Assembly: GCA_034440575.1 (NCBI GenBank)
Contig: JAOTOL010001637.1
Location: 898,501-962,500 of the forward strand
Direction: 5' to 3'
DNA length: 64,000 bases
Source: Imbricaverruca yamaguchii
Lineage: Eukaryota; Arthropoda; Thecostraca; Neoverrucidae
The position numbers and the translations under genes are program-made. This document shows, one piece after another, positions 1 to 64,000 of the stretch. Under the pieces are notes generated by a model, which did no database searches, had not been told where the DNA came from, and saw nothing but the letters and a program-made list of their open reading frames with translations. Positions within the stretch are counted from its first letter, which is position 1, and each line of letters starts with the position of its first letter.

Positions 1-2036
1 ATGGCGAACTGTGCTTCATTAGCATCTGCCAGAAGGCTTGCTGTTGGAGAAGTGCGGAATGCTCCTGTGGCTATGCACAAGGCGGAGTGATGGGCAGTGT
101 CGAGAATGCGCTTGCTGGAGGCACTGGCACAGCCATAGACAAAGCAGCCATAATCCAGCTTCGAGTGAATAAGCGATCGGTACAAGAGTAAAAGTGTAGC
201 CCGGTCTACGTCATAAGTAGTGCGGGCGACACACTTCAAAATATTCAATGTTTTCCAGCACTTGTTTCCCGCAGCGATGTCTTGAGTCGATAATCAAATA
301 AAACACCTAGAAACTTCGCTGATGACTGAGAGGGGTCTGGTCTTCATAGAGGTGAATTGCCGGATCTTGACAGGTGCGGCGGCGACAGGAATGTACTCCA
401 ACAGTCTTATGAGTAGAGAAGCGGAAGCCGTTCATGTTACTCCAGTTCTCTAAACGGGATACAGCGAGCTGCAGCTGTATCTTCATAAAGGATGGACGTG
501 AGGCGGAGCACCAAATTGCGGACGCGGAATGTCCTATCGGTTAAAAAAGTATGCATGAAGCGTCCCATAGCGCCACGCACACCACACCCACAGAGTTTCA
601 TATGTATGGCGTATCTCCATGTTGTGTCATAGGCGTCTTCAATATCGAAAAACACTGCTCCCAGATGTCGCCTTTCCTTGGAACTAGTACGAGTGAGAGT
701 GTCGAGTGTTAGCAGATGATCAACTGTGGACCTGCTCTTTCTAAATCAAGACTGGGCGCTGGCGAAGAGGTTCTGGTCATCCAAGAAGCACGTGAGGCGC
801 GCATTCACCATCCTCTCCATCAGTTTGCAAAGACATGAAGTCAGGGAGATCGGTCGATAGTGCAGAGGGTCAGAGCCAGTCTTGTTCGGCTTCAGTATGA
901 GAATTACAGTGGCTTCTCGACAAGAAGACGGAAACACACCGCTCTCTCAAAGAGTATTAAAACATGACAAAAGTACTGTGAGTGCGTTTTGTGGGAGATG
1001 TCTCAGCATCTCATTGTGGACACTGTCGGGTCCCTCGGATAAGCTGCGTAGTGTAGCCATTTTAGACGTGAGTTCGGCTATTGTGAATGGTTTACTATAT
1101 GCGTACCTCTCAGGTGTCATGAAGTCGATGGGTGAGGTTTCGCACTGAACTCTATGTTGCCTAAAACTGGCGTTCAGATCGCAGCTCTAACTTCGGTCAG
1201 CGAGAGCTCTTGCGATGGTGTTTGCTACGTCTATGGGATTAGCGATTGTATCGCCACCGACGTGCAAAACAGGGAGTGGTGTTGAGCGAGAGCGTCCAGA
1301 TATTCGCTTTATCTGGGACCATGCAGATATAGCATGGGTGGAGTGGTTCAGAATGCTCATTTATTTTTTCCATGATGCCCTCTTGGCTTCGCGTATCGTA
1401 CGCCGTGCAGCCGCTCTGGCTTTTTGGAAGATCATATTAGCTGTGGTACTGTTACGGTCAACTTTTCTGAAGGCGCGTCTACGGGCACGAGTCGTCTCTC
1501 GGCATTTCTCATTCCACCATGGTACCGGTGCACGCCGGTGCTTCCCAGTGGTGCGTGGGATGCACCCTGTGGCACATTCCAAAAGTAGAGATGTAAAATA
1601 TTCTACAGACACAGTAAGACCATTATCGTACAGGCTAAAAACATCTTGAAGTCGTGCCGCGAATTCCACCCAATCGACGTTTTGAAGCTTCCATCGTTGT
1701 GGTCTTGTTCCAAGGATGGCAGCATGTGTGACTCTAAGCCATATAGGAAGGTGGTCACTGCCGCTGGGGTCTTAGTCGACTGACCAGTCAAGAAGCTGTG
1801 CCAGGCGCGGACTGGCCACACTGAGGTTGAGCGCGGAGGTGCAGTGTCGGTTTGGTGGTCTTTTCGAAAAACCTGGTAGTCCTTCAGATAAAACGGGATT
1901 CCGGATAAAAGCTTTGTCTCCTGTAGACATACCGCTACCGGAGTGTGCACCCCCGCTTCGCCATGACTTGGAGTTTTTCCAGACCGGTCCTCACACCTCT
2001 GCAGTTTCATTGTAAAATTTGGGATGACATAATTGT
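1..2036 (-). pseudogene. LINE-A ORF2 relic (endonuclease + reverse transcriptase)
   Basis: Endonuclease: an ETKL segment lies near 1.9 kb and an SDHLPI-type segment near 1.75 kb, but the middle of the domain is missing between them, so most catalytic motifs are deleted. RT: a GPDSVHNEML-like segment (about 1.0-1.05 kb), a HYRPISLTSCLCKLMERM block (about 0.8-0.87 kb) and FFDIEDAYDTTWRY (about 0.6-0.65 kb) are clear palm/finger motifs. The chain then jumps within about 80 bases (430-510) from RTFRVRN to a LENWSNMNGFRFST-like segment. The stretch that should carry PQG and the catalytic YxDD is therefore deleted. The thumb region continues to position 1 (IHSKLDYGCFVYGCA-like). Frameshifts lie near 510, 1350 and 1700. 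Non-functional. Confidence 0.85.
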
Positions 2037-2251
2037 CTAGGTATGACTAGAGGAGTGACTAAGAGGGCTATGTATGGTATCCTGCGTGCGCCTTATGGCC
2101 GAGGGACCGAAGACAAAACGCAAACCCAGTGGAGGTGGGACGGACTTGGTGTTTTCGGATGCCCTCGGGCGAGACTTGGAGCGTTCCCCACCGGGCGGTG
2201 ATGGTGTCCACTGGGGAGATCGCTTACGCCCTGTCGGGGAAGGCCACGGGG

Positions 2252-3715
2252 CTACTTTATGGCCACCGTGGGGTGGGGTGGGCGCCGGGCCCATGATCCT
2301 CCCAGTCTCTGGGGTACATTGGGGACTGGCTCTGATAGTTGGGGGCGGTGGGGATGTCGCCCTGAGGGCCCCCACCCACTCGGGAGCTCGGCGAAGGCTC
2401 CCTGGGACCGGTTCGTGATGCCTGACCAGACGCGCCCTTGTCGGGCGCCCCTGCGGACGTCGACCGTGAGACGTAGTAGGGTCGCCGGAGGAGGGACCAC
2501 TGATACCCGTCCAGAGGCCACGCCGGGCTCCTCCGAACTAGTTGGTGGGCGTTGGTGAATTGTGGTGGTTTTGGATGGTGTAGAGATGGGCTGGGCTGGT
2601 GTGGGATCGGTGAAGGTGGTGAGTAAGGATTCCGGGTGGCTATCGGAGGGCCTGGCGGGCCTCTTAGTTCGTTGGACTCGATGCCATTTCCTCGGAGCTG
2701 TATCTGACGACGGTGGCATCGCGACTTCAAAGGCCGGTGGCAGTGAGACGACGCGCGCTTCTTCCTCCAAGAGGGTCTCATTCACCTGGTTTGGTGGTGT
2801 CGCTGGTGAGACGACAGGTACGCCGAAGGCGCGAAGGAGCGCACATAGTTGTGCGACCAGTTCGTTTATCTTGCTTACTTTTGTGTGTCGTGGGGCTAGT
2901 GTGGTGGTTCTGACTTTGGACGCATAGGATGTTTTAGGGTGAGGCTGGTCATGCATGTCCCTAGCATCACGGAATGTTATTTTGCGTGTGCTTTATTGCG
3001 ATTAGTTCCTTTTCCTTGATGTAAGTCAGACAGGTGAGGCCAAAAGAGGCATGAGGAACCTGTCCTCGCCAACAGTACACACATTTGGGTGTCTCAAAAG
3101 GGCACTGCTCAGTGACATGTTCAGATGAAGCGCATCTACAACATCCTGGTTGGTTCCTACAATACGTGTTTGTATGTTCATACCTCTGGCATTTAAACCA
3201 GCGCGTCGGGTCGGGAAGGAACACACGTACCTTGACACGAAGGTAGCCCGCTTGTATCTCAGAAGGTAAGTCTGCTATATTAAAAGTTAAAAGTATGTTG
3301 TTCGTCGTGATCTGCTCCCGTCCTGACCTTCATTTTTATCGCTCCTGTTACTCCAAGCTTGCACAACCCGTTAACAATCTCCTCCTCTGGCACGTCCCTC
3401 AAGTCATAACAATTTACTACTCCAAGCGATGTGTTCTTGGTTTGATGCGGTTCTACTTTTATCTGCACTATCTCGTCCACTCTCTCATCACGTCTTTTTA
3501 CACCATATACAAACTCGGATGTCTGCAAAGCTCTCTCCGCCTCCTTCGCTACCGCGAACTCCACCTCCAAAGATTCGTCCCTCAACTTCTCACGAAGGAC
3601 GATCTTACCGAACCGGACACAACCCTCTCGTCTTTGAAAAGGGGAAAGAGTGCCGAAGTTTTTCGTCTGTCCGCGGCAGATAAGAACACGGGTGTATGGG
3701 AGACTTGGTCTCCGT
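2252..3715 (-). pseudogene. LINE-A ORF1 relic (gag-like, CCHC zinc knuckles)
   Basis: Read right to left, an N-terminal part (3585-3280) ends in a HTFNF segment. It is followed by a VRVFLPDPTRWFKCQRYEHT segment and a run of CxxC...H...C knuckles (about 3230-3000: CFKCQRY, CCRCASSEH, PKCVYC). The C-terminal part (2956-2252) is Pro/Thr/Ser-rich with no recognisable domain. In this LINE class ORF1 binds the element's RNA. One W replaces the first knuckle Cys (WFKC). The knuckle region has frameshifts, since two overlapping frames (3224-2967 and 3238-3026) each hold half of the expected protein. Confidence 0.8.
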
Positions 3716-5084
3716 AGGTACCGAGTCAGCGACGCTTGTGTCAGCGCCGAGTGGTCTGGTCACTACGACAGTGACCAGGAGTGTTTTTGTTTTGTTTTGT
3801 GGATGCCATGCAGTGTGTCTTGGTTTCGGCTCCTCGGGCGCCGCATCTCATAGGGGCCCTACTGGGAGGACGCCTGGGCCCGCGGATGGGAGGTCACCAG
3901 GCGCCCAAGGAGCTATACGGGGCAGGCGACGCCGTCACCTGACCGGGAGAGAGAGAGAGACTCACCACCCCGACCGGGATCCAGCGCCGCCCACCCCTTG
4001 ACCCCTGCCGGCCGGGCAATCAGGCACTGGGACGAAGCTCAGCTCAGACGAAGCTCAGGACCAACTAAGTGTGTTGGTCCCCCGTCACAACTAGCACCGT
4101 GCGACGGGGGACCTCAACCTCCAGGACTCCGTCAACCCCGGGGGCGGACCGAGGTGAGGGGGCGGCTACCCCGATAAAACTGAGCTGGTGGGTATGACCG
4201 GGGAAGTAGTCTGCTTGCTCATAGTACGGATAGTTGGTGTTGCAGGACCAGGTGAAGGACATGTATGTTGAGGTGGGATGGGCATTGGAGTGGGAGCGTG
4301 TGAATGGAAGGACGAGTGATGAACTCTTGGTCTGACCTCTCCCCGGCTTCCTGATGGTCTGGCCGCCGGATCCTTGAGGTACGCAATCCCCCCACCACGA
4401 AAAGGTGATGCCTCGTCGGGGGAGGCAGACCAACCAACAGATGCTACCCCAGGGTGGCGACCGATGTGAACGCCCCCGGATCACACAGGCCATCTGACGA
4501 TAGCTAAGACGGGCGACCGGGTGACCAATCCCGGGATACGTAGGTCACCTGGCACGGCACCCGAGGCAGGGATCGACTGACCGACCGCAGGGGAACACAG
4601 GTCACCTGACAGATGCTAGTTGATATGGGTAGCCGGCTGGATTCGCACGGCTACCTTCATGGACAAGGAAAGCACTCCCACAAAACTCGTTCTCTGAACA
4701 GAGATTACGGCTGCTGCACATGAAATATGATTGCCAACGTAGGCAAACCAAAGGAAAGGAGACTATAATCAAAATGCAAACAAACTACAGACAAACTTAA
4801 GTAAGTACAAGACAAACTTGAAACATTGCTATGGCGACGTTGTGAACGTTTGAAGGGCGTGTCGATCGAGTCGGGTGGGGTCGAATCGGGTCCCATAACT
4901 TAACTTTCGTCCTGATGACCTAAGAGATCGACATGGGGCTAACACCGACATGTCTCAGATGTTTCTATAAATCGGCATGCGGGATGATCTTGTGAACTTA
5001 ATCGGCTCGCGCAATTTTCAGCTCAATCTAACCTCCGGATTCGTAGTTACAGCCCTGGGCATCTTGGACCTCCTAACGTTATGT
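3716..5084. other. GC-rich then AT-rich stretch without a recognised gene
   Basis: 3.7-4.7 kb is GC-rich with several dispersed GGTCACCTG-like words and a short GA run; it may be the 5' UTR of LINE-A. 4.7-5.08 kb is unremarkable AT-rich sequence. Open frames here (for example 4065-4493) show no recognisable protein. Confidence 0.4.
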
Positions 5085-5192
5085 CATAAAGACATAAAGA
5101 CATAAAGACATAAAAGATTAGTGCAACTATGAGCCACAAGGGTCCTTCTTGGTTGCACTCTGTACACTGAACCAGTTGCCCACCAAATCTGT

Positions 5193-8025
5193 CAATCAGC
5201 CCTCCCTGTAATACTGAAAAGCAAGCCCTCTATTCTTATAATGATTGTCTATGCTGTTTTTAAAGATGTTCAATGTGCTGCTACTGACGATGTCTTCTGG
5301 CAGCTGGTTCCAGTGTTCTACTACCCTGTTGGTGAAGAAAGTTTGCCTTAACCTTGTTCTGCTGTGGTTAACTTTAATTTTGAATTTATGACCTCTAATT
5401 GCATCATTTCTGTTAAATTCAAACATTTCCCCAAGATATCCCCTCTCCAGACCATGGACAAATTTAAAGACCTCGATGAAATCTCCTCTCAGCCTTCTAT
5501 ATCTAAGTGAAAACATATTCAATTTCTTCAATCTTTCCTCATGTGCCAGGTTGCTTATGCCATTAGCCAATTTTGTAGCCCTCTTTTGCACTCTATCTAA
5601 AAGCCAACAATCTTTTTCATAGCTAGGAGACCAAGCTTGGATGCAGTATTCCAAATGTGGCCTGACGTATGCACAGTAAAGCTTCCTGATCACTTCCTCA
5701 CTTCTGTGTGATACATTCCTATTTATTGCCCCGAGCATTCTCAGTGCCTTCTTCCTGGCTTCCTTGGTCAGTTCTGATGCCCCCAGTTCTGTGTTTAGAA
5801 TAACACCTAAATCCTTCTCCTGTTGAGTCACTAATAGCACTTGGCCACCCATCAAGTATGGAGCCTTCATATGCTGCTTACCTACATGAATGATTTTGCA
5901 CTTCTCAAAATTAAATTTCATTTGCCATTCTTCGGACCACTTCACAAGTTCGTCTTAGTCTTTTTGCAGCGAGATATGCTCATCCTGACCTGTTATTGCC
6001 CTAAAGACCTTCAAATCATCCGCAAATTTCAAAACTTTACTGCTTAGGCCACTTTCAATGTCATTTTACAAATATAATGAACAGTAATGGCCCTAGTACT
6101 GACCCCTGGGGGACTCCACTAAGAACATTTTGCCATGATGACTTTGTACCATTTAGCATCACTCTTTGCTGTCTATCTGAAAGCCACAACTCTATCCATT
6201 TTAAGATGCAACCTGCAATACCATGGGACTGAAACTGTATCATTAACCGTTTATGGGGTACTTTGTCAAAGGCCTTACTAAAGTCAAGATATGCTACATC
6301 AACCTGATTTCCCTGATCAAATTGTTCTGTGGCGAAGTTCAAAAAGTCCAAGAGGTTTGTGAGACACGATCGTCCTTTTCTAAACCCATGTTGAGTACCT
6401 TGAATCAATCTGCTACCTTCCAGATGACTAACTATTCTATCCTTGATAATTGATTCGAGTACCTTGCAGACTAGGGATGTGAGACTTATTGGCCTATAGT
6501 TTTCAACTTTCCCTTTCTCCTTTCTTGAAAATAGGAACTACATTTGCCCTTTTCCAATCGGTTGGAATTTCATTTTGTGAAACTGATCTACAAAATATTA
6601 TACTAAGTGGAAATGCCAGTTCCTTTTCAGTTTCCCGCAACACCCTAGCATAAATTTCATCAGGTCCTGCTGCCTTGTTTGGCTTTATTTTCCTGATATG
6701 ATTGTAAACAACATCACTATCAATGAAATCAACATCATTTGTCAGATCCCATGTCACTGAACTATGGTGTACGGTCGGCAGATTGGTGATATCTTCCAAT
6801 GTAAACACTGATTTGAACTGCTTGCTCAGCTCCTCAACCATCTCACTATCCTCACCCAATGTAGTCCCGTTTACTTCCAGTGCACCAATTGTGCTAGAAA
6901 CTTTACTCAGCTTGTAGAAACTAAAGAACTTTTTACTGTCCCCATTACAGTTTCTAGCTAAATGCAGTTCTTTTGCTCGCTTTGCTGCTCTGGTTTTTTG
7001 CTTCAGTGCCTCTAGCTTTTCGATACGCCTTTAGATTAACGACATTTGAGGCTTCTTTAAAAACTCTAAATGCAGTTTTCTTAGCCTTAATTGCTTTTAT
7101 CAAATCTGGCGTAAGCCATGCTGGCTTTCCTACAACTTCTTTTGCGTCTTTGCTTTTGGGGGACATGTCTAATCTGAGTTTCCTTCAAGTAGGATTTGAA
7201 CTTTCCCCACATTTCACAGGCATTTAAATTGGAGAATTCTTCTTCCCATCTGATGGCACTTAAAGCCGCTCTCATACCGTCAAAGTCTGCTCTGTTGAAA
7301 TTTGGTACCTTTACCGAATTGTCCTTGATAATTTCCCCTACATGTGCCTTGAATCTAACTATGTTATGGTCACTTTTTCCCAGAGTTTCGCCTACAGTCA
7401 AGTCTTGAACCAAGTCACTTAAATCCGAGAATACAATGTCCAAGAATGAACCATGCCTGGTAGGTTCCGATACAAACTGGTGTAAGAACAGGTCCTCAAG
7501 GCAGTTCCTAAACATTTTGCATGATGGGGAGCCAACACCAGCATTTTCATAACCTTTTAGATTAAAGTCACCAAGAATAAGGCACTTCCTCTTAAAGTTT
7601 ATACTGATTTCCTCACAAATCACCTTGTCAAGCTCCAGTTGCTGAAAATGTGGCAGGGTTCCTGATCGGTAGAAAGCTCCTATCCTAAGAGTATTGCTGT
7701 TGCCTTTTTCCCACAGTGACATCAAGCCAAATGGACTCCACAGACACATTTTTATCCCCACCTGCTACCTTTTGAGAACTGAATAAGCTATTCATATAGA
7801 GCATTACACCACCCCCTTTCATTGCTGGACCACTATTGCACGAAAACATATTGTATCCCTGGATCTCATAGTCCTGCAAGTTATCTCCAAAATACCCTTC
7901 ACTGACCCATGCCTCCGTAATGCAAACAAAATCTGGTTCCTCCTCAGCAACATAACACTTGAACTCATCAAATTTGGAACGGATACTCTGAGCATTAAAC
8001 ATCATACACTTAACAAATGCTCCAT
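5193..8025 (-). pseudogene. LINE-B ORF2 (AP endonuclease + reverse transcriptase), lightly degraded
   Basis: Endonuclease: FNAQSIRSKFDEFKCYV and PDFVCITEAW (about 8.0-7.9 kb), GAFYRSG, LILGDFN (about 7.58 kb), VSEPTRHGSFLDIVFSD and GKSDHNIVRF (about 7.37 kb). The GDFN and SDHN motifs are intact. RT: KIKPNKAAGPDEI and IPTDWKRANVVPIFKKG (6.68-6.52 kb), HGFRKGRSC, VDVAYLDFSKAFDKVPH (about 6.27 kb), LSGVPQGSVLGPLLF (about 6.1 kb). After a one-base shift at about 6064 comes KFADDLKVF with the catalytic FADD intact, then the thumb (5945-5193). An in-frame stop sits near 5957. ORF2 is split over five or six segments, so it is not translatable as one protein. Confidence 0.9.
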
Positions 8026-8290
8026 AACCACCTTTGGCTTTTTCATAGAGGAGTTCTTTTATCACTAGATGAACTATCACTCTGTCCCCTTGAGTTGCTG
8101 CTGTCCCTATTTGCAGACTTTGAGGTTTTATTGCCTTGGCTGACGCTATTGGAATATTCCTGAGTTGGCAATGCAATTTCATCCCTCCCCACCCCATTTC
8201 CTAGTTTCCCTGAAGGACATGCTCGCATACTTTGCCTAACACATGGACCCCCTTCTCAGAAAAGTTCAGGCCATCCCTCTGATAGAGGCC

Positions 8291-8671
8291 CTACGATGCA
8301 TAAACCCTGCTCCACTCGTGTACAAATGTCAAACCTAGCTCATGGCAGAGCTTTCCTACCCTGGCGTTAGCTGCCAGTGCCCTAGAGCTCCACTCAGGGG
8401 ATGCTCTAGCCCTAGGCAAAATTGCTGTTACAATGACTCTATTGGAACCATTCAGGGTGGCCAGAAGGGCCCTGTACTCCCGCAGAAGCTGCTCACTCCT
8501 AGTATGACCTACGTTATTTACCCCTACATGCACTATGACTGTATTAAACTGGTGATCACTGGTGACCTGTGCCACCGCAGGTACCTGACCTGTCACATGA
8601 CCTAGCTTGACGTGAGCCCAGTGAAAATGGAAATGTTTCTTCCCGTCAGAAATTAATGGTGATTTTTTCAA
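8291..8671 (-). pseudogene. LINE-B ORF1, SGNH/GDSL-type esterase-like domain
   Basis: About 126 residues remain with VIVHVGVNNVG (SGNH block III, G-x-N-x), a central RVIVTAILPR strand and a C-terminal LAANARVGKLCHELGLTFV helix/strand. This pattern matches the esterase-like ORF1 proteins known from CR1/L2-type LINEs. The N-terminal block with the catalytic Ser is absent, either 5'-truncated or replaced: the first codons already lie inside the adjacent inverted repeat. A C-terminal His equivalent is plausible in the LTFVHEW segment. Function inferred, truncation seen directly. Confidence 0.75.
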
Positions 8672-8956
8672 CAGAAGCTTTGGAGATGGGGTTTTTTCTC
8701 TTAATATTTAAACTTAAACCCACTTGCCGCGTTTGTCAGACCGGTAAGCGCCGCTTGCGTACTAAACCGAAATTTCGTGACGTATTCCTGGACTTTGGAG
8801 GTTTCTTCTCAATAATTTTGATAACCTAAGTTAATTTCCAACTGACGTTACACACCTAAGTATACAAACGTCGGCTCACGGTCTGACCTGTGACAACTCG
8901 AACTACACTCAAATATTAATAGAAAAGTCCCATCTCCAAAACCTTTCCTGTTGAAA
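8664..8956. repeat. ~290 bp foldback (hairpin) element abutting LINE-B
   Basis: 8664-8709 and 8911-8956 are inverted repeats of each other at roughly 80-85% by eye, sharing words such as TTGGAGATGGG and TCAACAG. Weaker complementarity continues inward (GTCAGACCG words at about 8738 and about 8882), giving arms of about 90-100 bp around a ~100 bp loop. No coding content. It could be a small MITE/foldback element. No target duplication could be assigned, because the left flank is LINE-B. Confidence 0.7.
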
Positions 8957-10369
8957 GACAAGTTATGAAACATAAATTTTCGATGAAAAAGTTTACTTTT
9001 TTACTGACCACGTGTCAAAATAGGCCACGTAATCTAAGGCCACAAGGCTAGGAAATAAAAAAAGGTGAATACACAAATACATTGAGAGTAATTCTCGTTC
9101 AATTACAACTCGAATGTTAAGCTATTTCATGACAATTCGTTGGTGTTTTTTTTCTTCTCAATCTATAGCTGCTTTAGATATGGTCTTGTACTATGACCTT
9201 ACAAGATGCCAGAGGCTACAACTGCGAGACCATTCGTCAGGTCGAGCTGAAAATTGCACAGGTCAATTCACGTCATCAGATATAGACCGTTTCATAGCAA
9301 AAGCTGACATGTCGCCGATATTTTGTACATATCATGAAGTCGATTTGTCGTGGAATTATCACAGCATACACACACGAGGGGACTAGCTAGGGCTTCGCCG
9401 TCATTGCTTCAGGCAGGGATGGTTATTGGCTTTTTACAACATGCCAAGTGTTTTGTCGCCAATCGCTCACGCAGATTGGTCGCGGGCGAGGAGTAGACTT
9501 CATGCAAGTAACAATGATCTAAAATGCTGGAAGTATAAATCATAAGTTAGAAGATATTCTGGAATCCCCATTTAAATCCGACAGTCCGACGAAACGACAA
9601 CGCGAAATACATTTTGCATTCAAAAGTCACCATCGTCAAGCTTTAATTTAAATAACATCATCCTTCTTGACCGGCTAAAGGTTAAATACAAAAACGTTCA
9701 CAAGCGTATTTGAAAACGTACCTGAAGCCATGTGTGGCTCCAGTATACCGAGGTCAAACCACCACGAGCACAATACTGACTACATGCTTTCACCGTATGA
9801 GTGACTGCCATTTTCACAACTTATCGCCCGAGCACGAACCCACATGCCACCACCTCTTTTACAACCGATAATGCACTGATTATTTGATTTTTAAGGGGGG
9901 ATCAGCTAAGGGGCAGCGAATACCACCATCATTTCACATACAAAACATTTTGTATTGTTTGCATACGTTAACTCATCCTACCTGCGATATTCAGACGCAG
10001 AGTAAGTGAACGAAAATGAAATGCGGCGAGAAAAATCAAAACTATGTCTCGAGTCTTTGATTTCCCATATGTATTAATCATTGCGGTTGTTTGCAGGCAG
10101 TCACGTGGCAGAAACGTCTCGACGTTCAGAGCTCGAAAGGAACGATCACGTGATTAATAGCTAGGGTGACGACCAGTAGCTCGCAGGTGGAGACACTAAA
10201 ACGAAGACAAATTGGCCTGCCATTCTTCGGGCGTACATAATGAAGAGTGAACGAAGTGTGATACGGGTCAGGCGGAGAACAACCTCCTTGCTAACGATAT
10301 TCGCCAATATGATTTCTTAAAGCCTCTACGAGGTATAATTATCTTCAGTCACACATCCGAGTCAAAGCT
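8957..10369. other. No recognised feature
   Basis: AT-rich intergenic sequence with only short ORFs lacking domain signals. I see no repeat array, RNA gene or transposon terminus in it. Confidence 0.5.
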
Positions 10370-10377
10370 GAGCACAT

Positions 10378-10524
10378 TAGGGTGGCACTTAGTATGAGTG
10401 TGAATTTTCAACGTCTGAATTTCGAACTGCTCATTTGCCTGGTAGTTTGTATGGATGAGGAAACGGTAAATATGAAATTTGAGCCAGATCGGATAATATT
10501 TAGACCTCGCGCCATGACCTTGAA
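10378..10524 (+). repeat. hAT-1 left terminal inverted repeat
   Basis: 147 bp beginning TAGGGTGGCA. It is complementary to 13447-13655 apart from the inserted LINE fragment. The shared inner words include GATCGGATAATATTTAGACC on this strand. Preceded directly by the TSD copy 10370-10377. Confidence 0.9.
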
Positions 10525-10698
10525 GTTTTATACATACACTAGCTGAAAAACCTATACATTCACTAGCTGAAAATGAAGAAGTAGTAGTGCATATGTACAT
10601 ATGTACATACATATGCTACCCCCTGTAGTGTTTAAATATTCATACCCCTTAAGTTTCGAAACATTGACGGACATTTCTTTTGCAGGTACGAGTCAACA

Positions 10699-12690
10699 AT
10701 GACGACGAGATCTTCGAGTGAGATATGGCTAATTGGCTCTAACATACCAAAGATTACAAGCAGTAAGCTGCCATCAAAGGGAGATGTCCTTCGCGTTTTC
10801 TTCCACGTCCACCAGGCCGTGAAGGACACTGGTTGTTGCGGCCGCCGTGACGAAGGAGGTCCTCCCGTTCTGGGAGCGGGCCACGATCCCCACTCAGCAT
10901 CCTAAGAACGTCACGCGCAAGTTGCTCGCCCTCCATGCCGAGTGGTGTGCGCTGAGGAAAAATCGCTCCAGGAACAGGCCTGCTGACCAGGCCGCTCAGC
11001 AAGCCTTCCGGGAGGGCCTGAGGGACCTCTTCGATTGTGCAGCATCCGATGCCCTCGTCAGGATCGTCATCGAAGAGGATCGCTAGTTCCTCCTGGCTCA
11101 GCGAGAGAAGAACCGTCTAGGAAGCATGGCTGGCGTAGACCGGAAGCTTACCGACCTGGCGGCATGGAAGGTCGCCTCGTCCAAGTCCGAGGCCGCTCGA
11201 AAGAAAAAGGCTGCGCGGTACGCTGCCGAGGCCACGGCGACAGTGGAGCTCGAAGAGTTCGAAGGTGCTGAACCGGGAGTCAATTCGGCGGTCTCGTCTC
11301 AAGGTCCGGAAGGAGATGGCGGAGGAGATTCGAGTGAAGTTCTCGCCTACTGTCCCGCTAGTGGTCCGCTGGGACGACAAGATTGTGAAGAACCAAGGCG
11401 GCGACAAAGTGGACCCGATCGCTATCATCGTCTCCCGTGAAGGAGTGGACAAACTCCTTGCTGTCCCAAGGTTGGGTATCGGAACTGGCCGTGCGCAGGC
11501 GGACCCCGTCGTTGACGCCCTGCGAGACTGGGACCTGGGCGAAAGAGTCATCAGTCTGTCTTTTGACACGACGGCAGCCAACTCCGGCCAGCACACGAGC
11601 GCCTGCGGGCTGATCGAGGATGCCCTCGGGCGACCGCTTCTCAACTTGGCCTGCTGCCATTACATGCTGGAGTTGGTGGTGGACAAGGCGTTCGTGGAGA
11701 CGATGGGGCAGTCCAAGGAGCCGGACATCGTCATCTTCCAGCGGTTCCAGCAGCAGTGGAAGTTCATCGAGACGACACACGTCAAGCCCTTCATGGCCGA
11801 TGATGCCCCCAGAGAGCTGCTCGACGCCCGAGATGAGCTGATAATCCGATTCACGATGTAGCTGAGCCAGAGACAGCCCCGTGACGATTACCGGGAGCTC
11901 CTGGAGCTCAGCATCACCTGCCTTGGCGGGGTTCCTTCACGAGGAATTCGTTTCCTCAGACCAGGAGCGCTGCATCGAGCACGCTGGATGGCGCGAGTGA
12001 TCTACTCGTTGAAGATCTATCTGTTAAACACGAGGAGTTCGACACCACGAACCGTGAGAAGCGGGGGATCACGCGCTTTGTGCTTTTCTCGCTGCAGCTT
12101 TACGTCCCCGCCTGGTACGAGCTTCCAGTGGTTACGTCGGCTCTCCAGAACGACCTCAGCTTCATGAAGGCGCTCCTGAAGTAAAAGGACCAAGATCCAG
12201 CCATCCCCAAGGCTGCAGCCACCGGCTTCGGCCGTGATCTGTGGTACCTAGGTGAGCACCCTGTGGCGCTGGGGTTGTTTGACGAAGGGGTGCCTCCCGA
12301 AGTGAAGCGGCGGATGCTGGAAGCAATGCGGGACAAGCAGGGTATGGGGAAACACCCCAACAGGCTCACCATGGAGGCGTCCCTGGCTGCCTGGGAGGGG
12401 AAGACTTTGGCCGACTTCTGCAGCACCAACAGCAGGAAGTTGGTAGCGGACCTCGGCATGGCAGATGCTGAGTCCATGGGCGACGATCAAGAGACTTTGA
12501 GCCGGAGCGAAAGCCCGTCTTACCGCTCATGTCGTCAGAGAGCTGCCAGTCTGACCGTGACGAACGACCGGGCAGAGCGGGAAGTGGTGCTAATGCAACA
12601 ATTCAACCTGGACCTCACGACGAATGAGGAGCAGGGCCAGTTCCTCTTTCAGGTGGTGGAGCGGCACCGCCGCGAGCATCCGATGAAGTA
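10699..12690 (+). pseudogene. hAT-1 transposase pseudogene
   Basis: Segments in order: N-terminal KLPSKGDVLRVFFHVHQAVKDT (about 10.77-10.83 kb), then after a frameshift VLPFWERATIPTQHPKNVTRK to IVIEEDR and a TAG at 11083. Next comes an FLLAQREKNR-type coiled/charged segment, then NRESIRRSR and VVRWDDKIV (first putative catalytic Asp, about 11.37 kb). LSFDTTAANSG (second Asp, about 11.57 kb) and LACCHYMLELV, the C/DxxH-like motif with its His replaced by Tyr, follow. Stops occur at about 11860 and about 12181. The C-terminal part (12263-12690) ends in FQVVERHRREHP, matching copies 2 and 3. The three copies align over their whole shared length. Catalytic assignments are inferred from the hAT pattern. 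Confidence 0.85.
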
Positions 12691-12693
12691 GGC

Positions 12694-13027
<334 letters not shown>

Positions 13028-13446
13028 GGGGGGGGGGGCAAGGCCAGGCAGTCCTCTGAGCTGAGTACAGGAAGCCACTGCTGCTGTCAGACGAGACACG
13101 GTGGATGGTTCCCGGGCTGACCCTACGTCCAGCACGTGTCTGTGAGGGTGGGGATGGGGGTAGGGTGGGGGTCGGACAGTCCACTGAGCTGGGCACATGA
13201 AACCAGTACTGCTGTCAGACAGGACACAATTAGCTCTTTTTATTCGTGCTGGACGTCGTTGTAGTCATCATAGCAGGCAAATATATATTTTCTGCCATTT
13301 TCGCATGCATTCTTCTGATTCCTGCAAATTTGTAGTTTGCACTGAGAGCTAAAGGGACTAAAGATGACCTAAGTGAGCATTTTCAGCGCAGTTGCACTAG
13401 ACAAGCTTTGATGTTTAACCTGCTAATAGGCAACAATAGGCACAAT

Positions 13447-13655
13447 TTCAAGGTCATGGCACGAGGTCTAAATATTATCCGATCTGGCTGAAATTCCATA
13501 TTTAGAGTTTCCTCGTTGGTTGTTGGTTATTTCAGTTTTAGGGCGCATCGACTAGGTGTGGTCATTTAGCGCCCATTAGAGTTTCCTCATCCATACAAAC
13601 TACCATGCAAATGAGCAGTTCGAAATTTGAAAGTTGAAAAATAAGTGCCACCCCA
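13447..13655 (-). repeat. hAT-1 right terminal inverted repeat, interrupted
   Basis: About 135 bp of repeat sequence split by a 61 bp LINE-end insertion and its 13 bp duplicated target (13515-13588). It ends in GCCACCCCA, one base different from the left end, and is followed at once by the TSD copy 13656-13663. Confidence 0.9.
13515..13575 (-). mobile_element. 61 bp LINE 3'-end insertion (hairpin type) in the hAT-1 right TIR
   Basis: The 61 bp insert is bounded by identical 13-mers TTAGAGTTTCCTC (13502-13514 and 13576-13588). On the minus strand it reads TGGGCGCTAAATGACC, a short loop, GATGCGCCC, then an AATAACCAAC-type tail. It is absent from the left TIR, which gives the empty-site sequence. 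This is direct proof of a discrete insertion with target duplication. Confidence 0.93.
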
Positions 13656-13663
13656 GAGCACAT

Positions 13664-13784
13664 GTTACACTTCTTTGCCCATCCTATCTTTGCTCATCAC
13701 AAAAAAACGTGCAAAAGATTCAATTTTCAATCACGTAAACAAACAAGGTAACATCTTATTGTTTAAACCAGTGGCGTTTGCCAA
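13664..13784. other. Short spacer, no feature seen
   Basis: Unique-looking sequence between the hAT-1 target duplication and the 29 bp minisatellite. Confidence 0.5.
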
Positions 13785-14190
13785 GCATGCCGTCAAGTTG
13801 TCAGGTTTGCTAGGCATGTCGCCAGATTGTCAGGTTTGCCAGGCATGCCGCCAGTTTGTCAGGTTTGCCAGGCATGCCGCCAGATTGTCAGGTTTGCCAG
13901 GCATGCCGCCAGTTTGTCAGGTTTGCCAGGCATGCCGCCAGATTGTCAGGTTTGCCAGGCATGCCGTCAAGTTGTCAGGTTTGCCAGACATGTCGCCAGA
14001 TTGTCAGGGTTGCCAGGCATGCCGCCAGATTGTCAGGTTTGCCAGGCATGCCGTCAAGTTGTCAGGTTTTCCAGGCATGCCGCCAGATTGTCAGGTTTGC
14101 CAGACATGTCGCCAGATTGTCAGGGTTGCCAGGCATGCCGCCAGATTGTCTGGTGTGCCAGGAACGCTGGGAGATTGCCTGGCTTCGTGT
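13785..14190. repeat. 29 bp minisatellite (about 14 copies)
   Basis: Head-to-tail units built on GTCAGGTTTGCCAGGCATG plus ten more bases, with GTCAAGT/CCAGATT variants; the variants themselves recur in blocks (13.98 kb and 14.10 kb). As 29 is not a multiple of three, all three frames are open and read the same Cys/Arg-rich peptide in turn. The 189-residue ORF is therefore most likely not a gene. A donor-like GGGAAG|GTGAGT follows at about 14200. Confidence 0.95.
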
Positions 14191-14214
14191 CCGCCTGGGA
14201 AGGTGAGTGACTGA

Positions 14215-15086
14215 CGGAGGTCCGGAAGAGCACAGACACCAGAAATCCGCAAATACGCAGGCTTGTCCTCACTGAAATATCGATTCTGCGGGTGTCATCC
14301 CGGGTGGGGGAGGGGAGTTCGCGACTGGAAATTCGCCAATCGGACGTGGGCGATAAGCCCGGTTTACTTTTATACAGTTCCATTCATTCCTAAAAATGCT
14401 TGAGTAACCGCTGCAGCTGCAAATAAACATGTTTTCACTGCAATACATGCAAGGAATTAAGGAAAACCTTGGTGCACCGAGTTTCAACATTTGATGCCGT
14501 TAGTGCACATACCTCCGTTGTACAAAAAAATATCAAATTTCACACCCCGAAGAAGAAACAAATGATGAACTGGGCGATAGAACTAGCTCAATTATGTTAC
14601 GTTAATAGAGTCATATATCGCATCGGAAACCAGATCAGAACATAGTTTACCATCAGGGCCACATTGGTAGCATCATGTGCAGAAGGCAATATGTCCTAAA
14701 AAAATATCCAGTCATTTCCATTTTAATCAACTGGCAGTAATACATTGAGACTCGTTCATTTCCGCAAGGCTTAAGGCCGTTATTGGTCCCCATAATGCAA
14801 AGGCACCGCTGGAATATGCAAATAATCTAAGTCCTATTGAGTTGAAGCAATAACAAAGCAAAAACGAAAGGAACAATGGATCAGCCATCCATGGATTAGC
14901 CTTGCAATAGACATTATCACGCTGCAGAAATCATAACAAAAACATCCATCGCCTTCAATGATTCAGAGCTTACAACACCTATTTGTCACATAATGAATTG
15001 AGCATTCATCAACTGAGCGACAGATGAGTATTCCTCGTGGCCCGTGTTCGCCGTAGTGAAAACGCTCCCATGCCAAACTAGGCGCG
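14215..15086. other. No recognised feature
   Basis: Mostly AT-rich sequence without domain-bearing ORFs, arrays or transposon ends. Confidence 0.5.
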
Positions 15087-15155
15087 CCAGTGCGTGTTGC
15101 CAGTGCGTATTGCCAGTGCGTGTTGGCGGTGCGTGTTGGCGGTGCGTGTTGCCAG
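15087..15155. repeat. Small 13 bp minisatellite cluster
   Basis: About five units of GTGCGTGTTGCCA/GTGCGTGTTGGCG, the same unit as the large array at 15.94 kb, 800 bp away and in the same orientation. Confidence 0.9.
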
Positions 15156-15939
15156 TAGTCGGTTTTACAGCGGCAATTTGCTCCCATATCTACTATCCTT
15201 TGAGCCTTCCAGATCATTCCTTCTTTCAGCTAAATATTCCAGACATGAACTAAACAAATACATCGAAAAGCTTATAATATTCTTAAGAATTGGTTTCAAT
15301 CAATCTTCACAGATTTTTCACTGGAAAAGTGTTTTTCATGGTGAGAATTAAACGATTTTAGACGGATCTCTTTACTATAATTTTCCATAAACCATTTTAT
15401 ATTCCGAGACCTATATCCCAATAGATGGCAAGTAAGCAGTCGGTCGGTGCGTATGCGTTCTACCCATGGGGTGTGTTGTTAATATTTAATAGTTGTGCGG
15501 TGTGAGGATGTCGGGAGTATCAGGTATGGATCGATAAACTTGGTAGACATCGATTAAGTATACTTGTGTTGTTATTTTATCTGCCGTAGCTCAGGAAGTT
15601 GGCTTACAACCGCATCCTTCGCTAATTTAACCATTGCACCAATTTGCTCTCTGGCATTCAATCGTCGGCTGCCATATACAATAGAGCTGAGTGTAGTTTC
15701 CACGTAAATCAGAAAGCGGATTGCAATTTACTGATGTTCGTAAGTTTAATTTTAGTTATTTCAACATCGTCCATAGCAAAACCTATTTCGTTATTAAAAC
15801 TGATGTAATAATTATATTTAGTGGTCGCTTTTAATGTACGCGGATCATTATGCCAGGTCTTCTCCCTCTATCTCGTCCCAGGTCTCTTTCCTGAGGCCTG
15901 GGACCTGCGAGCAAAGTTCCGCTGTAAAACCGAATAGTG
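15156..15939. other. No recognised feature
   Basis: AT-rich spacer between two clusters of the same 13 bp repeat; no gene or repeat seen. Confidence 0.5.
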
Positions 15940-16405
15940 CGTGTTGGCGGTGCGTGTTGCCAGTGCGTGTTGGCGGTGCGTGTTGCCAGTGCGTGTTGCC
16001 AGTGCATGTTGGCGGTGCATGTTGGCGGTGCGTGTTGCCGGTGCGTGTTGGCGGTGCGTGTTGCCGGTGCGTGTTGGCGGTGCGTGTTGCCGGTGCGTGT
16101 TGGCGGTGCGTGTTGCCGGTGCGTGTTGCCAGTGCGTGTTGGCGGTGCGTGTTGCCAGTGCGTGTTGCCGGTGCGTGTTGCCGGTGCGTGTTGCCGTTGC
16201 GTGTTGCCGGTGCGTGCTGGCGGTGTGTGTTGCCGGTGCGTGTTGCCAGTGCATGTTGGCGGTGCGTGTTGGCGGTGCGTGTTGCCAGTGCGTGTTGCCG
16301 GTGCGTGTTGCCGGTGCGTGTTGGCTGTGCGTGTTGCCAGTGCGTGTTGGCGGTGCGTGTTGCCAGTACGTGTTGGCGTTGCGTGTTGCCAGTGCGTGTT
16401 GTCAG
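15940..16405. repeat. 13 bp minisatellite (about 36 copies)
   Basis: Two unit types, GTGCGTGTTGGCG and GTGCGTGTTGCC(A/G), are interspersed. The period is not a multiple of three, so every frame is open on both strands (about 200-residue Cys/Val/Ala or Thr/Gln/His ORFs). These are repeat artefacts. Confidence 0.96.
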
Positions 16406-16494
16406 TGCACCGACTGGACACAGTCGCAGCTCGGCCGTCGCTCGGAAGTAGCCGCGGTTCGCGGCTGCGGCGTTACCACGAGCGCGTCATGGGA

Positions 16495-16905
16495 GGCCGT
16501 ACTGCGGCTAATATCAGACACAGTACTGCTGGCAATATCAGGCAGTGCTGAAATCAACATCAGATACAGTACTGCGACCAACATCAGATAGTGATGTGAT
16601 CAACATCGGATACAGTGCTGCGGTCAATATCAGATATATTAAGTTGTGGTCAATATCAGATACAGTATTGCCGCCAATATTAGACAGTGCTTAATATTTC
16701 CGGTCGCAGAACATTGAAGAAAAACATTGAAGAAAAACGTAATTAAAGTGGGATGATCGTTCCGCTGGTTCGGGTCTGGTATCGTCTGGTCTGGTATCAT
16801 CTGGTCTGGTCTCTAGTCTAATCCCTTGTCTGATCTCTGGTCTCGTCTCTGGTCTCATCTCTGTTCTCGGCTCTGTTCTCGTCTCGGGTCGGATCGGGTT
16901 GGGTC
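16495..16905. repeat. Degenerate ~25 bp repeats and a TCTGGT-rich run
   Basis: 16.5-16.69 kb holds seven or eight imperfect units around AATATCAGA(C/T)ACAGTACTG. 16.77-16.9 kb holds imperfect GGTCTGGTAT/CTCGTCTCTGGT pyrimidine-rich repeats. Both are too diverged for an exact period by eye. Confidence 0.75.
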
Positions 16906-17264
16906 AACGAGGAACCAGTTGAAGTATCATCCGACGGCAAACTTTGCGCATAAAGGAATATTTCGAAGTATGTTGCAATGCAAGGGGAAAGGGTTATTCA
17001 AATATAATTCGCTATTACGCATAATCGTTGTTCCAGCTAATAAACATGGCCGCTTCCATGGTCACATTTGTGCTCCAGCCAACAAACATGACAATGGAGT
17101 AGCACTTCACGCTGACAATGACGGCCTACGTTATCAGCGGCAGAGCAGAGAACTCCGTTCCGATCGCTTTGTCAGCGTCATGGGTGGGGAATGTCCACAC
17201 AACCAGAGTCCTGCCAGCACAAAACTGGACTCAACACCCCACGGCTGTGGCTCGGCTCATCGGT

Positions 17265-17425
17265 CGGCAGTGTCGGAGGCGGCACTACATGGGGAAGTTT
17301 CGGGGTCGATGCCGTCAGAGGAAATACTGTGGGGTGGGAGGCGGTGTCTGGGGCAGTGCTGTCGGAGGTGGTACTGCATGAGACAGTTGAGGGAAGTGCT
17401 GTCGAAGGTACCGCTGTGTTAAAAT
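17265..17425. repeat. Diverged relatives of the 40 bp repeat
   Basis: Contains GCAGTGCTGTCGGAGG and TGAGACAGT words shared with the array at 17.93 kb, but with variable spacing. Probably an older, decayed part of the same family. Confidence 0.65.
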
Positions 17426-17924
17426 AATGATTCTTCGTTAGGCGTGAGATGTCGAAACGAGTACAGCGTGATGCCGTATTTTTACATTGAAATATTGCCA
17501 TTGATATCACTTTTATCCATCAAGCTCAGTTTTGAGCCTATAGTATACTTATGACTACACCATTTTCGCTTTGCTTCAGATATACCTAATTTATGGATGC
17601 ATATATCAACGAAAGCGATAAAATGCCAGTACTATAAACCGACATTGTATAACTGAACACGCGGTGGGTAATCCTGTTGCCTGGACTTGCATCGCAGGAT
17701 TTCGGTGAATCACGGTCCGTTAAGGTGAGCACAGCTCATGATAGCTGTTGTTGAGCATGGCTCGTGAGCGCACCATGATTCTTATAAACGGGATACTGTT
17801 AGAAACAGAGCGCGAATACAGAAAAACAAGCATCAAGAAGCACGACGTCGATAATTATTTGGGATGTCGATTTGGTGTTCAGGAAGTGGTATATTACATC
17901 CTATTTCACCAATAATATATAACT

Positions 17925-18172
17925 GCGGTGCCGCATCACGCGAGACAGTCGGGGGAGATGCTGTCGGAGGCTGTACCACATGAGACAGTCGGGGGAGGTG
18001 CTGTCGGAGGCTGTACCACATGAGACAGTCGGGGGCGGTGCTGTCGGAGGCTGTAACACATGAGACAATCGGCGGCGGTGCTGGTGGGGACGGCACCACA
18101 TGAGACAGTCGGGGGGCAGTGCTGTCGGAGGCTGTACCACACGAGATAGTCGGGGGCGGTGCTGTCGAAGTC
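17925..18172. repeat. 40 bp minisatellite (about 6 copies)
   Basis: Units start GAGACAGTCGGGGG(A/C)GGTGC and run 40 bp each, with few differences between copies. ORFs through it on the minus strand (up to 149 residues) are repeat readings only. Confidence 0.92.
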
Positions 18173-20482
18173 GTCCACTCCCCGTCCCCGAGAGCACAAG
18201 CGTTGAGCGCCTCGGTTCTCAAATGCCGGGGTGGTGGCTCTCGGTGAGTCTTTCTTCCACAGGCAGAAGCGAGCCGCTATGCCAGCTGCATTACAGCCAG
18301 CCAGACCATGCCGCCGAATAGACTTCCACAAGAATGAGCAGGGCCCTCGGGAACCGTATAAGCATATGAGATGTCGGGAAAACAAATTGAAGTGAACTGA
18401 CTGGAGGTGCCGTGGAAGCTAGCAGTGGCATCAAGACGCCACCGAGCCACCGGTAATCCCGCTCCACTCAGACTCTCAGATAACGCTGCAAACACTAACA
18501 GCACACGTCAAGCTCACCGTATTATAATTATACACCATCCTTCACATATATGGGGCCAAACTGTACGAGGAGCACAAGGAAACCTGGAATCCACAAGCAT
18601 TAGATTTTGATGAAATGTACACAGTCTAGCTTAGCTTACGTGGTCCGCTGGTTGTCGTTTTGCGACCCTTTCGAAAAAGTGCGATTGATGCTCCGTTTCT
18701 GAACTGATTCCGGATATGACCATACAAGTACAGCATCTGGCAAAATTTGACCGCACTGGCCGTAAAAATCATTTCCCGGTCACATTTTCCGAGCTTGTTA
18801 GTTCAGCGGGAAATGGTCCACTAATGGTAGCGTGACAAAGTAGCACACGTGAATTGTGCATGGAACTCCTATTTTGGATTTGAAAAATTCTTGTGATTTG
18901 TTTAATTTTAAAAAAGATTACTTAAAATTTTAAGTACGAAAAGTGATTTAAAAAAAAATCTCCTTTCCCTCATGGCGCCGAACAGTGATATGAAGATGGC
19001 GTAGATCGGACAGGAATCGAGCGAATTTTGGAGACGCAGTCCACGGGATTTTCCAGATTTCCCGAATTTTTCATTTGCAACAATTTCCTCATACAACCGA
19101 AGTTACACAGATGAGCTGAGCTGAGAAAAGTAACTTATATCGATCTAGCTGTGTAACCTTTTGAGATATAAGCTAAATAGTTTTGGCATGATGCTTCAGA
19201 AAATGATACATGACAATAATTATTTATAATACATTGCCCACATGATGGGATTATCGACATTGTGTCGATTTGCGTTTGAGAATGATAATTATCTATGCAA
19301 CTTGTGATGGACATTGCGACGCGACGCGATACATTGCTTTCTTAGCTTAGCCTAGACTTAGCACTAAAAGATCAGTTATAAATTGCTAATTTGAGAAATA
19401 AGGAAATAATGGAAATTCTGATGAGTACATATCGTAGCAAATGTCCAAGTGCATATATGTGGCGAATTTGGGTTTGCCAAGTTGAATACTTTGTGCTATA
19501 AGAACAATATTCTTACGACTAGTGTTAACATGGAAAATAGCCTATCTGGGGGGAAATATCTGTCAATGACCAACCTGATATGCTCCAAAAGATGAGGTCG
19601 ACTGGAAGATATCGCATTTTCACAATATCACATCATGAGAGCGAAAATTTCACCCTCGAAGCACTATTAGATCACCAAACGCGACACACCGCATGGCTAA
19701 AGTTTGAGGTTTGAAGCAGAAGGCAGTTGCGAATTGCTGCGCATTGCCGACAATCGTGTGGCTAATTGCGATGTGCCGACAGTCGAGAGATTAATGGAGT
19801 TTTAATTATGAATAAAATGGTGATAAAGTGTTGCAGATGATTTGTAAATTAGCGCTGAATTATTATCTGCTCGGTGGTATGCGAAACGTGTGCGAAAATG
19901 TCCGAGAAAGTGGCGAAAAAGCAACAAAAGATGGCGTTCGAAGTCGGCTTTCGATAGCTGTCAGCTGATGCAGCTGATTAGCCGTTGCAGACGGCCAATA
20001 GGGTTGCAGAAGATGCGACATGGTCGATAATCATGTCGATACGGTCGACAATCGAGCGATGGATGGCACCGCAAAAATGAAGCCTCACGGCGATAGGGAT
20101 AATTTGCAAAGAATAATTATATGGAAATTTTGTGAAAATTGTTCATTGATGCGAGAGGATGCCCAGGTTGGATGCGCTATTTTGGCAATTTAGTATGAGG
20201 ATTATAAATGCGCACATCATTTGCCATGGAGCAATTTGTTTGTAAATTATCGCGGAGAGAGTGTAACGAAAAGACGAGATAATCGAAAAAAGTGCGCGGT
20301 TGCAGCATGGGCTTACAGTCCCATCTCCCCCCCCCACACTCCGGGCGGATATTGCCTGGGCTGCCGGTTTGCTCGGCAAAACAACTTCCCGCCCTGCTGT
20401 TCCCACGGGGCGAGTCTGGAACTCGCCTGAATTCAGTTAAAAAGGACATTGGTGACTGTTTTGTGGACGCCGCAACTGTTTT
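18173..20482. other. No recognised feature (AT-rich)
   Basis: 2.3 kb of mainly AT-rich sequence with only short ORFs. No splice-flanked coding exon, RNA gene or transposon end was recognised. Confidence 0.5.
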
Positions 20483-20528
20483 CGTTTTGGTGGTGTGTGT
20501 GTGGCTCCACACACACACCACCAAAACG
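20483..20528. repeat. Perfect 22 bp inverted repeat with 2-base loop
   Basis: 20483-20504 and 20507-20528 are exact reverse complements (arms start CGTTTTGGTGG). They enclose only CT. The hairpin stem is built of GT/CA dinucleotides and sits at the edge of the GT-rich array that follows. Confidence 0.95.
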
Positions 20529-20690
20529 TGTTGTGTTGGTGTTGGTGGGGTGTGTGGGGTATGATGGTGGGGTGTGTGGGGTATGGCGGGGTATGATGGT
20601 GGGGTGTGTGGGGTATGATGGCGGGGTGTGTGGGGTATGATGGTGTTGGTAGGGTGTGGTGCTGGTGGTGTTGGTGTGCAATTCGTGTGT
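20529..20690. repeat. GGTGTGTGGGGTATGATG minisatellite
   Basis: Imperfect GT-rich units of roughly 20-30 bp built on GGGGTGTGTGGGGTATGATGG, about six copies. Opposite-strand Thr/His/Pro ORFs are artefacts. Confidence 0.85.
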
Positions 20691-21499
20691 GCAAGCCTGG
20701 TGTTGTATATAAACAGTACTCGATTCTTCACACATCATCATTAACGATGCACCTTCCTAACGCAATAGACTGACCAAAATATCGTTCGAGGCACGACCTT
20801 ATCTAATGATGCGAAATCCCTATGATATATGGGTCTGTGGATGTGGATCTATGAATCGTGGACTCTGGATAATATGGAGGACTTGTTTGGTGAGAAAATC
20901 AAGATGTATTATACCCTACCACCACTGATGATGTTGCGAATCGTGATTGCCAAAGAGATGAAGGAACAGAGCATTGATACGAAACATGATTGTTGGTTGC
21001 TTATTGGCTTCACGACACATCGACCGTTGAGCCATGTAGCATCGCCGATCTCTCAGGCCAACTGGCCGCGGGCGAAGATTGGCGACAGGTGAGACTCTAG
21101 CCCACAAACTTTCGATTGTGAAACGGGAAACTTACCCCTAGACATGTTTCCGTAGTGACTTGCATTGAGCAAGTGGCTGATGATGCGATATAAATCTGGA
21201 AAAGAACATCAATCCAGACGAAAACGAAATACAAGGAACGTGATATGATGATAAAACTTTGGATGCTTAACGATTCGAGAGTCTCACTACGCATAATATC
21301 GCCACTCATGTTGCCGAACGCATGACGAAACTGCTCGATATCTCAAGCCGCGCAGCACCACCACAAGTCCCAGGAGATAACTGGCTTCTTGAATACCAGA
21401 GCACGAGGCGACAGACATTCATCGGGAGTGGATCGAGCCACGGCGACGCAGTGGAGGCGGCGTGGGCAGCGGGCGAGTTCGTCTTGACGACCTAGTCGA
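20691..21499. other. No recognised feature
   Basis: Spacer with short ORFs only; no domain or repeat seen. Confidence 0.5.
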
Positions 21500-22518
21500 G
21501 GCCTTATCCCGCTCCAGTACCTGCACCACCACAGCCGACACGGCCAGCTCCAGTACCTGCACCACCACAGCTGACACGGCCAGCTCCAGTACCTGCACCA
21601 CCACAGCTACACGGCCAGCTCCAGTACCAGCACCACCACAGCTGACACGGCCAGCTACAGCACCAGCATCACCACAGCCGACACGGCCAGCTCCAGTACC
21701 AGCACCACCACAGCTACACGGCCAGCTCCAGTACCAGCACCACCACAGCTGACACGGCCAGCTCCAGTACCAGCATCACCACAGCTACACGGCCAGCTCC
21801 AGTACCAGCACCACCACAGCTACACGGCCAGCTCCAGTACCTGCACCACCACAGCTGACACGGCCAGTACCAGCACCACCACAGCTGACACGGCCAGTAC
21901 CAGCACCACCACAGCTACACGGCCAGCTCCAGTACCAGCACCACCACAGCTGACACGGCCAGCTCCAGTACCAGCACCACCACAGCTGACACGGCCAGCT
22001 ACAGCACCAGCATTACCACAGCTACACGGCCAGCTCCAGTACCAGCACCACCACAGCTACACGGCCAGCTCCAGTACCAGCACCACCACAGCTACACGGC
22101 CAGCTCCAGTACCAGCACCACCACAGCTACACGGCCAGCTCCAGTACCAGCACCACCACAGCTACACGGCCAGCTCCAGTACCAGCACCACCACAGCTGA
22201 CACGGCCAGCTCCAGTACCAGCACCACCACAGCTGACACGGCCAGCTACAGCACCAGCATCACCACAGCCGACACGGCCAGCTACAGTACCAGCATCACC
22301 ACAGCTGACACGGCCAGCTACAGCACCAGCATCACCACAGCCGACACGGCCAGCTACAGTACCACCACAGCCGACACGGCCAGCTACAGTACCAGCACCA
22401 CCACAGCTGACACGGCCAGCTCCAGTACCAGCATCACCACAGCTGACACGGCCAGCTACAGCACCAGCATCACCACAGCCGACACGGCCAGCTACAGTAC
22501 CAGCACCACCACAGCTGA
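21500..22518. repeat. 35/36 bp minisatellite (about 29 copies)
   Basis: Units contain ACACGGCCAGCTCCAGTACC and CAGCACCACCACAG. 36 bp (CTGACACGG) and 35 bp (CTACACGG) versions alternate irregularly, so reading frames slip between units; shortened units occur near 21.87 and 22.36 kb. Ser/Thr- and Gly/Val-rich ORFs on either strand follow the repeat and end where 35 bp units break the frame. Confidence 0.96.
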
Positions 22519-23400
22519 AGATGTGTCGGGGTTGGTTATTTGGGCTTCGGAGCACATCGACTGCGTTGGTCATACAGCACCCCGATGAAGATGTGTCGAC
22601 AATGGAATACTTGTTATACATAGCACCAGTTTGGTTTCTACTCGTCCACCTCGTGAGCTAATATGATTGTCAAAACGTGGCCAATTTTCGGAATCAGCAA
22701 CGTTAATTGCACCAGGAACCGATTTGCAATTGAAAATTTTGGAGAAAAAATTGCGAAACGGGTAACCTAATGCTATTATTTCCACCCAATCTATGAACAT
22801 AAATGGCAGTTACAAAGTCGAACATGTCTGGCGCGATACCTTATAGAGGTAAGCTTACTTGGCAAGCCATAAAGACATCATAAATGATGCTCGGGAATCC
22901 CAATGCGCAGCATACCACAAACCCGCATAAAAACTCTGAACAACCGAGAACGAAAGAAAACGCAGAAACCAACACTGCACTCAAATCTGAGACTACGCTG
23001 GGCGCCTTGCCAGATCTGACGCCACCCTCGGAAGCCTCCGTCTCCACCTGGGGAGGCACAGTCAAGCTGCTCACCTACAGCCAGCTAGCTGCTGCATTGC
23101 ATTAAGGTCATACGCGCGGCTCCAGCCTTGGGGGGGGCACACTCTGAGAAGACGCGCCGACGCCATTTTGGCCGTCAAACCCAACAGACCGCAAATCGCC
23201 CGACCAGCCTACCCCAAACTTGCCTACTTCTTCACTACGAACTTCTAGCTCAGCTCTACGACTTCAACTCTACAATACTCTACTTCAGGTTAATATGGCG
23301 GTGTAGCTGCCCCTCCCACCAGCCGCCGATATTTGTAATAAGTGTGCACCTTTCCATTCTAACCCAAACGCCAAAACCCACGACCAACTGCGCTCACCCA
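22519..23400. other. No clear gene; possible upstream part of LINE-C
   Basis: 22.9-23.1 kb is open on the + strand (73 residues from 22884, Thr/Pro-rich), compatible with the N-terminal low-complexity part of a LINE ORF1. I cannot prove it. Confidence 0.35.
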
Positions 23401-23659
23401 ACATGAACAGACACCACGCCAAACACCCCGACGGGTGATTTACTTCCTCTGCTGCCGGGATGATGGAGAGCCCATGGGCTCCCTTGACCCCTGAACGGTG
23501 AAGGAGATCACCAGTTGGGCACGGAAGCCCCTCTCATTCAGACATACAACTCCAACGACGCAGATATACTGACACGCATCACAGACAACTCTGACATCCC
23601 AATCACCATGACACCAGCCGCACACCTCAACACATCACAGGGCACCATATGCGCACGGG

Positions 23660-25101
23660 AGGTGGCCTGAATGACGGAGGAGGACCTGGCTCTCAGGGTT
23701 CAGAGCAGGGATCTCCTGCGTCTATAGGCCACCCACCCTATTACACAAACAAGACAGACACACCCACAACACATGACATACTGACTTTCAACACCAGATA
23801 ACCGCCCACACACGTTAAAGCCGGCTACATTAGGTACAATATCACGCCACGAGCACCCCTCCCTCGACGTTGTCTGTTTTGTCAACGCTACGGACACCCG
23901 AGGGAAGTGGGTGGGGGGAGGGGAGTGCCACGACATACACCTGCGCGAACTGTGCCGCATCATACCACACATAAACTCATGCACGAGCGGCACACTACGC
24001 TGCGTCGGTTGCGGCGGAGACCACAACTCCCGGGACAAGGCCTGCCCTCAGTGGACAAGGGAGAAGGCAATTCTCCGTCTTGTCCACTTAGAGGGCTAGG
24101 ACATGCCGCGGGCAAGGTCGTGGGTCAACGGCTAGCGGCCGACGCAGCCCATATATCACCACAAAACGTCAATACAATCTACACAAACACAAACAACTCA
24201 TACTACACCACCTATTAAAGCTATGCAGACAGACACAGCAATTATATTCTGGCCACAATCCAAAGCACAAAGCACCGCACAAGCACCAAAGCAAAACAAC
24301 TCTGAACACTACTCACCCACCCCCTCAACAAAGGCACCACCCCCAATCCAACATCGCGGAACACGTAAACCATCACCAACACCAGGCCCATCAGAACCAT
24401 TACTAACACCCATAGCCGCACCGGAGGGGGGAGGGGGAGGGGGACAGCCCCCCCCCCATGAGACCAAAGTGCCCTTCTGGCCAAAAGTGCCCTTTGGCCA
24501 AAAGTGCCCTTTTGACCGAAAAGTGCCCTCTTGGCCGGAATGTCACAAATTCAGCCCAAAAATCACCTGCCTGGTGTGCCCCGCTTGTGCCAAAGGTGCC
24601 CTTTGGGCCCAAAACGACTCTTTTGGCAAAAAATTTGTTTTCACGCCCACCTCCCCCGGTCAACAAACCGGGCCCGGTCAATAAAGTGCCCTATTGGCCG
24701 GAATGTCCAAAATTTAGCCAAAAAATTACTTGCCCAATGTGCCCTGCCTGTGCAAAAACTGCCCTTTTGGCCAACAAATTTTTAACGCCTCCACCCCCCC
24801 CTCGGTCAACAAACCTTCCAGTGTGCACCGGACCGCAAAGTGCCCTTTTGGAGTCGGTCAGGTGGCCTTTTGGAGCCGGCCAAGTGCCCTTTTCGGTCCG
24901 GGCCCCCCATGGAAAAATCCTGGGTGCGCGCCTGCTAACACCACACACAGTACGCACAAAAACATAAGCTTCGAAACCCTCACAGATTCAGACAACACCT
25001 CTTTCATTACCACTGCATCTAGAATACGAGCAAACAACAAACCAAACACCACCTCTACCAACAACAAACCACACACCCGTGTCAAAACCTTCAGACAATG
25101 A
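23660..25101 (+). pseudogene. LINE-C ORF1 relic with CCHC-type knuckles
   Basis: Recognisable pieces: TEEDLALRVQSRDLL (about 23.67 kb), LKAGYIRYNITPRAPLPRRC (about 23.82 kb), CLFCQRYGH (about 23.88 kb), a shifted CANC-like knuckle (about 23.95 kb), and CVGCGGDHNSRDKACPQW with TREKAILRL (about 24.0-24.08 kb). This order (KAGYIR strand, CxxCxxxxH knuckles, GDHxxxxxxCPQW, basic tail) is that of Jockey/R1/I ORF1 proteins. A stop after LLRL (about 23.72 kb) and frame changes near 23.9 and 24.1 kb break it. Downstream is a Thr/Pro/Ser-rich tail continuing on both sides of the MITE. Confidence 0.8.
24411..24934. mobile_element. 524 bp non-autonomous hAT-type element (MITE) nested in LINE-C
   Basis: Identical 8-mers CTAACACC flank it (24403-24410 and 24935-24942). 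It starts CATAGCCGCACCGGAGG and ends with the complement of CAGGCGCGCACCCAGG, short imperfect inverted ends of the CA...TG type common in hAT elements. The interior is a diverged tandem dimer (about 24520-24678 and 24684-24830) with repeated AAAGTGCCCTTTTGGCC words. No coding capacity; unrelated at its ends to the TAGGG-ended hAT copies. Confidence 0.8.
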
Positions 25102-25110
25102 ACAGCATCG

Positions 25111-26769
25111 TAACAACTGTCTTCACTTGGCCTCTCCCTGCTCTATCCATGATGTGTAAAAAAAATGAGGAAAAACTGGTTAGAAAATAAAACGAAAGAC
25201 GAAGACATAACAAACAGACAAAACCAGTGACAAAAATAAATTATCAATACAAAAAGGCCCAAACCAGTGTATGATAAGCATATGTTGTTGAAATGTTCAG
25301 AACCCGGCGACGCCCCGACCACCACGATGCCCCACTCTACTCCGGCACCGACCGGACCGCGACTTCTCAACTAGACTTCTTTTCAATCGTAAACAGCCGA
25401 TGGCTGGTCAAATTTAGCGCAAACACACATACAAACACACACTGCTCAACAGGCAGTATGCACCTAAAACCGCTAAAGGAAATAATTAACATTTATTCAT
25501 CTGCGTCAAACTTAAATACCTGCACTGCTTAACTTCACTGAGTGAAAGGTGAACAGTTTGCACTCATTCAAAAAGTAAATATATATTCTATACATAATTC
25601 ACCCAGCGAACTAACATGCGGGGAAAAGACATTACAAATTGATGATCGGTTTTTAGCATTCGTGAAGTTTCGTTTGGTCGTTTTAGGTTGCTATTAAATA
25701 ATACATCCATGTTATCTTCCCAACTCACAAATTTACAAATAAAGCGATGTGCTCAAAGGCTAAATTACTACAGCGCTATGCTGTTATAATTCATCCAATA
25801 TAAAGCAAACAGTCGGTTTGCACTTTTACAGCAAACCGGCCTCGCCGATCCCGGATATTTTCAGACGGAGTCAGGAAGCTTACCTAATGCTCCAGATGCT
25901 TTAAGGGGTTATTCAGGTTATTCAGTGAAAATGTGGTATTCTTTCACACCGGCCATGAAAAGCAGTATGCTACAATTGTTGAAAACATTCCCAAGAACCC
26001 CCATGAGAAGCCAGTTATTTACATAAGAAAACTGCGTTAGCACATCATAAAAGTACTGTGTCCTAGTGTCGTCAGCCATGGTGTGCTTCAGCCGACGTTA
26101 GATGTACATTCTAAAATCCTGAATATGGAGGCGACCATTGTTGGCCATTCAAGCCAGGATGGCTTTATTTCTGTTTCTGACACAAGAAACCCCATTTTGT
26201 CGTTCCCGGCGAATTCTTGATATTTCATCCAAGAGCCGTAGGTATGCAGTCATTGTCAAACAGCATCATTAAATCTCCAATGAAGTTGAAAAAAAACACC
26301 ATATTTTGTGGACATCATAATAGTTTGGATGACAAAAATAGATGACCAGTGTATTTTCAACCAGAATACAGCAGAAAATGGCACTACTCCAACTACCGTG
26401 ACTGCAATTAGTTACTGAAATGCATGTTACCGTGGAACTGAAATTCGGTGGAATATCTCGATGTTTATGCATTCACCACAGGCCACGAGATGTTACTCCA
26501 TAGAATATATTTCCAAACAGTTGACCACCGGACGAAGCATATGGTGGCCATGCTTCCGGTTCCTCAGGAAACCAGAACTACCATTTCCTCCTTAGACATG
26601 GCAACTACGAGTACTATTGATTATGGGACTTAACAGATTACTCGGTGGCCATGAGATTCGGAATGTTCTAGAGGTAGTGGCGCGCGAGTGGAATCAGCTG
26701 CCTTCTTATGCTGCGTCATCGCGCAAACGGCCGCAGTGAAGTCTGAGGGCATTTTGGTTCGTGTCTGAT
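25111..26769. other. No recognised feature
   Basis: AT-rich sequence with short ORFs lacking recognisable domains; no arrays. Confidence 0.5.
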
Positions 26770-26916
26770 GTATCCGACTGCTGGGTCATATGGTGTCGCT
26801 AATCTTCCACGCCAGTTGGTCGCGGGTGGACTCAGTAATCCCGCCGGTTGTGGGATGTGAACCACCACCTCACGATCAAAAGTCCAACCGCCCCACCGAC
26901 CGAGCTACCGCGGCCT
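26770..26916 (-). repeat. tRNA(Lys)-headed SINE-like repeat, copy B
   Basis: On the minus strand 26916-26851 reads as a tRNA-like head: an A box in GGTAGCTCGGTCGG, an anticodon-loop CTTTTGA (TTT, Lys-like) and a degraded B box GGTTCACATCC. It continues into a body that matches the copy at 55.7 kb, including a TATGACC word. The internal Pol III boxes are the expected SINE promoter. It is not a tRNA gene, because the acceptor stem does not close and a body follows. Confidence 0.65.
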
Positions 26917-27120
26917 CCACCACCACGGTGGAGTCTGTCCTGCCTACACCAGCATTATCAACCACCACATAAGTGTTCCTGCCTCCAGCCCGACAGGCAG
27001 GGATCATCAGCTTTTATGCATCATCACGACCATGATTAAAAGGCAGTCATAATTTGCGGAATATCTGAGCAGTTTCTCGCAAACTTTGGCCGCTGACGCG
27101 GGGGCTAAGTCACATTAAAG

Positions 27121-27275
<155 letters not shown>

Positions 27276-27860
27276 GTGTGTTTGGGCGTGAGGTAGGGGT
27301 AGGATTGCAAGGGGGCCTCGTAGCCACCACTACGTTCCTTCCTCGAGTGTCCTGTAATTTCCCGTAGCCGCCGTGATTTACATCTGTATGACCAGTGCAC
27401 AGAATCACGATGCTCCTTATTCACATATCTGCAGCTGAGAACGCCCCGACCGATTACACAGATGCATACATTCACACATGCACGTGTCCACCGATGTCGG
27501 ATTTGAAGCCAGTTGCTGCGCATGTGGAGAGATATTTTGCGTCCGAAGTCAATAAATAAATAACACGATGCGATTTCATATTCACCAATTGGAAGTTACG
27601 ATTAACATGCTTTTTTAATTTTATTTTTATACATTTAATCAGAGTTCTTGCTTGGGTGGCTTTATGAACCAGGGCCCTATTAATAAGCAGAACGTGTTGC
27701 GTGAACCTTGGCCCCACCACCAGATCCATGCATTCCAGTTCAACGGCAGAATTTCATTGAAAGTTTAATGTACCGTCATCGCACCAACTAGCTTACATCG
27801 GTTTCCCCGGCCTCATCGTGCCAGCTGCCAACTGACACTCCCGGCCGGGGGCTGAATGCG
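27276..27860. other. No recognised feature
   Basis: Unremarkable sequence between the (GT)n tract and a SINE-like repeat. Confidence 0.5.
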
Positions 27861-27942
27861 AGCGCGCGAAGCGACTCGAACCGTGTTGCCAGGACAGGGA
27901 GACCAGCGCGGGCCAGCGCTCTAACTAAATAAGCTACCGGGT
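27861..27942 (-). repeat. tRNA-headed SINE-like repeat, copy D
   Basis: The minus strand reads CGGTAGCTTATTTAGTTAGAG (A box region), then a ~35 base spacer and the B box CGGTTCGAGTC. GC-rich sequence follows it to about 27.83 kb. The head differs from copies A and B, so it is a different SINE family or an old tRNA pseudogene. Confidence 0.55.
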
Positions 27943-28005
27943 TTCTATAATTTTCAGTTATATAGTGTGCATTTGTTCACACAAACACGGTTTGGTTTTA
28001 GACAT

Positions 28006-28061
28006 GATGGTGATGGTTTGTTGACTAAGGGCGCGCCGACTACTGGGTCATTTTGCATCCA
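28006..28061 (-). mobile_element. 56 bp LINE 3'-end insertion (hairpin type)
   Basis: The minus strand reads TGGATGCAAAATGACC, then TAGTCGGCGCGCCC, then a tail ending CCATCACCATC. Flanked by TTAGACAT at 27998-28005 and 28062-28069 (8 bp, the shortest duplication of the set). The first stem arm is mutated (GGATGC instead of GGGCGC), so this is an older copy. Confidence 0.8.
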
Positions 28062-28069
28062 TTAGACAT

Positions 28070-28970
28070 TGTCGTTGCCAACACTAATGATGCGAGGACT
28101 TTTATCTAACAATCGCCAAGTTTTCATCTCAATAGCTTTCATTTTTACGCACAAAGTTGTCGATGAGAGGGCTCACCACCACCAAAAAAGTTCCCGGCAA
28201 CGCCCCTAGTTCCAGACGCATAGCGTCACAAACCTTCCGACACGGCCCGCCGTTCCAAGCAGCTACAGTTCACCAGGATACAACTGTGATATATTCGTAC
28301 CGAACGAGAACCCGTTGTACTTGGTCAGGTAAGTAACTTGAACGGTTTTGCAACAATAACTTAGCCTCACCCATCCAAAGTGAGGCTTTGTTGCTTAAAA
28401 TATACATCTAACAAAATCCCATAAATACTTTGCAAATGATCACAGTTTGCGGCTGGACGGGTTAATCCTAGTTGAAACGACAGCTTACTCAGGTAAATTT
28501 GAATGCAATAGTGGCTACGGACGGCTAGAATTAAGTTCCATGAGCTCTGGCACCGTACACCGACGGCAGGTGGCTAATCAAACAATAACTGCCAAGCACA
28601 TGTCCCGGTGTGATGGAAACCGTACGCTCAATACGGTTTGCTATTTAACTAACATATGGACCTTTCGACTGTGATGTGGACACTGAGTGGATGTGAAGGC
28701 AGACATTACACTTTCATATCAAACCAGTGTTTTAGAATGAACAAAAAAATGATACGAAGGAGCTGTAGCAGACATTTACCTCGTAAATACTTTCTGCATA
28801 TCTACAAACGCATGGAAAGATTTACGCAAATATAATACGCGAACACGGATCGACTGAAATCGGCAATTTCAGCAATGCCTTGCGCAATTGTGCTCTGGAA
28901 GATCCTCCGACTGGCAGAGTTGTACGTGATACTACGGATAGCTAAGAAACCCTAAGAAACAGATACTATT
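28070..28970. other. No recognised feature
   Basis: Intergenic sequence; short ORFs only. Confidence 0.5.
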
Positions 28971-29029
28971 TCATGCTACAGAACGAAGCCGAAGCCGTTA
29001 CTAACTCCAGGCGTAATGCTTTGGGTGTG

Positions 29030-29600
29030 ACGTGGTCGGTGTTCCTGTGTCGGGCGACCCCGCGATCGTGCATGACTTGGGGCGAGATGTGGTCGGTGTT
29101 CCTGTGCCAGATGACCCTGTGGTCTTACATGAGTTGGGGCGAGATGTGGTCCGTGTTCCTGTGCCCGGCGACCCTGTAGTAGTGCATGACTTGGGGCCAG
29201 ATGTGGTCGGTGTTCCTGTGTCAGATGACCCTGTGGTCGTACATGAGTTGGGGCGAGATGTGGTCCGTGTTCCTGTGCCCGGCGACCCTGTAGTCGTGCA
29301 TGACTTGGGGCCAGATGTGGTCGGTGTTCCTGTGCCCGTCGACCCTGGGGTCGCACATGACTTGGGGCGAGATGTGGTCGGTGTTCCTGTGCCAGATGAC
29401 CCTGTGGTCGTACATGAGTTGGGGCGAGATGTGGTCGGTGTTCCTGTGCCAGATGACCCTGTGGTCGTACATGACTTGGGGCGAAATGTGGTCGGTGTTC
29501 CTGTGCCAGATGACTCTGTGATCGTACATGAGTTGGGGCGAGATGTGGTCGGTGTTCCTGTGCCCGGCGACCCCGGGGTCGTACCTGACGACCGGTTCAG
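29030..29600. repeat. 57 bp minisatellite (10 copies), 19-codon period
   Basis: Units begin TGGTCGGTGTTCCTGTG and end GGGGCGAGATG. Two sub-types alternate for the first part (CAGATGACC...ATGAGTTGG versus CCCGGCGACC...ATGACTTGG), giving a 114 bp higher-order period. As 57 = 19 codons, one + frame stays open for 194 residues as GVPVPDDPVVVHELGRDVV repeats, but other frames on both strands are open as well. Coding status cannot be decided from sequence. Confidence 0.93.
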
Positions 29601-29799
29601 CCATTACGCCGATTAGGACCGAGATTGGCTTCGACGGCCGAGTGCCGGGCCGCGGTGCCGACGGGGCGCATCTGCACCAGACCTTAAACAGACGTCCTGG
29701 ATGGGAATCCCCAACGCTCCCACGGAACAGCTCTCACGGGCATTACACCTAAAGAAGAGGCCTAACTTCAGATTGGAGACGAGCAGGGTTCCCGAGAGC

Positions 29800-30006
29800 G
29801 CGGCGAGTGGCTCACCCGCGGCACGGATAACCTTCCGGCGAAACCTGTGGAGGTTAGACTGGCAATGGGACGAACATCAGGTCACTAGGACGCCATACGA
29901 TCTTTGTCTGGAGGAGGTAGGTGCCACCCTGACACGACTGAGAGTGCCCACAAACGCAACACAAGAAGGTGCTGGAGAACTTCGTGTTAAATGCATTGCC
30001 TGTTAA
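29800..30006 (+). CDS. Weak candidate coding exon, Ig-like C-terminal strand pattern
   Basis: The frame ends GATLTRLRVPTNATQEGAGE followed by LRVKCIA. The spacing of hydrophobic residues before a Cys resembles the F-strand of an Ig domain, with a faint similarity to Beaten-path-type proteins. No convincing acceptor is visible. A donor-like GAGGAG|GTAGGT lies inside at about 29915, which would instead end an exon earlier. A chance reading is quite possible. Confidence 0.2.
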   Translation, partial: AASGSPAARITFRRNLWRLDWQWDEHQVTRTPYDLCLEEVGATLTRLRVPTNATQEGAGELRVKCIAC

Positions 30007-30013
30007 CAAACTA

Positions 30014-32995
<2,982 letters not shown>

Positions 32996-33143
32996 CTGCG
33001 ACTGTGCCCACGGTTGTTCACCGTACACTGGCGTGAACTTGAAGCCCAAGTAAAGGGACTGCGATGTCATACTTGGAATGCAGAGCCGGAAGGGATCGGT
33101 TGGTCACATACAGTTGACAACTTCGTCCATTCCATACGCCAGA

Positions 33144-33196
33144 GTTAGTTATTAGGGCTTAAGGGCGCATCGACTACATTGGTCATGTAGCGCCCA
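33144..33196 (-). mobile_element. ~53 bp LINE 3'-end insertion (hairpin type)
   Basis: Minus strand: TGGGCGCTACATGACC, loop, TAGTCGATGCGCCC, TTAAGCCCTAATAACTAAC. The duplication CCATTCCATACGCCAGA (up to 17 bp, 33127-33143 and 33194-33210) overlaps the element by a few ambiguous bases; at least TTCCATACGCCAGA is unambiguous. Hairpin arms GGGCGC/GCGCCC are perfect. Confidence 0.93.
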
Positions 33197-33210
33197 TTCC
33201 ATACGCCAGA

Positions 33211-33515
33211 CAATTTTGTTTCCTACTCATGAGGTAGTCACCCAAAGAAGGCAGTGGGCTACCGTCAGTTGCTCCCTAAAGCTACTTTTTTGTATTACCA
33301 AAGCAAAAATTGCTGGCAGAAAGAAGATCGCTACGACGAAACTTCTTCGCATATACCGTTGTATTATTAACTCTCATGAGGTCTTCTGATTACGTAAACA
33401 GCATGTTATTAATGCATGATTAAAATGTTTAATTGCTTTATTGAATACAATTGTTTCCACTGTGTTATTTTGCGACTTAATCTACTGCTAAGCCAAATAC
33501 GATGTCGTGGGGTCA
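33211..33515. other. No recognised feature
   Basis: Short spacer between the LINE-end insertion and a SINE-like repeat. Confidence 0.5.
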
Positions 33516-33602
33516 GTAAATCGGTCAGTTGCAGGATTCGGACCCACGATCATACAGTCAAGAGTCGAACGCCCTATCGACTCCGCTACCACCCTCCATC
33601 CC
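33516..33602 (-). repeat. tRNA-headed SINE-like repeat, copy C
   Basis: The minus strand gives GGTGGTAGCGGAGTCGATAG (A box region), a TCTTGA anticodon-loop-like segment and the B box GGGTCCGAATCC. The stem pairings are imperfect and sequence similarity to heads A, B or E is low. Likely an old SINE head or tRNA pseudogene. Confidence 0.5.
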
Positions 33603-36145
33603 ACAATGGTTCTCCTGAAAATGCATGGGCAATGTTTTCGAATTAACATGTCATGCCCAGTCGTTTGACGTGCAAACCGTCATGCCATTTTAACAGCGCC
33701 CCCCACCCCCACACACAATCCATGTCTGGGATGTCCTTTGGGTCAGTGTGTGAGCCTCGTCTTGATCAGCGAGTAACAGCTGGCCAATAGCGAGCTCAGG
33801 ACAGCTGCAGCCACCGGCCGCGGCAGTGTCGGCTGGGCCGCCCGTGACAGTCATGCCATACTGACCAAATTACTGGGCTCAGCAGGAGAGATACTAAACA
33901 CGTTCACACAAGCCCAGGGATGGAACTTTGCGTACATTTGGTGTTACCAATGCAACACCAATAACTTTTCAAATTTAGAATTAGGCATATGACACTGCAT
34001 GGTAAGGATTGACACAAGACTGGATTCGGCAACACCAAAAATGCGATGACAATATCGATAATTTTGAGAGCCTTCTACCTGTGCGTATGCAACGTCACTT
34101 GTCAAACAACATATCGCTGGCAGCTGCATATATCACGCTTCGGCATCGACACAGCAGCAAAAACAGGCGACGGGTAACAGCTATCACGCTGCCAAGCACC
34201 ACCTGGCAATCTCCGCCAGCACATGGGTAATGGAGTCGGCGCCGTGGAGCGAGCGTCACAGGAGCCGCATCTCTGAGAAGCGCTGCGACGTTATCAGCTG
34301 TTTCCAGTCACTGAGGTATCGGAACCGGCTGTATATACACGCCAGCGAAAGCAACCCATCTAACCTCCGAAAAAATATGCCGACGATGCCGGAGTGAGAT
34401 CTTTGAAGAAATTCTCGCCATTAAATGGGAACGGGATAATCCCGGATGAGCATCACCAGGCAAGGTGTGATAAAGGAAACCCAAGCTACCAACACAAACA
34501 CCCCCCCCCGACATCAACACATCCGTCTGTTGCTCTTTATTGTGATGAAATTGGACAGAGCGTACGGCACAAAACTAGTATATGCACAACCGCATAACGG
34601 TGAACGCAACTGTACTTTGCTCATTAATGTCAAAGACCTATCAACGAATTCTAAGATAGGCATGCTGGTTAAGATCGGATCTTCCATGCGAATCGATAAG
34701 TTCAAATTCAGAGATGTTCAAGTGAGCCTTCATCAAGCTAACGTGGCATCAAGCGTGAGAGGCCACGAGATAAGAAATACCTTAGCTAAAAACAGCACAA
34801 CAGAAGCAATATGAGGACACGCAGACAGTCATTGATTTCAGTGCATTGACCTTAGACATATCACGCGAAAATGAAAGCCAATCTGTTACATTTCATGGAA
34901 AAGGCGATCCCCAAAATTTGCCTTATGATTGCTTCAACTTTCAATTGCCACCCGCAGATAATGTCCTGATTTCTGCCGGCGGGGCTTTTCCTTCCCTTCT
35001 ATCTCAATTTCCTTTCCCATTTTGTTACAGACCATGCATAGAAACGCAGTTCACCGGCGCATAGCGCCATCCCCATCTATTCAGTGGTATAAATACGTTT
35101 CGCACCGTTGTACCGTTGAGCCTCCAGGCTGAGTCAGTGGTCCAAGTCGAGGTGTCCGTCCGACATTAGCCTGCACGAACCAGGTACCAGTCCCTGCACC
35201 AATCGCCGCAGCCGCACCGTTCTCACCACAGCTGCACCAGCCGCACTGCTGGCCGCCATCATCGGACACAAGAGATCTAGTCAGGTTAGTTATTACGTCG
35301 AAGGTGCCACACTTTATAGTCCGGGATACAGGTACGCATATCGGGTCATGCCTCTGTAACCTGACTTAATATCGGCCTGAAGCTTTGCAGTGGTGATAGT
35401 GGATTTATGTGTTAGGGTAAGTGTTGAATTGTATATAAAACAATGGGCGATACCACACTTCGTCCGGTTCTGCGCTGATTGCTCGGATGGGAATTCGGAG
35501 AATAGAAACAGAATGTAGTTTTGACCTTCACCCAAGCTCGTAAACTGACCTGGGATCATCGAAACAATTTGTGCGTCTTTTTTGGGAATAATCCTGCACA
35601 CCAATATGCAAAACCTAAACGGAATTTTGACAACTATTTGAAAAGTACACTATAAATGAACACTTATAATTCGGTGACGTAAATTTGGCATCGGACACCT
35701 CGGTGACCTTAAGTCCCCAAACAAAAATGCGAATATAAAAACAATCGCTATTGAGTTGCCAGAAGGTACATCAAATTTGAGTGCGGTACCCTTACAAGTT
35801 ATGCGGCTATCACGGAAAAGCACGTGGGGAAGGGGCGAAATCTTCCCACCTCTCTCCGGAAGTTTTATTGTTAAATTTTGGCGTATTTTAGCGACTTGGT
35901 GAGTATCTCGAGAATTTGACGGACGTTTTTCCTACATAGCTTGCAGTCCACCTTTACTCACTCACTAGGTATACCTAAACAGTTCCTCCGAGGGAGAAGC
36001 CAATACGGAATTACTATGAACTCATCTTCGCCCTAAGCAGGGGTACATGGTGGAAATTATCGAACCTGTACAGCTCGCTAAGCGTTTCGTACTACAGCCA
36101 TTCGCCGGCCGGCCCAGTTAGCTTCGTCGCCAATATATCGGAACT
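33603..36145. other. No recognised gene
   Basis: 2.5 kb of mixed sequence. The longest frame (34446-34814, +) gives 122 residues without a recognisable domain. 35.1-35.25 kb has CAGCCGCACC-like words but no regular array. Confidence 0.45.
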
Positions 36146-36159
36146 GCAGAACTTGGCTT

Positions 36160-36239
36160 AGCTAGTTATTTGGGTGTTAGGGCGCTTCGACCAGTTTTGA
36201 CCATTCGCGCCCATAACATTGTATTATGCTTCACTGCTG
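36160..36239 (-). mobile_element. 80 bp LINE 3'-end insertion (hairpin type)
   Basis: Flanked by GCAGAACTTGGCTT (36146-36159) and GCAGAACTGGGCTT (36240-36253), 13 of 14 identical. The minus strand carries about 25 bases of 3' UTR similar to the LINE at 51.9 kb, then ATGGGCGC, loop, GAAGCGCCC and a CCCAAATAACTAGC tail. It is longer at its 5' side than the 53-61 bp copies, so truncation points vary. Confidence 0.85.
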
Positions 36240-36253
36240 GCAGAACTGGGCTT

Positions 36254-37489
36254 CAACCAAAGGAGGAGATACATCATCCCTGCGCACTCGCAGTTTTAAA
36301 CGTTGGCGAATGCACCGCACATGAGGCTACTTTAGGTCTTCATACTTATTTGGATGCGATAGCCCATAGAAACAGTAAAGGCAATGTCCTTCATCAATGA
36401 TATATACCGAGCAAGATTCGACTTCATGTATTATCAGCACTTGCCATTGCGTCTTATGCACAACTAATATCGCTGCTGGTCTTACGTACTGGGATCCACA
36501 TATGTGGTTAGTATCTCACATGGTATGAAAAACTCACTGCCGACAAGTCCATATCGACGGCGTACGCCGGATATACGAAGATTTTTGTGGTCCAGCCATG
36601 CAGCCACAAGATCAGTGCTCACCAGAAACACGATGTCAGTTGGATACCGGGGTGGAAACTGCCAGTCATCAAGATATAAGCTAGCACTGTGAATCCGTCT
36701 GCGCAAATGCTAAGGTGCCGACGGAGGTGGTGAGTGTCCACGTGATTCCGTCATGTTGCTGGAACCAAATTGACCGAAATGCATGTTCATCGTCACCTCA
36801 TGCTTACGCTGGCACAGTTAGTAATAACAGCATACAATTAAATTGCCATGAATGGGAACTTTCTAGACGTGGATAAATAGATCCACCAGGAACTACGGAA
36901 GTTGCTGCCTAAGTGGAAAACTTTGTCATTAGTTTCCTCATACACTTCCTTTTTGTAATCAGAATTGGATTTGTGCTTGGTAATTCTGGATGTGGAGAGG
37001 AAATTTTGGGGAAACCGAATACGGAGACGATATTTTACTTCAAACCAGCAATATCAGAAACGCAGCTTCCACTTTCCAGTGAATCTTCAGTTTTTTTTAT
37101 GTGAAAGAGCGGCTCGTTGCCAAACAGCACCATTCAACCTCGAAATGAGAAAAATAAGAGGATAAGTTTCCGGAGACGATAATGTTTTGGACACCAAAAA
37201 TACAGAACCAGCCTATTTTTACGACCCCGGTTCAAACACTTCCGTTCCGAAGTGTTTTCCAGCAACTGAACGGAAACGCACAAACGCCCACAACTGCCGA
37301 CACCTCACTGACCCAAGGCCTGCACAGATGAATTCACAGTGCCACGTAATAGCTTCATGAATGATCACTTTCGACAGCGGCGTCCATTTGCAATCGTGCA
37401 TGGTGGGCACTGGTGGTTTTGGTGCATTGTTGGACCATGGGTGCCCATATATGCCCGACGTACATAGACTAGCATATTATATACTATAC
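36254..37489. other. No recognised feature
   Basis: AT-rich spacer with short ORFs only. Confidence 0.5.
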
Positions 37490-37672
37490 GAGGTCTGTCC
37501 GGAAGATATTCAGCCATCGTCAGTATATTGAGCACCGACCGCGTGGCCTTGATGAAACGTGGCAGGTACTCAACAACTTGGAGGAAATCGCACTGTGCAT
37601 TCGTGACCAGTCACACTCCCGTGGGACTATTCAGTTGGCTGCCAAACGCCGTGGAGTGATTCTGGGCATTGT

Positions 37673-38640
37673 GTGACTGTCACATTCGCAATGGCGGAGG
37701 GAGTAGATCTTGTAATCTGCATCACGGTTTGCTACAACCTTGAACAATCGTCCGCGGGAACTATTCGAATGATTAAAAAGGCCTTTGGGGATGATCCAAT
37801 GAGTGAATACCAGATAAAACTGTGCTGCAGACGCTTTAAAGATGACTGGGCATCCGTTGAAAGCGATTCACAGCTTGGAAAGTCTCCAACAACCATAACA
37901 CCCGAAAATGTCGAACGCCTGCGTGTTGTGTTCAACGAAAAACGGCAATTGAGTGTGAGAATTGAATATCTATGGCATTCACAGCTTGGCATGAAACGTA
38001 AGACGGCAAAATTCACTCCGCAGCTCCTGTCATGAGAACAGAACGGATCTCGTGCTGAGGTTGCAGTGGACTTGCTTTAATTGGCTAACAATTATCCATA
38101 TTTTTCAAACAGGTCTTAACTGGATATGAGTCGTGGGTCTACGGCTACGACCCTGAAACAAAATCGCAGTCTTCCCAATGGAAGTAGCCTGCGTCTCCAC
38201 GTCCACAAAAAGGCGCCGCAAAGTCGTAGGGACGCCAAGGTCATGTTCAACGTAATTTTTATTTAACCGTGAAGGTGTTGTTCACCACGAATTCGCTCCT
38301 GTTCACCACGAATGTGCTCCTGTTCACCACGAATTCGCTCCTCCAGACCAGATAATAACAAAGGAGTACTACATTAAACTTCCTCGCCGGCTGAGGGCAT
38401 CCCTCAGCAGGCAGTAAGGAGAAAACGGCAGTAGCTGTGTGCAAGTGGTGACTGGCAGCTTCATCATGGCAATGCGCCCGTCCATCCTTCACGTCTCGTG
38501 CAAGGCTTTTTGGCAAAACGTTGCATCACCCAGGTCTCCAGCCCCCTACAACTGAGATTTGGCTCCTTGCGATTTCTGGCTTATCTCAGACCTAAACAAG
38601 TTGTGGTCATCAACATACCGCTGGAAGCTGAATTCCTCTC
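37673..38640 (+). pseudogene. mariner transposase pseudogene
   Basis: N-terminal helix-turn-helix part: SAGTIRMIKKAFGDDPMSEY, CCRRFKDDWASVESD, TPENVERLRVV (37.75-37.92 kb), followed by a stop at about 38033. In another frame the catalytic core reads VLTGYESWVYGYDPETKSQS (about 38.11-38.17 kb), where mariners have GDESW: the first catalytic Asp is replaced by Tyr. VHHEFAPP follows (about 38.28 kb) and is triplicated as a 21 bp tandem repeat. Downstream is an LAPCDFWL motif (about 38.56 kb), which includes a catalytic Asp. Multiple stops and shifts; clearly inactive. Confidence 0.85.
38278..38343. repeat. 21 bp triplication inside the mariner pseudogene
   Basis: GTTCACCACGAATTCGCTCC-type unit repeated three times with two base differences in the middle copy. 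It encodes HHEFAPV-like repeats where an ordinary mariner has one VHHEF segment. A local slippage or unequal-exchange event after inactivation. Confidence 0.9.
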
Positions 38641-38650
38641 TCCTTCCGCA

Positions 38651-40120
38651 TTTATGCCTTTTGTTACAGTTCAGGTCTCATGTTCCAAGCCAGCACGCAA
38701 TGGGATGCTAAATAAAAGCGCTGCGACGACAAGTCGGATGCAAGTGATATTAGATCATTGATGTAGAAACCTTCGCAACAACTACAAAAATAGTCGAATC
38801 GAGGTTGTCTCTGCAACTGCGCCCCTCCCCGCGCATATAAACCTTCCCTGACACACGGCCAAATAAAACTAGTGTTGCTGAAAACTTGAGCTTCAATATT
38901 AAATTATAAACCCCAATCGTGAGGGGGTTGATGGACCCTGACCGGTATTTTTTTCGCGCCTGCGACAAAACGGTGTGAACACGCTTCAACTCGGCATGAC
39001 TGGTAGGACAGCCTTTGCCAGTGCTTTGCTTTAAAAGTGACATGAGACATGAGACATGAGTCATATGAGTGTCCTATGACGTTGTAGGACGGAACGGGTC
39101 GAGTTCATCATGTCGGCATGTCAGCTTTGTCATATGAACAAAGTTGTCAGTTTGTTCATTATAGTGCGACAGTGGTATTGCTACGCTCTTCTTCTTTTTC
39201 CATAGAAACCGAGGAATGCCCGTTTATGACGAAGACAGGCGCAGGACCCCAAGGCGAGACCACACAAACTTGAGCACAAGTTACAATGATACTCATTCAC
39301 CATGTACACAAACACATTTGTCTGATCAACATCAGCATTCCGCACGAATGCATTCTATAAGTATCGGGGAGCGGTCTAGTAAGCGACAATGGTTGGGCTC
39401 AACAAAGCTTGCAGCACAACTCAGAGGAAAGCACATTCCAACTCAATGCATATCCATTCCAGTGCATTGTTCAGAATTGCTCAGCGGTAGTACTGATTCA
39501 TTTCGATAATTCGCCAACTTGCAAGAAGTTCCCAATCAGCTGTGGGGAGGACGTTCTTCCCAGCCTATGCCAGCGAAAACGTTCAGCGGTCGAGACGAGA
39601 AAACCAGCTACATTTCTCTTCGTCTTTATGTGCATTTTTAGACTGTGGTCAGACATCGTGTACAAAGAAACACTACATTCAAATAATCATAGCAAATAAT
39701 AATAATGGCATTGATCTTTGCAATACGAACTAACTGAACAAATCAACAAGATCCAGCAGGTAAACTGAATAGGAGGTATATCGCCTTGCATAGTTCTGAG
39801 TGTGTCATTTCCCCCTCCTATCATCTTCACTGATTATTTTGGCTCCTTGAATCTCACCTGAATTGAAGTTGTCGAACGGGCCTGTGAGAATAGCCACCGT
39901 GCTGGCGATGCTCACAGCTAGTACATACGTTGCTCCCCCAATCAATTTCAATGTCAATTTCATCAATTTCACATGTCTCCAGTGGTGGCCAGTACCATCC
40001 GAAATAAAGCTAGGGAAAATTCGCATGCATTACTCTCTGAATGATGCGTTACGTTGTGCAGCAGAATGCTGTTTTTTTTTCTACCGAAACGGTTGGCATA
40101 TGAGAAGCCATGTTAGTGTG
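38651..40120. other. No recognised feature
   Basis: Contains a short GACATGA run at about 39.04 kb; otherwise unassigned. Confidence 0.5.
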
Positions 40121-40125
40121 TCTGG

Positions 40126-40260
40126 TGGTGTCTGAACTACCTGGGGGAAAATAACGGCATGTTCAATCTCAACACCCTGTACTCACTGCTGTTTAAACTG
40201 GTGTCTGAACTACCTGGGAGAAAATAACGACATATTCGATCTCAACACCCTGTACTCAGA
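40126..40260. repeat. ~75 bp tandem duplication
   Basis: Two copies of a segment starting GTGTCTGAACTACCTGGG and including CTCAACACCCTGTACTCA, with a few substitutions. Confidence 0.85.
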
Positions 40261-40401
40261 GTGGTCACCATGTGCAGTACAGAAGTGGCTTAGAGTGGCC
40301 ACCATGTTAAGCCACCCTATCACCGGGGGTGCACCAATTTCACTTAACGTCACGTCATACCGAACGGCATTGGGGGACGCAGGCCCACAGTCAGCAAATC
40401 T

Positions 40402-40432
40402 CTGGGAACCAATCTCAGAGATTGGCTCCCAG
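40402..40432. repeat. 15 bp inverted repeat with 1-base loop
   Basis: CTGGGAACCAATCTC / GAGATTGGCTCCCAG, 14 of 15 paired around a single A. A strong short hairpin of unknown role. Confidence 0.9.
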
Positions 40433-40494
40433 AGTCGCAGTATAAGCGGCGACTTGCCGCGCCACTCGACCCATTGGGTCATAGAAGAAGCCTG

Positions 40495-40690
40495 TCGTTG
40501 GCGAGAATGCCATGAAAGCATCCCCAGTGTGAGTGGCGCGCACAGAGACGTCGTCCCAACTGATTACTCTGTCAAACGGCACACGGATAAGTGTTGCCTA
40601 AGCACTCCCAGTGCGAGGGGCGCGCACAGAGATGTCAACCGCATCTGATTACCCTGCCGAACGACAGATGGCGAAGCGTTGCCTGAGCAT
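40495..40690. repeat. ~100 bp imperfect direct repeat
   Basis: A GCGCGCACAGAGA(C/T)GTC word and flanking GAGCAT/AGCACT-CCCAGTG segments recur at about 40530 and 40617; a partial third similarity occurs near 40680. Confidence 0.7.
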
Positions 40691-40826
40691 TTCCGGTAGT
40701 TCAGGATGACACATGGACCGAAAAATACTATAAAAGGTGAGATGAAGCGATACACCCTTTGCACATTTTGCGTACAGAATACATCGCTCTGTACGGGTCT
40801 CGCATGTAGCGGCTGAGATGATAAAA

Positions 40827-42353
40827 TCACAGCCGATGCTCATACTCCAGAGACTGGAGGCAGTCTAGGTCCATGTGGTGAACTAGCCGCATGAGGAACT
40901 TACGCTGCACACTCTCAATGCAAACGCATTGACATTTAACGGCAACTGCCAAACTTGCTGAACTGTAGCCTGGGATAGACCGAATGCTTGCGCTACAAGT
41001 AGCAAGAGTTGCCAGCTTATTCAGATTGCGGCAGGGGAGATGGACTAAAGTCAGAATGAGTGAGCCAAGCGACCTACTACCTTCAGACATGGCACTAAAA
41101 ATACAAAAAAGTGAGTTTTTGTTGTATCCAGGATGAATCCCAAATATCGTTCAGTACTGACGTTTTCAAGTCGTTTTCGAGTCGTCGTTGTGTAGTTTAT
41201 TTTAAATGAAAAGGATTGAATATCCAATTTAAATTGACTTTAAAGGATCAATATTTTGGCACATTTATGTTGAGTTTCCAGTCGGCTCTCAGCAGCGTAT
41301 TACTGCATCAATGTACCTCTGTAACACACGGACATTGTGCACGCTTTTAAGCTATTAAAAAAAATGTTGAGATCTTCAGCAAAGACAAAACAATTTGTCT
41401 TGACTACAGATTGCAGGCCGTTCACAAAGAGATCAAACAACAGTAAGGAGATCAATGCACCTTCTGGCGTGCCCGACACAGCAGGTACCTAATCAGACGC
41501 ATCCCCATTAAGCAATACTCCCTGGCTTCGTCTCCTCCGGCATTTCAGCCACCCCAGAGCTTGCCCACCGGCACCATGCATACGCTACAGTGTATGCAGA
41601 AAACGTTGGGTTTCACTTTGAAATGCGCTAGAAAAGTCTACCCAGCTGCGTCCAGCTGAGCACTCTGAGAGATTGATCTTCACCCATGCAATAAAAAATG
41701 ATGCTGGCCTAGTGGCACAAGAACGATGCGGGACGATGCCATGCCGGGATGCGGGCAGGTGATGACTGATATGATGCATGAGTTGATCGCAAACAATCTT
41801 CGCCGCCCCCGAAAAAAATGTCACAAGGTGGCAGCAGTGGAACCGATCGACAATTTTCTAGGAGCTTGCGAGAACCTTTTTTTAAGATAGGGATACAATT
41901 GGTTTTCACCCGCCGTTAGGGATAGGCATCACATATTAATCGCACGGTAAAAAGCGTCCATAGAGTGACAGCTATCTTCTCGACGCACTCACGCAGGATC
42001 CATGCGCTCAATCCATATGGGACGCATGCTTCGCCGACAACATTCATCAACAAATAGCAGACTGATTAATCAGACAATGTAAATGAGTCATGAAATCCGC
42101 ATGACATCCAGGGATGTCCTGGAAATTCGTGACGACTGGGGTCGGAAAATCTTGCCGCAAATGCGCGGAGTACGTTTGCTTGCGGAGTAAGAGTAAGTAA
42201 GTTTGCTCTAAGCACATCGTCCGATACCTGAACACCCTTACATTTTAGCATCGACACCCCCTTCGTCTGCTTGAAGCAATTCAAAAGGGACCAGAAGGGA
42301 TTCGACCTTGCCACAAAATCGCTGACAAGACCACAAGATGTTCCTAATAACAA
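40827..42353 (-). mobile_element. LINE-D: degraded Jockey-like LINE (RT region only)
   Basis: RT-type segments are in order on the minus strand from about 42.35 kb down to 40.83 kb. No ORF1 or endonuclease was recognised and no tail was found, so both ends are truncated or eroded. Confidence 0.8.
40827..42353 (-). pseudogene. LINE-D reverse transcriptase pseudogene
   Basis: From the 5' side: a pre-RT linker (ARSNPFWSLLNCFKQTKGVS, about 42.3 kb), IPILKKGSRKLLENCRSVPL (about 41.9 kb, fingers), CDQLMHHISHHLPASRHGIV (about 41.77 kb), VDFSSAFQSETQRFL (about 41.62 kb), SGTPEGALISLLLFDLFVNG (about 41.45 kb, PQG is PEG), CFVFAEDLNIF (about 41.37 kb) and thumb SVQRKFLMRLVHHMDLD (about 40.9 kb). The catalytic FADD is FAED, so the first Asp of the pair is lost. 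Frames change at least four times. Confidence 0.85.
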
Positions 42354-42489
42354 TCCTCAACACATGCTTCAAATCAGTCAGTATTCGTAGTCAACTTTAA
42401 CACATACGTCATTTGGATGACGCTTCACGTGCTTGAAATTACCCTGTTTGTGTTATCCATATATCTATCAAAACAATGGACAGAAGCTA

Positions 42490-43740
42490 CCTATCTATTG
42501 AGCCCTTCCTTAAAAAGGAATACAGGCGTACTAGAAAGAGTGCAGATAAAATATACTATGCTCATAAGTGGACTAGGCAATTTACAATATGGCGATAGGC
42601 TTATATCATCAGATATGTATTAACTCAAATATCGGAGATGCAGGGATGATGACTGAAATGCTTAACCCGTCCCGTCTCGGGGGGAGGGGTCTTCAACCGC
42701 CCCCCCTCTCCCGCTCAGATTTTTTGCGGATAGCGGATCAACGGCGCGCGGCAGCACGCCCAAATTTGGCAAACCTTTTGCCACATTAATTTGACATGCT
42801 GATTCGAAATGTTTAGGTCAGGTCATCTAGGGTCAACGAGTTAGTCAAGGTAAAGTGAGGTCACCCCAAAAAAGTTCAACCAGTCGTCACGCTTTAACGG
42901 ATACAGATATGTTAATGAAACTTTCAGCGTTTGCTTATCTTTACGGATGCAGCAAAACGCACAAGTGGAATTTTTCTCTTTTTTTAAGTTATTTTTTTTT
43001 ACTACATATAAATTCTGCGTATTTGCCAACTTGCAGTTCAAATACAGGATTCTGGCTAAAGTAAGCATTTTTATTAGGAAAAGCTGACTTCCAACAACGT
43101 TTCTCGGTCTGCTCTACCCATTGGGAAAGGAAAATTAAAGAAAACTTGAAAACTCAAAATTTCAATATTTCAACAAACAAACAAAAATTGCGAGGCCAAA
43201 CAAAATTATAGCCCTGGTCGATTTAGCTGTCCCTTTCTCATTCCAAATACTTTTTTTCATATATCCTCAAAATGAACTCCTCAGAGTCAAAAACATAATG
43301 GTAGTCGTGAAGTCGTGAAAGTCTAGCCCCCCCCCCCCCTCTCTCTCTGGTGACGTCACTTTTGGGGGAAATTGTTTTGGAGGGTGGACCCGGACCCTAC
43401 TCGTAGAACGCTTTCCGATGACAACTCTTTCGTTTTCGTGCGATGCTTAGTTTGAATTTGAGAGGGGGTTCTTCAACCGCCCCCCCCCCCGTGACGGGGT
43501 GCGAGGATTTGACCGGAAAGACGGCGCGGGTTAGGACAATTTCAACCGACATAATGCTCTTCAAGTTATGGAATCGCGCAGGGGTGATCAATTCAGGTTT
43601 GACAAGTCAGTCAGGTTAGACAATATGGCAATGAAACGCCAACAGGCTTTCAGTCAAAAGGTCGTTGATCAACGCAACAGGCTGCCTGCTAATGTGGATA
43701 GTACCTCATTGAACGTATTGAAGAAAAAAACATGGTGGAC
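42490..43740 (+). mobile_element. LINE-E: RT C-terminal relic split by ~950 bp
   Basis: 42.50-42.60 kb encodes LKRNTGVLERVQIKYTMLIS then GLGNLQYGDRL. 43.57-43.74 kb encodes KRQQAFSQKVVDQRNRLP then VDSTSLNVLKKK. These are adjacent thumb/C-terminal segments of CR1-like ORF2 proteins, which elsewhere lie about 50 residues apart. The material between (42.61-43.56 kb) is probably an insertion; it holds two direct GTTCTTCAACCGCCCCCC-type blocks (about 42.68 and 43.47 kb) and a poly-C/CT run, but its ends could not be set. Confidence 0.65.
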
Positions 43741-43844
43741 ACATTCTTGGGCATCAGAAATTGTTTTCGACTTTAAGTTGTGCAGTGAGAGCATGAGAAT
43801 TAGGGGTATGTGGGATGGTCTTGATTATGTGTGTACTGGACAGG

Positions 43845-43899
43845 TGGTGGTGGATTGGAGTTTAGGGGAGCGTCGACATCAAGGGTCATTTTGCGCCCA
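43845..43899 (-). mobile_element. 55 bp LINE 3'-end insertion (hairpin type)
   Basis: Flanked by identical 15-mers TGTGTACTGGACAGG (43830-43844 and 43900-43914). Minus strand: TGGGCGCAAAATGACC, loop, GTCGACGCTCCCC, then AATCCACCACCA. One stem pair is changed (GCTCCC against GGGCGC). Confidence 0.93.
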
Positions 43900-44457
43900 T
43901 GTGTACTGGACAGGCACGGCCATGACGGACACTTGATAGGTGATAGTGTGACACTGTAATTGTGCGATAATACGGTCGATAATTTCCTTTGATGTCGCTG
44001 ACCTTGATGTCAACGAGCAGTTCACGCATAAAGAGAACAACTAAGGGAATCGAGGGAACGCACATGACTGACGACGTTCAATCAAAGAGTAGTAAATCGT
44101 TGCAGTGTGCTACCCGAGGAGGAGGTGCGGACCCATTCACTGGGTGTGTTTTTTATAAAAAGGAATTATGATGTCTTCAGACGTCGGCGGGCAGCAGTCG
44201 GCCTCCGCCCAGGCATGGTAGCCTGCACCCGCCGCCACAAGAATTCAACAGAATGTGACACATCACACGCACGCTCACCCACCGCCAGCTGACGGAAATC
44301 GGCCGCCAATGGCTTCGTTGCGAGCCGCATACATCCACCTGGGCAGAGCAGCCGTGTACGGACGCCGTCTGGCCGACGATCACGGCCGAGGTCGCACTTT
44401 GTGTCGGAGCGGCGCCGTCTCGGCAGCATCTGGCGCAAACTTCCGTCCGACGCTCAC

Positions 44458-44654
44458 CTTTCGAGCCTGCCCAGCTTCTTGATCTCATGCTGCAGCTGGT
44501 GGACGTGCTGGCGCCGGTGCCGGCCCACCAGCTGCGCCAGCTGCTGGCTGTCCTCGCCGCTGACTGAGCGAGCCAACCGCCGCCCACCTGGCGACCGAAA
44601 CACACGCGTCCCGTGAGGCGCCAGCCACGTTCGCTGCAGCCGCACCGGCAAAAT
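44458..44654 (-). CDS. Possible host exon of unknown function
   Basis: A minus-strand frame reads ILPVRLQRTWLAPHG, RSVSGEDSQQLAQLVGRHRR and QLQHEIKKLGRLER, amphipathic and partly helical. It ends in a good donor GAAAG|GTGAGC (exon end 44458). An acceptor-like CTCATGAGGCAG|AT lies at 44654. It has the same strand as the 30-31.7 kb exon and lies 13 kb upstream of it, so the two could belong to one gene; I see no proof. Overlapping frames are also open. Confidence 0.35.
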
Positions 44655-46364
44655 CTGCCTCATGAGGTAGAGGGTCAGCCGAGGGGAGGGCGATGGGAGA
44701 CGGGGGGGGGGGGTCGATGGGTGCTCCGTTGTCATTTCGTTTCTGATTCGGATGACACTGTGAAAGAACATGTGAAGAGTTACTGATGGGTGGCGACACA
44801 TCATTAGTATGTTCCAGTGTGATTAGTTCATTAGTGGAGGACATTGTGTTTAAATTAAGAAATATTTTGGAAAATGGTAGGGAATGAGACAAGTATTTTC
44901 ATCTAATGTCAGATCTTTTGTTTGTTAATCGCATTTTCGAGGGTCCATAAAAGCTTCGTCCTAGAGGTTCCCGTTATGAAAATTCACATGAAATAGATTC
45001 CATTCCAAAATTTACGTAGTCCTGTTTGGCATTACACTGACATACAAAGTATCATAAAATGTTGTGCAGTTAATAGCGATACGCCTTCGAACCTGAGCTG
45101 AATTTTTGTCAAGGTGCGAATACTTGTATTCACATCCGACGGACAAATGAAAATTAATTCGGACATACTGGTGGAACACCATTCAAATGTCCCAGGTAAG
45201 CCGCTGCTTCTACTGGTGCCATGGCTTGTCCAGCGGCACACCGTTGGCATGTTCCAGATAAGCCGCTGATTCTTGTCAGACCGCACATTTTGTTAGAAAA
45301 TTTTCCGTGTTCCAAGTTCGTTCAGGGACATACGCTGCGAGTAGCTTAAAAATAGCTAAAGCTAGCATAAGACGTCATTGCAGGCACTGGACTACGGAGG
45401 ACGAGATACCGTGGAGTATCTCGACGAGGTCCGCTGCTTTAGGCACAGGATCGGGCGACATCCCGCGAGAAGGGATATATGAACAGACTGCAGCTGCTTA
45501 CCTTGGCAGGCCGCAAGAGCATACACGTTATTCGATCCAAGTTTCGAAGTGCAAGAACTTCAGAAATCAATAAGACTTATTTCGGCAAGCCGGCACAGTA
45601 CATACATTTTGATCAGTGTGCTCGATATTCGGTTGGGAAATTGAATAGCGGAACTAGAGCTTTCAATGTCGACATATGCAAATTGAAAATAGTGAATCCA
45701 CTCCAGCTCAAATTGACTACACGTGACCGGAAATCGGCCCCATCTACTCAATGATGCATATACCTTAAACGAAATTTGCTATGCCGGATTGTTCACTTCG
45801 CATAGCTACCATGTTGCACCATGGAATTTGTTATCGCATTTGGCCTTTTCGTTCAATGCATTGTACATACACTGTACACCAGTCACACAGCCAACCGACC
45901 CCGGGGCACGCGGGTCGCGGGACATAACCACGTGACCACGTGAACGGCGGCTGGCTGGTCGGTGCTCAGTCGTTGTCCGCTGGACCGGCACGGCCCAGGT
46001 TCTGCCATAAAAGTACGCCTCTGAACAAAAAATCGCCTACTTCAAAACCAACATTGGGGGTGAAAACCGTTAATAAAAGTATTAAAAAGACATGACTTTT
46101 TATTGCCGTAAGGAAAGGATCATGGCGTATTTATTTTCATTATTCACTTTAATTCTGCTTCACCACGTACAGACAAAAGCCATGTGTGGTAAAACTATAA
46201 ATTTAAATTACTGAAACGGCATGTCATGTTTACTTATGATGATAAAAAAAGGTCTCAGGTATAACTCTGCGTAAACGAATAACTAAATACGATGCAACAG
46301 AAGTCATTAAGATCTCGAAAGCGTGATGGCCGTGCCGGGCCGAGTGGCTCAGTTGGCCTTCCGT
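44655..46364. other. No recognised feature
   Basis: Includes a G11 run at about 44.7 kb; otherwise AT-rich and unassigned. Confidence 0.5.
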
Positions 46365-47597
46365 AGCGTGCACACGGTAGGCCTTCTGTAGCGTGCACAC
46401 GACAGGCCTTCCGTAGCGTGCACACTACAGGCCTGTACCGTGCACACGGCATGCATTCTGTACCGTGCACACGGCAGGCCTTCTGTAGCGTGCACACGGC
46501 AGGCCTTCTGTAGCGTGCACACGGCAGGCCTTCTGTAGCGTGCACACGGCAGGCCTTCTGTAGCGTGCACACGGCAGGCCTTCTGTAGCGTGCACACGGC
46601 AGGCCTTCGTAGCGTGCACACGCAGGCCTGTACCGTGCACACGGCAGGCCTTCTGTACCGTGCACACGGCAGGCCTTCTGTAGCGTGCACACGGCACGCC
46701 TTCTGTAGCGTGCACACGGCAGGCCTATAGAGTGCACACGACACGCCTTCTGTAGCGTGCACACGACAGGCCTTCTGTAGCGTGAACACGGCAGGCCTAT
46801 AGCGTGCACACGGCACGCCTTCTGTAGCGTGCACACGACAGGCCTTCCGTAGCGTGCACAAGGCAGGCCTGCAGCGTGAACACGGCACGCCTGTAGCGTG
46901 CACACGACAGGCCTTCCGTAGCGTGCACACGGCAGGCCTTCTGTAGTGTGCACACGGCACGCCTTCTGTAGCGTGCACACGGCAGGCCTATAGAGTGCAC
47001 ACGACACGCCTTCTGTAGCGTGCACACGACAGGCCTTCCGTAGCGTGCACAAGGCAGGCCTGCAGCGTGAACACGGCACGCCTGTAGCGTGCACACGACA
47101 GGCCTTCCGTAGGGTGCACACGGCAGGCCTTCTGTAGTGTGCACACGGCAGGCCTTCTGTAGCGTGCACACGGCAGGCCTTCTGTAGTGTGCACACGACA
47201 GGGCTATGGTGTGCACACGGCAGGCCTTCTCTAGCGTGCACACGGCACGCCTTCTGTAGCGTGCACACGGCACCCCTTCTGTAGCGTGCACACGACAGGC
47301 CTTCCGTAGCGTGCACAAGGCAGGCCTTCAGCGTGAACACGGCACGCCTGTAGCGTGCACACGACAGGCCTTCCGTAGCGTGCACACGGCAGGCCTTCTG
47401 TAGTGTGCACACGGCAGGTCTACGGTGTGCACACGGCAGGCCTGTAGCGTGCACACGGCACGCCTGTAGCGTGCACACGACAGGCCTTCCGTAGCGTGCA
47501 CACGGCAGGCCTTCTGTAGTGTGCACACGGCAGGCCTACGGTGTGCACACGGCAGGCCTGTAGCGTGCACACGGCAGGCCTTCTGTAGTGTGCACAA
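46365..47597. repeat. 25 bp minisatellite (about 50 copies) with higher-order structure
   Basis: Units are built on CTGTAGCGTGCACACGGCAG and four to five further bases, with 18-20 bp shortened units interspersed. Blocks of about 200 bp containing the same order of variants (for example at about 46.8-46.92 and about 46.98-47.11 kb) show segmental duplication inside the array. Each unit carries a GTGCAC palindrome. The 423-residue minus-strand ORF is only the repeat. Confidence 0.96.

Positions 47598-50176
<2,579 letters not shown>

Positions 50177-50232
<56 letters not shown>
50177..50232. repeat. (TA)n microsatellite, right half of the split tract
   Basis: About 55 bp of TA resuming directly after the hAT-2 right end, preceded by a TATT variant. 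Confidence 0.97.
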
Positions 50233-50238
<6 letters not shown>

Positions 50239-50359
50239 GGATCACGAAAATATCCTCATTTCCTAAAGCAGTGGGGGACATTTGAAATAATTCATATATA
50301 GTACCAAAATACGCCTGAGGTCTGACACACACGGACATGGACAAGGACATGGTTATGGG

Positions 50360-50570
50360 TTATGGACATTAGCGCAGAGACACAGACTCAGGCACAGACA
50401 CAGACACAGAGATACAGACACAGAGACACAGACACACAGAGACACAGATACACAGACACAGATACCAAGGATGCGGAGCCGGGAAAATTTTGGACGGCTC
50501 CGGCTCCGACTTCGGCTCCGGGGAAGTATCCCGGCTCCGGCTCCGGCTCTGGCTCCGTACATCCCAAACG
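50360..50570. repeat. (ACACAG)n run plus (GGCTCC)n run, locus 1
   Basis: 50.37-50.47 kb is an imperfect ACACAGAGACACAGAT repeat. After a ~45 bp joining segment it passes into GGCTCCGGCTCCG repeats (50.49-50.56 kb). The same two repeat types recur in reverse order at 51.1 kb. Confidence 0.85.
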
Positions 50571-51114
50571 TGATCGATCCATTAGGTAAGAGCCAGGGGA
50601 TGCAAAAAAAGTTAGCTGCGACCACTCAGAGGCGCAAACTACAGATAATTATAAGCAACTTCCACATATAAACCATGTATCTGTTTTTAAATAAACACCC
50701 GCCCCCGCTCAAATCACTTTTCGGTGTCATGCCCTCGTAACCTGACGCTCGCTTCGTGCCGTATTGGGGAAATCAGAAGAGGGGAGACTCGAATCAACAA
50801 TACTCCCCATCCCGTGAAGGGTCCAAGGAGTACCATTGTTGTACATTTTAATGTTTGACCTCATTTCTAATAAGGTACAACAACCCGTTGATGATGGAAA
50901 CAATGAACTGAACTAAACTGAACATGGAACTATTGCACTGACTGCTGAGGCTGGAATATGGTTATTGGTTTTTCTACAATTATTTGATGATATTTTTACA
51001 TGTTACTCGTATTTAAGCATTTTGGCTTTTAAAAATGCGTTTTCATACCATACCATACCATACTAAGTATAATGTGTTCATTTCACGTTTGCCAATTTTG
51101 TTTAATTTTCACCT
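50571..51114. other. No recognised feature
   Basis: Spacer between two related simple-repeat loci; a short CATACCATAC run at about 51.05 kb. Confidence 0.5.
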
Positions 51115-51275
51115 CTTTCGAAGTCGGAGCCGCCCTGCTTTTGACGGCTCCGGCTCCGGCTCCGGCTCCTCATCCCTGACAGATACACAGATACACAGAC
51201 ACAGATACACAGAGACACAGCTACACAGAGACACAGATACACAGACACACACACAGACACGCACGCACGCACGCA
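51115..51275. repeat. (GGCTCC)n run plus (ACACAG)n run, locus 2
   Basis: TTTTGACGGCTCCGGCTCC at about 51.14 kb matches TTTTGGACGGCTCCGGCTCC at about 50.49 kb. Here the GGCTCC run comes first and ATACACAGACACAG repeats follow, ending in (GCAC)n. Confidence 0.85.
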
Positions 51276-51845
51276 CATGTTGAAAATCATACAGGATTCA
51301 GACTATTTGCGCAGTCACTAATCCCAAGTCTAGCAAGATAGCATAAATGGAAATCGTGCAGATGACAAAAATCTGCCATATCTGATCGGCCGTCAAGTCA
51401 AGAGGACATTTTCACCGTGTTTATTTGAGGAAGCGGAACACGAATAGCGCTGTGCTGCAACGCAATCGGCCTGGGGTTGACAGTCTGAACACAGACAGCG
51501 GCTCAGAGAGTCACATCTTTCGTGGAAGACATTATGTAAGAGCATCAGGTTATGCCAAATGAAGCAAAAGGATATAGGGAGAACAGAGAAATGAGGGGGC
51601 GTGCTGCTGCAGTTCATATGCGGAATAGGGCGACCATAGGTTGAAGAATGGGCAGCAAGTTACGCAAGACATGTATGCTGAACACCCTCCGAACTAATCA
51701 AATAGTTGTTAGCAGCACCAGCCCAATTGCACTGCAATATTCTACGACAAATCTGACGCTTGCGTTAAAGGTACATTTACATGTACCTTTACATGTACAT
51801 GTATTTCAGCGAGCTTTCGGTTGCGCAGGGTTTTCAGCGTTGGAA
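51276..51845. other. No recognised feature
   Basis: Contains a small palindromic AGGTACATTTACATGTACCT at about 51.77 kb; otherwise unassigned. Confidence 0.5.
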
Positions 51846-51858
51846 GGAAATAATGAGA

Positions 51859-52220
51859 TTGATTGATTGATTATTTGGGCTTAAGGGCGCGCCGACTACA
51901 AGGTCATTTAGCGCCCATAGCAGTTACTTGTTCCAGCCGTCGCTATAGGATGTCCATTGTACTACAAGTATTCTCTTTCCTGGTGCATTTTGATGTTAAC
52001 GACCCGGATAAATAGCACAAAACTTTACATCAGATAGGAAGCTGAAGAGCCTTCCAGATTGCACGACCGGTGATTTGTCACTTAAAACTGTTAGAAGGGA
52101 GTGGGCCTGATCACTCCCAAAATGACGTCTACGCTCCAGCCCAAGCCTCGGGCAGGAAATCAGAACGTGGCTAACTGTCATTACTGCACCACATTTCGGC
52201 CACAATGGTTCATTCTCCCC
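51859..52220 (-). mobile_element. LINE-F: 362 bp 5'-truncated LINE with hairpin 3' end and 13 bp TSD
   Basis: Flanked by identical 13-mers GGAAATAATGAGA (51846-51858 and 52221-52233). On the minus strand it holds the last ~75 codons of ORF2, a ~70 bp 3' UTR, the hairpin ATGGGCGC...GGCGCGCCC, TTAAGCCCAAATAA and an (ATCA)n tail. It is the longest member of the hairpin-ended set and identifies the source as a LINE. Confidence 0.92.
51996..52220 (-). pseudogene. LINE-F ORF2 C-terminal fragment (Cys/His zinc-finger-like)
   Basis: Reads NEPLWPKCGAVMTVSHVLIS then CPRLGLERRRHF and a PVVQSGRLFSFLSDVKFCAIYPGR-like end before a stop. C-x-n-H-x4-C after a VTVxH motif and a following RRR is the usual C-terminal domain of Jockey/R1/I ORF2 proteins. 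The first Cys pair is reduced (PKC for CxxC). The fragment starts exactly at the insertion boundary. Confidence 0.85.
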
Positions 52221-52233
52221 GGAAATAATGAGA

Positions 52234-53009
52234 GGACCTAGATTCCAGTTTGCTCTTTGAGCCACCAAGTCGCACGATCTGCAAACGTCACTTTACAGTT
52301 GAGACTGAGGTACTGAGCTACTTGGTAATGCACACGGAGATCGCGCATTACCAAACAATATTCCAGCCCGAGACTGTCGACACTGCACGTGATCGGAATA
52401 TCGGAATCTAGCATTACCAAACTCCATCCACTTTGGCGAATGAATTACTGTTATATATTATGAACCGGGTGAAGCTACGGATGAACAACCACACATTTCA
52501 AGTTCAGTCTCATCAGAATACGTAAACACAGCACTAGAAATTAATGAATCTCACCAAATAGCAGCAGAAATTAATTCGGAAATCATTGTTATGGTTGGCA
52601 CTGTCCCCTCTATCCGAATAACGGAAGCTACTGATGTGACCTGGGAACATCATTGGTGATCACACTGAGCGTAATCATGAACAAAACCAAATGCGCGCTA
52701 TGCATGCTGAAGCACGGCGTCAACGTTGCGTTGCGTGAGATGATGTGCAGTCCGGGGTGTCTTGTGGGCTTGGGTACCAAGGGTTCCGAGATCCCGCGCT
52801 CTTCTCTTAGTACCACAAAACACTCTAAAGGTAACGAGAAATTCCGATATTTATTCCACGCAAAAAACAACAACAAATTTTTCGCGAGTTTCGCGACGGA
52901 CACTGTTTCGTCGCCCATTGAGAATTCTGGCTGGCCACTGCTCATGGAGACAGGCTAAGTTTCCTGCCGTTACGTCAGCGTTAGATGCAATACTCCTGAC
53001 CCGTGGGCT
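52234..53009. other. No recognised feature
   Basis: The frame 52238-52420 (minus) lies upstream of the LINE-F insertion and is not part of it. Other ORFs (52628-52958) show no recognised domain. Confidence 0.45.
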
Positions 53010-53390
53010 CGAGGAGGGTGTAGTCGACTGTCGTCTCGTGACCGGTGTATACCACTCCCAGCCGTGTGGGATCGCGGGGAGGGGAGTTGACTGTCGTCTC
53101 GTGATCAATGGGTACACCTACAGCCAGGTGGGATCGTGGGGAGGGCGAGCTGACTGTCCTCACGTGATTGGATACCACCCCCTGTCGGGTAGGATCGTGG
53201 GTAGGGGAGTTCACGGGCCTTACGTGTTCCATGGATAGCATCCACAACCAGGTGGGATAGTGGGGAGAGCGAGCTGACCGTCCTCACGTGGTCGGTGGAT
53301 ACCACCTCCAGCCGGGTGGGGTCGTGAGGAGGGATAGTTGACTATCGTCACATGAGTGGTGGATATCACTCCCAGCCGGAAAATACAACG
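53010..53390. repeat. ~62 bp degenerate minisatellite (about 6 copies)
   Basis: Imperfect units with GGTGGGATCGTGGGGAGGG, GACTGTC(G/C)TC(T/A)CGTG and GGATACCAC words. ORFs on both strands across it are periodic and probably not genes. Confidence 0.85.
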
Positions 53391-53929
53391 TGCCTTCAGA
53401 TGGATCAACCGGAGCTTTAGCTGTGTTTCATTCACATGTGGCACATGTTCCTCTGCGTTATATTCGCAGAGGAAGCCGACAAGGGCTTACTAAACATCAA
53501 TAGCATATCCAGTTTGCAAGACTCTGGACTTGCTCGCCCCTTATCATAGCTTAACAGTGACGACCATCAAGCTACCAAGTCACCACGCCAAGCCAAGTCA
53601 AGCCATGGGAGTGGGCCATGAAGCTAAGCCGTGCAAAGCAATAAATCACTCCTACGCCAGTACATGACGCCACCAAAGCATTACAGATTGCACCTTCCTA
53701 CCTGCTTTGGAAGTGTTTTCAGGTAATCACGAAAGTGAATGAAAAAGCAGTTCCACGAGGATATGTAAGAGCTGAACCGGAACTCATTTCAGGTTGGAAA
53801 TGGGCATGGATCACCGTAGTTCATTGCTCGTTTGGTGGTTTACGACGCACCAGTGGCAGGATCACGGCTGGTGGCGCTGCCCAAACTATTTCGCCAGTAG
53901 GCCGGAGAATTGAAAAATGCTCCGAAATG
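53391..53929. other. No recognised feature
   Basis: Spacer with short AAGCTAAGCC-like words; no gene seen. Confidence 0.5.
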
Positions 53930-53992
53930 TACGAGTGTTGAACCCGAAACCTCGGTATACAGCGCCCGACACCTTACCCACTCGGCCAGTGT
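53920..53992 (-). repeat. tRNA(Ser/Leu)-like SINE head, copy E
   Basis: The minus strand reads TGGCCGAGTGGGTAAGG (A box with a Ser/Leu-type D arm), then CGGGCGCTGTATACCGAGG and the B box GGTTTCGGGTTCAACAC. A non-tRNA body follows to lower coordinates. Confidence 0.6.
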
Positions 53993-54279
53993 GTAAGGGG
54001 TACCGTAGTCGGAGAAAGTGGAATTGCTGGAACCAGACTGCCACGATAGAAATCCAAACACACGCGGAACCGTGGAAGAAATTGGGGACACGCTTCGACT
54101 CGACATGGACTGAGAAGCTCGGAGGTGGGCGGACAATTGTCCAAATATTGGATCAATTAACGGGCGGACGCGCTCCTTCCACCTCGCTGTGACCTCGCTG
54201 CTGCAGACAGCAGTCGTCACACTGGTATATATCGAGCGGAGCCCAGGCACAACTGACAAGTAAATGACTGCGACACATC

Positions 54280-54645
54280 AGAGCCTTTGGGCAGGGCCAC
54301 ATTTGTCCGGGACTGTGACGTTGGCTGTCGGGGCGCAGCTCGGCCACCGGGAGCTGACGAGATGGGGGGGGGCTGGGAGCTCGGCCGGCACAGACGACGC
54401 GACAGCCGTCTGGCCGCATCCCTCCAGCCCGGTGATTTAGAACGGCCCCCGACAAGGCGGCGGCCAATATCTCCCGGCGCAGATGGATGAGTCGGCGTTG
54501 GGTGCGACACGACACCGCCCCCAATCCGCCTTCGAAACGCGGCCGCCCTACGGAGGTGCGAGATCAGTTCTCCAATGTGGCCCAGACCCCTGTCCGGCAC
54601 ACGACGGGCCACTGCTGGCACAGCAGCTGCGCGCAGGAAGCAAAA
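54280..54645. other. GC-rich, CpG-rich island with open frames on both strands
   Basis: A sharply GC-rich block among AT-rich neighbours, with many CpGs. Frames of 60-180 residues are open on both strands, as expected for such composition. It could be a promoter/first-exon region; I cannot choose a strand or gene. Confidence 0.35.
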
Positions 54646-55689
54646 CATACGACGATGAGCAAGACCCGACAAGTTTGTTTTACTGCTGACGTGTAAACTC
54701 ACCACGTGACTTAATATGGAGATGAGGAAATTATAAACTGAACTCCAGCTCCTACCACACACCGCCAACAAAACCTAGCTACATTCTACTACAGTGTAAA
54801 ATAAGTGACCATGTGGCCTGGAAATTCACAGTTAATGGAATTGTGCTATTTCATCCTTGTCTTAGGTTTTTACCATATTGCTACATGTGTGGGCAGTCAT
54901 TATACATACAACCACTAAAAAATGTAAAATGCATGTGACTGAAGTGAAAGGCATTCCGATTTGTTAATCCTCAAGTGGCGATCCTTTATTTTCTTCCAAT
55001 TTTTCACTATTCCCAAGCAACTTCTTTCTTCATCCACACAGTTAATGGTGAAGTAATTTTAGGACACTGTTCTACTACCACTTGAATCCTGCCACGCCCC
55101 ATGCCTTTGCAGCCCACATTGGGTGTTTGTGGTGGCCATAGCCGCGAGCTGAAAAACGCTCAGTGGCTAGTTATCATTGGGCTGTTTTCCTTCTTTTTAC
55201 AAGATGATAGTGTGGCTGTGGAAAAACAAGGTTTATATCCCGGCAGCCGTCATTCCAATTCCGCGGCGTCTGGGCACTGGCCCCACCTCCCTCGAGGTAT
55301 CGCGTTCGGGACGACGATAAAGTAGAATATATTTAGTGAAAGTTCATTTACTTTTGCGCCAAACTTGGCGGGGCTGTTCCAATGGCACAATGGAACGCCT
55401 TTACTCCGGGATAGCCTTGCAACCATAAAGCTCGCAAACAATTCCATCAGCTTGATATCGCCAAAACCACAATAGCCAAGACCTGGATGTATTGCCGAGA
55501 GCGTTCGCGTTCGACAACACACCCAGGACTTTCTACGAAAGTAGACCATGCTAGCGAATTGGTGTTTGCTACAATGACTTAAAAGAACGACCACAATAGC
55601 ACAGACCTAGTCAAAGCGGAGGCGACACGGCCAGCAGAGGCGTGATATCCAGCAGCCCCAGTCATGGTGCACGAAAAAAATCGTCGATA
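54646..55689. other. No recognised feature
   Basis: AT-rich spacer, short ORFs only. Confidence 0.5.
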
Positions 55690-55816
55690 GGTCATATAGC
55701 GTCGCCAATATATCGCGCCGTTGGTAGACTCGGCAAATGCAGTCGGTCGTGAGATACGAACCCACAATCTCGCGATCAAAAGTCCGACGCTCTACCAACC
55801 GAGTTACCGCGGCCAC
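55690..55816 (-). repeat. tRNA(Lys)-headed SINE-like repeat, copy A
   Basis: Minus-strand head 55816-55749: GGCCGCGGTAACTCGGTTGG (A box), GGACTTTTGATC (TTT anticodon, Lys-like), GTGGGTTCGTATC (B box). The body continues with a GGCGACGCTATATGACC segment shared with copy B and resembling the LINE-F hairpin start (GGGCGCTAAATGACC). Best preserved SINE head in the window. Confidence 0.75.
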
Positions 55817-56929
55817 CCGTCTATGGTTTCCACAGGTTACGGTACGGCTCTGGTAGACCTAAATCTACAGGTGGGTCGGATACCCCCAGCCAAACCCCCT
55901 TTCTAAGATCTCGAAATCTATTTGTCACCTTCTAAAATTTAATAGCTAAAACTGGTTATACTGGTCCGATGTACGTGTTGGGGTGTAAAAATGTTAATTT
56001 TCACTACGGCGAATCAGAAGGCAAAAAAAAAATGGGAAGGTAATCAGAACCATTTGTGGCTGTGTTCATGATTTACGTCGCTAGAATTCTGCATGAATGG
56101 GTGGGTGTAATTTGTTCTTAATGGTCCAACATGCTATTTGATGCCCACACACGTGCACATAGAAGTCAACGGCCCAGTCAGGAAATTAAAGCATGGGATA
56201 TCATCTGTTGTTCATTGGTAGCACATTTTCGCTGCCGGTATCACAAAGACCTGTATTGTCATCACTGCATGATGGTAATGCTTAAGAAGAGATGTTGGTC
56301 AGATGCGTCACCAGGAACTCATACTAGGAAGGACCCTGACCAGGATCGAATCCAAGAATTGTTATGTGGGGCATATCTTCCTCGGGTGAGTTAAGTTCGA
56401 ATGTTTCATTCGACGGAAAATAAAGTCGTTGACCGGCCCGATCGGGGAGTGCACTCAAGCATATTGAAGAGTGCCTTGCTGTTTCAAAGGAGTGGCTCCT
56501 TTGCCTTTGGCTGAAAATACGACGAGCGTAGGTAACTATGTCCTGCATACTTCTCTCGTCACCTGGATCCGCCAATGGAAAAATATATTCCTCCATCACT
56601 GCATGCGGTGTGTTCTTTCCGTTTGTCCTTTTCCACCCACCAAACTTTCCAGCGGTAACATAAATAACACCACTCTGATAAAACCGACTACTTTGCACTA
56701 CATTGTTGCAATTTTTCCTTCCAATGAATCCACCTCTACACGATTAGGTTCAAAATAGGTATTTCCACAGGCAAGCAGGGTAGTGTGGGAAGTTGGATTA
56801 CAAATTATGATAACCTGGAAAGTAAAACAATGAAAATATTAAGATGCACGCACTGTTACGAAGCTTTTGAAGAAAAATCCGTCCGGGGTGCTCTCCGATA
56901 TTTGCCTATGGAGCCAGTAACCGGACAAA
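55817..56929. other. No recognised feature
   Basis: Short ORFs only; nothing assigned. Confidence 0.5.
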
Positions 56930-57885
56930 TGTACGTGAAGCAAATGCACGCATGGCAGATGTACGTAAGCAAATGTACGTAAGCGCACATGTACGTATGG
57001 CAATTGTACGTAGGCGCAGATGTACGTAGGGCTAATGTACGTAAGCGCAAATGTACGTATGGCAAATGTACGTATGTGCAAATGTACATATGCGCAAATG
57101 TACGTATGCGCAAATGTACGTGTGCGCAAATGTACGCCAGCGCAAATGTACGTAAGTACAAATGTACATAAGCGTAAAAGTACGTATGCGCAAATGTACG
57201 CATGAGCAAATGTACGTATGTGCAAAGGTACGTATGTGCAAATGTAAGTAAGCTCAAACGTACGTAAGCGCAAATGTACGTAAACCCAAAAGTACGTATG
57301 CGCAAATGTACGTACGTGCAAATGTACGTATGGCAAATGTACGTATGTGCAAATGTACATATGCGCAAATGTACGTATGCGCAAATGTACGTGTGCGCAA
57401 ATGTACGCCAGCGCAAATGTACGTAAGTACAAATGTACATAAGCGTAAAAGTACGTATGCGCAAATGTACGCATGAGCAAATGTACGTATGTGCAAAGGT
57501 ACGTATGTGCAAATGTAAGTAAGCTCAAACGTACGTAAGCGCAAATGTACGTAAACGCAAAAGTACGTATGCGCAAATGTACGTACGTGCAAATGTACGT
57601 AAGCGCAAATGTACGTATGCGAAAATGTACGTATGCGCAAATGCATGTATGCGCAAATGTACGTAAGCGCAAATGTACGTAAGCGCAAAAGTACTTATGC
57701 GCATACGTACATTTGCGCTTACGTACATTTGCACGTACGTACATTTGCGCATACGTAAATTTTCGCATACGTACATATGTGCTTACGTACATTTGCTTGC
57801 GTGCATTTGCTTGCGTGCATTTGCTTACGTACATCTGCTTACGTACATCTGCCATACGTGCATTTGTCCTTACGTACATTTGTCC
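56930..57885. repeat. 16 bp minisatellite (about 60 copies) with orientation reversal
   Basis: Units GTACGTA(A/T)GCGCAAAT run forward to 57700, then the array continues as the reverse complement (ACATTTGCGCTTACGT) to about 57885. The switch is centred on TATGCGCATA (57696-57705). Within the forward arm a block of about 271 bp is repeated (starting 57061 and 57332). Long His/Thr/Tyr/Cys ORFs (351 residues on minus) follow the repeat. Confidence 0.96.
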
Positions 57886-59250
57886 TAGAGTCATGGAGCC
57901 ACCTCTGATATAGTCACGAAATTTACATTTCGGGACAACGTATCAAAATGAAAGTTAGGAGAAATCACCGAGAACCACGCTCCTAGCACAAAGGATTACG
58001 TAACGGCATGCAAAAACCACGGAGGCGGCTCTGCCCCCTCCACCGGAATAGGGGTGCGCTAGCACTCAGAATCCACACAACAAATCCAACATAATCAACA
58101 TAATCAGCAGCAGAAGCTACCGTTCGGCTTCGGCGACTATTCGGTCCTGTACGTTTGCGTATACATGCTCCATCTCACCATATTGCATTGGGACCGGGGC
58201 ATCTCAAGGGCCAGTAATTTACGAGAACGTCAAATACAAAGTTCGCCGTCGTTGTTCTCTCCATTGTCTGGTAGCGATCGCGTCACTTTAGTCAGGACAG
58301 GCACGAGCAACACAAACAATACCATCAGTAGCATCGAGAGAACCATCGACCGCGGGACATCAACAACGCTCTTGATTGATGCAAGACAAGTAGAACATAA
58401 TTATTGACTATATTTCCGACTTTTGTGGCAAAACACATTGCAACGGATAATGGTGCAGTTAAAATACTGGCATGGTGTAAAACACGGCAATATGAAACAC
58501 CGATTTTGGTTCACCAATTATTCCTTCACGTCAACAATTGGTTGCAGTACATTACCACGAAAAACTCATTGTTAAACGTATCACCTCCATCACATTTAGC
58601 TTCATTACAGGTTTAATCGCTTCGTTGCTAGGTCCTCAGGAATCACTTCCGAAGTCATTTCGGGCACCAATCGTAAAAACATGATCAAATTGAGCATGTC
58701 CTGCATTTAAAGCACTGTGTTCAAAGTTCATGATTCCTGTGGGAAAATGATGCGTGACACGAAAATGCTTACACCTAAGCAAACGCTTTTCATCTACCAC
58801 ACCTTGACACCGTACTACCACACCTTGACACCGTACTTGACACCGCTTTACCTATGTACCGTTAACCGTACCATACCATCTTCAAGATAAAGATCCAAAT
58901 TATATGGCATGCGGAAAAGTAAAAAGCTTCTCATTCTTATTTTCAAGATCTGCGCCGGTATGGGATTTCTGGGCACCACACAAAACTAAATTTTCATTAC
59001 ACAATTGCGTACGAATTGTATATGGAATGATGCGACATACTTCACTACTTTATCTAGCACTCACCATACACTTCCTCCTCCTTCCACCATACAACTGCAG
59101 TTGCAGTTTCTCTCCAAGGAGGTATCGTGGCGTCTTTAACTTCTTCTTCGTTTGGCTCCAGATGCAAATAAGGATACTTAATGTTTTCAATGAAAGATAT
59201 AAAATGAAGTAAAAACATACGTGTACAAATGTACATATAAAAACATGCAT
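57886..59250. other. No recognised feature
   Basis: A short CACCTTGACACCGTACT tandem at about 58.8 kb; otherwise unassigned. Confidence 0.5.
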
Positions 59251-59255
59251 GGATA

Positions 59256-59796
<541 letters not shown>

Positions 59797-59941
59797 TAGG
59801 GTGACAGCTATTTGGACCCTTTTTTTCTCGAAAAACGAAAAAGGCAGTTGATTTTCTGGTTCGTATTAGCCTAAAAACACCACATAAACAGTTTCATCTC
59901 GATGAAATAATTTTAAGGCGTGCCTGATCGCACTTGAATGT
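59797..59941 (+). repeat. hAT-3 left terminal inverted repeat
   Basis: 145 bp starting TAGGGTGACA, ending near CGCACTTGAATG; pairs with 62194-62332. Confidence 0.92.
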
Positions 59942-60072
59942 CAGACACCCCAGACATTTTTTTTAGGACCACCCATCCCTATTACTCCGGGTATGTGTTG
60001 GCTAAAATAGAGTCAGAACGTGTTCGTGTTGGTCGGGTGTGCCCTGAATAATCGCATTGCAACCTTTTTCAT

Positions 60073-60106
60073 TATAATTATAGTTTAATATTTAACTATA
60101 ATTATA
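60073..60106. repeat. AT-rich hairpin in the hAT-3 5' region
   Basis: ATAATTATAGTT and AACTATAATTAT are perfect 12 bp arms around an 8-10 base loop, about 60 bp upstream of the first ATG. Confidence 0.8.
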
Positions 60107-60156
60107 GTTTGTTCCAATTTCCCTATATTAATGCCCTTTTTGGTCCTTTCGCAAAT

Positions 60157-62089
60157 ATGGCCGCTCCGGCAACGCGGAAGAAAACGTATGTACCGGTCAT
60201 CGGCCTCCCCGACGAGAGATTGATGAGTGGAGGTTAACCAAAGAGCCCTCGAGCTCATCCAGATCGGTGAAGACAAAGTGTTCCTCATTGCGCAACGCGA
60301 GGAAGGCCGCCGAGGGAAAATGATAGGCGCCGATCGGCAGCTCGCCGAGTTCGAGCAGCGGCAGTTGAATCGCGCCTCCAAGGCCAGCGATCGCAAGACT
60401 CGGAAAGCGCAGCGCATGGCCGAGATCGGCACTGTTGCGCTCGAGTCTAGCTCCAGCCCCTGTCGAAACTCTACAATGTCCAGCGCTGAGGACGAGCCTC
60501 GACCATCGACTTCCACCGCCTGCCCACCGCCGCCGAAGCGCCGCCGCGGCAGGGAGACTGTAATCTCGCCGACTGTCGCCGCTGCCCTAGACCGCACTCG
60601 CGTGACGGACCATCAGGCAGTGTACATCTTGTCGGCGGTGGCCGACACCCTCGGGCACGACGTATCCGAGCTCACCATGAATCGGGAGTCAATCCGCCAA
60701 TCCCGGCGGAACCACCGGAAGCAGGCCGTGCTGGACATCAAGGCGTCGTTTGCGCCGGACTGGCTGGTTGTTCACTGGGACGGAAAACTGGTTCCCAAAT
60801 CTACGACCGGCAGCAGGGGCAAAGTCGACAGTCTTCCGATTTTGGTCGCTGGGACCAGCGTCACCAAGCTGCTTTCCGTTCCCAAGCTCGAGATCGGCAG
60901 TGGACTGGCAATCGCAAACGCTGTCGTGGAGGCCCTGCACGATGGGGGCGCTGCAGACCCGGTCGTGAGTATGTGTTTCGACACTACGGCCTCGAACACA
61001 GGCCCGCAGTCAGGGGCGTGTGTGCACATTGAGCAGCAGCTCGGTCGTGACCTGATCAATGTCGCCCGCAGGCACCACATGCTCGAGCTCATCGCCGCGA
61101 AGGCCTACGGGGTTTGTCTCAACACCCCATCGTCCGGGCCTGAAAACCCGCTCTTCAAACGCTTCCAGGACAAGTGGGATTTCATCTATCAGGACCAGTA
61201 CGAGACCATGCTCGATGACCACCTCACGGAGGCCATCCAGGATTCCCGGGACAACCCCATCGCGGGTTGCAAGCTCCATCCGTCGCAGTTCCAGCCACGG
61301 GATGATTATCGCGAGCTCCTGGAGCTCTCCGTGATCGTGCTCGCCGGGATGCCGGTCAGAGGCATTCGATTCCGGCGGCCTGGGGCTCACCACCACGCGC
61401 ATTGGATGGCCAAGCTGATCTACGCTGTGAAGGTCTACATCTTCCGAGGACAGGCAAACCTGACTGCCCGGGAGAGCGCCGGCATCCTTGGGTACGTCAA
61501 GTTCACCGTCTCGGTATACGTCCCTGCGTGGTATGCCGCGCCGAGCCCCACATCGGCCCCAGCGAACGACCTCGCCCATCTGAAGGATTTGGTCGGGTAC
61601 GAGGACAAGTCCCTCGCCACTTGTGGTATTTGAGTGAGAGCCTCGTCCCGCTGGCGTTCTTCGACGAGAACTTACCGCTGGGAACAAAACGGGCCATGAT
61701 CGAGGCTCTCAGCTCCAATGAGGGCTCGGAGGATCTCACCAAGCGGGCCGTCGTTGATCTCAAGGCCGACTTGTCGCAGAACACCCTCGCGGACTTCGTG
61801 ACTAAGTCGTCGCGAACGCTCTTCGTCACCCTGGGTATCGACGACGGCTTCCGACCCGACAGACCCGGCGGAGTAGCACGACGACCCTCGCTACGTCGCC
61901 GCAGCCCGCAAGGTCAATAGTATCCGGGTACTGAACGACTTCGCCGAGCGTGGCGTCGCCCTAATGGAAGACTACAATTCGACCCTCACCAAGGACGAGG
62001 ACCAGACGCAGTACATCCTGCAGGTGGTGGAGGCGCACCGGGGAAGATTACCCGACGCCAACAAGAGCACCGTCACCCAGCCTGACTGA
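60157..62089 (+). pseudogene. hAT-3 transposase, near-complete but frame-broken
   Basis: An ATG at 60157 opens a short frame (MAAPATRKKTYVPV...) ended by TAA at 60235. A DEWRLTKE segment in another frame matches AEWCALRKN of copy 1, so part of the N-terminal region is deleted. The main frame runs 60227-61633 (no ATG at its start). It has FLIAQREEGRRG, a PPKRRRGR basic patch (residues 101-109), VVHWDGKLV (Asp185), MCFDTTASNTG (Asp252), NVARRHHMLELI (281-284, Cys of C-x2-H replaced by Arg), and a DDYRELLELSVIVL segment (363-366, candidate Glu). After a shift, a second frame to about 61920 holds LVPLAFFDENLPLGTKRAMI and NTLADFVTKSSR. A third ends LTKDEDQTQYILQVVEAHRG at about 62089. Catalytic residues are inferred. 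Confidence 0.88.
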
Positions 62090-62193
62090 GGCCAGGTGAC
62101 CGGGACCAAGACCAGTACCAAGCCAGGATTAGCTTCGAAACTCATCGCAACGTTGGGTCCAGGAAGACCCATAAGACCCGCCTAATAATGTAT

Positions 62194-62332
62194 ACATTCA
62201 AGTGCGATGAGGCATGGCTAAGCATAATTGGATCAGGATGAAACTTTTTACGTGGTGTTTTTAGGCTAATACAAACCAGAAAATCAACTGCATTTTTCAT
62301 TTTTCGAAAGTCGAAAAATAAGTGTCACCCTA
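62194..62332 (-). repeat. hAT-3 right terminal inverted repeat
   Basis: 139 bp; on the minus strand it starts TAGGGTGACACTTATTTTTC. A 12-20 base stretch just inside the tip differs from the left end; the rest is highly similar. Confidence 0.92.
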
Positions 62333-62340
62333 ATGTATAT

Positions 62341-62502
62341 ATATATACCTACATGTATATGTGTGTGCGAATGTGTGTCTACTACTCCGTGCAACTGCAT
62401 CATACAACCTTAGTTCTGTCCAGCGCTGATAAGCGCTGTACAAGCCTTGCATTGAAGATAATGGATCCTACCTGACCACATATTTATACATGTTTTCAAT
62501 TT
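62341..62502. other. Short spacer
   Basis: A TATATA/TGTGTG-rich stretch continuing from the hAT-3 target, then unassigned sequence. Confidence 0.5.
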
Positions 62503-62702
62503 CTGTTAAAATACATGTTTTCAATTTCTAGCATGGGGATCTGAGATGCACATAAAATGATACGTCGAAAAGCGTAAACAGCACCCTAGCATGTATCTGT
62601 TCCTGTTAAAATACATGTTTTCAATTTCTAGCATGGGGATCTGAGATGCACATAAAATGATTCATCGAAAAGCGTAAACAGCACCCTAGCATGTATCTGT
62701 TC
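62503..62702. repeat. 100 bp tandem duplication (2 copies)
   Basis: CTGTTAAAATACATGTTTTC begins both copies (62503 and 62603). They differ at only two or three positions, so the duplication is recent. Confidence 0.95.
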
Positions 62703-63540
62703 ATCATAATCAGCATCATCGTCCCGATAGATGAAACGTCAGTTGGCTACAGAACCCGCAAGGGATCATAAAACATGCTCCTCTCCACTGCACAGTGCCC
62801 TGAAATTCACGATTCCTCGAGTGGAGGGTAGCACGCGAAGACGTCAAAACTTCTGATGATGTCGTGAACAGCTGGGCAATATATGAAAATGTACAGGCGA
62901 AGGATATCTGCAGATGGACACAGATCTGCTGGCACTCTTGTGATGGCACAGGCGCCAAGCATTGCGTAAGGTAGAAACAGTAACAGTTGATACAGATGTA
63001 TCTTGTGAATTTCAATAGAAATCAATTCACGTCAAAACTCTGCGATCTGGAGGTCAACACAACTTCCTGATAGGTGTCGTTTTGCACCTAAATATTTGAA
63101 TTCCAGAACTTGGGTCATGCTGCCGACTGCTATGGCACCACTATCTCCCACACCCCTGATCCATCTTGACTGTACTCTGGTCTAGACCGGCGATACTTCA
63201 AACATTGACTTTCCTCTCATTCCCTCCTCTGACCCAGTGCCGTCTGGCACTCCTACCCCTATCCCCTACCAACCCGACTTGTCCCACTTCGCTCCTAGCT
63301 GCTACCTCCGGCCCGGGTTAGTCGGCGAAAAGCGGCCGCCGCCACACCTTCGATGGGCCCGCCCGACGCTACACTCTTCCATCACCATCGAGTTACGGCT
63401 GGCTCAAAGCGTCCCCGGGGTGTGCCAGAGGTCGGTTGGCGACGTGACACCGCAACGTTCTCGCCGTGACGGCGAGGCCCGGCTCGACGGCGTGCTGACA
63501 GCGTCAACTGCGACGTGGCCAACCCAGGACCGACGCTCTG
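62703..63540. other. No recognised gene; becomes GC-rich toward the right
   Basis: AT-rich to about 63.2 kb, then GC-rich with open frames on both strands (63237-63575) leading into the terminal minisatellite. No domain recognised. Confidence 0.4.
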
Positions 63541-64000
63541 ACACGTCGTTGTCCGGCACCGGAGCGACGCGCTGACACGTCATTGTACGGCCCCGGAGCG
63601 TCGCTCTGACACGTCGTTGTCCGGCTCCGGAGCGGTGCTCTGACACGTCGTTGTCCGGCTCCGGAGCGATGCTCGGACACGTCGTTGTCCGGCCCCGGAG
63701 CGACGCTCTGACACGTCGTTGTCCGGCCCCGGCGCGATGCTCGGACACGTCGTTGTCCGGCCCCGGCGCGATGCTCGGACACGTCGTTGTCCGGCTCCGG
63801 AGCGACGCTCTGACACGTCATTGTACGGCCCCGGAGCGATGCTCGGACACGTCATTGTACGGCCCCGGAGCGACGCTCCGACACGTCGTTGTCCGGCTCC
63901 AGAGCGATGCTCGGGCACGTCGTTGTCCGGCTCCGGAGCGATGCTCGGACACGTCGTTGTCCGGCCCCGGAGCGATGCTCGGACACGTCGTTGTCCGGCC
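63541..64000. repeat. 34 bp minisatellite running off the right edge
   Basis: Units ACACGTC(G/A)TTGT(C/A)CGG plus CCCCGGAGCG and a short variable end (ATGCTCGG or ACGCTCTG), 34 bp each, about 13 copies within the window. Not a multiple of three, so several frames read Arg/Ser/Pro/Asp-rich peptides. Confidence 0.95.

Follow-up and report, generated by a model that had tools for sequence, protein, structure and literature searches.

Results

The window, i.e. the complete 64,000-nt stretch of DNA that was analysed, harbours seven LINE-type hairpin modules, and a SINE whose tail carries the same hairpin brings the total to eight, all in minus orientation (Table 1). Five of the copies, referred to here as stubs, consist of the hairpin and tail only, measure 53-61 bp and start at the hairpin foot. 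An earlier note on this DNA had listed six minus-strand modules, all of which are present, but the list was incomplete as it lacked c7 and the weaker match in the SINE tail. The direct repeats that it described around each module are perfect and adjoining for c1, c2, c3, c5 and c6 and imperfect for c4. The empty site that it pointed out for one module is real and belongs to c1: in the alignment 10527-10457 is the counterpart of 13444-13514 and 10469-10405 that of 13576-13640, with one copy of the 13-bp target shared between the two flanks. Because the empty site fixes the boundaries of c1, the length of this insertion is 61 bp. In c6 the LINE frame ends with a stop codon at 51996-51998, 78 nt upstream of the hairpin, and its ORF2 end shares 84% identity with an open LINE frame found elsewhere. 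This copy was said to name the source of the others, which holds for their derivation from a LINE but not for a single source, as several divergent LINE lineages are involved.

Table 1. Hairpin modules and related features in the window
Feature	Position	Strand	Flanking duplication and other evidence
Empty-site relative of the c1 locus	10405..10527	-	single target copy at 10457-10469; blastn within the window
c1, hairpin-plus-tail insertion, 61 bp	13515..13575	-	perfect 13-bp TSD TTAGAGTTTCCTC, 13502-13514 / 13576-13588; empty site
Old tRNA-derived SINE copy with the same hairpin as tail (control element)	20992..21131	-	blastn 85% to SINE copy in L026; model match 20994-21045, 23.8 bits
c7, hairpin-only insertion, 57 bp (2 of them extra, at the 5' junction)	22529..22585	-	perfect 13-bp TSD TGAAGATGTGTCG, 22516-22528 / 22586-22598; covariance model E 4.1e-13
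c2, hairpin-only insertion, 56 bp	28006..28061	-	perfect 8-bp TSD TTAGACAT, 27998-28005 / 28062-28069
c3, hairpin-only insertion, 50-53 bp (3 bases common to target)	33144..33196	-	perfect TSD of 14-17 bp, ends at 33143 and 33210
c4, divergent copy, 80 bp, retains GTTA and ~26 nt upstream of the hairpin	36160..36239	-	imperfect TSD (13/14), 36146-36159 / 36240-36253
c5, hairpin-only insertion, 55 bp	43845..43899	-	perfect 15-bp TSD TGTGTACTGGACAGG, 43830-43844 / 43900-43914
c6, LINE copy, 362 bp: ORF2 end, 78-nt UTR, hairpin, (AATC)n tail	51859..52220	-	perfect 13-bp TSD GGAAATAATGAGA, 51846-51858 / 52221-52233

A covariance model built from these same seven modules detects all of them with E-values of 1.6e-12 or better. 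A search of both strands of the 64 kb that made no use of the model gave six exact matches to the core pattern [AG][CT]CGAC-N6-11-GTCAT, all of which are module copies on one strand. Scanning for direct repeats without module bias, outside masked tandem arrays, gave 18 pairs of at least 11 bp with a spacing of 40-600 bp. Four of these belong to modules; the remaining 14 comprise two pairs with 73-bp spacing near 40126 and 12 others, in which inspection showed no module. A clear TSD was looked for around the SINE copy and none was found.

RNA folding of single window copies is clearly better than that of shuffled sequences in only three of the seven (z-scores of -4.4, -2.8 and -2.5), the rest ranging from -1.2 to +0.6, and the seven copies alone contain no two-sided changes. 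Covariation emerges with more lineages, but shuffles do not clearly fall short of the observed number of pairs with two-sided change (42 and 27 of 500). One of the extended alignments was fitted to the covariance model, and most of the two-sided cells in the other stem from a single SINE/LINE split.

We then considered the whole assembly. Within its 767 Mb the intact 5' hairpin arm TGGGCGCTAAATGACC occurs 2,589 times, as compared with 0 occurrences of the reversed pattern, and the GTTA of the LINE precedes the arm in only 349 of these 2,589. Two samples of loci were anchored on the 3' half of the module; in these a TSD adjoins the hairpin foot at 58 of 85 loci, including three (L094, L122 and L129) with missing or altered arm bases in the 81-locus comparison given below, while mispaired flanks give 1.6% and 4.1%. 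The pile-up of 5' ends at the foot proposed from the window thus holds genome-wide. Eight of the 85 loci continue into the LINE ORF2 and 10 end within the hairpin arm (14 of 81 judged by sequence alone); in sample A, 9 of 47 loci have no assignment. Duplications had also been expected at most loci, and among the first 67 loci listed 46 indeed carry one with a score of 8 or more within -3 to +8 nt of the foot (45 in a cleaner count without the LINE-linked L076), against 1.6% of mispaired flanks. Chance direct repeats as the source of the duplications are ruled out by the mispaired-flank controls.

Edge calls were obtained for 73 of 121 unique loci, 39 of them at 0 or +1. At 81 loci the LINE identity upstream of the hairpin extends over 0-3 nt, 7-8 nt (two copies) or at least 83 nt, with nothing between; outside this sample two copies have intermediate 5' ends, namely c4 (~26 nt) and L020:5931 (21 nt). 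Stubs are about 58 bp in size, as a rule with target duplications of 8-18 bp, and part of their junctions carry 2-9 extra bases that do not derive from the LINE. In one region their density amounts to 15 per 264 kb; in the same survey the stub call for L027:1554 is doubtful. Most sampled copies of one LINE group are stubs of about 58 bases, comprising the RNA-end hairpin and tail with their own target duplication, and these duplications identify them as insertions by target-primed retroposition.

The hairpin is common to several divergent LINE lineages with endonuclease (EN), reverse transcriptase (RT) and RNase H, most of which also have stubs, and derivation of the stubs from LINEs is supported. 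EN and RT are combined in a single ORF (PF14529, PF03372 and PF00078 in L074), as expected for a LINE. In L010 an RNase H domain (PF00075) follows the RT in an in-frame continuation, and by this domain the source would be an RNase H-bearing (I-group) LINE. A 765-aa EN-RT piece has 241 protein homologues, and none was found in a protein search with a 79-aa LINE fragment. In viral and bacterial contigs, scanning with the LINE protein found no relatives, and hairpin scans yielded either 0 matches or 5 chance matches in coding DNA.

Immediately before the hairpin, 23 ORF2-linked copies have (A/T)GTTA almost without exception; the motif rests on these, because GTTA itself had partly guided the choice of the other 10 of the 33 compared copies as extended. 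The 5' edge of the stubs falls inside the conserved (A/T)GTTA/TGGGCGC junction. A search for known ribozymes gave no match.

As a control we used a tRNA-Val SINE that ends in a hairpin of this kind, in which stem bases are compensated and which is not preceded by GTTA. All 20 of the 20 SINE copies run on through the hairpin, a control that presumes the same enzyme for SINE and LINE. Of the unique SINE loci, 12 have a usable duplication, and 5 of these show 1-8 extra bases at the 5' end. A B box with at most two mismatches is found in 0 of 73 stubs and in 19 of 20 SINE copies; allowing three mismatches it occurs in 40 of 73 stubs and in 30% of shuffles. Judged by this motif, the stubs appear to lack the internal pol III promoter of a SINE. 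The LINE itself shares its 3' stem-loop with the partner SINE, as is characteristic of the stringent type.

Discussion

The edge at the hairpin foot had been attributed in the earlier note to reverse transcription halting at the hairpin. Such simple pausing is doubtful and finds no support, as the hairpin is copied whole and the SINE copies pass through it. Since the enzyme copies from the tail, a structural pause would be expected where it first meets the stem, on the 3' side, yet the stubs contain the complete hairpin.

We suggest that the template RNA probably already ended at the hairpin foot, WGUUA/UGGGCGC, and we see the chances for this as about even. The LINE RNA would be severed or trimmed exactly at the foot of its 3' hairpin, with the conserved (A/T)GUUA possibly being part of the severing signal. 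Target-primed reverse transcription by the LINE's own enzyme would then copy only tail and hairpin, run off the template end and yield the stub insertions. Counted for a cut template are the foot edges (58/85), the gap between 0-3, 7-8 and at least 83 nt, the SINE read-through (20/20) and the presence of GTTA in only 349 of 2,589 occurrences. The extra bases at stub junctions are similar to those found at the 5' ends of SINE copies, where the transcript truly ends, and are counted in favour of the stub edge being an RNA end. The ends inside the arm (10/85) require early stops on the pre-cut RNA, because the cut alone would not yield them. The two copies with intermediate ends, c4 and L020:5931, count against a cut template, as does the lack of a match to any known ribozyme.

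The main alternative, less likely but plausible, is that the RNA is intact and the enzyme is released at its own anchor, i.e. that it grips (A/U)GUUA and the hairpin, copies the hairpin and drops off or hits its own grip at the foot, in a way similar to the template boundary of telomerase. The near-invariance of (A/T)GTTA beside the edge argues for this, as do the copies ending within the arm, which indicate that stops nearby do happen, and the finding, described in PMC4176376, that in zebrafish L2 LINEs the 3' stem-loop is bound by the part of ORF2 that lies between EN and RT. It is at odds with the continuing copies of the 81-locus sample, all of which extend at least 83 nt past the foot, and with the read-through of the SINE hairpin, although the SINE lacks GTTA and the control is thus compatible with a GTTA-specific stop. 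The excess of stubs over LINE-linked copies in the samples (58 vs 8 of 85) would fit a tiny SINE, i.e. a separate lineage in which a short RNA gene parasitises the LINE. We regard this as quite unlikely, as the loops and tails of the stubs repeatedly appear to match the variants seen in different LINE lineages and the stubs, unlike the SINE copies, do not carry a B box at two mismatches. Hardly probable at all is a snap-back of the cDNA, in which the new strand folds into its own hairpin after both arms have been copied and its end leaves the enzyme, aided by the LINE RNase H. This predicts a stop just past the 5' arm, and ORF2 does have an RNase H domain, yet SINE hairpins with a complementary stem are also read through, and inverted tail copies, the mark of self-priming, were not noticed by eye among the stubs viewed.

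Building on a cut template, we tentatively propose that there may be a whole LINE group with a conserved (A/U)GUUA/hairpin junction where the RNA is severed. Each such LINE would be a factory of promoterless mobile RNA of ~58 nt, perhaps the smallest LINE-mobilised unit, with insertions outnumbering those of the LINE several-fold. If this is right, the main product of the LINE group is the recognition hairpin and not the LINE, and the number of stubs may reach tens of thousands if 15 per 264 kb is typical. In our judgement, ordinary repeat annotation will probably miss insertions of 50-60 bp, so that such elements may go unnoticed elsewhere. Together with the sharp edge and the conserved junction, the SINE control makes it directly testable whether the enzyme is released at the anchor or copies an RNA cut beforehand.

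The stringent-type LINEs UnaL2 and ZfL2 (PMC4176376) likewise have a 3' stem-loop followed by a tail of short tandem repeats, and their partner SINE ends in the same tail. In contrast to these L2-type elements, the LINE described here encodes an RNase H and belongs to another type, and the abstract, introduction and discussion of PMC4176376 make no mention of hairpin-only insertions as the main product. A partial survey of the literature gave no report of hairpin-only LINE insertions. With tRNA-derived SINEs that carry a LINE tail the stubs have hairpin and tail in common, but they are without tRNA head or B box. Comparable, too, are 5'-truncated LINE copies, which are also target-primed insertions with TSDs that retain the LINE 3' end. 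Truncation points of such copies are usually scattered, whereas here most sampled copies have one edge and consist of hairpin and tail only. The stubs may represent a variant of LINE 5' truncation, the single-edge, hairpin-only form of which appears to be new. The template boundary of telomerase offers a parallel, in that a reverse transcriptase anchored to a structured RNA copies only a short segment whose 5' limit is fixed. The stubs differ in that they include a copy of the hairpin and are insertions flanked by a TSD.

Hairpin-plus-tail copies in the window

All six modules described in the earlier note (c1 to c6) are present on the minus strand, with the approximate layout TGGGCGC-TAAATGACC-loop-GTCGxx-GCGCCC and then a tail of short repeats, and a seventh had been overlooked (see table). 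The direct repeats said to bound every module are exact and adjoining in five of the six, that of c4 being imperfect. The empty-site control for c1 holds: an inverted repeat of this locus without the insert shows a single target copy, so that c1 measures exactly 61 bp. A covariance model trained on these seven copies recovered all of them (E values of 1.6e-12 or better), plus an eighth match.

Features in the window and at the fetched locus L027
Feature	Position	Strand	Observation
ORF2 piece at left edge	3-242	minus	same LINE group, 70% over 80 residues
ORF	2252-2956	minus	by-eye likeness to the ORF preceding ORF2 in locus L074
SINE	20992-21131		tRNA-derived
Eighth model match	20994-21045		tail of SINE
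Seventh module	22529-22585	minus	13-bp duplication
54-bp piece	52345-52422		AATATTCC / GGAATATC-like termini, flanked by 12-bp direct repeats; may be a further very short insertion
Odd module	L027:1554-1618		another, longer inverted repeat in place of the inner hairpin; outer 3' arm and tail retained

Short insertions end at a conserved junction

In the whole assembly (767 Mb, 1,430 contigs) TGGGCGCTAAATGACC occurs 2,589 times and its reversed control not at all. Among the first 67 of 100 places listed, 46 carry a duplication at -3 to +8 nt of the foot, the 5' hairpin base, versus 1.6% of mispaired flanks; at a score of at least 12 the figures are 34 of 67 versus 0.02%. Anchoring on the 3' half, which reveals truncation within the hairpin, gave 520 exact copies of subfamily A and 583 of subfamily B. 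In list order, the first 47 of A begin at the foot (26), in the LINE (5) or inside the arm (7), with 9 unresolved, and the first 38 of B at the foot (32), in the LINE (3) or inside the arm (3), with none unresolved (mispaired-flank rates 1.6% and 4.1%, respectively). The genome-wide scan thus bears out that 5' ends pile up at the foot, with target duplications at most sampled loci (for A and B together 58/85), far above mispaired flanks. Minor 5' ends within the hairpin lie mostly in the outer arm in A (L100, L104, L113, L128, L129) and at the inner stem in B (L134, L152, L153).

Seven cross-sample duplicates were dropped to leave 121 unique loci, 73 of which give foot calls with a score of at least 9. 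Their offsets are 0 (22), +1 (17), -3 to -1 (14) and +2 to +9 (20), and in 13 of the 17 cases at +1 the extra base is A, as in the LINE. Duplications span 9-18 bp in 70 of the 73 (mode 13) and inserts 49-81 bp (median 58). An analysis of 81 loci made without using duplications, from which near-identical duplicates (4 of the 47 A loci) were dropped, found that the arm is incomplete in 14. Of the remaining 67, 57 match the LINE for 0-3 nt before the hairpin, 2 for 7-8 nt and 8 for at least 83 nt. Two copies that do not belong to this sample, c4 and L020:5931, end in between, at about 26 nt and 21 nt respectively. Near-identical pairs on different contigs or at different places (L072/L099, L012/L106, L104/L107, L116/L119, L047/L146, L086/L148, L090/L091) may be haplotype or segmental duplicates in the assembly.

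Genome-wide, 349 of the 2,589 copies (13.5%) keep GTTA, the LINE bases directly before the foot. In 23 ORF2-linked copies these bases are conserved (G 22/23, T 21/23, T 23/23, A 22/23), preceded by A or T in all 23. The stubs, insertions of hairpin and tail only, thus terminate within or beside the conserved junction (A/T)GTTA/TGGGCGC.

LINE source and regional density

One copy, at C98, sits in an open reading frame 1,249 residues long that encodes endonuclease, reverse transcriptase and RNase H domains and is preceded by another ORF. The LINE protein search scored 150 of its 6,210 candidates. Among the remaining ORF2 ends linked to a hairpin, identity to this frame is 72-98% in lineage A, 40-48% in B and its kin, and about 35-70% in copies around the window.

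An unselected 264 kb of contig C1404 (the window and L014-L033) contains 32 hairpin matches at E < 0.001, comprising 15 foot stubs, 7 LINE-linked, 2 SINE, 3 GTTA-extended without ORF match and 5 others (mispaired rate 1.2%). Extrapolating the density of this one region to the whole genome gives about 93,000 hairpins, of which 44,000 would be stubs. Here 27 of the 32 copies are on the minus strand (P 1e-4); genome-wide the two strands are nearly balanced (1231 and 1358). A regional cause, e.g. replication direction, is possible.

The hairpin and its SINE counterpart

All seven window copies share a fold of outer stem, asymmetric internal loop and inner stem, which is clearly better than shuffles in three; the seven alone show no two-sided changes. 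Among 31 distinct copies from the 264 kb, standard pairs make up 94% of pair cells, and two-sided cells number 10 versus 2.3 in shuffles. For 21 LINE-linked, extended and SINE copies the latter are 11 versus 3.3, with a covariation score of 0.233 versus at most 0.116 for slid structures. The hairpin is thus supported, in part via one SINE/LINE split.

The SINE (about 165 bp; also in L026, L027, L028 and L014) has a head called tRNA-Val by ARAGORN in two of four loci scanned. It shares the LINE tail hairpin, of the same kind with compensated stem bases, and lacks GTTA. Its exact tail occurs 2,763 times in the genome. All of the first 20 of 100 matches listed continue past the hairpin, 19 to no more than 2 nt from where the head starts and one truncated inside the head; two have one duplication in common, probably a single event. 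Hairpin-only copies amount to 58/85 for the LINE type versus 0/20 for the SINE (P 6e-9, duplicates left in). Since 20 of 20 SINE copies pass the same kind of hairpin, the fold by itself does not halt the enzyme, provided that SINE and LINE share it, and on that proviso the regular stop of reverse transcription proposed in the earlier note, taken as an effect of the hairpin, is not supported. A usable duplication exists at 12 unique SINE loci, where seven 5' ends lie at the expected start or up to two bases off and five carry 1-8 extra bases; stub 5' junctions are similar in this regard.

Origin of the fixed edge

We favour a template RNA that would already end at the hairpin foot and be copied to run-off. 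A scan of six loci against Rfam, bearing on what might sever the RNA, gave no family match. The main rival has the enzyme detach at its own anchor, an idea aided by the conservation of (A/T)GTTA next to the edge and by the copies ending inside the arm. Such an anchor on the LINE RNA is plausible by analogy, because the 3' stem-loop of zebrafish LINEs is bound by the part of ORF2 that precedes the RT domain (PMC4176376). The data do not decide between pre-ended RNA and anchor release.

In the literature searched, with partial coverage, we found no report of such a fixed edge, of samples dominated by the hairpin alone or of its recurrence across lineages; the LINE, its stem-loop tail, the partner SINE and the truncation are of known kinds.
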